64,000 bases of DNA from Prolixibacteraceae bacterium. GTDB taxonomy: Bacteria; Bacteroidota; Bacteroidia; Bacteroidales; Prolixibacteraceae. The notes below the pieces were generated by a model that saw only the letters and a list, made by a program, of their open reading frames with translations, searched no databases and was not told the origin of the DNA. The stretch covers positions 1-64,000 of the forward strand of contig JAQUIJ010000019.1 of NCBI GenBank assembly GCA_028683385.1, written 5' to 3'. Positions within the stretch are counted from its first letter, which is position 1, and each line of letters starts with the position of its first letter. The position numbers and the translations under genes are program-made. Below, in pieces: positions 1 to 64,000 of this stretch.

Positions 1-30
1 AAGTCCGTTCATTGCAGTTTTGACGAGAAT

Positions 31-50
31 AATTAGAAAATTCTTACACC
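31..50 (+). repeat. 20-bp direct repeat, left copy
   Basis: The 20 bases aattagaaaattcttacacc recur exactly at 1662-1681 in the same orientation. Both copies are followed within about 30 bases by ataggtgta, so each has a TACACC...GGTGTA dyad. They lie on either side of the integrase gene, as core-type recombinase sites would. The function as a crossover or binding site is inference. Confidence 0.7.
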
Positions 51-118
51 ATCGTTTTTGGAAATAGGTGTATGTAATTGAATAATATTACGTTGGAGTG
101 GTTAGGTTATGGTCTTAG

Positions 119-245
119 CAGCTCCACAAAGGACTCAAACCTACCAGTTTGGGTCTTTTTGTTTTACTATTCAATTAATTGATTATTAGTATTATAACCC
201 AATATTTAATAATCTGCCACCGCCACTCAAACACTAATTTGGTCG
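119..245 (+). repeat. 127-bp inverted repeat, left arm (tmRNA 3' tip and terminator copy)
   Basis: This stretch is the exact reverse complement of 1729-1855 by direct reading. It starts with the last bases of the tmRNA gene (cagctcca), followed by the tmRNA terminator hairpin (gactcaaac 132-140, gtttgggtc 147-155, then T5) and about 85 bp of AT-rich DNA. The body of the tmRNA is missing here, so this is a displaced, inverted copy of the ssrA 3' flank. It ends 49 bp past the integrase stop codon. Bases 1-118 hold no gene that I can see. Confidence 0.9.
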
Positions 246-294
246 AGTGGAAAACTAGACCACAACCCCACCCTTTTCATTTTAAAACCTTAAA

Positions 295-1599
295 TCAATT
301 CATGTTTTGATTTCGTGCTTGCTTCACCAATTCTTCCTGAACTTTTGCTGAAACAACTACATCACTGGTGATATTGTCATTGGGTTCATTTAGTTTAATC
401 TTTAAATCTTTTACGTTTTTAAGCAGCATTTCATCCGCCACAGACGCATAAGAATCCAAAGTGACCTGAACGTTAGCATGACCCAATAATTTGCTTAAAA
501 CTGAAATATTGACCCCATTTGCCAACATGATCGTTGATGCAAAAGTCTTTCTTGCCAAATGTGTGGTCAGGTACTTCTTAACACCAGCAACTTCTGCAAT
601 TTCTTTTAGGTAGGCGTTATACTTCACGTTACTTGGTACTGGAAGGAGACGATCTTTTTTAAGGCACAAGGGATGTTTTTTGTATTTTTCAATGATTTCA
701 AGTGCTTTGGGTAGAATTGGTACTAAGTAATTTTTCTTGGTCTTTTTGCGAACGATATTTAGCCACAATTCACCATCCATACCTTTGGTTATATTATCAG
801 GAGTCAGACTTTCAACTTCGGCATAAGCCATCCCTGAATAGCAGCAGAAGATAAAAATATCTCTAATGTTGTTTAGTCGATCAACCTTAAAATCAGTTTG
901 TTCGATTCGGTTGATTTCATCCATGCTTAAATATTCAATCCGTTTCTTTGGTTGCCGTATTTTAAAATCTGGGAAAGGGTGCTTTTCCATGTAACCGTAA
1001 TTGATGGCTTTTCTCAATACCCTTGTCAGTCGTTGGTAATGCTTGTAACATGTTGTCGTTGAATTTCCAAACTTATTCTTCAGGTAAGTAATCCATTCAT
1101 TAATAAAGGGATGGTTGAGTTCATAAAGGTATATATCCGAACGTTTATACTTGTATTTAAGAAACTGTTCAAGGCGAAGTTTGGTATTGGTGTATTTCAC
1201 AATGGTAGCTTTTTCAAAATCCTTGCCTAGCAATTTCTTCATTTCACTGAGGTGTTCACTCATTAGGTACATTAGAGTTACTTGTCTCTGATCATTTCCT
1301 TCCAACATACCTTTAATTGTTTGAAGATTGAAAGGCTTACCTGAAATGGTCAGTTGATTGATGATTTTAAGTATATTCAATCGGATTCCATCGAGTTGGT
1401 TGTTTAACACGTTTACTTCATTACTACTTCCTCGAACCTTCATGGCTTTCTTGTCCCAATCCGTTGATTTAATTATTAATCCAGTAGTTTTTGTAAAATG
1501 TTCATAGTTGAAACTTACACGCACATAAATTGGTACTTGATTTTGCGAATTTTTCTTGGTTAGATTTAGCCAAAAAGTGACCTTGAAATTGCTCTCCAT
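295..1599 (-). CDS. tyrosine-type site-specific integrase
   Basis: Tyrosine recombinase of 434 aa, of the kind that moves integrative elements in Bacteroidota. An N-terminal arm-binding region (about 1-100) is followed by a SAM-like core-binding domain (about 105-205) and a catalytic domain (about 220-400). In the catalytic domain I see HLARKTFA (the HxxR box), LLGHANVQVTLDSYASV (the second His and the Tyr nucleophile) and a basic beta-hairpin region RKKTKKNYLVPI. The usual first arginine box reads CYSGMAYAEVE, with Ala where most family members have Arg. CTnDOT integrase is known to lack that Arg too. Start is ATG. It lies directly beside ssrA, inside a 127-bp perfect inverted repeat, which suggests that its target is the ssrA 3' end. 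Confidence 0.9.
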   Translation of the reverse strand: MESNFKVTFWLNLTKKNSQNQVPIYVRVSFNYEHFTKTTGLIIKSTDWDKKAMKVRGSSNEVNVLNNQLDGIRLNILKIINQLTISGKPFNLQTIKGMLEGNDQRQVTLMYLMSEHLSEMKKLLGKDFEKATIVKYTNTKLRLEQFLKYKYKRSDIYLYELNHPFINEWITYLKNKFGNSTTTCYKHYQRLTRVLRKAINYGYMEKHPFPDFKIRQPKKRIEYLSMDEINRIEQTDFKVDRLNNIRDIFIFCCYSGMAYAEVESLTPDNITKGMDGELWLNIVRKKTKKNYLVPILPKALEIIEKYKKHPLCLKKDRLLPVPSNVKYNAYLKEIAEVAGVKKYLTTHLARKTFASTIMLANGVNISVLSKLLGHANVQVTLDSYASVADEMLLKNVKDLKIKLNEPNDNITSDVVVSAKVQEELVKQARNQNMN

Positions 1600-1661
1600 A
1601 ATTTTTTTCTTTAAAAATTGAACACTCTGAAAGCAAGACAGAACAAGGGTTTTGAAAAGTG

Positions 1662-1681
1662 AATTAGAAAATTCTTACACC
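1662..1681 (+). repeat. 20-bp direct repeat, right copy
   Basis: Exact copy of 31-50, located 63 bp upstream of the integrase start codon. It is followed by ataggtgtaac at about 1700-1710, giving the same TACACC/GGTGTA dyad as the left copy. It may be an integrase binding or crossover site, or an operator for the integrase gene. Confidence 0.7.
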
Positions 1682-1728
1682 TGCTGTTAAATAGAAAATA
1701 TAGGTGTAACAATTTTCTATTTATTTAG

Positions 1729-1855
1729 CGACCAAATTAGTGTTTGAGTGGCGGTGGCAGATTATTAAATATTGGGTTATAATACTAATAATCAATTAAT
1801 TGAATAGTAAAACAAAAAGACCCAAACTGGTAGGTTTGAGTCCTTTGTGGAGCTG
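1729..1855 (-). repeat. 127-bp inverted repeat, right arm
   Basis: Exact reverse complement of 119-245. This copy is joined to the intact tmRNA gene, so it is the native one. Bases 1848-1855 are the tmRNA 3' acceptor strand and 1809-1842 is its terminator. The repeat arm ends 130 bp upstream of the integrase start codon. Confidence 0.9.
1809..1842 (-). terminator. rho-independent terminator of ssrA
   Basis: On the minus strand a 9-bp stem (gactcaaac at 1834-1842 with gtttgggtc at 1819-1827, one G.U pair) is followed by TTTTTGTTTT. It begins about 6 bases after the tmRNA 3' end. A duplicate sits in the inverted copy at 132-160. Confidence 0.85.
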
Positions 1856-2243
1856 GCGGGAATCGAACCCGCGTCCAAACGAGGAAGCAATATGCTTTCT
1901 ACATGCTTATCCCCAGACTTAATTTTCGAATAAAAGCTGGATCAGGGCCACCGACTTTTACCTTAGCTTCTTAATTTTGCAGAAGTTCCGAAGCACCACT
2001 TCCACTATCCCCGATTTATTTGCACCGCCTGATCGGGCCGCTTCAGGGAAGTAGCACCCGGGCAATGTCTCGTTCCAGCACCTAGTACCGGAATAAAGTG
2101 TAATCTACTTTAAGTTGATTACGCAGCAAGAGCGTAGTTATTTTCGCCAATTGAATTTTGAACGCCCAGATTTACGGGCTGTGCGATCAAGGCCCGTCAT
2201 GCTTACATACCTCTTCTACCCGCTGTCAAAACCAGTCAGCCCC
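1848..2243 (-). ncRNA. ssrA: transfer-messenger RNA (tmRNA)
   Basis: tmRNA rescues stalled ribosomes by adding a degradation tag. The 5' end GGGGCTGACTGG (2243 downward) pairs over 7 bp with the 3' acceptor strand CAGCTCC, which ends in discriminator A at 1848. The T-arm GGTTCGATTCC lies just before it. The resume frame at 2148-2119 reads GENNYALAA and then stop, which together with the charged alanine gives the Bacteroidota-type tag AGENNYALAA. CCA is not encoded (CAAAG follows the discriminator). The gene is in the ordinary one-piece form. Its 3' tip is shared with the 127-bp inverted repeat. Confidence 0.95.
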
Positions 2244-2257
2244 GGCATTAAGGACTG

Positions 2258-2265
2258 CAAAAATA
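2258..2265 (-). promoter_or_regulatory. candidate ssrA promoter, -7 box
   Basis: The minus strand reads TATTTTTG, a match to the Bacteroidota -7 consensus TAnnTTTG, 15 bp upstream of the tmRNA 5' end. I see no clear -33 TTTG box. Confidence 0.45.
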
Positions 2266-2376
2266 CAACTTTTTCAGCCGTTTAATCCGAACTGGTGGAT
2301 TTTATTTTAGGTGTGGAGCAGAGAGCGAGGCATTACAGTATATTTGTTTGGATGCCAACTCAACACTGAACACTTC

Positions 2377-4092
2377 TTACTCATACTCTCCGATCAATAC
2401 TCCGGAAACATTCCACGCACTAAAACTTCCACCTTCATTTTTACCCAATGGAATTGTTACCGAAATCTGGTGCTTTCCGGGAGTAATCGACTCTATCGGA
2501 TAAAACAACGGATTGGTTGCCGTACCCGGGCACCAGCCCGAACGACTACCATCGCTTGAAGTAATTCCATTCCAGAAATTACCTGAAGCTGGGTTATATT
2601 TCCGGTAGGTGGCACAATCTGTTTTCCACGGAGTATACTGAAACAGAACGTTTCCATCCAGAAGAACAGTATTCATTTTTTGATTGTACTCATCGCCATT
2701 CTCCCATCCCCCATGACCGGTTGTGATGTACCGCATTCTAATATTTTTCACTCCTTCAGGAATGTTCACCTCTACTTTTAAAGAATCCCGATCGAACAAG
2801 GTTCCATATTCCTGCCCCGACATTTCCATCACATTAACTGTGTTGAAAAGTGGCATAGTCCAATATTTCTTCGAAGGTTTATCCGAAACATCCATACTTC
2901 CCGGGTAATATTTCAGTTTCAAACTTACACGATGGCCTCCTTTATCGTAATTGCCAATAAAAACACCGATCCAGCATTCGCCTTGCAGAACTGGCAGCAA
3001 CTCTGAAACTTCCTGTTTGTAAAAGGTAGAATCTTGCCATTGCTGGCCATAGACTGTTACTTTATCATTAAAATAACCAACTCCGAATGGCGTAAAAAAC
3101 CTTAAAATCTCGACCAACGGCAAAAAGCGATCGGTTGCAGCAATCCCATGATACGACTTTCCATTTCGTGCCAGATATTCGGGCATTACCTTTACTCCCT
3201 GTTGCAAGCCATCGAGAAATGATCGCTCCTTACCTTCAGGAATGACGAAAACAGAACCGGTGCGATCGTATGCATCGCCATTGGAGTGTTGGTTTAATTC
3301 GACAAACAACTGGGTATCATCGGCAACAACAGGCAGTTTTACTTTCTTCAGGATAACTGTTCCTGAAGAATATTTGAATGTCTTTTCTGAAACGGTGTCA
3401 GCCGGATTTTGTATTTCGTTCCCGAAACTAATTTGCTCATCGGTGAAAACATTGACTGTGGTAATCAGGTTTTCGGTTATGCGGTGCCGATAGAGCGGCA
3501 AATCCATTGTTTCTCCCATTTCTGTCGGAAGAATGGGTTCTGCCTCATTCTGCTTCAATGGCTTTACTTCGGTAGCCGAAATCTCATAGTTTCCATTCCT
3601 GACTATTTTCAACACCAATCCTTCTGGAACACCATAAGCCATTGCCGGAGTGCCTTTTACGCCGAGTTCGGTGGTGTACCAAATGTCGATGGAATTAGAA
3701 CGCAAAGAGGTTTTGACTCTCTTACAGGTGTATCCTGAAATGACTTCAGTTTCGCCAGTTTCGGTTAATTCCGGATATTTCGAAAGAGCCATGGATGTGT
3801 TGATGACCTTTCCGCCGGAAAACTGTGCGATCTGAAAAGTGGTTTTTGTGTTAAAGTCGATGCAACTGGTCTCTTTGGCAATTGAAGGCAGCAACTTCTT
3901 TGAATCATTTTCGACCCACGACCGGGATGCCGATGATGAACAAAGTAACGAGATTAACGGGCCATCAGTTCTGGGCTTACCATTAACAATGGTTTGGTAC
4001 GAAATCCTGACACTTTGGGGCATCTTTTTAGGCGCAGCAAAGCCTTCAGTTACAAAAGCACTCAGGATAATAAAAATAGCTATTCTATACAT
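2377..4092 (-). CDS. PNGase F-family peptide:N-glycosidase with an extra N-terminal domain
   Basis: Secreted amidase predicted to cut N-linked glycans from asparagine. A signal peptide (1-19) is followed by a region of about 170 aa resembling GLPGLI-family Bacteroidota proteins (WYTTELGVKGTPAMAYGVPEGLVLKI). The PNGase F double jelly-roll follows, from about residue 205. DAYDRTG (Asp276) corresponds to the WDR motif holding the catalytic Asp60 of PNGase F. LRFFTPFGVGYFN and GSRSGWCPGTATNPLF also match family motifs. At 571 aa it is much longer than secreted PNGase F (about 314 aa in its mature form). It lies 134 bp downstream of a susCD pair and a terminator, so expression may be by read-through. 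The family call is strong; the identity of the N-terminal domain is tentative. Confidence 0.82.
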   Translation of the reverse strand: MYRIAIFIILSAFVTEGFAAPKKMPQSVRISYQTIVNGKPRTDGPLISLLCSSSASRSWVENDSKKLLPSIAKETSCIDFNTKTTFQIAQFSGGKVINTSMALSKYPELTETGETEVISGYTCKRVKTSLRSNSIDIWYTTELGVKGTPAMAYGVPEGLVLKIVRNGNYEISATEVKPLKQNEAEPILPTEMGETMDLPLYRHRITENLITTVNVFTDEQISFGNEIQNPADTVSEKTFKYSSGTVILKKVKLPVVADDTQLFVELNQHSNGDAYDRTGSVFVIPEGKERSFLDGLQQGVKVMPEYLARNGKSYHGIAATDRFLPLVEILRFFTPFGVGYFNDKVTVYGQQWQDSTFYKQEVSELLPVLQGECWIGVFIGNYDKGGHRVSLKLKYYPGSMDVSDKPSKKYWTMPLFNTVNVMEMSGQEYGTLFDRDSLKVEVNIPEGVKNIRMRYITTGHGGWENGDEYNQKMNTVLLDGNVLFQYTPWKTDCATYRKYNPASGNFWNGITSSDGSRSGWCPGTATNPLFYPIESITPGKHQISVTIPLGKNEGGSFSAWNVSGVLIGEYE

Positions 4093-4164
4093 TTTAGACT
4101 TTTATTTGAATTGTTCAGAAAGATAAAGTTATAATTTTCAAGATTGAGTTACCAGGATAAAAAA

Positions 4165-4197
4165 GAGACCGTCTCCTTTTGGGGGTGAGACGGTCTC
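4165..4197 (-). terminator. rho-independent terminator after susD
   Basis: A perfect 11-bp stem (gagaccgtctc / gagacggtctc) with an 11-base loop, followed on the minus strand by TTTTTTATCC. It lies 30 bp after the susD stop codon and before the PNGase gene, so it probably reduces read-through into that gene. Confidence 0.85.
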
Positions 4198-4226
4198 GAA
4201 TTATCTATACACTTTTAACCACGTTT

Positions 4227-6080
4227 CTATTTTGGACCAAACCCGTATTGAGGATTCAGTTTATCGAACCAGAATCTTTCAGTGTTGAGTTTTATAGCAT
4301 CCAATGTTGCTGGAGTAATACCCTGCTCGGTTATTGCAGCCATTTTATTGGCATAGTTAACATCATCTTTTCCGGGGGTATTAATTACAAACCTACGAGG
4401 AATTGTCATTTCAACACCATTGGAAGTAAACTTCTCCCAAGCAAGATATGAACTACCTGCTCTTGGAATACCAGAACGGCGAACTGTTGCCCAAACATCG
4501 CCAGGAGTATTCATGTAGTTAATATACTGCTGTATATATACTTTTTCCAACCCATCGGTTGTAAGGTTACAAACCGGTTTTGCCAACAAATCGGCGATCT
4601 CACCGCTTCTCAATTTTGTGGCAGCAGCCTCTGCTTCGTCAGCATTGGTATAAACCGGATCGCTGTTGTAATAAGGCATCTGGTTGTTTTTAGCCAAAAC
4701 ATCCATTCTGCTAACCGATAGTTCAACTCCTTTGTTAAAGTACTCCTGAGCCGCTTTTGGAAGTGATGCTCCCAACAGTTTAAATTCAGCCAGGAACAAA
4801 TTCGTTTCAGCAGAACTACCCAAAAGCACCTTCAGTCCCGGATCATTGTCTTTAAGCTCAATTACACGTCCACCCGGTTTTGTAGGGTAAGTATAATCAT
4901 ACGATGTACGAACCATTTTTTCAGAGTAAAGCGAAGTTGAAGCGTAAGTTTTCTGAACACTTCCAACAGAAAGTTTATTCAATTCAGTTTGATTGAAATA
5001 AATGTTGTTTGCAGGATCCTGTTTGGCATCAGGAGAAACTGGTGCACCATGGTAACGAACCCAAGGTTCTCCAGGGCTTTTCCAACCTGTAAACTTCTTG
5101 TTTGCATCAACATTCACATACTGCGCAACGTAAGGAGGAAGTGCTTTTCCGGCATCAAGAAAGGCCTGAACAACTTCAGCATTAAAGCCATTTTTCTCGA
5201 AAATAAAACGCAAACGAGGATCGCGGTTTCCAATCATAAAATCCACCAGATTTTTGCTTGCGTAACCACTAGAAATTCCGTTTCCGGTTCCATAATATTT
5301 GATGCCCTTGTTGTAAACAAAATCATCGCTTAAACCATCCATGTATCCTACAGGTGAAGACCCAACTTCTGCTGCAATTTTAAGAGCCCATGCGCGATCC
5401 TGATTGATCAAACGTGCAGCAATTTTCAGTTTCAGCAAGTTGCAAAACTTTGCCCATTTGGTATAATCGCCACCATAAATTGCATCCTGAGTTCCAAGTC
5501 CAACCTGACTTTTTGCTGTTGCCAATACGGCAATCGCATCATCGAGTTCCTTTAACCAGGTAGTGTACAATGTTTTTTGATTGTCGAGTACAGGTGTAAA
5601 CAACGGAGGATTTGTATATGGAGCCAATCCTGCTTCAGTATAAACCAACGATCCGAAATTATCAGTATTGTGAATTGCCGGCAAAATTTGCATGGCATAA
5701 GTAATCGCACGCATGGCTTGGTAAGATGCTTTTTCAGCTTCAGCCATTTTATCAATTCTTGCTCTGACATCTAATGTCTGCGGGAATAATCTGGAATACA
5801 AGTTAAAGCTTGAAGATGGCCCCATATCAACAAAGTCGGAGCTATTTCCTGCGCCTTTCGATGTTACCTGAGTCCAAGGATATATGTATTGAAAATTATT
5901 ATAAAACCATACCAGATAATCATCAGAGTACATTTGGTCGATTGCCGTAGCAACTGAAAACCGAAGGTCGGGAGATGAGATCGTTGACGGATCGGAATTT
6001 AATTCGGCAAACTTCTCTTTATCGCAGCCCCACCCCATCAGTAGGATCAGTGCAAATGCTATTATATGTGTATTTTTCAT
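4227..6080 (-). CDS. SusD/RagB-like outer-membrane glycan-binding lipoprotein
   Basis: Surface lipoprotein that forms the lid of a SusC transporter and binds the substrate glycan. A lipoprotein signal peptide has its lipobox Cys at residue 19 (LMGWGCDKE). The body has the helical TPR-rich SusD-like (SusD_2 type) character, with AQEYFNKGVELSVSRMDVL near the middle and the family-typical end TERFWFDKLNPQYGFGPK. It is 617 aa, on the long side for the family. It starts 19 bp after the susC stop codon in the same transcription unit and is followed by a strong terminator. The linked PNGase F homologue suggests that the ligand is an N-glycan or glycopeptide. Confidence 0.92.
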   Translation of the reverse strand: MKNTHIIAFALILLMGWGCDKEKFAELNSDPSTISSPDLRFSVATAIDQMYSDDYLVWFYNNFQYIYPWTQVTSKGAGNSSDFVDMGPSSSFNLYSRLFPQTLDVRARIDKMAEAEKASYQAMRAITYAMQILPAIHNTDNFGSLVYTEAGLAPYTNPPLFTPVLDNQKTLYTTWLKELDDAIAVLATAKSQVGLGTQDAIYGGDYTKWAKFCNLLKLKIAARLINQDRAWALKIAAEVGSSPVGYMDGLSDDFVYNKGIKYYGTGNGISSGYASKNLVDFMIGNRDPRLRFIFEKNGFNAEVVQAFLDAGKALPPYVAQYVNVDANKKFTGWKSPGEPWVRYHGAPVSPDAKQDPANNIYFNQTELNKLSVGSVQKTYASTSLYSEKMVRTSYDYTYPTKPGGRVIELKDNDPGLKVLLGSSAETNLFLAEFKLLGASLPKAAQEYFNKGVELSVSRMDVLAKNNQMPYYNSDPVYTNADEAEAAATKLRSGEIADLLAKPVCNLTTDGLEKVYIQQYINYMNTPGDVWATVRRSGIPRAGSSYLAWEKFTSNGVEMTIPRRFVINTPGKDDVNYANKMAAITEQGITPATLDAIKLNTERFWFDKLNPQYGFGPK

Positions 6081-6099
6081 GTGTTTATAATTTTAAATA

Positions 6100-9000
6100 T
6101 TAAAAACCAACTGATAAAGTCATGGTATAAGAAGCAGTATACGGACTAAATGAGCGTTCACGGAATGAATCAGAACTTGATGTACCACGGAAACTTTCAG
6201 GGTTCAAATGATTAGGCAGTGAGTTATACAAATAACCAAGGTTTCTTGCATTTATCGCTACTGATAACGATGAGGCTTTTATTTTGTGAGCCAATGATGT
6301 TGGCAAAACGTAACTCACAGAAATATTACGAAGCGCGATATAATTTACTTCACTAAACCAGTCATCGTTAACAACACCGGTACTCCATGAATTATTTCTA
6401 TAAGTAAAATAGCTTGCATGTGTAGGTTCTACATAACCTTTATCCATCGCTTCTTTGTAAGTTAAGCCACCAACATCAACACTCTGTCCGTTAGGAGCAG
6501 TTACTTTTTGTCCGGCGGCGAAAACTCCGTCAGGAATAACTCCGTCAACAAATTGTTGTCCTTTTGAATCGGAGTAACCTGTTGTCCAAGGGATACCACC
6601 ATATTCGGCATCTCTTCCGGCCAACGATGTTTCAAGGAATCCATAGGCTGTACCATATTTATTCGAATAAGAAGCCATATATCCGCCAAATCGTGCATCA
6701 AGCAAAACCGACACAGCAAAATTCTTGTACTTGAAATCGTTGTTCCAAGATCCTTCGAAATCTGGCTGAATTTTACCAATTCGTTCGGCTTTGTTGCTTC
6801 TTGTGTAATATGCACCACGTCTGGTATCGTTCCATGTAAGAACTTTCATACCATTGCGAGGATCGTTTGGATCGCTGGTATTGTTCCATTCCAAAGGCTT
6901 GGTATCCGACATTAAAACACCATACTCACCATCTTCGTAGGCAACAGAACCAACACGGAAGTTTCCGTAAGCAATATCACCACCAAGCGTTTTGTATTCA
7001 CCAACTTCTTTGCGAAGGTTTGAAATCATCGTGGTATTGTTCCAGTAATTGAAAGTTGTTTCCCACTCAAAACCACGCATTTTAACCGGAACTAAACGTA
7101 CCGAGAGTTCAAGTCCTTTATTTGTAATTGAACCGATGTTGGTAATCATTTTACCATATCCTGATTCTGATTGAACTGGGATATCACCAATCTGGTTATT
7201 TACAGTTTCGTTATATACTGTCAAGTCAATACCGGCGCGATTATTCAAGAATCTCAAATCCAAACCAGCCTCAAACGAATTTTTGCGTTCAGGTTTAATG
7301 CTTGGGTCAACCAATGTTGTTGATTTTGAATTGTAGTAAACAAATTTTCCATCACCCATTTCATCCGGAAGATTGTTATTATCAGGGTCTCCTGAAGAAT
7401 AACCATTATTGATAAAATAAGGATTTGTATCGTTACCAACCTGTGCCCATGACAACCTGGTTTTTGCCAGAGTTACCCATGAAGGCAATTTAAAGGTTTC
7501 GTTTGCGATCCACGAGGTACTTACTGATGGATAGAAATAAGAGAAATTACCTGTTCCATCGCTGTAAACCAAAGCTGACGACCAGTCGTTTCGGCCAGTA
7601 ATATCGATGAACAATTGATTTTTCCAGCCTGCATTAAATAACCCGTAAACCGAGTTAATCTGCTTGGTTCCGCTCACACTACCCTCTGAACCCAAATTCT
7701 TTTTAGAGTTCTTCAGGAAATATTTTCCAGGAACAATCAGTCCGCCGTCGGTCCAAACACGGGTATTTTCTTTGCGCTGATCCCAAAGTTCGCCACCAAC
7801 AATCAAGCTTGTTGTAAAATCACCAAAATCTTTCTTCAGATTGGCAATTAATTTTGCGGTACGGCTAACATCAATACTGTGGCCTAACTCATATTTGCCA
7901 CCCTCATTGGCATAACCAGTACCAAGTTCTTTGATTGATGAGGCTACTGTGTAGTAGTTCATATTGCCTTCTGCAGTTACCGAAATCCATGGTGCAAAAT
8001 CGGCTGTTAACCGAACGATCGGGCGGGTAACCTGCTCTTCTCTTGAATTTACATTAAACTTGTAGTTAAACCACTGGCTGTTCATTGGAACATAGGCGTA
8101 TTTATCGCCATAATCACTTGATGGCACACCACCATGGGAGGCTTGGAAAATTTCCTGACGATTCCATTTTTTTGTATCATACATGCTTGGAACGCTACCA
8201 TCGAGGAAAAACTCCGAAATATCGTTATTCGGGTTCTTTGGCTTTGAAATCGTATGTGAAATCGACGCTTCAGCTCTTAACCAGGTAGCTAACTTATACG
8301 ATCCCGAAAGCATTACTGCATTCCTGTTAAATTCGTTCGAAGGAGAAGTTCCTTTGCGCATATTGTACGAATCTGAAAGGAAGAATGAACCTTTATCGTT
8401 GCCACCACTTAATGAGATTGCTGTATTGGTATTAATACCTGTATCATATGCATCGCGCATATTGTTCTTTACCGGAAGATATTTGGTCATTGTACCATCA
8501 TAATCTTCAATATCCCTACCGTCGAATTTTGGTCCATAACCATAAGTCCATGGATGTTCAATCAAAGTTGGTACACCTGCACTATTTTTATAGAATTGAG
8601 TTTGAGGAGCAAACTGATAATACCTTCCGTTTGCATCTTTGTCGCCATAATCAACATATCCGGCCAAAGCGCCAAATCCATATTCATACTGAATATCAGG
8701 CTGAGCATACACATCTTCGATACCTAAACTTTGTGTAATATTTACACCAATACCTTTAGAACCGGCTCCATCTTTGGTTTTGATTACAATAGCGCCGTTC
8801 ATACCGCGCGAACCATAAAGGGCAGTTGAGGCTGCTCCTTTCAAAACCGAAACTGATTCAAAGTCATCTGGATTAAGGTTCTTTAATTGATTACCAAAAT
8901 CGTTTGCATTTGAATCCCAATCAGCACTGGCATTTGATATTCCGTTTTCGAGAATAACACCATCAACAACAAAAATCGGTTGGTTACTGTTTGAATTCAA

Positions 9001-9513
9001 CACCGATACTCCACGTATCTGAATTTTTGAGTTACCAAACAATCCACCGTCAGAAGCGCCAATGCTCAATCCGGTAGATTTGCCCTGAAGAGCCTGAATT
9101 GGATTCGTCGTGTTGGCTAAGGCAAGTTCGTCACCTTTAACTTCGGTCACACCGTAACCAAGTTTCTTTGCATCGCGCTTGATACCCAATGCCGTTACTA
9201 CAACTTCATCAAGGCCAATGTCATCCGATTTCATTTTTACATTAATAGTAGAACGGTTGCTTACGGGTTCTTCAACGGTTGTCAACCCAATAAACGAAAA
9301 TACAAGTGTACTTTTCTCCGAAGCCACCTTCATGGTAAATTTACCTTCAGAGTCAGTAAGTGTTCCCTTGGTTGTCCCTTTTTCCAACACGGTGACACCA
9401 GGCAACCCAAGTCCATCAGATTCGGAAACCACGGTTCCGGATACCGATAGCTGTGCCATTGCACTTCCCAAAAGAGCAAAACACATCACAGTCAATAATA
9501 AAACCTTTCGCAT
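6100..9513 (-). CDS. SusC/RagA-family TonB-dependent outer-membrane transporter
   Basis: Outer-membrane beta-barrel that imports glycans with its SusD partner. I start it at MRKVLLLTVMCFALLGSAMAQ (ATG at 9513), which gives a normal signal peptide; upstream in-frame codons add 12 unlikely residues. A carboxypeptidase-regulatory-like domain (about 22-95: VSGTVVSESDGLGLPGVTVLEKGTTKGT) is followed by the plug (EVVVTALGIKRDAKKLGYGVTEV, VSVLKGAASTALYGSRGMNGAIVIKT) and a long barrel ending in the C-terminal Phe of ...TLSVGF. Length is about 1137 aa, normal for SusC. A ROK regulator gene ends 40 bp upstream, so the two may be co-transcribed. Confidence 0.95.
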   Translation of the reverse strand: MRKVLLLTVMCFALLGSAMAQLSVSGTVVSESDGLGLPGVTVLEKGTTKGTLTDSEGKFTMKVASEKSTLVFSFIGLTTVEEPVSNRSTINVKMKSDDIGLDEVVVTALGIKRDAKKLGYGVTEVKGDELALANTTNPIQALQGKSTGLSIGASDGGLFGNSKIQIRGVSVLNSNSNQPIFVVDGVILENGISNASADWDSNANDFGNQLKNLNPDDFESVSVLKGAASTALYGSRGMNGAIVIKTKDGAGSKGIGVNITQSLGIEDVYAQPDIQYEYGFGALAGYVDYGDKDANGRYYQFAPQTQFYKNSAGVPTLIEHPWTYGYGPKFDGRDIEDYDGTMTKYLPVKNNMRDAYDTGINTNTAISLSGGNDKGSFFLSDSYNMRKGTSPSNEFNRNAVMLSGSYKLATWLRAEASISHTISKPKNPNNDISEFFLDGSVPSMYDTKKWNRQEIFQASHGGVPSSDYGDKYAYVPMNSQWFNYKFNVNSREEQVTRPIVRLTADFAPWISVTAEGNMNYYTVASSIKELGTGYANEGGKYELGHSIDVSRTAKLIANLKKDFGDFTTSLIVGGELWDQRKENTRVWTDGGLIVPGKYFLKNSKKNLGSEGSVSGTKQINSVYGLFNAGWKNQLFIDITGRNDWSSALVYSDGTGNFSYFYPSVSTSWIANETFKLPSWVTLAKTRLSWAQVGNDTNPYFINNGYSSGDPDNNNLPDEMGDGKFVYYNSKSTTLVDPSIKPERKNSFEAGLDLRFLNNRAGIDLTVYNETVNNQIGDIPVQSESGYGKMITNIGSITNKGLELSVRLVPVKMRGFEWETTFNYWNNTTMISNLRKEVGEYKTLGGDIAYGNFRVGSVAYEDGEYGVLMSDTKPLEWNNTSDPNDPRNGMKVLTWNDTRRGAYYTRSNKAERIGKIQPDFEGSWNNDFKYKNFAVSVLLDARFGGYMASYSNKYGTAYGFLETSLAGRDAEYGGIPWTTGYSDSKGQQFVDGVIPDGVFAAGQKVTAPNGQSVDVGGLTYKEAMDKGYVEPTHASYFTYRNNSWSTGVVNDDWFSEVNYIALRNISVSYVLPTSLAHKIKASSLSVAINARNLGYLYNSLPNHLNPESFRGTSSSDSFRERSFSPYTASYTMTLSVGF

Positions 9514-9553
9514 AATTTTTAAATTAAGTAATAAGTAATATTCACACATTATT

Positions 9554-10798
9554 CTATCTTATAGCTAATTCCTTAAATTCAATTTCATTAAACAGCTTTT
9601 GAAAAACCATTTCGGAAGTTCCCAACAGAGCAGACTGATCGCCCATTTCAGAAATAATTATGGATGTATTTCCTGAGATTTTTTCAAGGCAAAGCTTGTT
9701 TAGGGATTGCTGAATGGGAAATAAAACATATTGCCTGGCTTTCGACAAAGGTCCGCTTAACACAATCACCTCAGGATTAAGCAACTGAATGATATAAGAA
9801 AGTCCTTTCCCCATGGCTTTTCCGACCTCGCTCAGAATTGAAATGCAAAATTCATCGCCCTGACGAGCTGCATTAATTACATCTTCCGGAGTAACTTTCT
9901 CCTGTTGGCTTTCGAACTGATTGATTAGCGAGGAAATTTCGTTGTCGGCAAAGCCTTTCTGAACCCTTTTCATGATGGTATTTGATGAGGCAATCGTTTC
10001 CAGACACCCACGCTTACCGCAAATACATAATTCACCGTTTTCAACCACGGGAATATGCGAGAACTCGCCTGCAAATCCATTATTACCGCTAAACAGCCGA
10101 CCATTAACAAATATCCCAAGTCCAAGCCCCCAACCCCAATGTATCACAATAGCATCCTGATATTCTTTTGCCGCACCAAAACGATATTCGCCATAGGCAT
10201 GCATACGTGCATCATTATCAACATAAACCAGCTTCCCGAATTTCTGTTGAAGATCATGCATTATATTTTGCCTGTCATTTTCCTGAATTGTATAGTTAAT
10301 TCCGGCGCTCGAATCAATCAATCCAGGCATATCAACACCAATTCCATAAATTTTTTCATCCGGAATCTGATGATCTGACATCAACTTTTGTGCAGCATGA
10401 TAGAGCTTTTCTGTCAGAAGAGAATCATCAATATGAGTATCAATTTCAATAATTGAGGTTACAAAATGGTTAAAACAGTCGAGGATAGCCATATTGGCTG
10501 AAAACCTACCAAAGTCGCAGGCAATCACATAAAATTGATTATCTGGCAAACCGTAAAGTGTTGGTTTTCTTCCGCCACTCGATTCTCCTATCCCAATGTT
10601 TTCAACATATCCGATAGAAATAAGGTCGTTTAGCAATGCAATACAAGTTGGTAAACTTATCCGAAGATATTTACTCAATTGCGGGGCTGAAATATTTCCA
10701 CCTGAATGAAGGCAATTCAGAATCTGTTTCTTTTGCCTGATTTTATTTAAATCAGTTGCGGAAAAACAAGAAGACGATATTTCGTTGGATTGCATCAT
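9554..10798 (-). CDS. ROK-family transcriptional regulator (copy 1)
   Basis: NagC/XylR-type sugar-responsive regulator of about 414 aa. The N-terminal winged helix-turn-helix (about 22-75, ISAPQLSKYLRISLPTCIALLNDL) is followed by a ROK sugar-kinase fold. The ROK zinc motif is intact (FSHIPVVENGELCICGKRGCLET), and an ENDRQ...YVDNDARMHAYGEY segment carries the sugar-binding region. The ATG at 10798 is preferred over a GTG three codons upstream. It is clearly paralogous to the gene at 11223-12452: about 20-residue blocks such as YIIQLLNPEVIVLSGP are identical. It lies directly upstream of susC, so it probably controls this locus in response to a released amino sugar or mannose. The ligand is unknown. 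Confidence 0.9.
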   Translation of the reverse strand: MMQSNEISSSCFSATDLNKIRQKKQILNCLHSGGNISAPQLSKYLRISLPTCIALLNDLISIGYVENIGIGESSGGRKPTLYGLPDNQFYVIACDFGRFSANMAILDCFNHFVTSIIEIDTHIDDSLLTEKLYHAAQKLMSDHQIPDEKIYGIGVDMPGLIDSSAGINYTIQENDRQNIMHDLQQKFGKLVYVDNDARMHAYGEYRFGAAKEYQDAIVIHWGWGLGLGIFVNGRLFSGNNGFAGEFSHIPVVENGELCICGKRGCLETIASSNTIMKRVQKGFADNEISSLINQFESQQEKVTPEDVINAARQGDEFCISILSEVGKAMGKGLSYIIQLLNPEVIVLSGPLSKARQYVLFPIQQSLNKLCLEKISGNTSIIISEMGDQSALLGTSEMVFQKLFNEIEFKELAIR

Positions 10799-11222
10799 GA
10801 AAAACACTATTCAAACAGAACAAAATAATATATATAAATATCCAATGCAATGTTATTAAATTATTTTATAAAGTAATTAATTGTTATTATCTTTTTATAA
10901 TATTTTATGACATATTTTAACATTTAGTGAAAAGCAAAGCAATGGAAAAAGTTTATAAAACAGTCAAACCACTATGAAATAAGCATTTACAGAGATCATT
11001 GCATACAAAAATGAACTAATATTCCGGAGTTGAAGTAGAGTAAGAATCAATATGGAAAATTCGTGAGCGCAAACAATAGCAAAACTGAATGCATCCATAA
11101 CATGCATATTCAGTAATATAAAATAAACCTAAGAGATTTTAAAAAAATATTTATGCGTTTAGCGGAGAATGAACGTGCATTTTCAAATTAAACGATACGA
11201 TAATAATTCAGACGGAGTGGTT
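10799..11222. other. AT-rich intergenic region between the two ROK genes
   Basis: About 420 bp without a gene. It is very AT-rich near 10830-10920 (runs such as taatatatataaata). I find no clear hairpin terminator after the upstream ROK gene and no exact TAnnTTTG box on the minus strand, but its position makes it the likely promoter region for ROK copy 1 and susCD. Confidence 0.5.
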
Positions 11223-12452
11223 CTAAGTAAAATTTAATCCGGCAAAAACTTGCTGAAGAACCATCTCTGAGGTTCCGAGTAATGCAGATAAATCGCCCTG
11301 ATCGGAAATCAGAATGGAAGTATTTCCGGAAATTTTTTCGAGGCACAAGCGATTCAATGATTGTTGTATTGGAGATAAGACATATTGATTGGCCTTTGAG
11401 ATCGGACCACTTAATACGATAACTTCAGGATTTAATAACTGGATGATGTATGAAAGTCCCTTGCCCATTCCGATGCCGATTTCATTCAGTATCGAAATAC
11501 TGAATTCATCTCCCAATCGAGCAGCAGCAATTATATCTTCAGGAGTAACACTTTCAGGGTTATCGTGAAACCTGTTTACTATTGAAGATATCTCTCCTTC
11601 GCTTACACCTTGTTTTACTCGCTTTAGTATCGTATTCGACGAAGCAATGGTTTCCAAACAGCCTCTTTTGCCACAGATACACAAATCGCCATTCTCCACA
11701 ATCGGTATATGCGAGAACTCTCCGGCAAAACCATGATTCCCGCTATAAAGCTTCCCATTGACAAATATTCCAAGCCCAAGCCCCCAACTCCAGTGAATAA
11801 TTATGGCGTTTTCATAACCTTTTGCTGACCCAAAACAATATTCACCATAGGCATGCATTCGTGCATCATTGTCGATATACACCAGTTTTTTGAACCGCTG
11901 AGCCAGCAGAAAACCTACATTCTGATATTTTTCTTTTTTAATGGTATAATTTACTCCACACTTTGAATCGATCAATCCTGGCATATCAACACCAAAACCC
12001 ATAATTTTCGCCTCCGGAAGCTGGTATTCGTGAATTAATTTTTCAGAAGCTGCAATTATTTTTTCAACAAACTGACTATCATCAATATGTGTTTCGATTT
12101 GAATGATGGGAGTTACAAACTTATTGGCGCTGTTGAGAATTGCCATACTTGCTGAAAAACGGGCAACATCACAGGCAACCACATAACACTTACTCTCAGA
12201 TAATCCATAAAGAGCGGGTTTCCGTCCTCCGCTTGACACTCCTATCCCAATGTTTTCAATAAATCCTGAATCAATCAAATCGCTCAAAATACTCAGGCAG
12301 TTTGGCAAGCTTATTTTCAGTTTCTTACTCAGTTCCGGTGCCGATGTATATCCATATTTATGAAGTAATCCAACAATAGTTCTTTTCTGTAGTAACTTAT
12401 TGAGTTCGACTGAAGATTTGTTTAACTGAGCCAAGCCATTATTCTGAGTCAT
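11223..12452 (-). CDS. ROK-family transcriptional regulator (copy 2)
   Basis: Paralogue of the regulator at 9554-10798 with the same layout. The HTH lies at about residues 20-65 (TSAPELSKKLKISLPNCLSIL), and the ROK fold has an intact zinc motif (ELCICGKRGC in copy 1, DLCICGKRGC here). I chose the ATG at 12452 because AAGGAAAG sits 7 bases before it; in-frame ATG/TTG codons 24-27 bp upstream are alternatives. The recognition helices of the two copies are similar but not identical (SLPTCIALLND versus SLPNCLSILSD), so they may share operators. It is the first gene of the N-glycan-type locus. Confidence 0.88.
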   Translation of the reverse strand: MTQNNGLAQLNKSSVELNKLLQKRTIVGLLHKYGYTSAPELSKKLKISLPNCLSILSDLIDSGFIENIGIGVSSGGRKPALYGLSESKCYVVACDVARFSASMAILNSANKFVTPIIQIETHIDDSQFVEKIIAASEKLIHEYQLPEAKIMGFGVDMPGLIDSKCGVNYTIKKEKYQNVGFLLAQRFKKLVYIDNDARMHAYGEYCFGSAKGYENAIIIHWSWGLGLGIFVNGKLYSGNHGFAGEFSHIPIVENGDLCICGKRGCLETIASSNTILKRVKQGVSEGEISSIVNRFHDNPESVTPEDIIAAARLGDEFSISILNEIGIGMGKGLSYIIQLLNPEVIVLSGPISKANQYVLSPIQQSLNRLCLEKISGNTSILISDQGDLSALLGTSEMVLQQVFAGLNFT

Positions 12453-12637
12453 AGTCTTTCCTTTATTGTATAACATCAATCTATATACTGATCAGATGCA
12501 ATAAAGCTATCAAATTTTACAATAAGGCACTTTTACATCCTGAATATCTAGATTGAATATCAAATTCAAAATTAATTAAACGATTTGGAGGGCGTTTCAT
12601 TTATACGCCAGAACAAAAAAGCGCATAAACTGTCCAT

Positions 12638-13252
12638 CTATTTAATCCAAAAGTCAAACTTTTTAGTTCCTTCCAGATAACCTTCAAGACGATCACCAAT
12701 GTTTACCTTTCCAACGCCTGCTGGAGTTCCGGTATAAATCAAATCGCCAATTTTCAGGGTAAAGTATTTCGAAACATGTGCGATAATGTCATCAATCGGG
12801 AAAATCATCAAAGCTGAATTTCCTTCCTGAACAGTATTTCCATTAATATCTAATCTGAAATTAATTGCATTTTGATCAGGTAATGAATCCACAGACACAA
12901 ACTCTGAACAAATAACAGCCGAATGATCGAATGCCTTGGATTTTTCCCATGGCAAACCTTTATCTTTCAACACATTCTGCAAATCACGGGCAGTAAAATC
13001 AATGCCAAGTCCAATTTCTTTGTAATAACGGGGAGCAAACTTCTTTTCGATGTTTTTACCCAACTTACAGATTTTCACAATCAGTTCAACTTCGTGGTGC
13101 ACATCGTTCGACCAATCCGGAATATAAAATGGATCGTTATTCCGGAGCAATGCCGAATCGGGTTTCATAAACAAAACCGGCTCGGCAGGAATTTCGTTAT
13201 TCAACTCTTTGGCATGAGCCACGTAATTGCGGCCAACACAGATAATCTTCAT
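12638..13252 (-). CDS. fumarylacetoacetate hydrolase (FAH)-family protein
   Basis: Small FAH-fold enzyme of 204 aa. MKIICVGRNYVAHAKEL at the start, PVLFMKPDSALL, the metal-site segment HHEVELIVKI (His plus Glu-x-Glu) and the C-terminal LKIGDLIYTGTPAGVGKVNIGD are all hallmarks. Family members act as acylpyruvases, oxaloacetate decarboxylases or 2-hydroxyhepta-diene-dioate isomerases. The short single-domain form is typical of the acylpyruvase/oxaloacetate decarboxylase type, but the substrate cannot be read from sequence. It stands alone between the ROK gene and the dnaN group. Its start is ATG. Confidence 0.9.
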   Translation of the reverse strand: MKIICVGRNYVAHAKELNNEIPAEPVLFMKPDSALLRNNDPFYIPDWSNDVHHEVELIVKICKLGKNIEKKFAPRYYKEIGLGIDFTARDLQNVLKDKGLPWEKSKAFDHSAVICSEFVSVDSLPDQNAINFRLDINGNTVQEGNSALMIFPIDDIIAHVSKYFTLKIGDLIYTGTPAGVGKVNIGDRLEGYLEGTKKFDFWIK

Positions 13253-13378
13253 TTTCGCATAATTTAATTCAATACAATATTGTCATTAGTTTCAAGTCGT
13301 TCCTTGTCATTTATTGTTTTTGTGCTACATTGAATCACGATCAATGGCTATTAATGACCAAATGACTACAAATGACAA

Positions 13379-14185
13379 TTAATTATCTTTCATTCTCAGT
13401 TTAATCGCGGTCAGCACTTTTTTGGTGTACAAGGGGAATTCGCTGTTCAGAATCCAGCCGTAATAGCCGGGTTGTTCGCGGAGAACTTTCTCAACCGGGA
13501 TGCCTTTATTTTTTCCGAAGTTGATAATCTCAACGCCCTTTTCGTCATATACAATACGACCAACAAAATCGACATTGGTATCGTATGCCGAAAACTCGCT
13601 GAGCGCCTGAATATCATTCACAATGGGCTTCGAAGTTTTACCATGTGCATCTTCGTATTCTTCGTCTTTGTAGACATCGAGCTGAGCTTTCAATACTTCG
13701 TAAGTCGCTTTCGTGTCGGCCATCGCGCTATGCGCATCTTCCAAAGGTTTCTGACAGTAAAATTTATAAGCTGCGGCCAAAGTACGTTTTTCCATTTTGT
13801 GGAAAATGGCCTGAACATCAATGAATTTACGTTTCTTCAAATCCAGATCCACATCGGCCCGCAAAAACTCTTCAGCAAGTAGAGGAATGTCAAACCGGTT
13901 AGAATTGAATCCTGCAAAATCACAACCTTCCATAAACTGGGCAATGGTTTTGGCTACTTCTTTAAAGGTTGGTTTATCTTTTACGTCCTCATCGGATATA
14001 CCATGAATTTTGGTCACTACCTCCGGAATTGGCATTTCAGGATTAATCCTGTATTGCTTTTCTTCTTCTTTTCCATCCGGATGAACTTTAATCAAGGCAA
14101 TTTCAACGATCCGGTCGGTCACTATATTCATTCCTGTTGTTTCCAGATCAAGAAAAATCAACGGATTTTTGAGGTTCAAATTCAC
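13379..14185 (-). CDS. DnaQ-like 3'-5' exonuclease (DEDDh)
   Basis: Exonuclease domain protein of 268 aa. Exo I is FLDLETTGMN (Asp-x-Glu). Exo II is GCDFAGFNSNRFDIPLL with the third Asp. Exo III is DAHSAMADTKA (His and Asp), so all DEDDh residues are present. A C-terminal extension of about 60 aa (INFGKNKGIPVEKV...YYGWILNSEFPLYTKKVL) resembles the extra domain found after the exonuclease fold in Bacteroidota proteins of this type. Translation starts at GTG (14185); I see no better ATG. It is the next gene after dnaN, past a terminator. It could serve as a polymerase III epsilon-like proofreader or as a repair nuclease. Confidence 0.9.
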   Translation of the reverse strand: MNLNLKNPLIFLDLETTGMNIVTDRIVEIALIKVHPDGKEEEKQYRINPEMPIPEVVTKIHGISDEDVKDKPTFKEVAKTIAQFMEGCDFAGFNSNRFDIPLLAEEFLRADVDLDLKKRKFIDVQAIFHKMEKRTLAAAYKFYCQKPLEDAHSAMADTKATYEVLKAQLDVYKDEEYEDAHGKTSKPIVNDIQALSEFSAYDTNVDFVGRIVYDEKGVEIINFGKNKGIPVEKVLREQPGYYGWILNSEFPLYTKKVLTAIKLRMKDN

Positions 14186-14225
14186 GATTAAAAATTTAAG
14201 ATTTTGTAATTATTCAGAAAAGAAA

Positions 14226-14254
14226 AAACCTAACGGCTCATCACCATTAGGTTT
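14226..14254 (-). terminator. rho-independent terminator after dnaN
   Basis: A perfect 8-bp stem aaacctaa / ttaggttt with a 13-base loop, followed on the minus strand by TTTTCTTTT. It lies in the 90-bp gap between dnaN and the exonuclease gene. Confidence 0.75.
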
Positions 14255-14275
14255 CTCCTGTGAGCCTGAATGAGA

Positions 14276-15406
14276 TCAGGCGTTTATCATCATTGGCATT
14301 AAAAGCATCAATACGTTTTCTTCTTCGTTCTCATTTTCAGCAGGCAAAAGTAAACCAGCACGGGTTGGATCAGAAAGCTCAACTTTTACATCAGTAACCG
14401 AGAGGTTCGATAAAATTTCCTGAAGGAAAGTTGATTTGAACCCAATTTCCATGTCATCACCTTCGTATTGGCAATTCAAGCGTTCAACTGCAGATATGGC
14501 AAAGTCGACATCCTGAGCCGAAACAACCAACTGGTTTTCAGTTAATTTCAACCGAACAAGGTTACTTGCCTGATTGGAGAATACCGATACACGACGAACT
14601 GTATTGTAAAATTCAACACGATCGATAACCAGTTTATTTGGATTATTTTGTGGGATAACCGAATTGTAACTTGGATAGTTACCCTCAACCAACCGACAAA
14701 TCAGTTTATAATTGCTCAAAGTAAAGAATGCATTCTTATCGTCAAATTCGAGTTTCACATCGAAATCTTCTTTTGGAAGCAAACTTTTCAGGATAGCTGC
14801 AGGCTTTTTCGGAAGAATAAACGAAGCGTCTTTTTCAGCCTTGGCATCGAAACGTTTGTAGCGAACCAGCTTATGAGCATCAGAAGCAACGAACTTCATA
14901 TCTTCTGTAGTCAATTCAATAAAAATACCATTCATTACCGGGCGAAGTTCATCATCGGCAGTCGCAAAAAGTGTTTTGTTGATACCGCTTAGCAGCACAC
15001 TGTGATTCACATTAATAGTTGAAGCAACACTTTCATTCAGAATGGGTTGTTGTGGAAAATCTTCTCCGTTTTGACCCACGATGCTGAATTTACCATTTTG
15101 CGAAAAAATGTCGATCTGGAAAGTTTCAGGATCGATCTGGAAAGTCAGCGGTTGCTCCGGAAACTCTTTCAACGTATCGTTCATCCTTTTTGCCGGAACA
15201 GCAATAGTTCCTGTTCCACTGGTGTTTTCCAATTCCAGACTTGTAATCAAAGTTGATTCAAGATCAGAGGCTGTAACGGTTAAACGATTATCTTCCAGCA
15301 AAAACAAATAATTGTCGAGAATTGGAAGTGTATTTTTTGAGTTGATTACTCTGCTGATAGCAGAAAGATGACTAAGTAATTCAGTACTTGAAACAACAAA
15401 TTTCAT
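14276..15406 (-). CDS. dnaN: DNA polymerase III beta subunit (sliding clamp)
   Basis: The sliding clamp tethers the replicative polymerase to DNA. The protein is 376 aa, normal for DnaN. Three clamp domains are recognisable: the start MKFVVSSTELLSHLSAISRVINSKNTLPILDNYLF, the middle TADDELRPVMNGIFIEL with FVASDAHKLVRYKR, and the end DPTRAGLLLPAENENEEENVLMLLMPMMINA. The LMPMMI tail is typical of Bacteroidota clamps. Start is ATG. It is not next to dnaA or recF here, as is common in this phylum. Confidence 0.97.
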   Translation of the reverse strand: MKFVVSSTELLSHLSAISRVINSKNTLPILDNYLFLLEDNRLTVTASDLESTLITSLELENTSGTGTIAVPAKRMNDTLKEFPEQPLTFQIDPETFQIDIFSQNGKFSIVGQNGEDFPQQPILNESVASTINVNHSVLLSGINKTLFATADDELRPVMNGIFIELTTEDMKFVASDAHKLVRYKRFDAKAEKDASFILPKKPAAILKSLLPKEDFDVKLEFDDKNAFFTLSNYKLICRLVEGNYPSYNSVIPQNNPNKLVIDRVEFYNTVRRVSVFSNQASNLVRLKLTENQLVVSAQDVDFAISAVERLNCQYEGDDMEIGFKSTFLQEILSNLSVTDVKVELSDPTRAGLLLPAENENEEENVLMLLMPMMINA

Positions 15407-15550
15407 CGGTATTTTTTTAGAGTTTTTATATTCTTTTTACAATTTATTCGCCTTGAAATCACTTGCCTATACAATTAAACGGAAGCTCACGAATATACAA
15501 ACTTTGCCATTTTTAACCTATTGATGAACGATTATTTTATCCAAAAGTAT

Positions 15551-17953
15551 TTAGCATTTATATTTGCGACGGCGAACATACACATACACAGCTCCAAAAG
15601 CCGAAATCAAAAGAATTGGAACCAACACATTCAGCAATTGCCACGTCAGTTTTTCTTCCTTTAGCCTGACTTTATCGAGCAACCTGATTTTAAACACCCG
15701 CGAACGCAATTCCATCAAGCCCTCATCATCGCAAAGATAATTCACCGCATTGAGCAACAACGCTTTATTTCCGAAAGTTTGTTTCGAGAAACGATCGTAA
15801 CCAAGCGGCATGTATTCCGGAATTCCTCCCTGAATCCGGTACTGGTTGGCAATCAGATTTCCATCCGAAAAGACAATCATTTTGGTTGGTTGGCTTTCGG
15901 TTTTAACTCCAGAAGATTTTACACTATAGGAATCGACCATCCGGTTTTTAAATACCGAAGTAAAAGTACCTTCCAATAAAACTCCAACAGCTTGCGAGGG
16001 TTGCCGGAAAAGATTCCGATCAATCGGATTGTTCGCACTGGCCAGGCTAACTTCGACCGGCGCTTCAGTAACCAAAGAATAAGCCGATGTTGCCAGGATA
16101 ACCGTTTTTCGAACCTGATTGCCTTTTCCAACGGTATCAATCGAGCTTACAAATTCACCTTTTACCCGGTTCAAACTTTTACTGATCACCTGATTTTCGG
16201 AAGGAATCAGCAAAGGCGAATAATACCAGGGCGCCGGGGTAAATTTAGACGAAGTACCAGTAATAATTGGAATCAACAAACACTCAGCATCCTGAACCAG
16301 ATTCGCATTCAGGCGAACTCCATAGCGAAACAACTGATCGTCCAGGTTCAGGCTTCGGGGGAACGCTAAAGTCATATTTCCGTTACTCAAACTATCCAGG
16401 CTAACCGAAACCGGATCAATCAGCCATAGAATTCGACCGCCATTCATGGCATACTGATCGATTTGGAATTTATCACTTTCAGTAAATTTCTGAGACGGAT
16501 TGGCTACAATCAGAGCTTTTATCCGTGATCCGTTGGTTGCCAGTTCAGTGCTTGTGACATTAAAAACATTGTATTTTTCAGCCAGGCTGGTAGCGATGTC
16601 GTGAACTTCATGATCGTTCAATTCGCCCTGTCCCGTCAGAAATGCAACCGACTGTTTTTCAGGACTCATCAATTCAGAAAAAGCGGCTGAGAATTCGTAT
16701 TCAAGACTTTCAATTGAATTGTTCAGGTTAACTTCCGCATGTGCATTCTGATTGTTTTTCAATAAATTGACGCTAATCATCTTGTTGCCATACTCAATCA
16801 ATGCGCCGGGAAAAATGCGCCGGGTTATTGTTCCCTGATCGGTATTCTGGCGAATGTCAGTAGGCTGAAGTCCTTTCCCTGCAAGCTCTTCAAAAAGCTG
16901 ATCACGACGCTTGGCATCCGAAATCTCGTAAGGATCAACCACTGTCAGATTGATCAGTTTCGATGAATAAGCATTGTAATCGGCGATCTTTTCCTGAATC
17001 GATTTTTTCAGTTTCCGGAAACCTGCCGGTAATTCACCATCGAGATAAAGTGTAATGGTTACAGGCTTTTCAAGGTTCCTGACTATTTTTTTGGAAACAT
17101 CAGTAATTGAATATCGTTTTTCAGCCGTTAAATCCAACCGAAAAAACAATTGTCCGGAAAGAATGCTCAGGAATAGAACGCCAATCAAAACCAGAATTCC
17201 TGATTTAATTTCTCTCCTGAAATTAACGGTGTGGAAATGAATAATACGACTGGTAAGGAACAGGAAAATAAAAATAACCGAAATAAAATAAACCAGGTCG
17301 CGCGAATCGACCACTCCCCTGCTTATGGAAGCATAATGCTCATTTATCCCAAAGCCAGTTATCCACTGCTGAAGCGCCGAAGGCAATTGCATGGCTCCCA
17401 CAAAATCGAAACCAAGGTATGCCACAAACGAAAGGAACAGCGCCAGAATAAAGGCAAAAATCTGGTTATCGGTCAATGCTGAAGCCAACAAACCGATAGC
17501 CATATAAATCGCAGCCAGAAAAAACAGGCCAAAATACGCGCCCCAGGTACTGCCGGTATCGATACAACCCACCGGATTGCCCAATGTATAAACCGAATAG
17601 AAATAAATCAGGGTGGGCAGCAACGAAATGGCAACCAGCAACAGTCCGGCCAAAAATTTAGCCAGCACAATCTGCATCACCGAAAGCGGCCGGGTAAGCA
17701 GAACTTCCATGGTTCCAAGCCTTTTTTCTTCAGCAAATAAGCGCATCGTTATTGCCGGAATCAGGAAAAGATATACCCATGGAGCCAACGAAAACAATCC
17801 ATCGAGCGAAGCGTATCCGCCTTCCAAAACATTGTAGTTTCCGGGGAAAACCCATAAAAACAAGCTAGTTGCCAGCAGGAACACAAACACAACCACATAA
17901 CCTGTGAGCGATCCAAAAAAACTGGTTATTTCTTTCTTTAATAAGCTAAACAT
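15551..17953 (-). CDS. gldFG: fused GldF-GldG gliding/ABC transporter component
   Basis: The first ~240 aa are GldF, an ABC-2 type permease with six hydrophobic segments (GTMEVLLTRPLSVMQIVLAKFLAGLL is the family signature). The remainder is GldG (RLDLTAEKRYSITDVSKKIVRNLEKPVTITLYLDGELP), a large extracytoplasmic ABC-associated domain closed by a C-terminal membrane anchor and the basic tail RRRKYKC. In Flavobacterium johnsoniae these are two proteins of about 240 and 560 aa; the sum matches the 800 aa here. With the ATPase GldA they form a transporter needed for gliding in flavobacteria. GldA is not in the window. The gene starts 30 bp after lpxB and probably belongs to that operon. Its role in a non-gliding relative would be unknown. 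Confidence 0.9.
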   Translation of the reverse strand: MFSLLKKEITSFFGSLTGYVVVFVFLLATSLFLWVFPGNYNVLEGGYASLDGLFSLAPWVYLFLIPAITMRLFAEEKRLGTMEVLLTRPLSVMQIVLAKFLAGLLLVAISLLPTLIYFYSVYTLGNPVGCIDTGSTWGAYFGLFFLAAIYMAIGLLASALTDNQIFAFILALFLSFVAYLGFDFVGAMQLPSALQQWITGFGINEHYASISRGVVDSRDLVYFISVIFIFLFLTSRIIHFHTVNFRREIKSGILVLIGVLFLSILSGQLFFRLDLTAEKRYSITDVSKKIVRNLEKPVTITLYLDGELPAGFRKLKKSIQEKIADYNAYSSKLINLTVVDPYEISDAKRRDQLFEELAGKGLQPTDIRQNTDQGTITRRIFPGALIEYGNKMISVNLLKNNQNAHAEVNLNNSIESLEYEFSAAFSELMSPEKQSVAFLTGQGELNDHEVHDIATSLAEKYNVFNVTSTELATNGSRIKALIVANPSQKFTESDKFQIDQYAMNGGRILWLIDPVSVSLDSLSNGNMTLAFPRSLNLDDQLFRYGVRLNANLVQDAECLLIPIITGTSSKFTPAPWYYSPLLIPSENQVISKSLNRVKGEFVSSIDTVGKGNQVRKTVILATSAYSLVTEAPVEVSLASANNPIDRNLFRQPSQAVGVLLEGTFTSVFKNRMVDSYSVKSSGVKTESQPTKMIVFSDGNLIANQYRIQGGIPEYMPLGYDRFSKQTFGNKALLLNAVNYLCDDEGLMELRSRVFKIRLLDKVRLKEEKLTWQLLNVLVPILLISAFGAVYVYVRRRKYKC

Positions 17954-17983
17954 ATTTGAATGACTGATTTATTGAAGTATTGT

Positions 17984-19111
17984 TTAGGATACCTTTAATT
18001 TATTCACCATCAACACAGCCGCCCGCTTTGATGCACCTGGATCGCCGAGCTTGATCATCATATCGCGGTAATCATCGAGCATTCGCTTTTCATTTTTAGG
18101 ATTGTGAAGAATTTTATTGAGTTCTGAAACGACCTTCTTCAATGTAAAATTCCACTGAATCAGTTCAGTAACAGCTTCACGCCCCAATATGATATTCACC
18201 AGCGAAACAAATTTAGTTCTCAGGAAGAAATATTTCAGGAAGTTAAACAACCAACTGGGAGTCAACCGATAAACAACTACCTGAGGAACATTCAAAATAG
18301 CGGTTTCGAGCGTTGCTGTTCCTGATGAAACTATCGCAGCACGGCTGTGAATCAATATTTCGTAAGTTTTGCCCCAAATAACCGGAACCGAACTTTCCTT
18401 CATAAATGGTTGATAGAATTCAATTCCCATGTTTGGAGCCCCGGCAATGACGCATTGGTATTCAGGAAATTGAGCCGCTGCCTCCAGCATGGTGGGTAAT
18501 AAAACGCTGATTTCGCCTTTCCGGCTACCAGGCAAAACTGCCAATATGGGTTTGTTTGTCAATTTATTTTCAGCAATAAAACGGGGAAAATCCGGAGCCG
18601 TTTTCTTCTCTAAAATAGCGTCGAGCAGAGGGTTACCGACATAGTTAACCGGATAATTGTATCTGGCGAAGAACTCGGTTTCGAAAGGCAAAATGGTAAA
18701 CATTTCGTCGACATAGGCAATAATCCGGTGAACCCGCTTTTCTTTCCAAGCCCAGACTTTGGGTGAGATGTAATAAAAGGTACGTATTCCGTGTGCTTTG
18801 GCGAATTTGGCCATCCGGAGATTGAAACCTGGATAGTCAACTAAAATCAGCACATCGGGATTGAAAGCCAGCATATCCTGTTCGCAAAACCTGAAATTTT
18901 TCTGGATCGTCCGGATGTTCATAATTACCGGTACAATCCCCATAAAGGCCAGATCGCGGTAATGTTTCAGAACGGTCATTCCGGCCTTTTCCATCAGGTC
19001 GCCGCCAAATCCGCGAAATTCGGCCTCAGGATCGGTCAGGCTGATTTCTTTAATCAGGTTGGAAGCATGTAAATCGCCCGAAGCTTCACCGGCTAAAACG
19101 TAATATTTCAT
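17984..19111 (-). CDS. lpxB: lipid-A-disaccharide synthase
   Basis: LpxB condenses lipid X with UDP-diacylglucosamine to form the lipid A disaccharide on the inner face of the inner membrane. The 375 aa have the diagnostic N-terminus MKYYVLAGEASGDLHASNLI, YYISPKVWAWKEKRVHRI in the middle and the nucleotide-binding segment AIVSSGTATLETAILNVPQVVVYR near the C-terminus. I start it at the ATG at 19111; a TTG three codons upstream is less likely. It follows a small membrane-protein gene and surE and precedes the gldF-gldG fusion on the same strand. Confidence 0.96.
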   Translation of the reverse strand: MKYYVLAGEASGDLHASNLIKEISLTDPEAEFRGFGGDLMEKAGMTVLKHYRDLAFMGIVPVIMNIRTIQKNFRFCEQDMLAFNPDVLILVDYPGFNLRMAKFAKAHGIRTFYYISPKVWAWKEKRVHRIIAYVDEMFTILPFETEFFARYNYPVNYVGNPLLDAILEKKTAPDFPRFIAENKLTNKPILAVLPGSRKGEISVLLPTMLEAAAQFPEYQCVIAGAPNMGIEFYQPFMKESSVPVIWGKTYEILIHSRAAIVSSGTATLETAILNVPQVVVYRLTPSWLFNFLKYFFLRTKFVSLVNIILGREAVTELIQWNFTLKKVVSELNKILHNPKNEKRMLDDYRDMMIKLGDPGASKRAAVLMVNKLKVS

Positions 19112-19239
19112 GAGTTCCAAATTTCAAGTTCCAAATTCCAAATCTGCCGTCATTAATTGTCACTAAGTCTTTCAATAGTCATTGATTGTCAGATCATCCA
19201 ATTTTCTTTTCCTCTTTCCAAATGACAAATGACATTCCC

Positions 19240-19542
19240 CTAAATCAACTTGGCCACCAGCACCAAAAACGCATACATAAAAGTTGCCATAATAACGCCA
19301 CGTGCAGCCATATCGTATTTTTTGCGATAAAACAGGAAGAAAAATCCCAGGTTCGGGAACACACAAAGACTTATTATTTTCAGGAAAATCTTCATATCCC
19401 AGACATTCCGGAGATAAACCATAAACGGCATTTCGCTATATTTCATCTGGTAAAAAGCCAGGAAAAAGACCAGAGGAACAACAATTCCAATTACCCAGCC
19501 AACCAAAAGCCGGTCTGCTGTATTTCGTTTACGGGCAGGCAT
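19240..19542 (-). CDS. small conserved inner-membrane protein
   Basis: The 100-aa protein has three predicted membrane segments (about 12-30, 52-71 and 80-98) and a basic N-terminus MPARKRNTADRL. I recognise the arrangement between surE and lpxB as recurring in Bacteroidota, but no function is known to me. The start codon lies one base after the surE stop, so translation is probably coupled. A 128-bp gap with short repeats of ttccaaat and attgtca separates it from lpxB. Confidence 0.8.
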   Translation of the reverse strand: MPARKRNTADRLLVGWVIGIVVPLVFFLAFYQMKYSEMPFMVYLRNVWDMKIFLKIISLCVFPNLGFFFLFYRKKYDMAARGVIMATFMYAFLVLVAKLI

Positions 19543-19543
19543 C

Positions 19544-20305
19544 TTAAAATCTCCAGGTTTTCATACTTTCAAAAGTCTGATAGCAAGTCATATCGGCATT
19601 TACCGGAACGACTGAGACATATCCGTTTTCGAGAGCAGCAATATCGGTTCCATCAACCTCTTCCTCAAAATTCTGAAAAGAACCTGCCATCCAGTAATAT
19701 TCTCGTTTATGCGGATCAGTCCGTTTATCGAATTCTTCCACCCATTTCCCGGAGGTTTGGCGACAAACTTTAACGCCTTTAACATCTCCTTTGGGTATAT
19801 TCACATTCAGGCAAACAAATGGCGGCAACCCGTTTTCGGCCACCTGCTGAAAAACGCGAGCCACATATATTTTAGCCCGCGAAAAATCGGCTTCCGGTTC
19901 ATAGTCGTTCAGCGAAAAACCAATAGATGGTATGCCATGAATACAGCCTTCCAACGCGGCACCCATTGTTCCTGAATAGACCACGCTGATTGATGAATTT
20001 GAACCATGATTGATCCCTGAAACCACAAAATCGGGATAGCGATCGAGCAACTGATTGAATGCCAGCTTCACACAATCGACAGGCGTTCCGGAGCATTTAT
20101 AAACCTGGAAACCTTCTTCATCAACTGTTTTAATCAAACGGATCGGATGATCAACCGTAATGGCGTTCGACATGCCAGACCGGTGACCATCGGGAGCCAC
20201 CACCACCACGTCGCCAAAAAGGCGCATCACTTCGGTCAATTCTCTCAATCCTTTGGCTGATACACCATCATCATTGCTAATCAATATTAACGGACGTTCA
20301 CTCAT
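19544..20305 (-). CDS. surE: 5'/3'-nucleotidase SurE
   Basis: Metal-dependent phosphatase of 253 aa acting on nucleoside monophosphates and short polyphosphates. The N-terminal ILISNDDGVSAKGLREL (Asp-Asp metal site), the segment VVVVAPDGHRSGMSNAIT (Ser site) and VSGINHGSNSSISVVYSGTMGAALEG are the standard SurE motifs, all intact. Start is ATG. It leads a four-gene minus-strand run: surE, a small membrane protein, lpxB, gldF-gldG. Confidence 0.96.
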   Translation of the reverse strand: MSERPLILISNDDGVSAKGLRELTEVMRLFGDVVVVAPDGHRSGMSNAITVDHPIRLIKTVDEEGFQVYKCSGTPVDCVKLAFNQLLDRYPDFVVSGINHGSNSSISVVYSGTMGAALEGCIHGIPSIGFSLNDYEPEADFSRAKIYVARVFQQVAENGLPPFVCLNVNIPKGDVKGVKVCRQTSGKWVEEFDKRTDPHKREYYWMAGSFQNFEEEVDGTDIAALENGYVSVVPVNADMTCYQTFESMKTWRF

Positions 20306-20326
20306 AACTTATTTTTTGAATGCACA

Positions 20327-20353
20327 CAAAGATAAATGAATGTGACTGACAAA
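20327..20353 (-). promoter_or_regulatory. candidate promoter of the surE-lpxB run
   Basis: The minus strand carries TATCTTTG (20334-20327), an exact TAnnTTTG -7 box 21 bp before the surE start codon. A TTTG sits at 20353-20350, at a spacing of 15 bp, shorter than usual for a -33 box. Confidence 0.5.
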
Positions 20354-20448
20354 ATCTTTTTCAGAAAAAAATAATAAGTCAACATCACAAATTAAACCGT
20401 GAATACGTAGTACTTGTTATTAAACCACAAACTTTTAAAACTCTGATT

Positions 20449-20832
20449 ATGGAAAAGATGACAAATTCAGTTAATTGGGTAGAAATTCCAGTCCTCAACT
20501 TCGCCAGGGCCAAGGAATTTTACTCCCGGATTTACGATTTCGAAATGTACGATCAGATAATGGGAGCCCACCGAATGGGATTTTTACCCATGGATCAGGA
20601 ATCACAAGGGGTTGGTGGCGCTATTGTTCAGGGAAGCGGATATACCCCAACCTCGCTTGGTGCAAAGGTTTATTTGAATGGCGGTAAAGACTTGCTTACG
20701 GTTTTAAATCGGGTCAATGGAGCAGGAGGAGAAATTATCACGCCCAAAACAAAAATCACCGACGAAATTGGGTACTTTGCATCTTTTCAAGATACTGAAG
20801 GAAACCACATTTATTTGCATTCGAAGGAATAA
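20449..20832 (+). CDS. VOC-family (glyoxalase-like) protein
   Basis: Single-domain vicinal-oxygen-chelate protein of 127 aa. It starts MEKMTNSVNWVEIPVLNFARAKEFYSRIYDFEM (first beta-alpha-beta module) and ends IGYFASFQDTEGNHIYLHSKE (second module with the terminal Glu-type metal position). The family includes lactoylglutathione lyases, dioxygenases and bleomycin-binding proteins; the small form resembles stand-alone proteins of unknown activity. Start is ATG; a second ATG four codons downstream is possible. It is transcribed divergently from surE. Confidence 0.85.
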   Translation: MEKMTNSVNWVEIPVLNFARAKEFYSRIYDFEMYDQIMGAHRMGFLPMDQESQGVGGAIVQGSGYTPTSLGAKVYLNGGKDLLTVLNRVNGAGGEIITPKTKITDEIGYFASFQDTEGNHIYLHSKE

Positions 20833-20842
20833 ATACAACCAT

Positions 20843-20910
20843 GTCATCCCGAATTTGCTTCAATATCTCTTTGCAAGGAATATGAGATCCCGAAATAAAT
20901 TCGGGATGAC
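20843..20910. repeat. palindromic intergenic repeat
   Basis: A perfect 14-bp stem (gtcatcccgaattt at 20843-20856, aaattcgggatgac at 20897-20910) encloses a 40-base loop. It lies between convergent genes. I recognise this sequence type from intergenic spaces of many Bacteroidota; it may also serve as a bidirectional terminator. Confidence 0.7.
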
Positions 20911-20936
20911 TGGGTTAATGATTTTTGTAACTGATT

Positions 20937-21731
20937 TCAATTCTTCAGCGCCACCTTAATTTCATCGCCGTTATTCCACTTTCGGTAAATCTCGCAATAT
21001 TCGCCAGGACGAGCCACATACTTCACATTGCCATGAGTGACTGTTGGATTTACTGCCCAAGAAGGAATACGGATAAAAACATCCATGTAGCGCACATCTC
21101 CAACTTCGCAAGTTAGAATCATTTCGTTGCCCAACGGATAATCAGTCTGTTGAGTGAACTTCACATTTCCCCCAGTTGTGTGCTGATAATTAAAATTCGA
21201 TGAGCCAATAACATTAATAAAAATCTGATCGTCAACATGGGTGTAGATGATCGATTTCAACTGCGTTTCAGTTAAGACCAGCCTTGGAAATTTGTAAAGC
21301 AAATCCTCAATCGCATCGCCAAACTTAACTTCTCCCGATAATTTTAGCAACGTAATATTTAGATCGACCCACTTGTTTAGTATCGCTGATGCTTCAGAAT
21401 TTGACAGAGTATCGGCTGACAAAATGGACACATCGCCTTTTCCAAAGTCGTACCAGTTTGCTGAAAGTGCGTTCCAAACACTATCCGATTGATTTTTCCG
21501 GAGACTTTCGGCCATAGAAATCATTTCGTCAAGCTTTGCTGTGAGCGGATTTTGTTCGGAAATATTAGCAGCGGAATCAGTTAATAAGCGTTGACTAACT
21601 GAATTATCCAGCGTAATATTTTTCCCCGGGAAAGACACTGAATTGATTACATTCAGTCCATTCTCCACGTTTCCGCAAGAAATTATAAAGACGGCAATTC
21701 CAATAATTGCAGAAATACGTATGCTCTTCAT
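20937..21731 (-). CDS. lipoprotein resembling the C-terminal part of GH127 enzymes
   Basis: The 264-aa lipoprotein has its lipobox Cys at residue 19 (FIISCGN). From about residue 125 it reads like the end of a GH127/DUF1680 beta-L-arabinofuranosidase. LLKLSGEVKFGDAIEDLLYKFP matches a barrel helix, SIIYTHVDDQIFINVIGSSNF the junction, and VFIRIPSWAVNPTVTHG with GEYCEIYRKWNNGDEIKV the beta-sandwich. The (alpha/alpha)6 catalytic barrel is missing, so enzyme activity is unlikely. It could be a decayed enzyme or a binding or structural lipoprotein. It is monocistronic, with VOC and MATE genes on either side. The GH127 resemblance is my own reading of motifs. Confidence 0.65.
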   Translation of the reverse strand: MKSIRISAIIGIAVFIISCGNVENGLNVINSVSFPGKNITLDNSVSQRLLTDSAANISEQNPLTAKLDEMISMAESLRKNQSDSVWNALSANWYDFGKGDVSILSADTLSNSEASAILNKWVDLNITLLKLSGEVKFGDAIEDLLYKFPRLVLTETQLKSIIYTHVDDQIFINVIGSSNFNYQHTTGGNVKFTQQTDYPLGNEMILTCEVGDVRYMDVFIRIPSWAVNPTVTHGNVKYVARPGEYCEIYRKWNNGDEIKVALKN

Positions 21732-21797
21732 TCGAATATTTTTACCACTGAAACATTTTTATCGTTAACAGGTTCAAATATAAACTTCAAAATTACT

Positions 21798-21805
21798 TAT
21801 ATTTG
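21798..21805 (+). promoter_or_regulatory. candidate promoter -7 box for the leader/MATE transcript
   Basis: TATATTTG is an exact match to TAnnTTTG, 23 bp before the putative leader-peptide ATG and about 145 bp before the MATE gene. This makes a long 5' leader. Confidence 0.5.
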
Positions 21806-21827
21806 CAGCTCACTAAAAGACCGAATC

Positions 21828-21875
21828 ATGAAAATTACATCAACTCCGGCGGTCTGTTATCCCGCAATCTGGTAG
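21828..21875 (+). CDS. possible 15-aa leader peptide upstream of the MATE gene
   Basis: A short open frame, ATG to TAG, encodes MKITSTPAVCYPAIW. It begins just after a TAnnTTTG promoter candidate and ends 75 bp before the MATE start. Directly after its stop codon lies a 7-bp hairpin, tttctgc aag gcagaaa (21876-21892), and a run of eight T follows further on. This arrangement resembles translation-controlled leaders of drug-resistance genes. I cannot show that it is translated; conservation in relatives would be the test. Confidence 0.4.
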   Translation: MKITSTPAVCYPAIW

Positions 21876-21950
21876 TTTCTGCAAGGCAGAAAGCGGATTT
21901 CGTTTGTTTATTATCCAACTATTTTTTTTCATTTTAAAATCATTTTTATC

Positions 21951-23378
21951 ATGACTGATAAAAACGCTATATCTTTTTTTCAATCGATACGATTAAAGTC
22001 ACTTTGGATTAACATCAAGGAAGCCATCGGCGGAAGCGACCGCGACTTCACCAGCGACAGCATTGGCAAAGCACTACTTATCCTTTCCATCCCAATGGTT
22101 CTGGAAATGATTATGGAATCTATTTTTGCCGTTGTTGACATCTTTTTTGTGTCGAAACTGGGCGCCGACGCAGTAGCAACAGTAGGAATCACCGAATCAT
22201 CAATGACGATAGTTTATGCTATTGGTATGGGATTGAGCACAGCCACTACCGCCCTGATCGCCCGCCGTATTGGCGAGAAAAAAGCCGGGAAAGCTGGAGT
22301 CATTGCGTTTCAGGCAATTTTATCGGGGTTTATCGTTTCTATCCTGATCGCCATTCCGGGAATCATTTATGCCAAAGACTTCCTTTTGCTGATGGGCGCT
22401 TCCGAAGAAATGGCCGAAACCGGGTATATGTTTCCAGCGATCATGTTTGGCGGAAATGCCGTCATCATGCTTCTGTTCATTATCAACGCAGTGTTCCGGA
22501 GTTCGGGTGATGCAGCAATTTCCATGCGGGTTTTGATCGTAGCAAACCTCTTCAATATCGTCCTCGATCCACTGTTGATTTTCGGTATCGGTCCGTTTCC
22601 CGAATTGGGTTTAAAAGGAGCGGCAGTGGCAACCACTATCGGACGCGCCATCGCTGTTTGCTATCAATTTTACCTGTTATTCAATGGTCACAAACGAATC
22701 AGGCTCGAAGTGGATCACCTGAAAATTAAACTGAAAGTGATGGCTCAATTGTTCAGACTTTCGGCTGGTGGAATCTTACAATACATCATTGCAACTTCAA
22801 GCTGGATCGCTCTTTACCGGATTATTGCCATTTTAGGTTCAGAAGCAATGGCTGGTTATACAATTTCAATCCGGATTGTGGTTTTTGTTCTGCTTCCTTC
22901 GTGGGGACTTAGTAATGCCGCCTCAACTTTAGTAGGTCAAAATCTGGGCGCCAAACAGCCCGAGCGGGCCGAGCGAACCGTTTGGATCACGGCTTATGCC
23001 AACATGATTTTACTTGGTTTAGTCGGCATCGTTTTGATTATTTTTCCTGAAGCATTTATTCGGCTTTTTATCAACGATCCGAATGTAATAAGTAATGGAG
23101 CTGTTAGTTTGCGGATTATCAGTCTCGGATTTGTTTCGTACGCCATGGGAATGGTCATGACCCAAGCCTTTAATGGTAGTGGCGACACAGTGACTCCAAC
23201 CCGAATCAACTTCTTCTGTTTCTGGCTGTTCGAAATACCACTCGCCTATTTATTGGCAATTGTATTCGACCTGAAAATTTATGGCATTTCGATAGCGATT
23301 GTGGCTGCTGAAACCGCATTGACACTGACAGCCTGGTATTTCTTCAGAAAAGGAAAATGGAAGACGGTGAAGGTTTGA
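21951..23378 (+). CDS. MATE-family efflux transporter
   Basis: Cation-coupled multidrug/toxin exporter of 475 aa with about 12 membrane segments in two homologous halves. The first half has ALLILSIPMVLEMIMESIFAVVDIFFVSKLGADAVATVGI, typical of the NorM/DinF superfamily; the second half begins near LFRLSAGGILQYIIATSSWIALYRI. The long N-terminal stretch before the first membrane segment (about 35 aa) and two hydrophilic loops are normal. Start is ATG at 21951. A long 5' leader with a possible regulatory peptide precedes it. The substrate is unknown. Confidence 0.92.
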   Translation: MTDKNAISFFQSIRLKSLWINIKEAIGGSDRDFTSDSIGKALLILSIPMVLEMIMESIFAVVDIFFVSKLGADAVATVGITESSMTIVYAIGMGLSTATTALIARRIGEKKAGKAGVIAFQAILSGFIVSILIAIPGIIYAKDFLLLMGASEEMAETGYMFPAIMFGGNAVIMLLFIINAVFRSSGDAAISMRVLIVANLFNIVLDPLLIFGIGPFPELGLKGAAVATTIGRAIAVCYQFYLLFNGHKRIRLEVDHLKIKLKVMAQLFRLSAGGILQYIIATSSWIALYRIIAILGSEAMAGYTISIRIVVFVLLPSWGLSNAASTLVGQNLGAKQPERAERTVWITAYANMILLGLVGIVLIIFPEAFIRLFINDPNVISNGAVSLRIISLGFVSYAMGMVMTQAFNGSGDTVTPTRINFFCFWLFEIPLAYLLAIVFDLKIYGISIAIVAAETALTLTAWYFFRKGKWKTVKV

Positions 23379-23414
23379 TAGAGTAGGGTCAGGACATGTC
23401 CTGACCTTACTCTA
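23379..23414. terminator. 36-bp near-perfect palindrome bridging two convergent stop codons
   Basis: It begins immediately after the MATE stop codon (23376-23378) and ends with the MFS stop codon (23412-23414). The 18-bp arms (tagagtagggtcaggaca / tgtcctgaccttactcta) differ at one position, giving a G.T pair. There is no T-run on either side, so it may act as a processing or repeat element as well as a bidirectional terminator. Confidence 0.65.
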
Positions 23415-24674
23415 TTCAATGGCACAATCTCTTAGCGACAAATTCCGGAGTCTGGGTGAAGAAACCGCGGCAATGGAGACCACAATCAATGTCATTACTC
23501 CACCAAATATGACCGATGGAACCAACCCCATAAGGCTGGCTGCCGTACCCGATTCGAATGCTCCCAGCTCATTTGAGGAACCGACAAAAATACTATTGAC
23601 CGAAGATACCCGTCCTTTCATTTCGTTGGAAGTAAATAATTGGAGGATGCTGCCCCGAACGACAACACTCACAAAATCGAACGATCCGCTTAAAAACAGA
23701 CATGCTGCCGAAAGATAGAAGTTCTTCGAAATGGCAAATACGATCATGCAGAGGCCAAAACCAGCAACATTGTAAAGCATTAACTTTCCTGAATGTTTAA
23801 TTGGCGGGTAAAAGGTTAAATATACTGACATCAGAATCGCGCCAATTGCAGGACAGGCTCGCAGCAGGCCCAAACCTTCAGGACCAACTTTCAGGATATC
23901 GGAAGCAAAAACAGGCAGCATGGCCACTGCCCCACCAAATAAAACAGCAAACATATCGAGCGAAAAAGCTCCAAGCAACACCTGATTTTTAAACACATAC
24001 CTGATTCCTTCGCCTATACTTGCAAAGATGCGATCATCACGTTTCTCATCCTGAATAACTTTTCCGGGGCTTTTTATAAAAAACAGAATAACAACACAAA
24101 TCAGGAAGAATGAAAACACCAAAATGTAAGCCGCAACAATCCCGAAGAAACCATACATCAATCCGCCTAAAGCGGGACCAGTAACAGCGGCAATCTGCCA
24201 GGCTGTACTTCCCCAGGTTGCAGCACCAGTAAGCAACTCGCGAGGAACCAACTGCCCCACTAAAGCAGTATGAGCTGGCATCAAAATTCCACGAGTCAGT
24301 CCAACTAAAAATACCGTTATGAAAATAGGTGCCGTTCGGCTCAAAAAATATATTCCATCCGGATTAATACTCGAAAACAATAAGATTCCCGAACCTACCA
24401 ATAAGATGAGACTGGTTCGCGACATGATTTTTTTACGGTCCCAAATATCGACAAAATGACCTGCACACAAAGCAATACTAATTTGTGGAATTACTTCAGT
24501 AAGGCCAATCATTCCAAGCGAAAGCGGATTTTTGGTAATGTCGTACAATTGCCAACCTACAATAACAGCCTGCATCAGCGTAGCTGAAGTCATAAAAAAC
24601 CGATAGGCCAGAAACAATCGAAAATTGCGGATATGCATCACCGCAAAAGCCTCTTTAGAAAAAAATTTACTCAT
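23412..24674 (-). CDS. MFS transporter of the EntS-like (MFS_3) type
   Basis: Major facilitator of 420 aa with about 12 membrane segments. Landmarks are the N-terminal HIRNFRLFLAYRFFMTSATLMQAVIVGWQLYDIT, the loop GHFVDIWDRKKIM (the conserved loop 2-3 motif with Asp-Arg) and the second-half loop FTSNEMKGRVSSVNSIFVGSSNELGAFESG. The latter is typical of the enterobactin-exporter-like subfamily. The substrate is unknown. Start is ATG. It is divergent from the yccF-like gene and convergent with the MATE gene. Confidence 0.88.
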   Translation of the reverse strand: MSKFFSKEAFAVMHIRNFRLFLAYRFFMTSATLMQAVIVGWQLYDITKNPLSLGMIGLTEVIPQISIALCAGHFVDIWDRKKIMSRTSLILLVGSGILLFSSINPDGIYFLSRTAPIFITVFLVGLTRGILMPAHTALVGQLVPRELLTGAATWGSTAWQIAAVTGPALGGLMYGFFGIVAAYILVFSFFLICVVILFFIKSPGKVIQDEKRDDRIFASIGEGIRYVFKNQVLLGAFSLDMFAVLFGGAVAMLPVFASDILKVGPEGLGLLRACPAIGAILMSVYLTFYPPIKHSGKLMLYNVAGFGLCMIVFAISKNFYLSAACLFLSGSFDFVSVVVRGSILQLFTSNEMKGRVSSVNSIFVGSSNELGAFESGTAASLMGLVPSVIFGGVMTLIVVSIAAVSSPRLRNLSLRDCAIE

Positions 24675-24752
24675 CCGTACCTCATTAAATAATCTTGCAG
24701 ATCAACTGCTGAAAAGAAATCATTTGACGGTGGCATATATATATATATTCTG

Positions 24753-24764
24753 TTTACCGGTAAA
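24753..24764. promoter_or_regulatory. 12-bp perfect palindrome in a divergent promoter region
   Basis: TTTACCGGTAAA lies between the divergent MFS and YccF genes, beside a short (AT)n tract at about 24735-24748. It could be an operator; no regulator is apparent nearby. Confidence 0.35.
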
Positions 24765-24853
24765 ATACTTTCAGTGATCTATTCTCATAAGAAACAGGCA
24801 AAATGATGAAGCCAAATTTGTATCTTTAAAATCAGAATTTAAAACAACACACT

Positions 24854-25222
24854 ATGAGCTTCCTTGGAAATCTGATCTGGTTAATTTTTGGTGGTTTTTT
24901 AGTCTTTATTGAGTATATGGTTGCAGGTTTTTTGCTTTGCCTTACCATAATTGGAATACCTTTTGGACTTCAGGCATTCAAATTGGCATCCTTGGCTTTG
25001 TGGCCGTTTGGCGCAACCATTGAGTATAAACCTTCGGCACCTGGATGCCTGTCAACCATCATGAACCTCATTTGGCTGCTCATTGGTGGCATCTGGATTG
25101 CCTTAACTCATTTGGTTTTTGGAATGCTTCTGGGCATCACCATCATCGGAATTCCATGGGCTAAACAGCATTTCAAGTTGGTATCACTGGCACTGACTCC
25201 GTTTGGACGGGAGATTCAGTAA
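24854..25222 (+). CDS. YccF domain-containing membrane protein
   Basis: The 122-aa protein is built from two copies of the YccF motif: GNLIWLIFGGFLVFIEYMVAGFLLCLTIIGIPFGLQAFKLASLALWPFG and NLIWLLIGGIWIALTHLVFGMLLGITIIGIPWAKQHFKLVSLALTPFG, each read here as hydrophobic segments followed by IGIP. It is an inner-membrane protein of unknown function, conserved in many bacteria. Start is ATG. It is monocistronic and convergent with the GH95 gene. Confidence 0.93.
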   Translation: MSFLGNLIWLIFGGFLVFIEYMVAGFLLCLTIIGIPFGLQAFKLASLALWPFGATIEYKPSAPGCLSTIMNLIWLLIGGIWIALTHLVFGMLLGITIIGIPWAKQHFKLVSLALTPFGREIQ

Positions 25223-25265
25223 TCGATATAAGTGAAGGTTCAATTTGGTTGTTAGAGCAGTTGTT

Positions 25266-27668
25266 TTATAAATTCAATTCGAAAACCTGCCCTTTCTTCA
25301 AATTAATCTCTTTTTTCACTGAACCAAAATACAGAGTAGTTTTTCCAGTGCTCTTGGCCAAAATACTAAGCTTTTTAACTGACTTATTTTTCCATGCCAT
25401 AGACACTTCAAAACCGCCACGTGCACAGATTCCCTTAACCGAACCTGAATTCCATGCATCCGGGATAGCAGGTAACAAGTGAATTTCATTCTCGGAAGAT
25501 TGAACCAGCATTTCGGCAATTGCGGCAGCTCCGCCAAAATTACCGTCAATCTGAAATGGCGGATGCGCATCAAATAAATTCGGATAGGTTCCACCACCTC
25601 TCACATAGTCGGTTTTCACACCATCTGGTTCTACATACTTAAGTAATTCGCGGTACATTTTATACGCATGATTACCATCGAGCAAACGTGCCCAAAGATT
25701 TATCCTCCATCCTTTCGACCAACCAGTTGTTTCATCGCCTTTAATTTCGAGTGTTTTCCGGCAAGCATTAGCCAATTCCGGAGTTGTTGATGGAGTAATA
25801 TGATTTCCGGGGAAAAGGCCAAACAAATGCGACTGGTGACGGTGCTGTGGTTCTGCATCTTCCCAATCGTAATACCATTCCTGAAGATTTCCTTTTTTAC
25901 CAATCTGGTAAGGATGTAATTTATTTAGCGCCAATTCTAATTTATTCCTGAATTCAACATCTTCATTCAGGATTTCAGAAGCTTTAATCGTCTGCAGGAA
26001 ACACTCACGAATCATAGCCAGATCGGCAGTCCCGCCATACATTGTTGCCCCCATGTAGCCTTCCGGAGTCTTATAAATATTTTCAGGAGATGTGGATGGC
26101 GAGGTGATGAGTTGTCCGTTTTTATCTTCGACCAGCCATTCCAGACAGAACTGGGCGGCTCCTTTCATCAGTTCATAAGCATCATCCTTCAGAAATTTAG
26201 TATCGCGGGTAAACTGGTAATGCTCCCATAAATGAGTACTCAGCCAGGCTCCAGCCATATTCCAGTTGGCCCAGTTCGGAATTCCTGAACCAAAATCGCC
26301 AACAGGATTACTCATTGCCCAAATATCCGAATTGTGACAAACCGTCCAGCCATTTACTCCATAAAAAGTTTTAGCTGTTATTTTTCCTGTTGTTGCTGCA
26401 TTTTTTATGAAACCCAGCAACGGCATATGAAATTCCGAAAGATTAGTGTTTTCGGCCAACCAGTAATTCTCTTCGGCATTAATGTTTGTGGTGTAATTAC
26501 TACTCCATGGCGGGCGCATGTGAGGATTCCAGATTCCCTGCAAATTAGCCGGAACACCTGGTGTGCGCGAGCTGCTGATTAAAAGATACCGGCCAAACTG
26601 AAAATACAACACTTCCAGATTTTTATCTTCTTTCCCCTCAGCATACCTGCGAAGCCGTTCATCAGTTGGGAGGTCGGGTGCAGTGGTTTTCCCTAAATTC
26701 AAGCTAACCCGACCAAAATATTTCTGATAATCACCGAGGTGAGCTTTTTTGAGTGCATCGAACGATTTAGGAAAGGCTTTTTTGAGCTGCTCGCCCGCAA
26801 GAAATTCAGCATTGTAACCTTCAGTTGCCGGATTTTTATCGAAACCATTAAAGCTCGTAGCAATGGAGACAAAAACCAGCGCTTCGGTTCCTCCTGAAAG
26901 TTTTACAATTGAATCGGTTGCCGAAAGGATACCATCGGTACTTTTTATCTTGATTAAAGTCGAGAAACGAGTTCCTCTGTTTTCATCAAAAACTACTGCA
27001 TCAGGTCCGTTTCCCCGGTAATTTGGCTCAGCATGCATCGGGGCACATCCATTTACATTCAGCTCATTGTTGACTATTGAAACTTTGTTTTTCAACTGAC
27101 TTTCAAACTTAACTCGGAAATTCAACACGCCTGTTTTGCTCGACGTCAGTTTAATAACCATCATCTGATCAGGATAAGAAATGAAATATTCCCGGGTATA
27201 TTTCACCCCATTCAGTTCATAGCTGACTTTCGATATGGCTTCTGAAATATTAAGTTCACGGCGGTAATCCTGAGGTTTTCCTTTCTGATCGAACTCCAGG
27301 AAAAGCGTACCAAGCGGAGAATACGATTCGGAAAATTTACCCTGAACTTTTCGCTGAAGTTGATCGGCCAACTTATAATCTTCATTTTTCAACGCTTCGC
27401 GAATAGCCGGAATGTTTTTGTATGCTTCAGGATTCATATTGGCATCAACCGGCTCGCCCGACCAAAGTGTCGCATCATTCAGGTAAATCTGGTCAGTGGT
27501 AACACCACCAAAAACGGAAGCGCCAACTTTGCCATTTCCAAGAACCAAACTTTCTTCAAAATACTGAGCAGGTTGCTTGTACCAAAGCGTGTTTGTTGAT
27601 TGTGCCAGACAAAGTTCGGCTGAAAAAAGAATGGACAGAAAAACCAAAACAACTAAATATTTCTTCAT
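25266..27668 (-). CDS. GH95-family alpha-L-fucosidase
   Basis: Secreted glycoside hydrolase of 800 aa predicted to release alpha-linked fucose (some GH95 members act on L-galactose). The signal peptide ends near LCLAQ (22). The N-terminal beta-sandwich has LVLGNGKVGASVFGGVTTDQIYLNDATLWSG. In the (alpha/alpha)6 barrel I see NINAEENYWLAENTNLSE (substrate-binding Asn), SPENIYKTPEG (Glu at about 529, the catalytic acid position) and HPPFQIDGNFGG (Asp at about 708). Start is ATG. It is monocistronic, with a GntR gene divergent from it. Fucose removal would fit host or algal glycan use, or trimming for the PNGase locus. Confidence 0.93.
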   Translation of the reverse strand: MKKYLVVLVFLSILFSAELCLAQSTNTLWYKQPAQYFEESLVLGNGKVGASVFGGVTTDQIYLNDATLWSGEPVDANMNPEAYKNIPAIREALKNEDYKLADQLQRKVQGKFSESYSPLGTLFLEFDQKGKPQDYRRELNISEAISKVSYELNGVKYTREYFISYPDQMMVIKLTSSKTGVLNFRVKFESQLKNKVSIVNNELNVNGCAPMHAEPNYRGNGPDAVVFDENRGTRFSTLIKIKSTDGILSATDSIVKLSGGTEALVFVSIATSFNGFDKNPATEGYNAEFLAGEQLKKAFPKSFDALKKAHLGDYQKYFGRVSLNLGKTTAPDLPTDERLRRYAEGKEDKNLEVLYFQFGRYLLISSSRTPGVPANLQGIWNPHMRPPWSSNYTTNINAEENYWLAENTNLSEFHMPLLGFIKNAATTGKITAKTFYGVNGWTVCHNSDIWAMSNPVGDFGSGIPNWANWNMAGAWLSTHLWEHYQFTRDTKFLKDDAYELMKGAAQFCLEWLVEDKNGQLITSPSTSPENIYKTPEGYMGATMYGGTADLAMIRECFLQTIKASEILNEDVEFRNKLELALNKLHPYQIGKKGNLQEWYYDWEDAEPQHRHQSHLFGLFPGNHITPSTTPELANACRKTLEIKGDETTGWSKGWRINLWARLLDGNHAYKMYRELLKYVEPDGVKTDYVRGGGTYPNLFDAHPPFQIDGNFGGAAAIAEMLVQSSENEIHLLPAIPDAWNSGSVKGICARGGFEVSMAWKNKSVKKLSILAKSTGKTTLYFGSVKKEINLKKGQVFELNL

Positions 27669-27772
27669 TTCAACGGGCTTAGGGTTTATTTATCAAAGAA
27701 ACTGATTTTTGAGGACTTCAGCTTTATGACCTGAAATTTTTCATTTTAAAAAATTTAAACCAAGCGAACATT

Positions 27773-27780
27773 CAAACTTA
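27773..27780 (-). promoter_or_regulatory. candidate -7 box for the GH95 gene
   Basis: The minus strand reads TAAGTTTG, an exact TAnnTTTG match, about 105 bp before the GH95 start codon. No -33 box is evident. Confidence 0.35.
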
Positions 27781-27811
27781 GTCTGCATGAGTTTGATCGA
27801 ATCATTTTTCG

Positions 27812-27825
27812 GTATGATAGCATAC
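27812..27825. promoter_or_regulatory. dyad gtatgatagcatac, candidate GntR operator
   Basis: A 5-bp inverted repeat GTATG/CATAC around 4 bases lies between the divergent GH95 and GntR genes, 66 bp before the GntR start codon. Its GTAT...ATAC form suits FCD-type GntR proteins and partly resembles the 20-bp elements at 36262, 43925 and 63397. Autoregulation is inference. Confidence 0.4.
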
Positions 27826-27890
27826 AAATTCTTTTTTTTCGTTTTCTTTGTAATAAAGCGTTGTGAATTAAACGAAAAAAGTGAATCAAG

Positions 27891-28622
27891 ATGGAAAACA
27901 TGGAAGATATATTTCAAAAAATTGGCACAACTCAAACCTTGAGTCAAAAAATTGAGAGAAACATAGAAAAAGCAATCCGGGAAAAGAAATTGCCAATTGG
28001 TGCAAAATTACCTTCCGAGCGCGAACTGTGTGAAATGTTTGCCGTTAGCCGCACCGCACTGCGCGAAGCCTTGAGACGTTTAAGTGCCCGTGGTTTGATC
28101 GAGATCAAAAAAGGAAGCGGCATGGTCGTCACTAAAATTGAATTAAAAGATGCCATCAGTTCGCTCAACTTATATTACGACTTAAAGTTTGACGATAATC
28201 TGATTGGTCAGATCATTGAATTAAGACTGGCATTTGAGCCCGAAATTGCTAAAATGGCAGCCATTAACCGCACCGATCTTGATTTGAAAAACATGGAAGC
28301 TAATTTGATTGAATTTGCCAAATGTAATCCTGACAATACTCAACTTGAATCAGACATTGACAATCGATTTCACCTCGCAGTTGCCCGCGCCACCGAAAAT
28401 CCATTTGTAATTATTACCATGGAACCGGTGCATAATTTACTGCCGCGAATGCGCAACTTTATCTATGCCAATGTCGATGGCGAGAAAGAAATCACGCTTG
28501 GCTACCACAAAGAAATAGTGAATGCAATTCGCGAACGTGATGCTGAACGCGCCTATGAAAAAATGCAAGCTCATCTCGATCGCAACATGCAGGTTTACAA
28601 AAAGTTTTTCAAGCACTTGTAA
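27891..28622 (+). CDS. GntR/FadR-type (FCD) transcriptional regulator
   Basis: The 243-aa regulator has an N-terminal GntR winged helix (about 18-80: LSQKIERNIEKAIREKKLPIGAKLPSERELCEMFAVSRTALREALRRLSARGLIEIKKGSGMVV). A C-terminal all-helical FCD ligand domain follows. It includes ELRLAFEPEIAKMA, DNRFHLAVARATENP and HKEIVNAIRERDAERAYEKMQAHLDRN, which supply the usual metal/ligand histidines. Such proteins sense small organic acids, uronates or amino sugars. It lies between the fucosidase gene and the 34-kb minus-strand salvage region, so it could regulate either. Start is ATG. Confidence 0.92.
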   Translation: MENMEDIFQKIGTTQTLSQKIERNIEKAIREKKLPIGAKLPSERELCEMFAVSRTALREALRRLSARGLIEIKKGSGMVVTKIELKDAISSLNLYYDLKFDDNLIGQIIELRLAFEPEIAKMAAINRTDLDLKNMEANLIEFAKCNPDNTQLESDIDNRFHLAVARATENPFVIITMEPVHNLLPRMRNFIYANVDGEKEITLGYHKEIVNAIRERDAERAYEKMQAHLDRNMQVYKKFFKHL

Positions 28623-28678
28623 AACAGGCACGTTCAGGCAACAGCTCAAAAGGCTTAAAAGCTGTTAAATTTAGTTCA

Positions 28679-28768
28679 TTTTGATTTTTCGGATTACCCC
28701 GAACCTTGAAGGGTGCCCGAAAAATCAAAAAAATCACCCTTTAGGGTAGGGGTAATTTTTTTGATTTT
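28679..28768. terminator. bidirectional terminator with two mutually exclusive hairpins
   Basis: Segment A (28679-28692) pairs perfectly over 14 bp with the first part of B (28717-28730, ccgaaaaatcaaaa). The middle of B (from about 28721) also pairs with segment C (28749-28768) over about 18 of 20 bases. B can therefore fold with A or C but not both. T-rich flanks occur on both strands. It separates the convergent GntR and epimerase genes. Confidence 0.7.
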
Positions 28769-28797
28769 GGGTATCTTTTCAAATTTTAAACAGTTTA

Positions 28798-29946
28798 TTA
28801 AAAAACAGGCGTTAAATTACTGATCCCGAGACCAGGTTTATCAATCAACGAAATTTTTCCATCAACAACCTGAACTCCGGAATACGGATCGTTTGAAATC
28901 AGCAGGTTGCCATCCAGATCGGCCCAATCAGTTTTTGGAGATAGCTGTGCTGCTGCTGAAATGGCGCACGAAGTTTCGGTCATACAACCAATCATCACTT
29001 TCATTTCCAGCGACCTGGCCAATATCAGCATTTGATGTGCTTCCCGCATGCCGGTACATTTCATCAGCTTGATGTTTATTCCGGAATAAACGCCTTTAGC
29101 CTTAATTACATCGTGTAGCCGTTGTACCGATTCATCGCCAATAGTTGGTAACGGGCTGTTCTCTGTGAGCCATGCCATATCGTCGATAGCCGTTTTAGGC
29201 ATCGGTTGCTCAACAAAAACGACTCCTTTTTCTTTGAGCCAGTGAATCATTTCAAGAGCCTTGTTCTTGTCAGTCCAGCCTTGATTCACATCCACACAAA
29301 GCGGAACATTCGTTGATGAGCGTATGGTCTCAATCATTTCCTTATCGGTAGCCATTCCAAGCTTTACTTTCAGTATTTTATACGGAGCCGCTTCGGCAAC
29401 TTTTTGCCGAACCACTTCCGGAGTATCGATACCTATGGTGAACGACGTATTTGGCGTATCAGCCGGATCGAAGCCCCATATTTTATACCACGGTTGCCCC
29501 ATTATCTTGCCTACCAAATCGTGCAAAGCAATATCAATTGAGGCTTTTGCAGCGCAATTGCCAGGCATTACCGAATCGACATAAGCCAGAATATCGTCCA
29601 TCTGAAACGGATCTTTAAACTGCCCCAAATCGAGCGCTGAAAGAAATTTGGTTGCAGAATCTACACTTTCGCCCAGGTAAGGCGGCATGGAAGCTTCACC
29701 ATATCCGACAAGGCCGTCAAATTCAATGCGTGTGAGCATATCCGGAGTAGTCTTCCGCGAACTGTTGGCAATCGTAAACGTATGCTTCAAGGCTAAATCA
29801 TGAGGCAAAAAACTCAATTTCAAACCCTTTCCTGAATGTTTCATTTTTGTGTCTTTCGTACTTGCAAAAACAGATTCAAATCCGGCAACACCTACCAATG
29901 TTGATAAACTGGCGGTTCGTATAAAATTACGTCGGCTATGTGTCAT
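28798..29946 (-). CDS. exported dipeptide epimerase (enolase superfamily)
   Basis: L-Ala-D/L-Glu epimerase-like protein of 382 aa. A twin-arginine signal (MTHSRRNFIRTASLSTLVGVAGFESVFA) suggests Tat export, unlike the cytoplasmic E. coli YcjG and B. subtilis YkfB. The catalytic features of the muconate-lactonizing subgroup are present: KILKVKLG (Lys-x-Lys base), CVDVNQGW, VFVEQPMP and GDESV (three metal ligands), INIKLMKCTG (second Lys) and DLDGNLLISNDP (the Asp-x-Asp typical of dipeptide epimerases). It would convert the L-Ala-D-Glu left from murein peptides. It starts 15 bp after the NlpC/P60 gene, an arrangement like ykfB-ykfC. Confidence 0.9.
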   Translation of the reverse strand: MTHSRRNFIRTASLSTLVGVAGFESVFASTKDTKMKHSGKGLKLSFLPHDLALKHTFTIANSSRKTTPDMLTRIEFDGLVGYGEASMPPYLGESVDSATKFLSALDLGQFKDPFQMDDILAYVDSVMPGNCAAKASIDIALHDLVGKIMGQPWYKIWGFDPADTPNTSFTIGIDTPEVVRQKVAEAAPYKILKVKLGMATDKEMIETIRSSTNVPLCVDVNQGWTDKNKALEMIHWLKEKGVVFVEQPMPKTAIDDMAWLTENSPLPTIGDESVQRLHDVIKAKGVYSGINIKLMKCTGMREAHQMLILARSLEMKVMIGCMTETSCAISAAAQLSPKTDWADLDGNLLISNDPYSGVQVVDGKISLIDKPGLGISNLTPVF

Positions 29947-29961
29947 TTTGAATAGTGATTT

Positions 29962-31152
29962 TTATTGATTGATGATTGAATACCACGGATGATTCTTAAC
30001 CTGAACAATTCCATCGGTATTCAATGAAGTTAATACCCGGCTTGAGCCAACCAGAATCTGGTGTAATCTATCGTTATACAATTGATCGGCAGGATCGAGG
30101 CTATTGACATGAACGAATCCGGATGAATGAATATATAGACCATTGCCCATGTATAAAGCAACATGCGTAACCCGTTTACTTCCGAAGAAAAGCAGATCGC
30201 CAGGCATCAGATTTCTGAAATCGGTAAAATCGGGATGTTGCCCATAACGAACTTGCTGTGAAGCGTCGCGCGCTAAAATAATTCCCTGCGAATAATAGGA
30301 TGTTTTCGTCAGACCTGAGCAATCGGTAGCTTTGCAGGAAGTGCCACCCCACAAATACGGAATCCCATTCAATTGCTTGGCAACCGATAAAACAGACTGA
30401 ACATCAATTGGCCGGTTTGTCCATTCCTGAAAAGAAAGGCAATCACTTTTTTTCACAAAAGCCGTTCGTCCATCGGGAAACCGAACCTGCAAAAACCCCT
30501 TGGTTTCGGAAATAGATTCGAATAGATTGTCGAGAACCAAATCAGATACATGGGAAGCATTTTTCTTAGGAGCCGAAAGCGCATAACCTACAGTTTTATT
30601 ATAAACAAACCGCTTGCTTTGTTTCCATTCCTTCATTTCCGCTTCAGTTTTAAGTGCGATCCCTGCATCCTCAGCCCAGCCAATGTACTGGTCAGGTGAT
30701 TGAATTCGATACCAGCCATTTTTCACTTCCAATACCTTTACTGGCACACCCATCAAAATCTGAGTGGCCATTTCGGCTGCTTCTCTTGGCTCGAAGCGCA
30801 TATTAACAACAGAAAGTGTTGCCAAACCCCAAACCTTGTCTCCTAAAGATGCCTCAGGAAAAACCCGGATAGAATCGACAAACTGAATTCCTTTGGCTGC
30901 AAGTAATTGGGCAACCTGTTTTTTCCCTTCCGGAAGGTTGGTTTCGCCTTTCACGGTTATTGGCCGCTGCAAAGTGTCTTTCAGTAAAACATTTAAAATT
31001 GCAACCCGTTTATCAGGAACAAGCTGTTTTTGAATCAGCTGAATCTCAGCGTTCAATGATTTGAAAGTTGTTGTTTGCGCATCAACTTTGAGCCCTATGG
31101 ATATAACAAGCAGAACTACAAAACCTATTTTACTAAAAATGTTTTTCATCAT
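29962..31152 (-). CDS. NlpC/P60 (C40) peptidase with SH3-like domains
   Basis: Secreted 396-aa murein peptidase. The signal peptide (1-25) is followed by an N-terminal region and two bacterial SH3-like modules (about 105-255). The C40 domain then has GIPYLWGGTSCKATDCSGL (Cys at about 278), RVTHVALYMGN (His at about 330) and YIHSSG (His at about 342), so the catalytic triad is complete. The architecture matches YkfC-type gamma-D-glutamyl-L-diamino acid endopeptidases, which release L-Ala-D-Glu. The epimerase for that dipeptide is the next gene. It lies about 250 bp downstream of susD, past a hairpin, and probably forms the distal part of that operon. Confidence 0.92.
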   Translation of the reverse strand: MMKNIFSKIGFVVLLVISIGLKVDAQTTTFKSLNAEIQLIQKQLVPDKRVAILNVLLKDTLQRPITVKGETNLPEGKKQVAQLLAAKGIQFVDSIRVFPEASLGDKVWGLATLSVVNMRFEPREAAEMATQILMGVPVKVLEVKNGWYRIQSPDQYIGWAEDAGIALKTEAEMKEWKQSKRFVYNKTVGYALSAPKKNASHVSDLVLDNLFESISETKGFLQVRFPDGRTAFVKKSDCLSFQEWTNRPIDVQSVLSVAKQLNGIPYLWGGTSCKATDCSGLTKTSYYSQGIILARDASQQVRYGQHPDFTDFRNLMPGDLLFFGSKRVTHVALYMGNGLYIHSSGFVHVNSLDPADQLYNDRLHQILVGSSRVLTSLNTDGIVQVKNHPWYSIINQ

Positions 31153-31307
31153 TTACTTATCGTAATTGTTATTTCCTCCTAAACAAAAATACGTTCTTTT
31201 ATTGATATTCTTATGAATTAATCAGGTTCATCTAAGTCGGTAATAAAACAAATCAATTGATAATTTAGATTTCAATTTGCAATTATTTATTGTCAGGTGC
31301 TACTCCT

Positions 31308-31381
31308 CTCGATTTAAATCGAGTGGCTAAAGCAAAACCTAATTTAAGAAGACCTGCCCCCTTTGTGTTGGGAACAGGTCT
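31308..31381 (-). terminator. palindrome and hairpin between susD and the NlpC/P60 gene
   Basis: Two structures occur in this 247-bp gap. One is a perfect 16-bp palindrome ctcgatttaaatcgag (31308-31323). The other is a stem agacctg / caggtct (31350-31381) right after the susD stop codon, with a weak T-rich tail on the minus strand. They probably attenuate transcription after susCD. Confidence 0.55.
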
Positions 31382-31399
31382 GATCTTAACTCTATACAT

Positions 31400-32974
31400 T
31401 TATTTTACAACGTCCCACCAAACTGGTTTCGTCATATAATCAGTATCAAACACTCCAAAAGGACGAACCTTTTCTGCGTTGTAATCGCGTTCCATGTATG
31501 CCATCTGGTATCTGCGTATATAATCTTTTGAAGTTGGGAAGTTTAGAGCATACGCAAATTTCGGACGATCAAATCCTTTATATACCCCAGCACTTTCATT
31601 ATAAACGCCTGATGCATCGGTACAATAGTCACATCTTCTTAAGTCAGTCCAAACTTCAGGACTGTAAGTAAGTGTAATGTATTTCTGAATCATGATGTGG
31701 CTAAGCGTTAATTCATCGGCAGTTTGAGCTACAGCAGCACTTGAAAGAAATGCATCCCTTTCGGTAGGAGTACAGCCTAACTTGTCGATATTTGCTTTGA
31801 TTGCTTCTTTATAAGCAGCAAGCGCTTCTGTTTTACTTCCCTTCCTGAAATAAACCTCGGCCGCAATAAACTTAGCTTCAGAATAAGTCATGTAATCAAA
31901 AGGCGAATCTTGTTGGGTATAGAAAAGCTTGTTGCTGTCCGTCGATTTCAATCCCACGTAATTTGCGTTGGTCGATTTCGGATCAACATCTGTAGTTGTA
32001 AGATCAACTCCGTAACTGTATTTGCCAATATTTGTTCCTGAAATGATCTTAGGGATCAGCTTTTTTGCACGAGGATCTTCTACTCCACTATTCCAACTAC
32101 TACCTGTTCCAGGTAAAGTATTCAATAAGTATTGAGTCCAAAGTTTTCCAGGCTTAACACTTGCTGAAGTGTTTTGGTACTGAATCGCATTTTGATTCGA
32201 AACTGTACTGACAAGGTATTTCAGCTCAGCGTCATCAGCATTAGATGCGAAGGATTTTGACAACAAGCTTAAAATCGCATCCGGGTTGTATTGCAATAAG
32301 TCTGTTCCTTTGGTCTTTTTAGATAAATGGCTCATTAACCTGGCTTTAACACCATAAGCAAATTTGATCCATTTTTGAGTATCTCCCTTGTAAATAATAT
32401 CACCAGTGCTTAACAAAGGAGCAGTAGCAGCCTGAGTCTTTTGAAGATCGGCAATAGCTTCGTCACACAATGGAAGAATCTGGCTGTAAACATATTCCGC
32501 ATCATCGTAATCAGGCAGAAATGTTGCATCGGATAAACCTTGCTGATAAGCCATAATACCATAGGCATCAACCACAAAACCACAACCAAAAGCTTGCATA
32601 ATTTTACCTACACCAACATAATGCCAGGCTTCAGCAGCTTCGGCATCAGCTATCATTTTTGAAATATTAATCCAGCTATAGATGTACCACGATTGCCATA
32701 CATAGGTATCTGCGTTATTCAGGAAATGCCAATTCTGTAATTCGTAGTATCTTGCATTGGCACTGTAAATGTATCCCATTTGTTGGCACAGCATGGCAGT
32801 CCGGACGCCGTGGCTTCCGTAAATATCCATGGTATAACTCAGAATACTGGGAAGACGTAATTCAGGCGAAGCCGTTTGGGGTGTATTGGGTGATGTATTT
32901 ATATCCAGGTTATAATCACACGAAGTGACAATTAAACCTATCGTTACCAGAAATATTAGTGTTAACTTTCTCAT
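31400..32974 (-). CDS. SusD-like outer-membrane lipoprotein (pair 2)
   Basis: SusD-like lipoprotein of 524 aa with lipobox Cys at residue 19 (LIVTSCDYNLDINTSPNTPQ). The NTSPN...SPELRLPSIL start is typical of the SusD_2 subgroup. The body is helical (DLTTTDVDPKST..., SEAKFIAAEVYFRKGSKTEALAAYKEAIKANIDKLG), and the end has the family-like EVWTDLRRCDYC...RPKFAYALNFPTSKDYIRRYQMAYMERDYN. It is 11 bp downstream of its susC partner. The NlpC/P60 and epimerase genes that follow suggest that it binds murein fragments or peptides. The ligand is inferred from context only. Confidence 0.92.
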   Translation of the reverse strand: MRKLTLIFLVTIGLIVTSCDYNLDINTSPNTPQTASPELRLPSILSYTMDIYGSHGVRTAMLCQQMGYIYSANARYYELQNWHFLNNADTYVWQSWYIYSWINISKMIADAEAAEAWHYVGVGKIMQAFGCGFVVDAYGIMAYQQGLSDATFLPDYDDAEYVYSQILPLCDEAIADLQKTQAATAPLLSTGDIIYKGDTQKWIKFAYGVKARLMSHLSKKTKGTDLLQYNPDAILSLLSKSFASNADDAELKYLVSTVSNQNAIQYQNTSASVKPGKLWTQYLLNTLPGTGSSWNSGVEDPRAKKLIPKIISGTNIGKYSYGVDLTTTDVDPKSTNANYVGLKSTDSNKLFYTQQDSPFDYMTYSEAKFIAAEVYFRKGSKTEALAAYKEAIKANIDKLGCTPTERDAFLSSAAVAQTADELTLSHIMIQKYITLTYSPEVWTDLRRCDYCTDASGVYNESAGVYKGFDRPKFAYALNFPTSKDYIRRYQMAYMERDYNAEKVRPFGVFDTDYMTKPVWWDVVK

Positions 32975-32985
32975 ATGCTTATTTC

Positions 32986-35900
32986 TTAAAATTTAAGATT
33001 AAAACCTAACGAATAACTGCGGGTTGCTGGAACTCCGGCATAATCAATCCCTGAAGATCCTGCTCCTACAACGCCTGCTCCTCCAGCACTTACTTCAGGA
33101 TCCATTCCTTTGTAATTCGTAATTATAAAAAGATTGGTTGCCATTATGGAAACATCAATGCTTTTTACAAAACCGATTTTTTTGCAGACATAATCAGGCA
33201 ATTTATATCCAAGAGAAGCTGTTCTTAATCTGAACCAGTTTACATCAGTAATGAAATTTGATGCTTCAGCACTATAAATATTCTTGTAGTAATTTTCGTT
33301 TAATACCACCGTACTTGATTTTGGTTCGTACGCTCCGGTTGTTGAATTAAGTGTTACTCCTTCGAATGTATAGTTTTCGCCACGTTTTTCAGTTTCTTTA
33401 CTTAAACCGGTTTTAACCATTGCCCATTCAGTAGCATTATATACAGCTCCACCTTTTCGGATGTCAATCAGGAATGAAAGGTTCCAGTTTTTGTAAGCAA
33501 TGTTGTTGTTTAATCCCAAAATAACATCGGGTTCGCGGTTGCCTACCAACTTGGTTGCATCGGTTGATGTGAGTGGGTAACCCGTAATTGGATCCAAAAT
33601 CAACTGACCATCAGTTGTTCTTTGCCATTTCTGACCGGTAAGACCAAGAAAGTCTCCGTTATTAACTGATGCAGGTTTTGCAGGCCCAATTTGCACATCG
33701 GTAACGTAAAGCAATTCCAATCCGGTTGGAAGGTTGTACACCTTGCCATCGTTGTGAGAAATATTTACGTTTAAATCCCATTTCAGATTTTGAGTTTGAA
33801 TTGGAACGGCATTAACGGTGATTTCATAACCCTTATTTTCTACAGTTCCCCAATTCACATACTTGAAAATATAACCAATCGCGTTGCTCACACGGGGTTG
33901 AATAATCTGATCATCACTCGTTGTCTTATAATAAGTCAAATCAACACCCAAACGACCTTTCAGGAAACGTAAATCGACACCATATTCCTGAGCAGTTGTA
34001 GTTTCAGGTTTCAAGTCAGGATTACCACCCGTCCAACTGTCGTTATAACCTCCACCAATTGTGGTAACAGGAGAATTTAAATAAGTAGCTGTTTGATAAA
34101 CAGGTGCATCTTTACCTACCTGCGACCATGATGCACGCAACTTACCAAAACTAAGTACATTTCTGAACCGTTCGTTGAGAAGCTCAGTAAATACGAAACT
34201 TCCGTTGAACGATGGATAAAAGAACGAACGGTTTTCAGGAGACAAAGTTGATGACCAGTCGTTACGACCAGTTACCCCAAGGAAGGCTATGTTTTTATAA
34301 TCCAAACGGAATTCTCCAAATACACTTGTCAATCGTTTTTGCGATTTGTAACTGTCAAATGCCTTATTGGCAGCTGCAGCATTGTTAATACTGATAAAAT
34401 CAGAGCTTAACATCCCAACAGCTGTTTGAGTGTTGTTCGAATACGTCGTTTGCTCATAGTTATGACCAACCAGAAGGTTAAGGTCGAAACTATTTATTTT
34501 TTGATTCGCCGAAACCGTCAACGTTGATGACAACAAATCGTTTTGACGAAGTTTTTCTGAAACAGCTCCTTTATCATATGGTGCAATCATAGCTGCCCCA
34601 GGACTGGTAATACTTTGATTAAATGAATTGTAATGATCGACACCGGCACGATATACTACATCAAGCCACTTAACCGGTGAAACCTTCACATAACCCGATC
34701 CAATAAAACGATGCAATTCTTCTGTCACCGGATTATTTCGTACCAACCAATTTGGATTGTCAATATCATCTTGCAGAGCAACTCCAGGCAACAATCTTCT
34801 TTTAACGCCATTTTCAGTCCAGTTAGCCATGTTATCTGTTCTTGGCCAGTTAATAATACTCAGCATATAGCCAGTACCGCCAGTTCCATACAATCCATCG
34901 CCGGTAAGCGTTTTTGTTGTGGTAGAATAAATATAATTGGTGTTCATTCCAATCGTAAACCAACCGCGTTTCTGTTCTCCGTTAAAACGGAACGAATTCT
35001 TCACATAATCGGTAGTTGGCACAATACCTTTTTGGTCTAGACGCTGAACCGACATAAAATAGTTCGCATTCTCAGTTCCCCCTGAAATACTTCCATTCAC
35101 GTCATAAGCCCATGCTTGCTGAAAAAAGTCCTTCATGTTGTTATAAAATGGTTGACCAGAAGCTACTTTTTCTCCCCATGATTCGCCTGTATCAGCATTA
35201 AAAGCGCCACCGCTTCCTTGTCCGTATAACCCTTGTTGCTCCGGAAGTCGACTAACTACATCGAGCTTCATTTTAGAACTAACGGAGATTTGTGGCACTC
35301 CTTGTTTTCCCTTTTTGGTAGTAATAACAACCGCACCTGCAGCGGCTTTTAATCCATAAAGAGCTGCTGCTGCCGGTCCTTTCAATACCGAAATTGATTC
35401 GATGTCAGCAGAGTTCAAGTCCATTGCCCTATTACCACTTGAAGTAGAAGTAGCCGTAACCCTGTCAGTTCCGGAGTTACCTGAAGAGGTAGAGTTATCA
35501 ATTGGAACACCGTCAATCACAAATAAAGGCTGGTTATCGCCCAACAGCGAGGTTCCTCCACGAATGATAATCTGCGATGAAGATCCAGGAGCACCGCCCG
35601 AATTGGTAATATTTACCCCTGCAATTTTACCGTTTAGCGAATTCACCAAATTAGCTTCCTTAACGCGGACCAACTCTTCACCTTTCACATCTTGAACAGA
35701 GTAGCCCAGCGCTTTCGTTTGTCTCATGATTCCCATCGCTGTAACAACAACTTCATCAACTTTCTCAGAAGCTGATTCCAAAAAAACTTCAATAGTTGAG
35801 CTTGCCCCAATTTTAACTTCTTGGGTTGACATTCCAATGTAACTTACGGATAATGTTGCATTGTTATTTACTGATAATTGAAACTCACCTTTGGAGTTAC

Positions 35901-36060
35901 TGGCAGTTCCGTTGGTTGTACCTTTTTCAACAATTGTTACACCAGGAAGAAGGTCATTGGTCACCTTATCCCGAACGACTCCCGAGATAGATCGTTTTTG
36001 CGCCATTGCCATCTGCACAATCAGGCACAAAATAAAGATTAATGATACCGTTTTTTTCAT
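32986..36060 (-). CDS. SusC-family TonB-dependent transporter (pair 2)
   Basis: Outer-membrane transporter of 1024 aa. The signal peptide is MKKTVSLIFILCLIVQMAMA. A carboxypeptidase-regulatory-like domain (SGVVRDKVTNDLLPGVTIVEKGTTNGTASN) is followed by the plug (VDEVVVTAMGIMRQTKALGYSVQDV; ISVLKGPAAAALYGLKAAAGAVVITTKKG) and a barrel ending in Phe. Its signal peptide and first ~90 residues are strikingly similar to those of the SusC at 40327-43719, while the barrels differ. The upstream regions also share the leader sequence and a 20-bp element, so both are probably under the same control. Confidence 0.95.
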   Translation of the reverse strand: MKKTVSLIFILCLIVQMAMAQKRSISGVVRDKVTNDLLPGVTIVEKGTTNGTASNSKGEFQLSVNNNATLSVSYIGMSTQEVKIGASSTIEVFLESASEKVDEVVVTAMGIMRQTKALGYSVQDVKGEELVRVKEANLVNSLNGKIAGVNITNSGGAPGSSSQIIIRGGTSLLGDNQPLFVIDGVPIDNSTSSGNSGTDRVTATSTSSGNRAMDLNSADIESISVLKGPAAAALYGLKAAAGAVVITTKKGKQGVPQISVSSKMKLDVVSRLPEQQGLYGQGSGGAFNADTGESWGEKVASGQPFYNNMKDFFQQAWAYDVNGSISGGTENANYFMSVQRLDQKGIVPTTDYVKNSFRFNGEQKRGWFTIGMNTNYIYSTTTKTLTGDGLYGTGGTGYMLSIINWPRTDNMANWTENGVKRRLLPGVALQDDIDNPNWLVRNNPVTEELHRFIGSGYVKVSPVKWLDVVYRAGVDHYNSFNQSITSPGAAMIAPYDKGAVSEKLRQNDLLSSTLTVSANQKINSFDLNLLVGHNYEQTTYSNNTQTAVGMLSSDFISINNAAAANKAFDSYKSQKRLTSVFGEFRLDYKNIAFLGVTGRNDWSSTLSPENRSFFYPSFNGSFVFTELLNERFRNVLSFGKLRASWSQVGKDAPVYQTATYLNSPVTTIGGGYNDSWTGGNPDLKPETTTAQEYGVDLRFLKGRLGVDLTYYKTTSDDQIIQPRVSNAIGYIFKYVNWGTVENKGYEITVNAVPIQTQNLKWDLNVNISHNDGKVYNLPTGLELLYVTDVQIGPAKPASVNNGDFLGLTGQKWQRTTDGQLILDPITGYPLTSTDATKLVGNREPDVILGLNNNIAYKNWNLSFLIDIRKGGAVYNATEWAMVKTGLSKETEKRGENYTFEGVTLNSTTGAYEPKSSTVVLNENYYKNIYSAEASNFITDVNWFRLRTASLGYKLPDYVCKKIGFVKSIDVSIMATNLFIITNYKGMDPEVSAGGAGVVGAGSSGIDYAGVPATRSYSLGFNLKF

Positions 36061-36547
36061 AACAAACTGGTTAAATTTAAACTTTGAAATAGATTATATG
36101 TATGAATGAATTTATTATCAAAACCATTATTTCACACACAAAAAGGGGGAGCAGTGTATTCAAAATCGACCCTACCACAACAAAAATCAAAATATATCGA
36201 TCGAATAGCACTTAATTGTGGGACTAAAATTAAAAATATAATTTTAAAAACAGATGTTTTTGTAACATGTAATACCAATTTATTAAATATTTAATTTTTA
36301 ATGAATTTTAACAATTGAATATCAACCAATTAAAATAATCATAAAATTAACTTCACCAATCCGGAGCCGCAAAATATCATTCAAGATTAATTCAGGACTC
36401 TTCGAAGACGGCGCATAACACATCGCACTACAAAGCGATTAGATACGATTTACAGCGATGAATGCGAAAATACAGTAAGACTTTACTTTTCTCTGGAGGG
36501 ATTCAAGTGATAATTTAGAATATTTGAGCAGTTTATCTGGTCTAATT
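36061..36547. other. promoter/leader region of susCD pair 2
   Basis: This 487-bp region without a gene is AT-rich. It holds the 20-bp element at 36262-36281 and, next to susC, a leader (aacaaactggttaaa...) resembling that of the other susC at 43720. No terminator with a good T-run was found after the gene at 36548. Confidence 0.6.
36262..36281 (-). promoter_or_regulatory. shared 20-bp element, copy 1
   Basis: On the coding (minus) strand it reads AAATTGGTATTACATGTTAC. It matches 43925-43944 at 19 of 20 positions and 63397-63416 (plus strand) at 17 of 20. It lies about 202 bp before the susC start codon, almost the same distance as copy 2. It has a GTA...TAC dyad, as an operator would. Confidence 0.65.
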
Positions 36548-38386
36548 TTATTCAAATTGAAGACAAGCGACTTGGCCATCGAGCGATGTTACCAAAATTT
36601 CATTTGCTGCAACAGGAGTAACCATATTAATCAAGGCATTCGACAATTTGTATTTCCATACCACTTCATGCGTTACTTTGCTAATAGCCACCACTACCCC
36701 ATTGCAGGTTGGAACAAAAATCAAATTACCATTTTCAACAATTGGTGACGGGCCAATTTCGTATCCCAAATCGGCAGGGCAGCTCCATGCTAATTTCTGT
36801 TCTGAAGTAGCCGTTTCGAAGGCCATCACATTTCCCTCAGTCATATTTTTGATATAAACCAGATTACCATCGGCAGAAATACCAATAGACTCGCGACAAG
36901 TGTACTTCTCTGAATCCCATATTTCAGCACCAGTTTTGGCATCCAGCGCAGTCATGTGACGGTCGGGAGCAACAATGAATATTTTTCCATTGGCAGCAAC
37001 CGGCCAAACAGCAGCCGGCGAAAGCATCCGGTTAGTGTATTTCTCGCGTTTCCAAAGAAGTTTTCCGGTTTGCTGATCTAGCGCGTAAAACACGTTTCCC
37101 CACGAGCCAAAATAAACTGCGTTCTCATAAATCAGTGGTTTTGACTCCACAAAATTCTTTACCTCATCAAATTGCCACTTTAGCTTACCTGTCTTCAGAT
37201 CGATTGCCCGAAAAATTCCCTCAGAGGAACCAATAAAAACAGTTTCCCGATCGATAACAGGCGAGCCAACAATAGGTTTTCCTGTTTCGAATTTCCACTT
37301 CGGTTTGCCTGTTTTCAGGTTCAGACAATAAATAGTATTATCGGTCGATGCACAAACGACCAGACCATCGTTTATTGCCGGCGTAGAGTATATTTTTCCT
37401 GAAGTTGAGAAGTGCCAGAGGAGTTTCCCAGACTTTTGCCGTACTACCACTATTTCGCCTTTGGTATTGGCATAAACAGCCAGTTTACCTTCAACAGAAA
37501 TCCCAGTCCCGATATCGCTACTTTCCTGAAATTGCCATTTTACTTTTACCTGTGGGTATTTCTCATTCACCGAGAAATCAGGACGAGGCCATTTCCGTTG
37601 TTCTTGCTGATACTCTTTCAAGCCAAGTGGTACTTTGCACCAAGCTGGCAGGCTTTTTACTCCGGGAGTGCGTTCTGCATAATACATCGTATCCTGAGAA
37701 ACTGTAACGATATTGTAACCACCAATTTCATTTATTGCCCGAAGATTAGAACGTCCCATAACACCTGGAATTCCTTCAAAATCGAACAATTTGTTAGTAT
37801 GTCCATGACCGAGTAAACTCACCTGGACATTTCGGGTTTTGAGCAGATCAATCACCTCATACCAATTCGACAAGGACTCATCGAGCGGATAGTGATTAAT
37901 AAAAATAATAGGCTGTTTCGGATCTTTCATGTTCTTCAGGATCGATTCCAGAAAAACAATTTGCTCGCGCGGCACCAAACCCGGCGCCATACGCATATTG
38001 GGGCCACTGGCAGTGCCAACAAATAAAAATCCGTTTTTTTCGAATGAAAAACTTTCAGCACCAAAAATCCGCACAAAATCATTGTTCCCACTTTCAGACC
38101 ATTTCGAATCGTGATTACCGGGTATCGTGTAACACGGTTTATTGAGCTTACTGAGAATGGATTTGGCTTCGAGAAGTTCTTTCTCAGAGCCAAATTCAGT
38201 CACATCGCCCGACAAAATCACAAAGTCAAGATCAGTCTGCCTGTTAATATCATCAACGGTTCTGATAAGATCTTCAGCGCCAGTGCTTCCTCCTACGTGT
38301 GTATCGGTAACATGGGCAAAGCGGAAGGTTTGAGCCTGTGCCTGAATCAGGAAAAAGCAAAGAAATAGTATGAATAATTGTCTCAT
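36548..38386 (-). CDS. secreted metallophosphoesterase fused to a PQQ-like beta-propeller
   Basis: The 612-aa protein has a signal peptide (1-18) and a calcineurin-like phosphoesterase domain (about 20-240). All metal motifs are present: HVTDTHVG, LSGDVTEFG, PGNHDSK, INHYPL and LGHGHTN. A beta-propeller of PQQ/quinoprotein-like repeats follows (about 285-610; repeated G...W.F.T...I.S.P.i.dg.Vv.gs...LDlKTGKlkW). The propeller probably binds a partner or substrate rather than a cofactor. It is the third gene after susCD pair 3, past a terminator. Its substrate is unknown; a periplasmic phosphomonoesterase or diesterase role for phosphorylated cell-wall sugars is conceivable. Confidence 0.88.
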   Translation of the reverse strand: MRQLFILFLCFFLIQAQAQTFRFAHVTDTHVGGSTGAEDLIRTVDDINRQTDLDFVILSGDVTEFGSEKELLEAKSILSKLNKPCYTIPGNHDSKWSESGNNDFVRIFGAESFSFEKNGFLFVGTASGPNMRMAPGLVPREQIVFLESILKNMKDPKQPIIFINHYPLDESLSNWYEVIDLLKTRNVQVSLLGHGHTNKLFDFEGIPGVMGRSNLRAINEIGGYNIVTVSQDTMYYAERTPGVKSLPAWCKVPLGLKEYQQEQRKWPRPDFSVNEKYPQVKVKWQFQESSDIGTGISVEGKLAVYANTKGEIVVVRQKSGKLLWHFSTSGKIYSTPAINDGLVVCASTDNTIYCLNLKTGKPKWKFETGKPIVGSPVIDRETVFIGSSEGIFRAIDLKTGKLKWQFDEVKNFVESKPLIYENAVYFGSWGNVFYALDQQTGKLLWKREKYTNRMLSPAAVWPVAANGKIFIVAPDRHMTALDAKTGAEIWDSEKYTCRESIGISADGNLVYIKNMTEGNVMAFETATSEQKLAWSCPADLGYEIGPSPIVENGNLIFVPTCNGVVVAISKVTHEVVWKYKLSNALINMVTPVAANEILVTSLDGQVACLQFE

Positions 38387-38415
38387 AAATTCTTGTTTGC
38401 AAAGCGTTAAAAAAA

Positions 38416-38448
38416 ATTCACCGGATGATTAAAAATCACCCGGTGAAT
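38416..38448 (-). terminator. rho-independent terminator after susCD pair 3
   Basis: A 9-bp stem attcaccgg / ccggtgaat with a 15-base loop is followed on the minus strand by a run of eight T. It lies 25 bp after the susD stop codon, before the phosphoesterase gene. Confidence 0.88.
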
Positions 38449-38472
38449 AACCATTCTATGACTTAAAACTCA

Positions 38473-40314
38473 CTACCAACCCGGAGTTTGAGTTAATGTA
38501 TAACCTTTAATCTTGTATTCGCTTATCTGGGTATTTCCAACCGGAGCCAAATAAACCCTATCGGTAAATGCATCCCTGTTCGAAACATTTTCAGGAACGT
38601 AATAACCCACCATATCAGCACCATTGGTTCCGTCGTATGTAACAACAGTACCATCAGTCTTTCTTACCTTTAATTTATCTTTTTTCGAAGCTACAAGGAA
38701 TTCAGGAAATTCAGTCTGGAAGTTAATCCATAAACCCAGAAGGTTGTCAGGATCTGTATTTTTCATGTAATCGATCTTCTTCCAACGTTTGATATCCATC
38801 AGACGAGTGTGTTCGAAAACAAACTCCATACGACGTTCGCGGCGAATCTCCCAAATCAGTGCTGGAACATCAGAGTCCCGATCTGGATCGTCAGGAAGAC
38901 TGGCCAACGATAGTGCCGCTGTTTTTTTAATACCTTTTGCGATTGCAGTAGCATCAAGCGGACGACTGCGAATTGCATTAATCGAAGCATCAATATCGGC
39001 CTGAACAACAGCAGTTCCACCCATAGTAGCCAATTCAGCTTTAGCTTCAATCCAGTTTAAAACCACTTCGGCCAAACGCATTACAGGTGCGTCGTTCGTA
39101 TTTGTACTCGAACCATACATTGGGGTATAAGGCCCTGGATATTGCTTCACACCCTCACGATCAATGAATTTACAAGCATACAATAATGTACCTGACTCTT
39201 TTTTAGGTGCATCCCAGAATGTTGCTTCAAAACGAGGATCACGGGTAGCAACCATATTTTTTATGTCCAATTTATCGGCATTTGCGACGTCTGATAACTT
39301 GTACGGTTTACCATCGGTACAAACAAATGATTTAGCTAATTTTAAGTTTGGCGCTGTACTCTGGCTTTCGTATAAATTGGAGTAGGAAGCGATAGCGTGT
39401 GTTACAGCCGGCGATACCGCTGCATCATAAGCTCTGTAAAGAATCACTTCCTTGTTGTTAGCTAAATCCTGAGATCCGAAAAGTGAACGGAAATCGCTGG
39501 TAAAAGAATATTTGCCTGATTTCATGACCAGATCGGCAGCTTTTACAGCCAGATCAAGATATTTTTTGGCCTTTTCGGTATTATTCAAATGATACTTTTG
39601 CCAGGTTCCCTCAAACAACATAAACCTTGAAATAAAGCCCGCAGCAATGTATTTATTTAAATACTGAGCATTTCCGTCAGAAAGTCGCATATTATCCAAA
39701 ACATATGCAAAATCGTCGTACACCTTGTCCATAACCACAGTTCTGCTGTCCCGGTCTTTGAACATCAAATCAAGTTCTGAATCGCCAATCACCTTATCGA
39801 AATAAGGCACATCGCCAAATACGCTAACCAAACGACTGTATTCAAATCCCCTAAAAAAACGTGCAACGGCGCTCCAATGCTGATAAACGCTGGTCGTAAT
39901 CTGTTTATCTTTCATTGCTTCGATCCTTTCGAGGAACAGGTTGGATTTCCGAACCCATGAAAAATTCCAGGTTGGACCGGCATAGGTAACCAGCCATTCA
40001 GCTAATTCCTGATTTGTTGTTGTTGGATAACGTGATTCAGGAGCCTGCGTTTCAAAATTGATCTGTTTTCCTGAAGTCGCAAAATCATCGGCAAAATAAT
40101 AGCCACGGAGTGGCGCATAGTCAACTGTGAAACTTGAATTATAACCAACAAAGTAGTTGGTGTAAAAACCGTTCGCAAATAAACGAAGGTTATTCTCGTT
40201 TGTCCAGTAGTTAGCATCATTCATAGTTGTTAATGATGGTTTGTCGAGGTAATCATCACAACTGCTAAAAACGAGGGAAACTACTGCTAATAAAATGAAT
40301 ATATACTTTTTCAT
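38473..40314 (-). CDS. SusD/RagB-family outer-membrane lipoprotein (pair 3)
   Basis: Classical SusD of 613 aa with lipobox Cys at residue 19 (SLVFSSCDDYLDKPSLTTMNDANYWTNENNL). The N-terminal SusD domain covers about 20-230. The C-terminal RagB/SusD part has RLAEVVLNWIEAKAELA, INAIRSRPLDATA and WEIRRERRMEFVFEHTRLMDIKRWKKID, the standard family signature. It is 12 bp downstream of its susC and before a strong terminator. The subgroup differs from the SusD of pair 2, so the two pairs likely take different substrates. Confidence 0.94.
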   Translation of the reverse strand: MKKYIFILLAVVSLVFSSCDDYLDKPSLTTMNDANYWTNENNLRLFANGFYTNYFVGYNSSFTVDYAPLRGYYFADDFATSGKQINFETQAPESRYPTTTNQELAEWLVTYAGPTWNFSWVRKSNLFLERIEAMKDKQITTSVYQHWSAVARFFRGFEYSRLVSVFGDVPYFDKVIGDSELDLMFKDRDSRTVVMDKVYDDFAYVLDNMRLSDGNAQYLNKYIAAGFISRFMLFEGTWQKYHLNNTEKAKKYLDLAVKAADLVMKSGKYSFTSDFRSLFGSQDLANNKEVILYRAYDAAVSPAVTHAIASYSNLYESQSTAPNLKLAKSFVCTDGKPYKLSDVANADKLDIKNMVATRDPRFEATFWDAPKKESGTLLYACKFIDREGVKQYPGPYTPMYGSSTNTNDAPVMRLAEVVLNWIEAKAELATMGGTAVVQADIDASINAIRSRPLDATAIAKGIKKTAALSLASLPDDPDRDSDVPALIWEIRRERRMEFVFEHTRLMDIKRWKKIDYMKNTDPDNLLGLWINFQTEFPEFLVASKKDKLKVRKTDGTVVTYDGTNGADMVGYYVPENVSNRDAFTDRVYLAPVGNTQISEYKIKGYTLTQTPGW

Positions 40315-40326
40315 GATTCTTAATTT

Positions 40327-43300
40327 TTAGAAGTTCAATTGAAGACCTACTGACGCGCTCTTAAATGTAGGAACGCCAACTCCAGTGCGACCCAGATTAT
40401 AGTTATCCGTATTCCATAATGAATATCCATTAATTGCTTCAGGATCTATTGGAAGATTTCGAAGATGATCAAATGTGAAGAAATTTTCCAAAGCTGCATA
40501 AACACGCAATTTCGAAACATAAATTTTCTTCAGCATACTTGAAGGTAAGCTGTAACCTACTGTAATATTCTTGATACGCAGATAAGCCATGTTAAGCAAA
40601 TATCTTGACTGAACCTGCATATTTAAAGTTGTACCACTTCCTGCTTGATTATAAGGAGCCGGATAAAAAGCGTTAGTACGGTCTTCTCTCCAGAAATCGC
40701 CTGCAATAGCTTGTGGCATGGCGCCATCAGAAGAATTATAGCCAGGAATGGCAAGGAATCCATCGCCCCAAACATCGCGTTTCCCAACGCCCTGAATAAA
40801 GATTGAAGCATCAAATCCTTTATAATCCATGCCTGCACGGAAACTGTATTCGTAGCGTGGAGTATTGTTTCCAATCACTTTCAAATCGCCATAATCAGGA
40901 TCGCCATTTGCATTTTTGATCAACCGGTTACCTGGATTAATAACACCATCGCCATTTAAATCTTTGAACTTAACATCGCCAGGACCAAATACAAAATTAC
41001 CAGCCTGAAGTCTTCCCTGAGTAGCTGAATTAGCATCTGCCAATTGATTTACCTTATAACCGTCTTTGGAGGTTACTTTAATTAATTTACCAGCGCTATC
41101 GTATGAAAAATCACTTTTTTGATACAACCTGTCGGTTTCATATCCCCAGATTTCTCCGTAAGTTTTACCAACATACCAATTGTCGATACTATTGGTTGTA
41201 CCATATTTTGTAATTGTTGTTTTAGAATCGGCCAAAGTGGCAACCAAATTAATACCAATACCATTTTTGAAACGGTGATTGTAATCTAACTGAACCTCAA
41301 TACCATTTGTTCTCAATGAACCGTAGTTACTCTGTGGAGCGCCTGTGCCATAAGTGACCGGAATACCTTCCAAAGGCACAATCATGTTTTCTGTGTCACG
41401 TCTGTACCAGTCGAACGAAGCACCAAGTTCGCTGTTAAACATTCGGGCATCAAGTCCCAAGTCAAGAGTAGTAATATCCTGCCATGTAACTGAAGAAGAA
41501 ACAGCGCCTGGAGTACCAAATTGATAAACCCTGGCACCTCCAACTAACCAGTTGTTGGTCGCTCCGGTCATTGTTGGAACATAGAGAGAGCCAGGAACAG
41601 ATTGGTCTCCAATAGTTCCCCATGATCCACGGGCTTTCAATGCACTTAAAAACGATTTCGACCATTCCATCCAGGTTTCTTCGTTTATGCGCCATCCCAA
41701 TGAGAATGAAGGGAAATAACGCCACTTCATATCTGTTGGAAATTTCGAAGTACCATCGTACCTCAAGTTACCTTCCAATAAGTATTTTTCCTTATAGTTA
41801 TAGTTTACACGACCAAAGAAACCCAATTGAGATTCCCAATATTCACCACCGCTACCAGTTTGTGTCCCATAAGCTAGGTCAAACTGAGGATTTGAGTAAT
41901 CAACCAATTGAGTAGTCTGTGTCCAATTGTAAGCATTTACCCAGCTCACACTATTCATACCGGCCATAAATTTGAATTTATGAAAATCATTCACTGTCAA
42001 ATCATAGGTGGTATTCAGGTTAGTAGTATTCCACTGATCATTTTTTGCATACCGATATACATGATCTGGATTCGCACCCACACCGGTATAGGTATTCATG
42101 GCTAACTGGTATGCAGGCATTGCTCCTGGATCAGTCGAATTAACAACTTCGCCAGCATCATTCATATAAATCCGGTTACCACTGGCATCATTTTTAGCAA
42201 TTGCAGAAGACCAGGTATCGCGGGCTGTAAAACGTGTTCCAGGTCTCTTGGTAATGTACTCCTGATTAGCATGTGTATAATCAAAATTGATTTTCCAGTC
42301 TTTCAAAGGAGTAATAACCACTCCACCATTCAGACTAGTATAGTTTGTTTCCTGAAATGCGGTATTGGCTGCAGCCATCTCAAATGCAGGACTTCTGAGT
42401 GGATCACCGTCTTCGGTAGTCATTGGATAGAGTGCCGACCAACGATATAAATACAACCATGGATCAGCGGTAGTTGAGCTCGTAGCATATGCATATTGCT
42501 TATTACGTTTCGAATACATCGCACCAGCAGTAACACGTAACCAATTCGTCACGTCGGTACCAACACGAATCGATCCATTATAACGTTTAAAATCATCCTT
42601 CTTTGCTGGTTTAATCATACCAGTTTGATCCAAATATCCAAACCCAATGTTATAATCAGTCTTTCCACTTCTACCGTTTACCGAAAGGTTATGAGTCTGA
42701 GTTGGTGTCCATTCCTTAATCATATAATCATAAGGATCATAGGTTCTCAAGCCAATCTTACGACCATTTGCATCAACATACCAGTCGCGTCCATATAACA
42801 TCGGATCGTTAGGTTTTACAACACCTGCATATTTCTGCTGCCACACTTTTGCCTTTTCATAACCTTCGCGTGTAACTTGCCAAAATGCACCAGCCACAGT
42901 ACCACCAACACGCTCGAAAGCGCTTACAGAATATTCCAAAGCATCAATTCCGCCCATTTCCATTTTCTTGGAAATGTTTTGAAAAGAAAGGTTTCCTGAA
43001 TATGAAACATTTACACTTTCAGTTTTAGCTCCTTTTTTAGAGGTAATCAGGATTACACCAAATGCCGCTTTTGCTCCGTAAATAGATGAAGATGCAGCAT
43101 CTTTCAATACCGAAATTGATTCAATATCATCAGGATTAACCATCTGAATGGATGGAATTTCGACGTTATCCAACAGAATCAATGGAGAAGCTCCTCCCTT
43201 TAGAGAACCGAACTGACCGCGAATCTTCATGATTGGGTCTGATCCAATTTCACCACTTGGGATTACTACACTAAGTCCAGGTGTCATACCCTGAAGACCA

Positions 43301-43719
43301 CGACCAACGTCGGCGATAGGCCTGGCTTCCAATTCCTTTGTATCGACATTAGCCACAGCACCAGTAAGATTTGCTTTCTTTTGGCTTCCATAACCAACTC
43401 TTACCTCAATTTCATCAATTTGTTCAACCGACGATTCAAGGTTAACATTAATTGTAGAAGTATTGCCGACTTTCACTTCCTGAGTTTTCAAACCAATGTA
43501 ACTAACAACCAAGGTTGCTCCTTCATTGACAGAAATTTCATACTTGCCGTCAACATTAGTAATGGTTCCATTTTTAGTTCCTTTCTCAAGAACAGAAACA
43601 CCGGGAAGTGTTTCGTTGGTCAATTTCTCCCGAATTATTCCGGAAACTGACCGTTTTTGTGCCATTGTCAACTGGACAATCAAACACAAAATAAAGATTA
43701 ATACTACCGTTTTTTTCAT
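40327..43719 (-). CDS. SusC-family TonB-dependent transporter (pair 3)
   Basis: Outer-membrane transporter of 1130 aa. The signal peptide MKKTVVLIFILCLIVQLTMA and regulatory-like domain (SGIIREKLTNETLPGVSVLEKGTKNGTITN) resemble those of the other susC. The plug is of the common SusC type (EIEVRVGYGSQKKANLTGAVANV; ISVLKDAASSSIYGAKAAFGVILITSKKGA). The barrel contains KGFDASIFIQGVGKRDVWG and ends ASVGLQLNF. It leads a unit with susD and, past a terminator, a phosphoesterase gene. Confidence 0.95.
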   Translation of the reverse strand: MKKTVVLIFILCLIVQLTMAQKRSVSGIIREKLTNETLPGVSVLEKGTKNGTITNVDGKYEISVNEGATLVVSYIGLKTQEVKVGNTSTINVNLESSVEQIDEIEVRVGYGSQKKANLTGAVANVDTKELEARPIADVGRGLQGMTPGLSVVIPSGEIGSDPIMKIRGQFGSLKGGASPLILLDNVEIPSIQMVNPDDIESISVLKDAASSSIYGAKAAFGVILITSKKGAKTESVNVSYSGNLSFQNISKKMEMGGIDALEYSVSAFERVGGTVAGAFWQVTREGYEKAKVWQQKYAGVVKPNDPMLYGRDWYVDANGRKIGLRTYDPYDYMIKEWTPTQTHNLSVNGRSGKTDYNIGFGYLDQTGMIKPAKKDDFKRYNGSIRVGTDVTNWLRVTAGAMYSKRNKQYAYATSSTTADPWLYLYRWSALYPMTTEDGDPLRSPAFEMAAANTAFQETNYTSLNGGVVITPLKDWKINFDYTHANQEYITKRPGTRFTARDTWSSAIAKNDASGNRIYMNDAGEVVNSTDPGAMPAYQLAMNTYTGVGANPDHVYRYAKNDQWNTTNLNTTYDLTVNDFHKFKFMAGMNSVSWVNAYNWTQTTQLVDYSNPQFDLAYGTQTGSGGEYWESQLGFFGRVNYNYKEKYLLEGNLRYDGTSKFPTDMKWRYFPSFSLGWRINEETWMEWSKSFLSALKARGSWGTIGDQSVPGSLYVPTMTGATNNWLVGGARVYQFGTPGAVSSSVTWQDITTLDLGLDARMFNSELGASFDWYRRDTENMIVPLEGIPVTYGTGAPQSNYGSLRTNGIEVQLDYNHRFKNGIGINLVATLADSKTTITKYGTTNSIDNWYVGKTYGEIWGYETDRLYQKSDFSYDSAGKLIKVTSKDGYKVNQLADANSATQGRLQAGNFVFGPGDVKFKDLNGDGVINPGNRLIKNANGDPDYGDLKVIGNNTPRYEYSFRAGMDYKGFDASIFIQGVGKRDVWGDGFLAIPGYNSSDGAMPQAIAGDFWREDRTNAFYPAPYNQAGSGTTLNMQVQSRYLLNMAYLRIKNITVGYSLPSSMLKKIYVSKLRVYAALENFFTFDHLRNLPIDPEAINGYSLWNTDNYNLGRTGVGVPTFKSASVGLQLNF

Positions 43720-44052
43720 AACAAACAGGTTAAAATTACATTTAGAAATAGAAATTAAGTATTAAAAAAAATCGTTGAAAGTCTATAGCTCATCATTTGT
43801 CATACATATATTATACAAACAAAGAAATAGACACCATATAAATTAGGCATACATAAATATAATCAAGCAATTAACCGACAACGATATAAAATTAAAAATT
43901 AATTCTGAAAAAATATGTGTTTTTGTCACATGTAATACCAATTTTAAATTCACAATAAAAAAGACACACACATACCACTGATTGAATGTCACTTACAATC
44001 TCACCAATATGAGATTATATTTTCAAACATATTTAAATTGCTAAACCGATTG
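43720..44052. other. promoter/leader region of susCD pair 3
   Basis: This 333-bp region between the NamZ-like gene and susC has no gene. It contains the second copy of the 20-bp element at 43925-43944 and a leader next to susC (aacaaacaggttaaa...) like that at 36061. I see no clear terminator for the upstream gene. Confidence 0.6.
43925..43944 (-). promoter_or_regulatory. shared 20-bp element, copy 2
   Basis: The coding strand reads AAATTGGTATTACATGTGAC, one base different from the element at 36262-36281. It lies about 206 bp before the susC start codon. Confidence 0.65.
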
Positions 44053-45249
44053 CTACTTGTATAACAAGTACTTTTTACGAAGTATTTTGAACTTGTCTAA
44101 GCCCGACTCCCAGGAATCCCGAATTTCTTTTTCAGATTTTCCTGCAATAATCTGCTCTTTCAAAGTTGTAACTCCGGCGAGTTTATCGAAATTCCCCATC
44201 TGGTTGCTCTGCTTATAATCGAAGAATTTTTCTTTAAACGGGTAAGCCTGATACATTTCGATAATCCATGAAAGGTTTATTTTGCCTGTCTTTCGAAACT
44301 CACTGGCGTCATATTTCCTTAAATCAAGACCATAACAGATTTTATTCTGATGCAACGGAGTTTCACTCATTCCTTTAATGCTCACTGGGGTAAACGAAAA
44401 TTCGTATTTCCCTTTCAAATCAGGATTGCCAAGCACAGTAAACGGGAAATGCGTTCCCCTACCCTGACTGATTATCGTACCTTCAAACAAACACAATGAT
44501 GGATATAAGAGTATTGCATGTTGGCTATTCAAATTGGGAGAAGGCGCAATTGGTAATACATATTCCATATCGTGCGAATAATTTGCTACTCGAATCACCG
44601 TAATTTTACATTTCTCGCGATTCGCCAGCCAACCCTCGCCGTTATACATCTGGGCCAATTCACCAATGGTCATTCCATGTGTTATTGGAATCGGAAACAT
44701 GCCAATACCAGATTTCAGCTTCATGTCCAGAATTGGGCCGTCAATGCTGAATCCATTTGGATTTGGCCGATCCAGAATAAGCAATTCCTTGTTATTTTCA
44801 GCACACGATTCCATCACTTTTGCCAAAAGGTTGATGTAGGTGTAAAATCGGGTACCCACATCCTGAATATCAAAAATCACCAAATCAACATCAGCCAGAT
44901 CGGCTTTTGAGGGTTTGCTTTTTTTACCGTAAAGCGATATTTCCCGAATTCCAGTTTTTGCATCCACACTATCAGCAACATCAGTTCCTGCGCTTGCTGT
45001 TCCGCGAAACCCATGTTCAGGACCAAAAATCTTTACAATATTTATTCTCAACGATTTTAAACTATCAACCACCAATGTTTTCCCAATAACTGAAGTCTGA
45101 TTGGCAACAATGGCAACCCGTTTGCCTTTCAGCAAGGGAAGGTATTTTTCGGTTTGTTCAGCACCAGTTTTAATTCCGGTTTGTGCTGATGCAACTACAA
45201 CAACTAAAACAAGTACGAAAACACAAATTGCTGATCGAAGTAATTTCAT
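44053..45249 (-). CDS. namZ: NamZ-like exo-beta-N-acetylmuramidase (DUF1343, GH171), copy 1
   Basis: Secreted protein of 398 aa. NamZ proteins of B. subtilis and Tannerella release MurNAc from the non-reducing end of murein fragments. The family motifs are intact: GKRVAIVANQTSV, KIFGPEHGFRGTASAGT, VDLVIFDIQDVGTRFYTYI, LLILDRPNPNGFSIDGPIL and IPITHGMTIGELA. A signal peptide precedes them. I prefer the ATG at 45249 over a GTG two codons upstream. It is a distant paralogue of the gene 16-22 bp upstream, and the pair sits downstream of an AmiE-like gene, as in muropeptide rescue clusters. Confidence 0.92.
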   Translation of the reverse strand: MKLLRSAICVFVLVLVVVVASAQTGIKTGAEQTEKYLPLLKGKRVAIVANQTSVIGKTLVVDSLKSLRINIVKIFGPEHGFRGTASAGTDVADSVDAKTGIREISLYGKKSKPSKADLADVDLVIFDIQDVGTRFYTYINLLAKVMESCAENNKELLILDRPNPNGFSIDGPILDMKLKSGIGMFPIPITHGMTIGELAQMYNGEGWLANREKCKITVIRVANYSHDMEYVLPIAPSPNLNSQHAILLYPSLCLFEGTIISQGRGTHFPFTVLGNPDLKGKYEFSFTPVSIKGMSETPLHQNKICYGLDLRKYDASEFRKTGKINLSWIIEMYQAYPFKEKFFDYKQSNQMGNFDKLAGVTTLKEQIIAGKSEKEIRDSWESGLDKFKILRKKYLLYK

Positions 45250-45271
45250 AACCACAGCTATTAATATTCAT

Positions 45272-46507
45272 TTATTTGTATAACCAATATTTCATCGAAA
45301 GCTTCCGAAATGCGGTTTCGTCCTTACGCCAATAAGCGAGCATGTCAACGGCTTTCATATTTTTCGACATCAGTAACCTGATTTGATCTGATCCGCAAAC
45401 TTTGTCAAACATGTCGAAACGATTCTCGGTTGCCGTACCAAAGCATTTTTTATCAGGATACATGCCAGCCATTTCCTGCATCACGTAAAACTGGATTTCG
45501 GTCAACCGTACCTTTTTATAATCGGTCAGGTAAAATTGCACTCCTGAATAGTTTTTACCTTGCCCAACGGCATAATAGGGTTTCAGGAATATGGGACGAA
45601 ACAAAACGCCCGGCAATTGCAAGTCATTTAATCGCTTCGACAATGCTGATCCATCAATCGAATCTTTGGCGAAAATCTGGAACGGAAGGGTATAGCCCAC
45701 TCCTATCGACATAAAACTGAACTCGCCCAAAATACCCGATGCGGCATAATAATAAGCCGATGTTGCGTGCGGAATATGCGGAGAAGTTAACACCCACGGC
45801 AGTTTGGTTTGTTCAAAATTCATACTCCGCTTCCAGCCTTTCATGGGCACTACGGTCAATTTACACTGTTTGTTGAGCATTTTCTCTCCATTCAGCATTT
45901 TAGCCAGTTCGCCGCAAGTAAGTCCGTAGATATAAGGAATCTTGAATTGACTGACAAACGAAACAAATTTATCTTCTGTAATATTTCCTTCCACTTTCAG
46001 TCCACCAATGGGATTTGGGCGATCGAGAACAACCAGTTCAATGTTATTTTCCGCAGCAGCTTCCATTGCCAGCCCCATTGTACTGATAAACGTGTACGAA
46101 CGACAACCTATATCCTGAATGTCGTACACCAGCACGTCAACATCTTTCAACATGTCGGCAGTTGGTTTTCGGGTTTTTCCGTAGAGAGAATAAACCGGCA
46201 CTCCAGTCTGTCTGTCTATTGTAGTCTCTACCTTGTCGCCAGCATAAACATCGCCACGAACACCATGTTCAGGGCCATAGAGGGCAACCAACTTCACTCC
46301 GGAAGCTTCATTCAGAATATCAACGGTTGATTTTAATTGTGAATCAACACCGGTTGGGTTGGTAATTAATCCAACACGTTTCCCCTGCAATATTTTAAAC
46401 CCACTTTCGCGAAGTACCTCAACACCGGTTTTCACCTTTGATGCTCCAAAAGCGAAAGTTGTCAGGAACAGAAATATAGCAAACAAGAAAACTACTTTGT
46501 TCTTCAT
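45272..46507 (-). CDS. namZ: NamZ-like exo-beta-N-acetylmuramidase (DUF1343, GH171), copy 2
   Basis: Second DUF1343 protein, 411 aa, with signal peptide MKNKVVFLFAIFLFLTTFAFGA. It has GKRVGLITNPTGV, ALYGPEHGVRGDVYAGD, VDVLVYDIQDIGCRSYTFI, LVVLDRPNPIGGLKVEGNI and IPYIYGLTCGELA. The ATG at 46507 is chosen; a TTG four codons upstream is the alternative. The loop after GLTCGELA differs from copy 1 (SPHIPHATSAYYYAASGILGE versus SPNLNSQHAILLYPSLCLFEG), so the two may differ in aglycone preference. The gene starts 25 bp after the AmiE-like gene. Confidence 0.92.
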   Translation of the reverse strand: MKNKVVFLFAIFLFLTTFAFGASKVKTGVEVLRESGFKILQGKRVGLITNPTGVDSQLKSTVDILNEASGVKLVALYGPEHGVRGDVYAGDKVETTIDRQTGVPVYSLYGKTRKPTADMLKDVDVLVYDIQDIGCRSYTFISTMGLAMEAAAENNIELVVLDRPNPIGGLKVEGNITEDKFVSFVSQFKIPYIYGLTCGELAKMLNGEKMLNKQCKLTVVPMKGWKRSMNFEQTKLPWVLTSPHIPHATSAYYYAASGILGEFSFMSIGVGYTLPFQIFAKDSIDGSALSKRLNDLQLPGVLFRPIFLKPYYAVGQGKNYSGVQFYLTDYKKVRLTEIQFYVMQEMAGMYPDKKCFGTATENRFDMFDKVCGSDQIRLLMSKNMKAVDMLAYWRKDETAFRKLSMKYWLYK

Positions 46508-46531
46508 GGTAATACTCAAAAAAGTGACTAA

Positions 46532-48481
46532 TTACATTCCAAAACTCTTATAAATAGCTGATAATATTTTAGTGCGCACATTTAGGTCGCTGATGAGAGA
46601 GTTATCGCGCGTTGGACAAACCCGGTTCGAAAGAAAAATGTACAACAAGTTGTATTTGGGATCCATCCAGACAAAAGTTCCGGTATAGCCAGAATGCCCA
46701 AAACTTTCGTCACTCGCCTCCACGCAAGGGTAAGCATCTTTAGGTTTCACGGTTTTATTGTCGAGGGCTGGCTTATCAAAAATCAGCCCGCGACGGTTGT
46801 CGTTCTTCGGAAACTGAACCCGCGTAAATTCTTTCATGGTGGCTTCACTCACATATTGCTTTCCGCCGTACGATCCCATCTGAAGATACATCTCCATCAG
46901 TTTTGCCAAATCGTTGGCCGATGCAAACAATCCGGCATTACCCGAAATTCCTCCCAGAACAGCAGCCGATTCATCGTGAACAGTTCCTTGTAACTGCTGA
47001 AAACGGTAATACTGGTCGTTCTCGGTCGGAACAATCCGATCGCTCGAAAATTTCTGTAAAGGCAAATAAGTTAATTCTGAAGCGCCCAATGGTCGGTAAA
47101 AATTACTTTCAATAAACTCCTGAAAATCAATTCCTGAAATATTTCTCACAATCTCGGGCGTTATTACCAAAGGAAGATCACTATAGACATATTTTCCTCG
47201 GGTTTTTAGCGGCGCTTTTCGTATGGTGTCGGTTACAAATTTCAGGAATTTTTTATCGAGATACATTCCCTGAGCTACGCAAAGCGGATGTTGTTCGTCG
47301 GCAGTTGTTGTGTACCATTCGGGCGATGGTTTCCCATCTTTCATGGTCGTTTTATAAAAACTGATAAATGGAACCAGCCCCGATTGATGTGTATATAATT
47401 CACGAACGGTCACATTCGCTTTATCTGATTTGTGAGACGAGCTGTTTTTCCAATCGGGGTAATAATTGGCAACAGGCTTGTCCAATGCGATTTTTCCTTC
47501 GTCGTACAATTTCAAAATTCCGGGCAGTCCGCCACTGATTTTAGTGACCGAAGCTAAATCGTAAATATCGTCAAGATGAGCCGACCTTTGCTTTTCAAAA
47601 GTTTCGTAGCTATACGCTTTTCGGAAGATAATTTCTCCATCTTTAGCCACCAGGACATTACAACCTGGAAATGCTTTTTTATCCAAAGCATCGTTTACAA
47701 TCGAATCAATTGGATTTTGCAATTCGGATGTCTTTATTCCAACTTCTTCAGGAATCGTATATTTCAGCCTCACGGCCTTTTCAATCAGAATGCCATCTCC
47801 CGTATGATAATCTATCCAAACGTCAAACTGAAGTTTACCTTTTGCGCCTGTTCCTCCAAACATCAATTGAGCAGCAAGCGACTGTGTCAGATCATCATTT
47901 TGAAAGGCCATAATTAAACCAGCGGGCTTACCAAACGATTTCACTTCGCTGGCTAATTTCGGATCGCAGAAATAGCAAACGACCGAAGTTTTTTCGCGAA
48001 TTAAATAGTCGTTCAGTTGCTCAAACCCATTCCAACTATTGTCGGCGCCCTTCAATCCTCTTTTTTGAATGGTATGAATTCCAGCAATCACCAGGTTATA
48101 TTTCTTCAAATTGGTTGTCAGCTCGGTTAAATCTTTGGCGGTGAACTGCTCCGGAAGGTTATAAAAATCAACCTTCATGTAATTGGCCAGCATGTGCTGA
48201 AATTCGGTTGGAATACGATCACCTACTGAAAGAGCTGCAATGTTTAGCGTATCAAGCCGGTCAAACGGGATGAGGTGATTTCTGTTTTCGAGCAAGGTTA
48301 ATGAAGCTTCAATCTGTCGCCTTTTTTGCAGTTCGGCTTCCGGATCTGATTGGTTTTTACCCCAGTTGCATGAAGCCAAAACGCCACCAAAGACGGGAAG
48401 GATTGACAGGAAAAGAAGAACTAATCCGGTACGAAGCGAATAAGTTGAGTGGAAAATTGATTTTAGAGTGGTTGACTTCAT
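46532..48481 (-). CDS. AmiE-like serine hydrolase with an orphan GH3 C-domain
   Basis: Lipoprotein of 649 aa (lipobox Cys at 38, GVLASCNW). Residues about 50-240 match the C-terminal alpha/beta-sandwich of GH3 NagZ enzymes (SLTLLENRNHLIPFDRLDTLNIAAL..., LAAQLMFGGTGAKGKLQF). Residues 250-645 form a class C beta-lactamase fold with Ser311-V-T-Lys314, a Tyr-Ser-Asp box (KYVYSDLPL) and an HSG box (FGHSGYTG). Bacteroidota often have NagZ and an AmiE-type MurNAc-L-Ala amidase fused in one chain; here the NagZ catalytic barrel is absent. Its stop lies 25 bp before the NamZ-like gene, and its start overlaps the preceding stop codon (ATGA). Predicted role: removing stem peptides from MurNAc. Confidence 0.85.
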   Translation of the reverse strand: MKSTTLKSIFHSTYSLRTGLVLLFLSILPVFGGVLASCNWGKNQSDPEAELQKRRQIEASLTLLENRNHLIPFDRLDTLNIAALSVGDRIPTEFQHMLANYMKVDFYNLPEQFTAKDLTELTTNLKKYNLVIAGIHTIQKRGLKGADNSWNGFEQLNDYLIREKTSVVCYFCDPKLASEVKSFGKPAGLIMAFQNDDLTQSLAAQLMFGGTGAKGKLQFDVWIDYHTGDGILIEKAVRLKYTIPEEVGIKTSELQNPIDSIVNDALDKKAFPGCNVLVAKDGEIIFRKAYSYETFEKQRSAHLDDIYDLASVTKISGGLPGILKLYDEGKIALDKPVANYYPDWKNSSSHKSDKANVTVRELYTHQSGLVPFISFYKTTMKDGKPSPEWYTTTADEQHPLCVAQGMYLDKKFLKFVTDTIRKAPLKTRGKYVYSDLPLVITPEIVRNISGIDFQEFIESNFYRPLGASELTYLPLQKFSSDRIVPTENDQYYRFQQLQGTVHDESAAVLGGISGNAGLFASANDLAKLMEMYLQMGSYGGKQYVSEATMKEFTRVQFPKNDNRRGLIFDKPALDNKTVKPKDAYPCVEASDESFGHSGYTGTFVWMDPKYNLLYIFLSNRVCPTRDNSLISDLNVRTKILSAIYKSFGM

Positions 48482-48942
48482 TTTTCAATAGATTTAATTT
48501 CCAACCGGCTGCAAATGGTTTCAAGTTCAGCTCTCGCGGAAATCATATTTTCTGTTTTTTTTATTGGCATTAACTTTTTTCCTGAAGAATTATAGAGAAT
48601 CAGCCTGTAATCTTCATTTGTGATATCCAGTTCGCGATTGCCACGGCTGTAACTCTTCCAAGTTTTTCCGGATTTTACAATTCCAATTTTCATATTGGAT
48701 TTTACATTTATCCAAATCCCGGTTTTGATAATTCCGAAGATGTTGTTCAAAAATCGAACCCTTTTCCCTGCAAAATCAATTTCTACACTGGAATAAGTGA
48801 AGCCAACAAATGCCCCAATCAGAACTAAAATTAACGAGAATAATGAAAAATAGACGGTAGCCAAACCAGCTACAAACACAATAACTCCGGAGAAAGATCC
48901 TACCGGACCAAACGATTTATCAAGTTTGTTCGTGGTAATCAT
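48478..48942 (-). CDS. small membrane protein of unknown function
   Basis: The 154-aa protein has two membrane segments near the N-terminus (about 16-34 and 36-50). A soluble C-terminal part follows (VEIDFAGKRVRFLNNIFGIIKTGIWINV..., KSYSRGNRELDITNEDYRLILYNSSGKKLMPIKK) that looks like a small beta-rich domain. I do not recognise the family. It overlaps the AmiE-like gene by 4 bp (ATGA) and starts one base after the DUF4922 gene, so it is translationally coupled within the salvage operon. Confidence 0.7.
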   Translation of the reverse strand: MITTNKLDKSFGPVGSFSGVIVFVAGLATVYFSLFSLILVLIGAFVGFTYSSVEIDFAGKRVRFLNNIFGIIKTGIWINVKSNMKIGIVKSGKTWKSYSRGNRELDITNEDYRLILYNSSGKKLMPIKKTENMISARAELETICSRLEIKSIEK

Positions 48943-48943
48943 T

Positions 48944-49936
48944 TTATTTTGAGTTTAGGTCATTTCTGATTTCTTCAGTCAATTCCAAAAATGTATCCTG
49001 ATCGATACACACCTGAGCCAGAATATCAACGATATTTTCTTTGCTGATTTTGTCAAAATCTTCGCGTCGGGGTAGAATAAAAACCCCACCAAAATCAACA
49101 GATCCGGGACTGATCAATATCTGCTTTTCACCCTCCTCGTAAAAATGAGTTGGCCGGTGAGCTTTCCGTGGGAAAAGATGAATTTTCCACCAACCATCAG
49201 AAAAAGAGCAAAGCACATTCATCATCGGTTCAACCTTCTCCGGTTGCATTGCAGCAAAATGCTTGTAGTAAATATTGATCACCTTCAACGCTTCTTCCAT
49301 CGAATTGGTTTCAATCGAAATCATCTTCCGGAGATAGTTATCGAACGCCCAGACTTCCGTTTGGTCATTCGAATATAGCTTTCGGGCTGTTTGCTTCAGT
49401 CGTTCGAAATCTTCAGAAATTGGCATAAAACCGCTTTCTCCAGCCTGAAAATGCAAGTGGTCAGGGGCAGAAGCTCCGCATTCCGGGCCATTGTAAAATA
49501 CAGTAAATCGTTCCATTGCTTTCGCCAGTTCGAGCAATGTTTTTACGTTGGGGATAAATCGCTGATCGATGTGCCGGTTACAGGAAATGGTGAAATGGAT
49601 TTTAAATATCGGGAACGGATTAACCAGTATCAGGAAATCGTCGCCAAAAGCAACGGCATCCTGCTCCGGAGGTCGGTTTTCGGAACACAAAAAGCATTTA
49701 CGCGCAGCAATCGACTGTTTATCAACCTCTGCAACCGAAGAACGCATCCGCTCCGGATTAAATTGCGCCATGACCTGAAACCCATCGAACTGAAAACTTT
49801 TCTCCTCAACCTTTTCCAATCCTTTATAGTTTGCAGCAGCCAAAGGCCACATTAACTTTTCTGCCTCAACAAACTCATGCAGAACCTGAGTTGCAGATTT
49901 ATTCGTTTTTGCAATGATATCAAGCAATTGATCCAT
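48944..49936 (-). CDS. DUF4922 protein with a HIT-like motif
   Basis: The 330-aa protein belongs to the DUF4922 group. ARKCFLCSENRPPEQ holds a Cys-x-x-Cys, and GASAPDHLHFQAGESGFMPI carries a His-x-His-x-Gln like that of HIT-superfamily nucleotidyl transferases and phosphorylases. A plausible activity is nucleotidyl transfer or phosphorolysis of a nucleotide sugar, but none is established to my knowledge. No signal peptide is seen, so it is probably cytoplasmic. It lies between a glycosyltransferase and a membrane-protein gene within the murein-associated cluster. Confidence 0.78.
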   Translation of the reverse strand: MDQLLDIIAKTNKSATQVLHEFVEAEKLMWPLAAANYKGLEKVEEKSFQFDGFQVMAQFNPERMRSSVAEVDKQSIAARKCFLCSENRPPEQDAVAFGDDFLILVNPFPIFKIHFTISCNRHIDQRFIPNVKTLLELAKAMERFTVFYNGPECGASAPDHLHFQAGESGFMPISEDFERLKQTARKLYSNDQTEVWAFDNYLRKMISIETNSMEEALKVINIYYKHFAAMQPEKVEPMMNVLCSFSDGWWKIHLFPRKAHRPTHFYEEGEKQILISPGSVDFGGVFILPRREDFDKISKENIVDILAQVCIDQDTFLELTEEIRNDLNSK

Positions 49937-49950
49937 ATTCGTTGGATTAC

Positions 49951-49983
49951 AAACCTGACAGGTTTTAAGAACCTGTCAGGTTT
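49951..49983. repeat. palindromic repeat, 14-bp perfect stem
   Basis: aaacctgacaggtt (49951-49964) and aacctgtcaggttt (49970-49983) form a perfect stem around 5 bases. It lies in the 58-bp gap between the GT2 and DUF4922 genes. I have seen this palindrome type between genes of many Bacteroidota; it could stabilise or process the operon mRNA. Confidence 0.75.
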
Positions 49984-49994
49984 AATGCATTTAA

Positions 49995-51452
49995 TTATTT
50001 TCCTAAATTTTTCCTTGCTTTTAATTCGATGGTGCGAATGCGGTCTTTGTACAAATTGTGTCCATTCATCACCTCAATACTGAGCGAGGCATCCGAATTG
50101 TCGTCCCAACGACGGCAAAGGTAAATCGGATTATAAATTCGCCCAATCTGGTAACGGCGCGAAATGGCCAAACCAAGAGCGTAATCTTCACCATAATTGA
50201 CATTGGGAACTGGTATCCGGCGCAAAACCGGTGTATAAAATGCACGTGGTGCACCAAGTCCATTGATCCGGAGTGCATTATTCCGTCCATTTTCCGGCGT
50301 CCATTCTTTATGGTCGATTATGCCGGGAGGAATTTCTTCCAGCGCAAAATTTACCATCTGGTAACTACCAACAACCATGGCACAATTTTGCGCATAAAAT
50401 GCGTCAACCACTTGCTGAACGGTAGTTTCATCCAAATACAAATCGTCGCTGTCGAGTTGAATGGCAAATTTTCCACATTTTGGATGACTCACCGCCAAAT
50501 TCCAGCAACCGCCAATACCCAAATCAGTGCGATCAGGAATAACATGAATTAAACGCTCGTCGGTAGCTGCGTACTTCTGAATGATTTCAGGTGTTCCATC
50601 AGTCGAAAAATTATCAGCAATAATCAGGTTAAATTTGAAGTTGGTCTTTTGGGACAACACCGATTTGATGGCGTCCTCAATGGTTCGCACACGGTTTCGC
50701 ACCGGAATGATAACCGATGCTTCCACCCCGAAATCCTGCTCGTCGAACTGAATTGGCGTAAAAACAGGTTCAAGGTAAGCGCCAACATTCTTCAGGTGCT
50801 GCGTACACGCTTTTTCCATTTCAATTTGCACCGCCCGGTTTTTCGGATCAACATAATCGAATATTTTTTCGCCCGATTTCCGAAGATCCGATTCATGCTC
50901 GGTATATAAAAACTCCGGAATGCGGAACAATTCGGCGTATTGCGAAACGCCCAAACGAAGTGCATACAATCCTGCAAAAGCAAAATCTGCGAAAATACCT
51001 TCTGCCGCTTTTTTCAGTAGCTCGGTGCGGTAAAGTATGACTGATCCAAAATTAAAATCGTCGCGCAAACTTCCTTCCTGATAATCAATCACCGGCTGAT
51101 TCTCCACTTTGCCATTTTTAACGGCCAGATAATTCGAATACACCATTCCACTCTGCGTATCGTCTGCTATTTGTACAAACCGTTCGAGAGCCAACTGGCC
51201 CAACTGAAGCGAGCTTTGTCGGGTATAAATCAGTGTATAAGGAGTATTGGTTCTGGAAGCCATTTGTTGAATGAATCTACCACTGGTCATCGAAACCGAA
51301 TCCAACACTTCAACACCTTCAATCGAACAGGTTTGTTCCGGATTTTTTACCACAATAATACTCGAAACCAGTTCCGATTTTTGCAATTCGAGAACCGTTG
51401 CAAGCGTTTCAGCTTGCGTTCCGAATGGAATAAAACAGGTAATTTTTTTCAT
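49995..51452 (-). CDS. family 2 glycosyltransferase
   Basis: GT-A type transferase of 485 aa. The GT2 domain lies in the second half: VEASVIIPVRNRVRTIEDAIKSVLSQKTNFKFNLIIADNFSTDGTPEII, followed by FAIQLDSDDLYLDETTV (Asp-x-Asp metal motif) and GLGAPRAFYTPVLRRIP...NYGEDYALGLAISRRYQIGRIYNPIYLCRRWDDN. The N-terminal half (MKKITCFIPFGTQAETLATVLELQKSE...) is a second, degenerate nucleotide-diphospho-sugar-transferase-like fold. No signal peptide or membrane segment is seen. The acceptor is unknown. It lies next to the DUF4922 gene and an amidase gene, suggesting a cell-wall-linked sugar task. Confidence 0.85.
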   Translation of the reverse strand: MKKITCFIPFGTQAETLATVLELQKSELVSSIIVVKNPEQTCSIEGVEVLDSVSMTSGRFIQQMASRTNTPYTLIYTRQSSLQLGQLALERFVQIADDTQSGMVYSNYLAVKNGKVENQPVIDYQEGSLRDDFNFGSVILYRTELLKKAAEGIFADFAFAGLYALRLGVSQYAELFRIPEFLYTEHESDLRKSGEKIFDYVDPKNRAVQIEMEKACTQHLKNVGAYLEPVFTPIQFDEQDFGVEASVIIPVRNRVRTIEDAIKSVLSQKTNFKFNLIIADNFSTDGTPEIIQKYAATDERLIHVIPDRTDLGIGGCWNLAVSHPKCGKFAIQLDSDDLYLDETTVQQVVDAFYAQNCAMVVGSYQMVNFALEEIPPGIIDHKEWTPENGRNNALRINGLGAPRAFYTPVLRRIPVPNVNYGEDYALGLAISRRYQIGRIYNPIYLCRRWDDNSDASLSIEVMNGHNLYKDRIRTIELKARKNLGK

Positions 51453-51497
51453 TTCTATAATTATTTGACATTAAAATCGATATAATGACCGTTCGCG

Positions 51498-51563
51498 TTC
51501 GACTGAGCTCACGCCGAAGTCTAAAGCGCAACGGCAAAGGAAAATGGTTCGTTCCTACGGAAC
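51498..51563. repeat. short palindromic elements in the gap before the amidase gene
   Basis: The 156-bp gap holds ttcgactgagctcacgccgaa (51498-51518, an imperfect hairpin written here in two parts: ttcgactgagc and tcacgccgaa) and gttcctacggaac (51551-51563). Both look like dispersed Bacteroidota intergenic repeats. Confidence 0.35.
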
Positions 51564-51608
51564 TTTTTAATCATGACAACCTTTGTTCTGTCTGCGACTG
51601 AACACTGA

Positions 51609-54600
51609 TCACTTCATTCCCCAATATTTCAGAATCTCTCCGATCACCTGCGTCCGTTCATCATCCGTCGTTATGGTTTCAAAAGGAAATCCCATTACCA
51701 CTGTGTGATAATTTCCGTCAAAACAAACGCCGGCAGTTTTGTTGTTGCCTTTGTACCTAAAAAGTACTTTGGCGTTTTCGCCTTTTGGTTCAATTGCATC
51801 GGGCGATTCAACCTTATAAATTTTCGGGTTGTATTCCTGAACAAAATGCATTTCGGAAGGAAAATCAGCTTTCACTGCATTCACCGGATACACGCAACCG
51901 CTTCTGCTGGCGTGATTGGTCATCTGTTTAAAATGCAACACATCGGCGGCAAAATGCCGGGCAAGCGTATCGCCACAAAGTTCCAGGTCGGTTCCAATGT
52001 AAGCTCCCGACAAAAATAGCTTTGCATTTTCGCCTGAAGTGAACCCAGAAATAGCCTGGCGCATTTCAGGAGTAAAAAGTGAAAAATCTTTTTTCTGAAG
52101 TCCGAAAAGCGGTCGGGTTGTTTTTTCTTCACCGAAAATGAGGTCAAGCGCTGAAAAATCGGATGCATTCCAGTTCTTCTGTTCGAACGCTTCATCGCTC
52201 ATCGAAATAAATCCCAGCCCATTGTTTCGGAATGCCCGACCATGAACCAGCGGATAATCGAACGAATTTCCCTGAACAATGCGTGTTTCCTGATCAGAAT
52301 GACTCGAACCAAAGCCTGAATCATCGTCGTCTCTCCATTGCGAATTTCGGTTAAAATCGTATTGTTTGCCAATAAATGCAAGATCCGTTTTATCGGCAAC
52401 ACCCTCATCTTCACCCATCCGGAATCCGGCTTCCTTTCCATTGTCATAGGTTGCTGGTCCGCAAATGCGGTCGAAGGCATTCACAATCAGAACGGGTTTC
52501 TTGCCGTCGGTTGGCAAGCTGCAAGCCAGTATTTCAGATGGAAAACTTTCGCCGCCTTCGTTCATTGCTGTAATCTTGAAACTGTAAACCACACCCGGTT
52601 TTAAATCGCTGCACAAATAAGTTGACTCGTGCACTTCAATGCCATTATCGAATCCACCATTTTCAATCCGGGTATATATTTTATGCGATTTAGCGACTGC
52701 TGTCGGCTCAAGTTCATCGGCCACCGGAGCCCACGACAAACGCACATTCCGTCCTTCCATTTTCATTTGGAAATGATCGACAGGCAACGGCTGTACCACA
52801 TATTTTTGTCCGTTCTGAAAGGCTAAAAACTTCAGTATTCCCTTGTAATAAGCCCGGCTCACATCGAACTTAAAACGTGGGTCATAAGCCAGCGCCATAT
52901 CAGCAAAATTTTGGTGCGACAATAATTCGGAAAGAACTGTCGGAACTTTTGGGCGGGCTGCTTCCGAATATTGTTTGTTCCACATTCCACGGCGAGTCCA
53001 CTGCGGAAAATACAATTTCTGAAGGTCGCCAACCACCTGCGATTGCACAATATCGGCTAAATCACGGCTCGCCCATCTCGACTGTCCGTTTTTAAACGAG
53101 TCAGGTCCATTGGTAGTATCATAAATCATTAAAGTCCCGATAATGGTGCTATCTGGCGTAGTTCCGGCATCGGTATGAAACGCCAGAGCCATGTCAACCG
53201 GAATTCCCAAACCTTTCACTTCCGGATTTGCAGTTGGTCCATTTGGAGCGCCCAGCAGGTAATTCACCCATTCGCCGCGACTCTGGTAATCGTCTTTATA
53301 ATCGTTCTTCCCGGCTTCGCGTTTGGCAAAAGCAGCAGCATCTTTCCCACGGTTCGAATAATCGACCTTCACTTTGTTCAGGATATAAACCAGCGTATCG
53401 GGCATGCCTGCATATTGCAAATAATAGCGCGCGCCTTCCTGATATCTGGGGCGCTGGCTGGCAAATGGCAACCATTTCGACGAATCCAGAGCAAATCCCT
53501 GAGCATCGCGTAGTTTCAGTAACTGATCCATATCGCCGGCTCTTCCACGAACCACATTTCCCATTCCGCCGCCCAATCGAACCGCATCAACAGAAACAAG
53601 TTTGCCGGTTTCATTCGACTGATTGCTCAATTCAATTTTGCCGTTCATTCCTTTTTCGAACTGAAATGTTCCCAGGTAAATCCAGGTTCCGCCGCCGATG
53701 GTCTGGTTCACCAAAAACTCAGTTTTTCCTCCTGAATGAAAAACCGTATAATGCGCATCAGTAACATTTTCATCATTCTGTACATAGGAAATGTACACTG
53801 CATATTGTCCTGATTCAGGAATTTCAGGCGTATAAACAACTTGCGATGTGGCATTTCTATTGGCCATCATTTGTCGTGTTCCGCCCATCTGGAAAGGATT
53901 TTCGCCTTCAAGCAGAAACGGTACTTTCAGTCCGAATCCACTTTCTTTTCCATCCTGAAGTGCTTCACCTAATTCCTGATACGTGGAACCTTTGGTTGAG
54001 CCATCAGCATCAATGATGACTTCATGCTTCTGGGTATCTCTTTCGCGCGGAAGGAAAACCTGAGCTCCCGCATTTTCAAGCATTGGCGCGATGTACGGAA
54101 CCACAAAACTCATCGTCCAAATGTCTTCAACAGTCAGGAAAACACGGGCGCGTTGCCATTCCCAGCGATCGAGCGTATTTTCGTAATACCAGCCGTGACT
54201 GTGCCACAGCGCGATGTTTCTGTTGCTCAATCCCTCCGGAAAGTTGGCGTTTGCCGAGATGTTACGAACAACTGGCAGTTTCGTATTTACGGACTGACTC
54301 AACCGTTTGGCATCGATGGCAACCGATTGATCCCGATAAATGTTTGGAATTAATTCGTGAATTTCCTTGCCCATACTTTCGATGGAAACCGAATAGTTGC
54401 GAAATCTTCGTCCAAGCAAATCTTCATACCAATTGTAAAATTCTGTAGTATTTTCAAGCCTGAAAGGGATATAGGCAAATGTCTCTTTCATTCCCAGTTT
54501 CACTTTTTTCGACTGAACATCGACTAAAACCGTATCGATCTTAAACTTATAATCTGTTCCTACCGAAGCTTTTTGGGCAAATGCTGTAGATGCCTTATTC

Positions 54601-54716
54601 GCTTTTTTCAGGAAACGACTGGATTTATCGGCTTTTGTTGTTCCTGTTATCAGGCAAAAGAATAATAAAGCAATTCCTATTTTCAAGGAATATTTATTTA
54701 TGAAAGATGTATTCAT
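51609..54716 (-). CDS. N-acetylmuramoyl-L-alanine amidase-like protein with golvesin and fibronectin III domains
   Basis: Secreted protein of about 1035 aa, starting at the ATG at 54716 (MNTSFINKYSLKIGIALLFFCLITGTTKA signal peptide). The 63 codons upstream in frame are repeat-derived and unlikely to be translated. An Amidase_3-like catalytic region (NIALWHSHGWYYENTLDRWEWQRA..., GAQVFLPRERDTQ, later MALAFHTDAGTTPDSTIIGTLMIYDTT and VLSELLSHQNFADMAL) is interrupted by a golvesin C-terminal-like domain (VVYTPEIPESGQYAVYISYV...GTWIYLGTFQFEKG). A fibronectin III domain (PLPVDHFQMKMEGRNVRLSWAPV...) and a C-terminal globular domain follow. Such proteins are often misnamed xanthan lyase. Cleavage of MurNAc-L-Ala bonds fits the neighbours. 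Confidence 0.82.
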   Translation of the reverse strand: MNTSFINKYSLKIGIALLFFCLITGTTKADKSSRFLKKANKASTAFAQKASVGTDYKFKIDTVLVDVQSKKVKLGMKETFAYIPFRLENTTEFYNWYEDLLGRRFRNYSVSIESMGKEIHELIPNIYRDQSVAIDAKRLSQSVNTKLPVVRNISANANFPEGLSNRNIALWHSHGWYYENTLDRWEWQRARVFLTVEDIWTMSFVVPYIAPMLENAGAQVFLPRERDTQKHEVIIDADGSTKGSTYQELGEALQDGKESGFGLKVPFLLEGENPFQMGGTRQMMANRNATSQVVYTPEIPESGQYAVYISYVQNDENVTDAHYTVFHSGGKTEFLVNQTIGGGTWIYLGTFQFEKGMNGKIELSNQSNETGKLVSVDAVRLGGGMGNVVRGRAGDMDQLLKLRDAQGFALDSSKWLPFASQRPRYQEGARYYLQYAGMPDTLVYILNKVKVDYSNRGKDAAAFAKREAGKNDYKDDYQSRGEWVNYLLGAPNGPTANPEVKGLGIPVDMALAFHTDAGTTPDSTIIGTLMIYDTTNGPDSFKNGQSRWASRDLADIVQSQVVGDLQKLYFPQWTRRGMWNKQYSEAARPKVPTVLSELLSHQNFADMALAYDPRFKFDVSRAYYKGILKFLAFQNGQKYVVQPLPVDHFQMKMEGRNVRLSWAPVADELEPTAVAKSHKIYTRIENGGFDNGIEVHESTYLCSDLKPGVVYSFKITAMNEGGESFPSEILACSLPTDGKKPVLIVNAFDRICGPATYDNGKEAGFRMGEDEGVADKTDLAFIGKQYDFNRNSQWRDDDDSGFGSSHSDQETRIVQGNSFDYPLVHGRAFRNNGLGFISMSDEAFEQKNWNASDFSALDLIFGEEKTTRPLFGLQKKDFSLFTPEMRQAISGFTSGENAKLFLSGAYIGTDLELCGDTLARHFAADVLHFKQMTNHASRSGCVYPVNAVKADFPSEMHFVQEYNPKIYKVESPDAIEPKGENAKVLFRYKGNNKTAGVCFDGNYHTVVMGFPFETITTDDERTQVIGEILKYWGMK

Positions 54717-54784
54717 TCCGTCCGAAATAAGATTTGAGCTTTTAGCAAGTTCAACGCGCGGACGGTGGAATTGATGATCCTTTA

Positions 54785-54845
54785 ACCCGGAGTGTCGTTC
54801 CTTCGTCACTTGCCCCGGGCTATTGATATAAAGCCCTTTCAGGGC
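54785..54845. repeat. dispersed repeat with nested hairpins
   Basis: A GC-rich hairpin (cccgg 54786-54790 pairing with ccggg near 54815, with agtg/cact inside) is followed by gccctttcagggc (54833-54845). Bacteroidota genomes carry many copies of this kind of element. It lies between the DUF5009 gene and the amidase start, and creates a false N-terminal extension of the amidase frame. Confidence 0.6.
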
Positions 54846-54967
54846 AATAAACAACTGCCTTTGATTGCCTTCAAATTTTATCATTTTATCAATTCGTTCA
54901 TTCATGTATATACTTTAACAAATCGCAACCCAATCTTTCCCCCATTTGGGGGAATAAGAAGGGGGCT

Positions 54968-56077
54968 TTATACTTTTATAAATATCTTCCTTTTATACAG
55001 CACATAACCAATCATCCAAAAGAACACCACATGTGCAATGGCGTAAAGCAAAGAACCATTAATGTCGCCTGCCAACGGTAGAAAAACATCACGATAAAGT
55101 TTGGCCGAACCACTGATGACTTTTCCATCGGGATCGGTAAACTGAACCAAGCGTCCCAATGTTTTAGCCCACAATCCGGAGAGCGCGAAGATGAACAGCG
55201 GGTTCATCCCAAATACCACGAAAAATGAAGTCCATCTGGAATAGCCTTTTAAGTCGATGATCCAGATCAACAAAGCCAATACTGAACACGCCCATCCTGC
55301 GGTATAAAGAACATACGAACTGCTCCAGATTGCTTTATTAATCGGGAAGAAAAAGCCCCAAAGCAAGCCAGAAGCAACCGCGACAATACCAACAAGCAAT
55401 AATTTTTTTGGTACCGAAGTCTTTTCGGCTTCTTTCACAACTGAGCCAATTAAATAACCCAGAATTACAGTCACCACTGCCGGTATCGTGCTTAGCAGCC
55501 CTTCCGGATCAAACGGGATTCCAAATCCTTTATACAGATGAGTAACTCCGAGAACCGCAGAATCAAATGAAATGGTCGCATTTCCCTCAAGCGAAAAAGG
55601 ATCGGAACCTCCCAAAACATACATTAATCCCCAATAAAAAAGCAGAATCGCGAAACCAATGTAAGGCAAATACTTGCGTGGAGAGGCCAGAACGATTACT
55701 GCACCAATTCCATAAGCCAGCGCAATTCGCTGCAAAACGCCCATAATGCGCAGCTTCGAATAATCGGTTGCCCATTGTGGAAATGAATTAAGGAACAGGC
55801 CAATGGCAAAAATCAGGAGTGTCCGTTTACCTATTTTCAGGAGCGATTCTTTATTCAACGTATTTCCGTACTTCGAGAAAGAGAAGAACATGGAAACCCC
55901 GACCACAAAGAGAAAGAACGGAAAAACCAAATCGGTGGGTGTACATCCGTTCCATTTGGCATGTTCCAAAGGCGCATAAATATGAGTCCAACTCCCGGGA
56001 TTATTCACCAGGATCATCAAAGCGACGGTCATGCCGCGCAGAACATCAAGAGCGAGGTAACGTTGCGTTGTCTTCAT
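54968..56077 (-). CDS. DUF5009 (HGSNAT-like) polytopic membrane protein
   Basis: The 369-aa membrane protein has about 10 hydrophobic segments. It starts MKTTQRYLALDVLRGMTVALMILVNNPGSWTHIYAPLEHAKWNGCTPTDLVFPFFLFVVGVSMFFS, the signature of the DUF1624/DUF5009 group related to heparan-alpha-glucosaminide N-acetyltransferase. The family is often encoded beside hexosamine-use genes in Bacteroidota. Possible roles are acetyl transfer across the membrane to glucosamine, or sugar transport. The MurNAc transporter MurT of Tannerella should be compared. It overlaps the symporter gene by 32 bp, so the two are translationally coupled. Confidence 0.88.
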   Translation of the reverse strand: MKTTQRYLALDVLRGMTVALMILVNNPGSWTHIYAPLEHAKWNGCTPTDLVFPFFLFVVGVSMFFSFSKYGNTLNKESLLKIGKRTLLIFAIGLFLNSFPQWATDYSKLRIMGVLQRIALAYGIGAVIVLASPRKYLPYIGFAILLFYWGLMYVLGGSDPFSLEGNATISFDSAVLGVTHLYKGFGIPFDPEGLLSTIPAVVTVILGYLIGSVVKEAEKTSVPKKLLLVGIVAVASGLLWGFFFPINKAIWSSSYVLYTAGWACSVLALLIWIIDLKGYSRWTSFFVVFGMNPLFIFALSGLWAKTLGRLVQFTDPDGKVISGSAKLYRDVFLPLAGDINGSLLYAIAHVVFFWMIGYVLYKRKIFIKV

Positions 56078-57521
56078 TCGGTATATTTTGTTTTTTAGTT
56101 AGTAGCAGCAAACCCACAAACATGATCAGCCCATTCAGGAGCAACAATTCGAAGCCAAATTTATACCCGCCCAACCAGGCTTCGGAATTGGCGTTGATGA
56201 TGTAGGTTAGTACCGGCGACAGCAATCCAACCAGCGGAACGTAGCGGTCATTCACCTTTTTCTTCGTCAGTATTCCGAAAGCAAAAAGGCCAAGCAGCGG
56301 GCCGTACGTGTACCCGGCGACTTTGAAAACTGCGGTAACCACGCTTTCATCGTTGATGATCCTGAAAAGCACAATCACCAAAAACATCAGGATTGAAAAA
56401 CCAACATGAACTTTGATCCGGGTAAATTTGCTCTCTGGCTTTTTCGTATCCAGGTTCAGAAAGTCAATGCAGAACGAAGTTGTCAGAGCTGTTAATGCTG
56501 AGTCGGAGCTTGAATACGTGACTGAAACAATGCCCAGTAAAAACAATATCCCAGCAAAAGTTCCAAAATAATTCAAGGCCAAAAGCGGGAAAAAATCGTC
56601 GGTTTTCTCCGGAATGGCAATTCCCTGTTGTTGGGCGAAAACATAAAGCAAAACACCAAGACTCAGGAATAACACATTGACAACAATAAATGCCAGACTA
56701 AACCAAAACAGGTTTTTCTGGGCATCGTGCTTATTTTTACACGTCAAACTCTTCTGCATAATGTCCTGATCCAAACCATTCATCACAATTACAATTCCAA
56801 GTCCGGACAGGAATTGCTTGAAGAAATTAGTTTTCGAACGCCAATCCCAGTCGAAAATTTTACTGAAAGGGTGCTCGTCGATGACTTTAACCATCTTAAA
56901 CGCACTCAAATCAAGTTGCCTCGATATGATGAAAATTGTTAATACCAAAGAAGCAAGCAAAAAAGTAGTTTGAAGTGAGTCAGTCCAGATGATGGTTTTA
57001 ATCCCGGCGCGAAATGTATAAGCCAAAATCATAAAAATAGCAATGGCAACGGTTACCGCGAAAGGAATTCCAAGCGCATCGAAAAAAGCAAGTTGCAGCA
57101 CTCCGGCTACCAGATACATGCGAAATGCCGCACCAATAGTGCGCGAAACAAGGAAAAAGAATGAGCCTGTTTTATACGACCGCACACCAAATCGCTGATC
57201 GAGATAAGTGTAAATTGAAATGAGTTGCAGTTTGTAATAAAGTGGGATAAGTACCAAAGCAACCACCCAGTAACCGGCAAAGTTACCCAGCAGAAATTGC
57301 AGGTAAGTCCAACCAGAACGACCAACCTCTCCCGGAACTGAAATAAAGGTTACTCCTGAAATCGTGGTTCCAATCATGGCAAAAGCCACCATGTACCATT
57401 TGGATTTGCGGTTTCCGGTGAAAAATGTTTCGTTGTTCACATTCTTCGAGGTTAAATATGAAATGCCAAACAGCAATCCAAAAAAACAAACCAGCACTAT
57501 AAATAAAATGGTTGTACTCAT
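56046..57521 (-). CDS. sodium:solute symporter (SSS family)
   Basis: Inner-membrane Na+-coupled transporter of 491 aa with about 13 membrane segments. The N-terminal TSKNVNNETFFTGNRKSKWYMVAFAMIGTTISGVTFISVPGEVG and the central RAGIKTIIWTDSLQTTFLLASL are characteristic, as is SVTYSSSDSALTALTTSFCIDF (Na+-site region). Relatives carry sialic acid, sugars or other organic solutes. Paired with the DUF5009 gene and near NamZ and kinase genes, it may import MurNAc, GlcNAc or a peptide. Start is ATG. Confidence 0.92.
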   Translation of the reverse strand: MSTTILFIVLVCFFGLLFGISYLTSKNVNNETFFTGNRKSKWYMVAFAMIGTTISGVTFISVPGEVGRSGWTYLQFLLGNFAGYWVVALVLIPLYYKLQLISIYTYLDQRFGVRSYKTGSFFFLVSRTIGAAFRMYLVAGVLQLAFFDALGIPFAVTVAIAIFMILAYTFRAGIKTIIWTDSLQTTFLLASLVLTIFIISRQLDLSAFKMVKVIDEHPFSKIFDWDWRSKTNFFKQFLSGLGIVIVMNGLDQDIMQKSLTCKNKHDAQKNLFWFSLAFIVVNVLFLSLGVLLYVFAQQQGIAIPEKTDDFFPLLALNYFGTFAGILFLLGIVSVTYSSSDSALTALTTSFCIDFLNLDTKKPESKFTRIKVHVGFSILMFLVIVLFRIINDESVVTAVFKVAGYTYGPLLGLFAFGILTKKKVNDRYVPLVGLLSPVLTYIINANSEAWLGGYKFGFELLLLNGLIMFVGLLLLTKKQNIPNEDNATLPRS

Positions 57522-57862
57522 TTAATTCGTTTCAATGATCAAAAAAACTCGCAACTCATTAATAATTCTATTTTATGACTCTCTGGTTACTTACCTAATT
57601 CTAAAATCGGAGGGGCTTTGCCCCTTGCCCCCAATTCCTTTTTTGTCTTGACACAAAAAAGGAATCAAAAAAGGTCAAGACTGTGCCCGCTTCGCTCGAA
57701 AAACTAACGTTCAATGGCTAAAATCTTTTAAACTCGCCTGACGGCTCAAACAGAAAAGATTTTTTAACGCCGTCTTCACTTGTTTTTCGGCTCACCGGCC
57801 AAGGCCAGACGCCACCAACAAGAACCATTTCCATTTTAGGTAAAATACCTGACATTCATTTT
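57522..57862. repeat. intergenic region with a dispersed repeat
   Basis: This 341-bp region has no gene. It contains aggggctttgcccct (57611 onward), then a perfect 13-bp stem attccttttttgt / acaaaaaaggaat (57634-57646 and 57653-57665). Further GC-rich short inverted repeats run to about 57810. The sequence type (cttgacacaaaaaagg... gtcaagactgtgcccgc) recurs between genes of many Bacteroidota. It separates the symporter unit from the DJ-1 gene and may include a promoter for the former. Confidence 0.6.
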
Positions 57863-58444
57863 CTATTTTTCGAAACCCATGATCGACCGGATATAATCAG
57901 CATTCATTTTTGAAGTCAGCAACTCCAGCAACAATATCGCTACATCAACCGCTGTTGATGGATTCCATGATGTTATGATGTTGTCGTCAATCACAATCGG
58001 CTGATTAATTACCTGAACACCAAAACTCTTCAATGCATCGCGTCGAACCGGATTTTTATAGGTCGTACCTTTTTTATCCTTCAGGATGCCACTCTTGCCA
58101 ACCGGCAAAGCTGCTACACAAATGGATGCGACAATCTTGTCTTTCGCTTTAAATGTCCGGATCAAGTCCAGAAACTTCTCATCGTAAGCATCTTTGTAAA
58201 AATTATACTCCTCAAATCCGCCGGGAATAGCCAAAGCATCAAACGAATCAACGTCAATTTCGCCAATCTGATAATCAACAATGAATCTCTGATTGAATGA
58301 ACTTCGTATTTCCTTTCTCAATCCACCGGTAAATAGTTCCGTTGAATGATCGCCATCTACAAGATTCCATCCAATTACATCAATGAAAACACTTGCTTCA
58401 AACGTTTCAAAACCATCGGCCAACAACAATAAAACTCGTTTCAT
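57863..58444 (-). CDS. DJ-1/PfpI-family protein
   Basis: The 193-aa protein has the DJ-1 fold. It starts MKRVLLLLADGFETFEASVFIDVIGWNL (conserved Glu in the first loop). The middle has ALAIPGGFEEYNFY and the nucleophile elbow KIVASICVAALPVGKSGIL, with Cys at about 110. The end NIITSWNPSTAVDVAILLLELLT carries the usual last helix. Members act as deglycases, chaperones or small-molecule hydrolases; the exact activity cannot be told. It starts 9 bp after the transglutaminase-like gene and probably belongs to its transcript. Confidence 0.9.
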   Translation of the reverse strand: MKRVLLLLADGFETFEASVFIDVIGWNLVDGDHSTELFTGGLRKEIRSSFNQRFIVDYQIGEIDVDSFDALAIPGGFEEYNFYKDAYDEKFLDLIRTFKAKDKIVASICVAALPVGKSGILKDKKGTTYKNPVRRDALKSFGVQVINQPIVIDDNIITSWNPSTAVDVAILLLELLTSKMNADYIRSIMGFEK

Positions 58445-58453
58445 TTTCGGGTA

Positions 58454-59911
58454 TTAAAGATATTTTACTTCCATGTCCCAATTCCATTGGTTAAAATAGA
58501 GGTTACCACCCTCCCACTCCAGTTCGCCACGCTGAAAATCGTACGGTTCGCTGCGTGGAAATTTCTTCTCCGGAGTTAATTTCCGGCTGTAATCATCATT
58601 CACAATCAAGCGGTAGGCGTCAATTCCTGAACGGTAAAAATTACGAATTTTCGAATCCGGACTAGCTTGCAAACCAAACGACTGGTCGAGCGGAACCCAA
58701 CCAATGCCTTCGTAATACACTTCGCACCAGTCGTGCAGGTTAACTTCACGCGGATGAAGCATCCAGCCACTTTGCCATTTCACCGGAATGCCCTGCGAAC
58801 GCGCCAATGTCATGAACAGCAAGGTTTGCATTCCACAATCGCCGTGGTGAGTTTTCAGTACATATCCCGGAATATCCGACATCGTGCTGTATTCGAGCGC
58901 ACTGGCCCACCGAACCGAATCGTTGATCCAGTTATATATTTTCTGAACTTTTAACATTGGATTGGTTTCGCCTCCCAATATCCGGTTAGCAAGCTGCTTT
59001 ATTTGGGGGGTGAACACGATTTGCGGAAGCCGTTCCTTCGTATTTTCCTTGTAAACTGAACTTTCGGTATTGTACGGTTTAATTTTCGCCGGCTCCAGAT
59101 CAAAGTATTGAGCAGCGGTTTCAACCTCAAATTCAATCTGAAAAACGGTTGGCTGATCTTTCACCGCTTTCTTTTCCAGATAAACCGCGTGCTGAAGGTC
59201 GCTTTCGGGAGCACCCATCGCTTTTTCAGGATCAGATTTCAGCAGATTGATGTTCTTCTGCCTTGCATGTCCTTCCCTCGGAAACGGCATCCAGCAGCGA
59301 ATAATCCGGCCATCAGGAACCGCATTGGGCTTGGCTTTCACCGTATAGGTCAATTTCATGCGCACGGGCAAAACCGGTTCTCCTGAAGTTTTGGTTGCTG
59401 AAATTACTTTTGAGGTGTGCTGCAAACAAAACAAATCAAGCGAATCAACCTGAAAACCATCGACTTTTTCTTTGAATTTCCGTGCCTCATCATCGAGCCG
59501 AAACAAGTTGGGCACAGCATTTTTGAAATAGCGTTTCTCGCTGTCAATCGTGCGCATCTCAAGTTTCAGTGCATGTTCCCAGTTCTGCATTTCTGTAGGG
59601 TTCAGGTCAGGAAAATATTTTGCAAGCTGACTTTTCACATCCGATTCGGTTAACCGAAAATCGAGCCGAATGCGGCGGCCAATATCAACGATAGAATCCA
59701 TTTTATACAAATCAGCCGCTCCCAAACCGCCCATTGCTTTTAGCGAATCAGCAATCATTTCTGCCTTTTTCAGTTCTCCGGAAGCCACAAGTTGCTCAAC
59801 ACTGGTCAGATTAACCGGGGTTTTAGGCACAGGAGTGCAGGCAACAAAAAAGACTCCGACTAAGAGCAAGTTCCTGATGATCTTCGGCGATTGGGAGATT
59901 CGATTCTTCAT
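58454..59911 (-). CDS. transglutaminase-like lipoprotein
   Basis: The 485-aa lipoprotein has lipobox Cys at 25 (GVFFVACTPVP). The N-terminal half has no recognised domain. The C-terminal half carries a transglutaminase core with Cys359 (HHGDCGMQTLLFMTLARSQGIPVKWQSG), His393 (NLHDWCEVYY) and Asp409 (WVPLDQSFGL), so the triad is complete. Bacterial members act as peptidases or amidases as often as crosslinkers. Lying between the DJ-1 and KilA-N genes near murein hydrolases, it might process peptides. It is separated from the KilA-N gene by 24 bp. Confidence 0.9.
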   Translation of the reverse strand: MKNRISQSPKIIRNLLLVGVFFVACTPVPKTPVNLTSVEQLVASGELKKAEMIADSLKAMGGLGAADLYKMDSIVDIGRRIRLDFRLTESDVKSQLAKYFPDLNPTEMQNWEHALKLEMRTIDSEKRYFKNAVPNLFRLDDEARKFKEKVDGFQVDSLDLFCLQHTSKVISATKTSGEPVLPVRMKLTYTVKAKPNAVPDGRIIRCWMPFPREGHARQKNINLLKSDPEKAMGAPESDLQHAVYLEKKAVKDQPTVFQIEFEVETAAQYFDLEPAKIKPYNTESSVYKENTKERLPQIVFTPQIKQLANRILGGETNPMLKVQKIYNWINDSVRWASALEYSTMSDIPGYVLKTHHGDCGMQTLLFMTLARSQGIPVKWQSGWMLHPREVNLHDWCEVYYEGIGWVPLDQSFGLQASPDSKIRNFYRSGIDAYRLIVNDDYSRKLTPEKKFPRSEPYDFQRGELEWEGGNLYFNQWNWDMEVKYL

Positions 59912-59935
59912 CTTTACAATTTGCTGATTTATTTA

Positions 59936-60736
59936 TTATTTCAATAATTTTCGATTTTCAACTTCTTGCAATATTTTCATTTGTTGAATAGCTATGTGGT
60001 TTAATTTAATGAGCCGTTCTTTTTGAGGTATATTTTCATTGATAAAAACAGCATTTAAATTTTCCATATTCGAGAGACAAATTAATTCATTGATGTTTGC
60101 ATAATCTCTAATGTTCCCTTTTAAATCGGGATTTACATCACGCCACTCTTTTGCTGTAATACCAAACATAGCTATGTTCAGAACATCAGCCTCATTGGCA
60201 TAAACAATCGATGTTTGTGTTGCCGAAAGTTCTTTGGGGATAAGGTTTTGTTTAATGGCATCGGTATGTATATGGTAGTTAAGCTTTGCCAATTCACGCT
60301 TTGCCGACCAGCCTATAAGTTTTTGTTCTTCTTCCTTGAGGCGTTGAAATTCGCGAACCATGTATATCTTAAATTCAGGACTAATCCACATGGCAAACTC
60401 AAAGGCTATATCTTTATGTGCATAAGTACCTCCATAACGACCTGCTTTTGCCTGTAAACCAATCGCATTAGTTCGTTCTGCAAATTCCTTTACACTGATT
60501 TTAAAATTATTTAGACCCGATTTATTTTTAATTGCGGCGAATTCGCCATAATTAAAAGCTGAATTGTTTACTTGTTCCCAAATACCAAGATATTCCAACG
60601 TATTTCTGTTTCTTAACCAATCGGTAACAAAAAAATCGCCGTCTTTAACCTTTATCATATCGGTTAAACAAATGTAATCATCATTCTTATATTGAATAAC
60701 AGTTATTTCCGTATCCTTAATTGTGATTTTTCCCAT
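59936..60736 (-). CDS. KilA-N domain protein
   Basis: The 266-aa protein has an N-terminal KilA-N fold (about 1-135: DDYICLTDMIKVKDGDFFVTDWLRNRNTLEYLGIWEQVNN..., LQAKAGRYGGTYAHKDIAFEFAMWISPEFKIYMVREFQRLKEEE). This DNA-binding fold is found in phages and large DNA viruses. The C-terminal half (SATQTSIVYANEADVLNIAMFGITAKEWRDVNPDLKGNIRDYAN...) is typical of chromosomal KilA-N proteins in Bacteroidota. It lacks phage neighbours here and sits 35 bp after the GH9 gene, so it was probably acquired by transfer into this region. Its lower GC content than its neighbours supports that. Confidence 0.9.
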   Translation of the reverse strand: MGKITIKDTEITVIQYKNDDYICLTDMIKVKDGDFFVTDWLRNRNTLEYLGIWEQVNNSAFNYGEFAAIKNKSGLNNFKISVKEFAERTNAIGLQAKAGRYGGTYAHKDIAFEFAMWISPEFKIYMVREFQRLKEEEQKLIGWSAKRELAKLNYHIHTDAIKQNLIPKELSATQTSIVYANEADVLNIAMFGITAKEWRDVNPDLKGNIRDYANINELICLSNMENLNAVFINENIPQKERLIKLNHIAIQQMKILQEVENRKLLK

Positions 60737-60771
60737 AATGCAAATTCGTTTATTTCACCTTACAAATCAGC

Positions 60772-63231
60772 TTAAAACCGTTCAGCAGAATATCCTTTTT
60801 TCTTCAGCCATGAAAGAAGTTCGCCCAACCGATTGTAAAACTTATCAGTACGCGCTGGTTCTGTTCCCATATGAATCAGCATGATGCAGCCGTTCAGTCC
60901 ATTCGGGTCATTCTTCTCAAAAGTCTGGATGTCGTTCAAAATCGTTTCCGAAGAGCGATAACCAGTCATATCCGGTGTGGTGTAATCGGCATTCGAGCGG
61001 ATACCCGGTGTAAAATTGATCACTTTCAAGCCCATTTGCCCACTCCAGTCAACACTCTCAGCATTGTACCATTCGTACGGAGGTAAAAATACCGAAGCTT
61101 TTTCGGCAGTCAAACCAAATGCTCCCATCTTTTTGTAATTCAATTTCAAATCGTCGGAGAACTGCTTTTGAGTAACCAGCGTCGAATCACGCTTCGTCCA
61201 GTCGGCATACAGCAAATGGCCATCGGAGTGCGCTCCCAGATAATGACCATCAGCAATCAATTCGTTTATGAGTGATTTATTTTCCGGATTGTTATAGAAA
61301 GTTCCCGTCAGGAAAAATGAACCTTTGGCTTTGTTTTTTTTCAAAGTTTGAGCAATTAGATGTCCTCCTTCGCCTAATTCGTGAGCCGAAAAAATCAGGT
61401 ACACTTTCTTTTCAGCCGGATTTTTCCGTACCAAAGCACCCTGATTGTCCAAAACATCTCCTGAAGTATGACCTTCAACTTCGAGCGACGAAAGCAGGTA
61501 ACTCAGGCTGGCCGTTCCGTCCATAGTTGGTTCATTGGTCGAATAATCACCAATATCGTCGTGATAAACTGCTTTCCCATCCTGAAATTCAGGATACTGA
61601 TCGGCTCTCAACAAACGGATTCCGAGCAAACTCTTATAAATGCTGGTATAAACCGGACCATCAACCAAACCGCCGGTTGTGGTTTTATTCAGGTAAAGCG
61701 TAATCGCCGAATGTGGTTTTTCTGGATAATCGCCCCCAGCCGGAAGTCCGCATATCATTGATGTTCCCCATGGATTACAACCAAACAGCCAATCAGTTAA
61801 AGCAACCTCCATTTCTTCGTAAGTATTGTCACCGGTAATTTTCCGGTACAATTTAGCCTGAGTGATGGCTGCTGCCACAAAATTATTGGAGCACCAAACA
61901 AACGGAACGCCAATCCGGAACGGATCATTTCCGGCATATTTCCGAATTTGATCGAGTCCCTGTTTCATCAAAGCGGCAAACTGTTTGGCAATCACCGGAT
62001 CGGATGACTGCGCCAATAAAGCGTGGCCCAGATTCACAAACGGATAATACTGGTAATGCCGGGCACGGTTCAGTTCCATCCAGGGCGTTACTGGTTCCAA
62101 CTCGCCCCAGTATTTGGCTTCTTTCTGAAAATCAGTCTGCTTTTCTGTCGGAATTAGTGTCGCGGCTGCCAGTTCCATGTCGTCAACCCAATTGTCCTCT
62201 TCGTAAAAATATGGCGAAACCATGCAAGCTGTCTGGAAATTTCCCAGATCGGATTTAGCAAAATCCCAGGCGTCACGTGACTTCTGAAGCATCTGATCTG
62301 CAAACTTCGGATCAATGTCTTTAAACACAGAAGCACCCAAAGCAAACGACGAACTGAATTTAGCTGCCGTTGACGAAACGCCTGTCGAGCGATTTTTATA
62401 TTTACCCAATCCCTGCGATTTCCCGGTCACAAAATAAACCGGTCGGTACACTCCCAATCCGTAACCACCCAACGTATCCAAGGTAGGAATCCGAAATCCG
62501 GCGTGATCACGATCATCGGCAATCTGGTTGTACATCTCGTTTTTCGCCGGATTCATTTTCAGGAGCCATTCCAAACCCCAGCGGGCTTCGTCCAGGATAT
62601 CCGGGATTCCGTTGGCTCCCGGCTTGCCATTGGCGGCAAACTTATCGCCATAAACCGATGGGTTCTGCTGATAGGCAAACAGTAACTGATAAATGGCATT
62701 TGCAGAAGTTGTAGTGTATTGTAAATAATCAGAAGCATCGTGCCACCCCCCAATCACATCGATGTGCTGTCCGGTCTTGGTGGGATGATCGACAATAATT
62801 CCATCATGCGTGTGACACGAATCATTCAGGTACGGATTGAACCCGCAACGCTGTTGACGCATATAATTAAGAATGAAATCGGCAGTACCATTATAAACAT
62901 CAGGCGAGATACGAAACGACGGAGATACCGAGTTACCAGCCTTCAGGATAAAACCACCGGTTTGATGAAAAGTTGTAAAGTTAAGTCGGTAGGCTTTCTG
63001 TTTGCCCCAAATGCTGGCATCAGCAAGTTCCGGGGTGCCTTCAAAAACCAATTTTCCTGAAAGTGATTCGAACAACTGAAACTTAGTAAGTTCCTCATCC
63101 TGATCGGAAAGGAAAACTGCCACCTTAACCGATTGAGGTAAATAACCCATTTGATTGATACGAACTACCGTTGAAGCACTAATTTTCAACGAAATAAGAA
63201 AAATCATACTGATTAAGAAAAGAGTTCTCAT
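60772..63231 (-). CDS. GH9 glycosidase fused to a polysaccharide deacetylase-like domain
   Basis: Secreted enzyme of 819 aa. The signal peptide (1-19) is followed by a CelD_N Ig-like domain (about 20-110) and a GH9 (alpha/alpha)6 barrel (about 120-590). The barrel has GGWHDASDYLQY (the Asp pair), ITLYLNKTTTGGLVDGPVYTS, and DDIGDYSTNEPTMDGTASLSYLLSSL (Asn-Glu with the acid Glu). The C-terminal ~200 aa are a NodB-like domain. HSDGH (metal histidines), FLPPYEWYN and LIHMG are present, but the usual TFDDG reads IFSAHELGEGG, so the base/metal Asp pair is altered. GH9 includes exo-glucosaminidases as well as cellulases; next to an N-acetylhexosamine kinase, an amino-sugar substrate is likely. Confidence 0.88.
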   Translation of the reverse strand: MRTLFLISMIFLISLKISASTVVRINQMGYLPQSVKVAVFLSDQDEELTKFQLFESLSGKLVFEGTPELADASIWGKQKAYRLNFTTFHQTGGFILKAGNSVSPSFRISPDVYNGTADFILNYMRQQRCGFNPYLNDSCHTHDGIIVDHPTKTGQHIDVIGGWHDASDYLQYTTTSANAIYQLLFAYQQNPSVYGDKFAANGKPGANGIPDILDEARWGLEWLLKMNPAKNEMYNQIADDRDHAGFRIPTLDTLGGYGLGVYRPVYFVTGKSQGLGKYKNRSTGVSSTAAKFSSSFALGASVFKDIDPKFADQMLQKSRDAWDFAKSDLGNFQTACMVSPYFYEEDNWVDDMELAAATLIPTEKQTDFQKEAKYWGELEPVTPWMELNRARHYQYYPFVNLGHALLAQSSDPVIAKQFAALMKQGLDQIRKYAGNDPFRIGVPFVWCSNNFVAAAITQAKLYRKITGDNTYEEMEVALTDWLFGCNPWGTSMICGLPAGGDYPEKPHSAITLYLNKTTTGGLVDGPVYTSIYKSLLGIRLLRADQYPEFQDGKAVYHDDIGDYSTNEPTMDGTASLSYLLSSLEVEGHTSGDVLDNQGALVRKNPAEKKVYLIFSAHELGEGGHLIAQTLKKNKAKGSFFLTGTFYNNPENKSLINELIADGHYLGAHSDGHLLYADWTKRDSTLVTQKQFSDDLKLNYKKMGAFGLTAEKASVFLPPYEWYNAESVDWSGQMGLKVINFTPGIRSNADYTTPDMTGYRSSETILNDIQTFEKNDPNGLNGCIMLIHMGTEPARTDKFYNRLGELLSWLKKKGYSAERF

Positions 63232-63491
63232 AGCTTCCGTGGTCTTTAAGTATTGGAATCAGTATTTCGGAAAAACAACTTACATTTCATAAAGATACAA
63301 ATCAATTGAACATAGACTGTTCTGTAAGAAATTATTTAGGCTCTAGTTTCACGCGAAATAATGGATCAAAATTAGTGGAATTAATGAATCTTGCAAATAT
63401 TGGTAATACATGTTATATGATACATTTCATTTTTCGTCAAAATCCTTATCTTTGACACCGCAAACAAATGATCACCAATTTCGAATAATAA
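63232..63491. promoter_or_regulatory. divergent promoter region of the GH9 and kinase genes
   Basis: This 260-bp region holds the third copy of the shared 20-bp element (63397-63416) and, on the plus strand, TATCTTTG (63447-63454). The latter is an exact TAnnTTTG -7 box 38 bp before the kinase start codon. I did not find an exact box for the GH9 gene. Confidence 0.55.
63397..63416 (+). promoter_or_regulatory. shared 20-bp element, copy 3
   Basis: It reads ATATTGGTAATACATGTTAT and matches the element at 36262-36281 (its minus strand) at 17 of 20 positions, including the core TTGGTA.TACATGT. It lies about 30 bp upstream of the -7 box of the kinase gene, where a regulator could block or activate transcription. 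Confidence 0.55.
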
Positions 63492-64000
63492 ATGAGACTT
63501 ATTGCCGACAGTGGATCAACCAAAACCGCCTGGAAACAGATTGATGGTTCAGGCCACGTTAAAAACATTAAAACATCAGGACTCAACCCCTATTCGCAGC
63601 CAGAGGAAAGCATTTTTCAGGAAATTGAAAAGGTACTTTTCCCGGAAACCGGTACCGGAATTCAGGAAATCTATTTTTATGGAGCCGGAATTGTAAATGC
63701 AGAAAAGGGCGACATCATCCGCAGAGCGTTAAATCGTATTTATCCTGAAGCCATTGTGGAAACTCACAGCGATGTGTTGGGAGCTGCCCGTGCTTTATTT
63801 GGAGATCAGGCCGGGATTGCCTGCATTTTGGGCACAGGCTCGAATGCTTGTTTGTATGATGGTAAGCAAATTGCACATGGGATTTCTCCGCTAGGTTTTA
63901 TTTTAGGCGATGAAGGCAGCGGCTCAGTTATGGGACGAAAATTGCTTGGCGACTATTTTAAGGAAGTTATGCCTGCCCGGTTACGCGACGAATTTAGTAA
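63492..64000 (+). CDS. N-acetylhexosamine kinase, BadF/BcrA ATPase type (partial, cut by window end)
   Basis: Open frame from ATG at 63492 to the window end, 169 full codons, with no stop. It starts MRLIADSGSTKTAWKQID (phosphate-1 motif). Further motifs are FYGAGIVN, HSDVLGAARALFG, ACILGTGSNACLYDG (phosphate-2/GTGS) and GFILGDEGSGSVMGRKLL. These match the Bacteroidota GlcNAc/MurNAc kinases (MurK type) of the BadF/BadG/BcrA/BcrD ATPase family. It would phosphorylate the amino sugar released by the upstream hydrolases. In Tannerella the MurNAc kinase gene is adjacent to the etherase murQ; what follows here lies outside the window. Confidence 0.9.
   Translation, partial: MRLIADSGSTKTAWKQIDGSGHVKNIKTSGLNPYSQPEESIFQEIEKVLFPETGTGIQEIYFYGAGIVNAEKGDIIRRALNRIYPEAIVETHSDVLGAARALFGDQAGIACILGTGSNACLYDGKQIAHGISPLGFILGDEGSGSVMGRKLLGDYFKEVMPARLRDEFS

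Follow-up and report, generated by a model that had tools for sequence, protein, structure and literature searches.

Do the SusCD pairs encoded beside murein-salvage genes in a Prolixibacteraceae genome bring bacterial cell-wall fragments across the outer membrane? The locus lies in the window, the whole analysed stretch of 64,000 nucleotides (positions 1-64,000, forward strand, of contig JAQUIJ010000019.1, assembly GCA_028683385.1), and the original prediction had read its last 35 kb as a complete muropeptide-salvage region with uptake through two SusCD pairs. Gene identities were assigned by comparing Pfam and NCBIfam profile matches with the cut-offs of the models; all genes named in the prediction were found (Table 1), including two SusC and two SusD proteins, so that the adjacent susC and susD genes of a SusCD/PUL-type system occur twice in the region. 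The search for murQ just past position 64,000 was likewise successful, as murQ lies straight after murK, and the murein-salvage assignment is borne out by genes that span periplasmic processing through to MurQ. Overall, the region looks built for the import and consumption of bacterial cell-wall fragments. To call it complete was too strong, because no clear AmpG is present (none scores above cut-off genome-wide, the best piece reaching 102.5 vs 350 bits) and the GH3 N-acetylglucosaminidase-AmiE fusion is encoded on a different contig.

Table 1. Features of the window and its immediate surroundings, with profile scores in bits (model cut-offs in brackets).
Feature	Position	Strand	Basis
Third SusCD pair in window	4,227-9,549		
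GH95 gene flanking the region	25,266-27,668		
GntR-FCD regulator, candidate regulator of the locus	27891..28622	+	GntR 73.7, FCD 84.7
Dipeptide (L-Ala-D/L-Glu) epimerase, probably exported	28798..29946	-	MR_MLE_C 108.4 (29.4)
NlpC/P60 endopeptidase with SH3 domain (dipeptidyl-peptidase VI type)	29962..31152	-	NLPC_P60 77.4 (23)
SusD_A, surface lipoprotein	31400..32974	-	SusD-like_2 152.4
SusC_A, TonB-dependent transporter	32986..36060	-	CarbopepD_reg_2, Plug, TonB barrel
Calcineurin-type phosphoesterase fused to PQQ-type propeller	36548..38386	-	Metallophos 64.6, PQQ_2 169.1
Predicted intrinsic terminator after susD_B	38416..38448	-	15-pair stem, 3-base loop, T run
SusD_B, surface lipoprotein	38473..40314	-	SusD_RagB 93.7
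SusC_B, TonB-dependent transporter paired with SusD_B	40327..43719	-	CarbopepD_reg_2, Plug, TonB barrel
NamZ2, exo-beta-N-acetylmuramidase family	44053..45255	-	NamZ_N 250.9, NamZ_C 123.6
NamZ1, exo-beta-N-acetylmuramidase family	45272..46519	-	NamZ_N 295.3, NamZ_C 118.8
AmiE-like N-acetylmuramoyl-L-alanine amidase, beta-lactamase fold	46532..48481	-	Beta-lactamase 148.8 (27)
154-aa protein, conserved gene block member	48478..48942	-	no Pfam match
DUF4922 protein	48944..49936	-	195.9
GT2 glycosyltransferase-like protein	49995..51452	-	Glycos_transf_2 81.5
Golvesin_C + Amidase_3-like protein ('xanthan lyase' type)	51609..54905	-	Golvesin_C 102.3, Amidase_3 26.9 (27; just below)
MurT-like inner-membrane protein (HGSNAT_cat / DUF5009)	54968..56077	-	HGSNAT_cat 40.6 (22)
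SSF sodium:solute symporter	56046..57521	-	SSF 81.0 (22.8)
Transglutaminase-fold lipoprotein	58454..59911	-	Transglut_core 72.6
GH9 + polysaccharide-deacetylase-like protein	60772..63231	-	GH9 242.5, CelD_N 58.5, Polysacc_deac_1 43.4
MurK-like amino-sugar kinase	63492..64000 in window, whole 63,492-64,331	+	PDB relatives
murQ, beyond window end	64,340-65,173		PRK05441 361.9 (168)

On the sugar side, both NamZ proteins score far above the NamZ_N cut-off of 26.9 bits and keep an E-H pair in every aligned relative (E80-H81 of NamZ2 in 52/52, E84-H85 of NamZ1 in 25/25), and NamZ1 matches PDB entry 4k05 with an E-value of 9.6e-175, which gives the pathway two predicted exo-muramidases of the NamZ type. 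The AmiE-like protein is without a GH3 barrel, keeps S311, K314, Y433 and H596 in 37/37 relatives and shares, over residues 51-646, 45% aligned identity with a 979-aa GH3-beta-lactamase fusion on contig C42, while H237, E260, H577 and E660 of the Amidase_3-like protein are conserved in 16/16 aligned relatives. Candidates for moving MurNAc or muropeptides across the inner membrane are, by Pfam, the HGSNAT_cat protein, which we take to be of the 'DUF5009'/MurT type (145.7 bits against the NagX model, far below its cut-off of 480), and the SSF symporter. The MurK-like protein matches the PDB kinases 1zxo, 8oqw and 8ow9 and, weakly, BadF (26.6 bits, cut-off 31.5), and MurQ falls slightly below the TIGR00274 cut-off (295.7 vs 302 bits); together they probably provide the MurNAc kinase and MurNAc-6P etherase of a murein-salvage pathway.

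On the peptide side, the NlpC/P60 protein resembles PDB entry 3npf (E 2.6e-62) and keeps C278 and H330 in 37/37 relatives and H342 in 29/37. For the epimerase the best solved relative is 3iji, with 3ijl and 3ijq also matching (E 1e-149), and 34/34 relatives retain K193, K195, D219, E246, D271 and K293 together with the D343-x-D345 motif, the DxD motif being a mark of dipeptide epimerases. Its N-terminus is Tat-like, position 5 being R in 25/34 relatives and K in 9/34 and position 6 being R in 34/34, which is consistent with the proposal that peptides are processed in the periplasm.

The salvage core (xanthan-lyase-like amidase, GT2, NamZ, MurT-like protein, MurK and MurQ) is already known, since it resembles the murein-salvage operon of Tannerella forsythia, whose YbbC we take to be NamZ. 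That operon, Tanf_08345-08385, is described as encoding a xanthan lyase, two glycosyltransferases, LytB, AmpG, YbbC, MurT, MurK and MurQ, and the window shares with it, by gene name, the xanthan-lyase-like protein, a glycosyltransferase, NamZ/YbbC, MurT, MurK and MurQ (PMC5388701). In this comparison, which is one of gene kinds by name, the ampG and lytB genes of T. forsythia have no identified counterpart in the window, the window murKQ genes are on the opposite strand, unlike those of the operon, and the SusCD pairs, NlpC/P60, epimerase, SSF, AmiE-like and GH9-deacetylase genes are additional; the term SusC does not occur in the available part of the operon paper (PMC5388701). What is new is thus the importer component, SusCD_B, tied to the salvage genes.

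The SusCD_B pair spans 38,473-43,719. SusD_B has relatives at 57-85% identity (44 aligned rows), in all of which the lipobox cysteine position, C19, is invariant. Its predicted structure (pTM 0.81, mean pLDDT 73.4, with loops 56-77 and 91-115 below pLDDT 50) matches many SusD folds in the PDB, best 3qnk with an E-value of 3.5e-14, and this fold comparison yielded no neighbour that tells the ligand. As the matches point to no single ligand, naming the ligand in this way was abandoned.

SusCD genes are frequent in this genome, in which 29 PF07980 and 9 PF12771 matches (>80 bits) amount to ~38 SusD genes in 5.9 Mb, about one per 155 kb, and two pairs in one region are therefore little proof on their own; we rejected a single-genome argument for the importer role as too weak. 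Instead, loci were selected by SusD sequence alone (the best 80 of 307 SusD_B relatives) and searched with 12 salvage proteins of 11 kinds at a threshold of at least 30% identity and 100 bits. At least one marker was found in 49 of these best 80 loci and at least two kinds in 41, compared with 4/74 and 1/74, respectively, for the pooled control SusD loci. A marker lies no more than two genes from the SusCD_B-type pair in 46 of the best 80, in many and varied arrangements. The controls comprise 34 other SusD loci of the window genome, excluding SusD_A and the third pair, some of which overlap each other (marker in 1/34), and 40 loci hand-picked across ten genomes among the matches listed by PF07980 score, two of them shorter than 20 kb (marker in 3/40), which lean to typical SusD because they were drawn from score-ordered matches. 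When the three discovery loci and loci shorter than 15 kb were left out of the best 80 of 307, the contrast remained (40/58 vs 4/74; Fisher p 4e-15, relatedness ignored). A second, phylum-wide sample, which may overlap with the first in species, has markers in 9/12 loci, six of them with at least two kinds, and none in the other 3. At this threshold 31 of the best 80 loci are free of markers, 18 of these being at least 15 kb long; they include L145 and L147-L150, four from Pedobacter or uncultured Pedobacter and one from Sphingobacteriaceae, where the neighbouring genes include a further SusCD and a peptidase S41. The association of SusCD with salvage genes thus exceeds chance weakly within the one genome and strongly across genomes.

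Like polysaccharide utilization loci, the window places a TonB-dependent SusC and a lipoprotein SusD beside degradative enzymes; its enzymes differ in targeting peptidoglycan, and it is the linkage of these peptidoglycan enzymes that exceeds that of control SusD loci. The peptidoglycan families GH23, GH24, GH25 and GH73 are described, in the available text, as strongly under-represented in PULs and found in several (PMC6499787). A SusCD system for a carboxylated amino sugar, sialic acid, is known in NanOU (PMC3969230, available part), and SusD_B scores only 35.6 bits against the NanU model, far below its cut-off of 425. The available portions of the openly licensed literature, PMC13209645, PMC11382707, PMC6987092 and PMC12131861 among them, yielded no recognisable account of muropeptide or MurNAc import by a SusCD system.

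The predicted uptake of peptidoglycan fragments consequently divides between the two pairs: for SusCD_B it has strong comparative support, whereas for SusCD_A there is linkage only, and the importer role of the latter is much less certain. Of the genus genomes examined, just two, that of the window and G012, have SusCD_A at the equivalent position, with relatives in G018 (51%) and G010 (42%), and a susC_A relative (at least 40%) occurs in 13 of the best 80 of 307 SusD_B loci. Since nlpC and the epimerase gene adjoin SusCD_A, our guess for its cargo would be a related product, a peptide or peptide-bearing fragment. Other neighbours recur in the best 80 of 307 SusD_B loci and in none of the 74 controls: gntR (at least 55% identity) in 11, relatives of the phosphoesterase-PQQ protein (at least 35%) in 25 and of the GH9-deacetylase (at least 45%) in 8. 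With a GH9 gene and a phosphoesterase gene present, the locus may also act on substrates other than peptidoglycan. Teichoic acid was considered as a guess for the phosphoesterase cassette, and a Pfam search of the cassette genes gave no second such phosphodiesterase; an NAGPA phosphodiester glycosidase is present in L072, from a different genus. Relatives of the 154-aa protein (40-84%) occupy the corresponding position in 7 loci from further genomes of the genus (L045, L047, L054, L055, L056, L057 and L080). The transglutaminase-fold lipoprotein, too, is kept in the block across genomes of the genus. The GH9-deacetylase, GT2, DUF4922, phosphoesterase-PQQ and transglutaminase genes, together with KilA-N and DJ-1 genes, were absent from the original prediction.

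The 35 kb are probably more than one operon, because a strong terminator is predicted after susD_B, with the longest stem among those listed, and murKQ lie on the strand opposite to the rest of the salvage genes. Terminator-like sites overall are not in excess in that region (19 vs a shuffled mean of 15.0, sd 3.6), nor are sigma-70-type sites (35 vs a mean of 35.5, and 42 vs 48.2), and the single -33/-7 type promoter match is at chance level, with at least one match in 44/100 shuffles; these promoter matches carry no weight in the operon argument.

In 14 of 19 genomes of the genus the gene directly after namZ2 encodes a SusC; this count omits G001 and G002 (no NamZ match) as well as G005 and G007, whose namZ2 relative is only 45-47% identical. 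These SusC proteins are of four unlike types, and their distribution over the namZ2 tree is patchy: it takes 9 changes, against a minimum of 6 and an average of 12.5 after shuffling. The remaining 5/19 genomes have nlpC and the epimerase gene after namZ2 with no SusCD between, and the core salvage genes therefore need none at that place. Several cassettes carry a true amidase (Amidase_3 + AMIN proteins, 138.7 and 66.6 bits in Pfam) or a DigH-like glycan hydrolase (GHL10, 215-239 bits); E. coli DigH belongs to the same GHL10 Pfam family (453 bits; 33% identity), and it is reported, in the part of the source available, to degrade denuded glycans (PMC12288456). Tentatively, and at somewhat less than even confidence, SusCD_B may found a SusCD family of several Bacteroidota orders for peptidoglycan glycan import, with the namZ2-nlpC slot swapping unrelated SusCD cassettes that each bring their own amidase or denuded-glycan hydrolase to match different murein chemistries.

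Taken as a whole, the locus is probably a murein-salvage locus with SusCD_B as a dedicated importer of soluble glycan-containing peptidoglycan fragments, which judged by its sequence neighbourhood are its most likely cargo. SusCD_B would bring GlcNAc-MurNAc oligomers, bare or bearing stem peptides, across the outer membrane. In the periplasm, peptides would be stripped off MurNAc by the Amidase_3-like and the AmiE-like protein, and NamZ1 and NamZ2 would release MurNAc from glycan ends, while NlpC/P60 would free L-Ala-D-Glu for conversion to L-Ala-L-Glu by the exported epimerase. MurNAc may then pass via the MurT-like protein, the SSF symporter or both into the cytoplasm, where MurK and then MurQ would convert it to GlcNAc-6-phosphate. 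What was observed is the gene content, the conservation of catalytic residues and the repeated linkage of the SusCD_B family to salvage genes; the order of the steps, their locations and the cargo are our inference.

If the SusCD pairs instead served ordinary polysaccharides, being neighbours of salvage genes accidentally or in the role of general envelope genes, the abundance of SusD in the genome, the restriction of SusCD_A at this place to two of the genus genomes examined, the flanking GH9 and GH95 genes and the marker-free loci among the best 80 of 307 would all be natural; for SusCD_B the excess of linkage over controls, in so many arrangements, makes this improbable, and for SusCD_A it may hold. 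A role as RagAB-like carriers, with murein peptides and not glycan as cargo, would account for the frequency of NlpC/P60 (24 loci) and the epimerase (22 loci) among the best 80 of 307 SusD_B loci and, in L113, for an M24 peptidase coming after SusCD_B and a SusCD_A relative. RagAB, a peptide carrier by its PDB entry title ('RagAB peptide transporter'), shares the SusCD architecture, and SusC_B matches RagA (6sli) with an E-value of 1.5e-52; the SusC homologue 8aa4, however, is a better match and the best solved relative by sequence (E 3.9e-85), and RagB, at rank 28 among the fold matches of the SusD_B model (E 3.5e-8), is absent from the SusD_B sequence matches at E ≤0.001, which speaks against orthology with RagB. 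Sugar-step markers are frequent too in the best 80 of 307 loci (namZ in 29, amiE in 17, ghl10, murK and murT in 9 each), and in L108, L114, L119 and L138 ghl10 and amiE adjoin the pair with no nlpC or epimerase gene in the stretch examined, so that a purely peptide cargo appears quite unlikely.

That the cell retrieves from the medium what its own wall turnover has shed, and does not feed on other bacteria, is somewhat easier to entertain, though still unlikely. Peptidoglycan recycling is common among bacteria, and the genome encodes murA (440 bits); the host is therefore no auxotroph of the T. forsythia type and needs no outside MurNAc. The SusCD importer and the predicted secreted amidases of related cassettes nevertheless may point to an outside polymer.

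The T. forsythia papers, in the text available, place AmpG and MurT in the inner membrane and leave the passage of large fragments across the outer membrane unanswered. A named SusCD family strongly linked to salvage genes makes this outer-membrane step of Bacteroidota testable, and, if our reading is true, peptidoglycan, both an immune signal and one of the main polymers of bacterial biomass, would join the targets of dedicated SusCD importers.

A SusC/SusD pair next to murein-salvage genes in one genome could be there by chance. For a linkage test, we gathered loci by the sequence of SusD_B alone (the SusD of the pair after NamZ2), taking the best 80 of 307 relatives, and then scored their neighbours for salvage markers at ≥30% identity and ≥100 bits. 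Some of the loci come from Bacteroidales, others from records titled Cyclobacteriaceae, Fulvivirgaceae, Flexithrix, Pedobacter, Terrimonas and Desertivirga. At least one marker was present in 49 of these best 80 of 307 loci, at least two kinds in 41, and a marker lay no more than two genes from the SusCD pair in 46. By kind, these were namZ (29), nlpC (24), epimerase (22), amiE (17), ghl10, murT and murK (9 each), xanthan-lyase-like (8), DUF4922 (7), and murQ and Amidase_3+AMIN (3 each). The controls gave a marker in 1/34 other SusD loci of the same genome (two or more kinds in 0/34) and in 3/40 SusD loci from ten genomes (two or more kinds in 1/40, L216). With three loci already seen and those below 15 kb removed, any marker was found in 40/58 loci versus 4/74 controls (Fisher p = 4e-15) and at least two kinds in 34/58 versus 1/74 (p = 9e-15), both p values ignoring relatedness. 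In L216 (genome G298), murT, murK and murQ lie near a SusD other than SusD_B, possibly another salvage-linked SusCD.

The arrangement of these genes differs among loci (murT-amiE-susCD-namZ in Draconibacterium, murK-ghl10-susCD-amiE in Cytophagales-type records; several Bacteroidales have nlpC-epimerase-susCD, and elsewhere susCD lies opposite epimerase-nlpC), so SusCD_B and the salvage genes do not represent a single inherited block. Within the genus, the namZ2 orthologue is directly followed by susC in 14/19 genomes (type B 6, C 3, D 3, A-like 2; SusC identity between types ≤45%) and directly by nlpC in the remaining five. On the namZ2 tree the SusC types need 9 changes (minimum 6, shuffled mean 12.5), and because well-supported branches force at least three changes for B and at least two each for C and D, the cassettes at this slot have undergone several exchanges or losses. 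GHL10 proteins (215-239 bits) are encoded by cassettes of types B, C and D (L036, L037, L038, L042); type-C cassettes (L038, L039) have Amidase_3 + AMIN proteins. E. coli DigH, a member of the GHL10 Pfam family (453 bits; 33% identity), degrades denuded glycans according to the accessible text of PMC12288456. Another genus (L072) has a further SusCD, placed after transglutaminase-nlpC-epimerase and opposite namZ1. Several same-genus genomes, but not the window, carry a URO-D (uroporphyrinogen decarboxylase-like) gene between namZ1 and namZ2.

No marker reached threshold in 31 of the best 80 of 307 loci, 18 of them at least 15 kb long. Part of this count is a threshold effect and part is real; an Amidase_3 protein (46.9 bits) adjoins the SusCD pair in L091, L086 has a similar weak match, L122 holds a GH9-deacetylase relative, and the stretch examined contains no salvage-type gene in L118, L144, L145, L147-L150 and L152. 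With part of these absences real, the SusD_B family may not have a single substrate. It is also uncommon in the phylum, as only 12 of 395 evenly drawn genomes, the window genome included, encode a SusD_B-like protein at E 1e-100. Among 12 loci from the eleven others, 9 had a marker and six at least two kinds, and in some the SusD is only 36-40% identical to SusD_B.

Coordinates of features in the window, its flank and compared loci
Feature	Position	Strand	Detail
Salvage gene run	28,798-63,231	minus
Run, transcription order, first part		minus	GH9-deacetylase, KilA-N, transglutaminase, DJ-1, SSF, MurT-like, Amidase_3-like, GT2, DUF4922, 154-aa protein
Run, remainder		minus	AmiE-like, NamZ1, NamZ2, SusC_B, SusD_B, phosphoesterase-PQQ, SusC_A, SusD_A, NlpC/P60, epimerase
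MurK, MurQ	from 63,492; MurQ end 65,173	opposite to run
Third SusCD-like pair	4227-9549		outside salvage region
GntR-FCD regulator	27891-28622
Phosphoesterase-PQQ propeller protein	36548-38386
KilA-N gene	59936-60736		between transglutaminase and GH9 genes
GH9 cellulase-type + deacetylase-like fusion	60772-63231
murT, murK, murQ near SusD	L216:1-20000
URO-D gene	L056:18250-19281

The window lies on a contig of 113,413 bp (C24; genome 5.9 Mb, 54 contigs), where murQ, predicted just past 64,000, is indeed present on the MurK strand, followed by a TPR-PAS protein and then unrelated genes. The salvage region is likely to comprise several transcription units, because a 15-pair terminator is predicted downstream of susD_B and the two susC genes begin 333 and 487 bases after the genes upstream of them. 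The KilA-N gene looks like a recent insertion, as the closest relative, G012 (L054), lacks it at the equivalent position. The GntR-FCD protein, with relatives in 11 of the best 80 of 307 loci and 0/74 controls, is a candidate MurNAc- or muropeptide-sensing regulator. Phosphoesterase-PQQ relatives occur in 25 of these 80 versus 0/74 controls, and within the genus the protein is linked to unrelated SusCD types. Of the third SusCD-like pair, the downstream member has a match to SusD-like_2.

Residues that we take to be catalytic are conserved in alignments of the epimerase (lysines, acids and DxD, 34/34 relatives), the AmiE-like protein (S, K, Y, H, 37/37), NlpC (C and H, 37/37; third residue H in 29/37), the two NamZ (E-H pair, 25/25 and 52/52) and the Amidase_3-like protein (H-E-H-E, 16/16). 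The GH9 acidic residues are likewise conserved (13/13 and 15/15). Deacetylase activity of the GH9 protein is doubtful, since the first motif, usually Asp-rich, reads F-S-A-H-E, with His-Glu kept in 11/12 relatives aligned there. The fusion adjoins SusCD_B relatives in 8 of the best 80 of 307 loci, and it may act on murein or on a second glycan. No GH3 barrel is present in the AmiE-like protein; contig C42 encodes a 979-aa GH3-beta-lactamase fusion (GH3 257.5 bits). The genome has murA and, at or above the profile cut-off, no AmpG. The T. forsythia operon shares the core gene names and includes AmpG in the accessible text of PMC5388701.

The original prediction that the SusCD pairs import peptidoglycan fragments gains support for SusCD_B from its linkage relative to controls. 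The case is weaker for SusCD_A, whose relatives (≥40% identity) occur in 13 of the best 80 of 307 SusD_B loci; by sequence, the closest solved SusDs to SusD_A are mixed-linkage-glucan proteins (6e60, E 3.5e-17). According to the available text of PMC6499787, the peptidoglycan families GH23, GH24, GH25 and GH73 occur in some PULs, although they are under-represented there. In the literature searched, mostly without subscription papers, we came across no description of a SusCD for muropeptides; SusCD import is already known, and what is new is the cargo class, unassigned in that literature. For SusCD_B this cargo is most likely glycan-containing murein fragments, because markers of the sugar side are no rarer than those of the peptide side, and in some loci the only markers are sugar-side and amidase ones.
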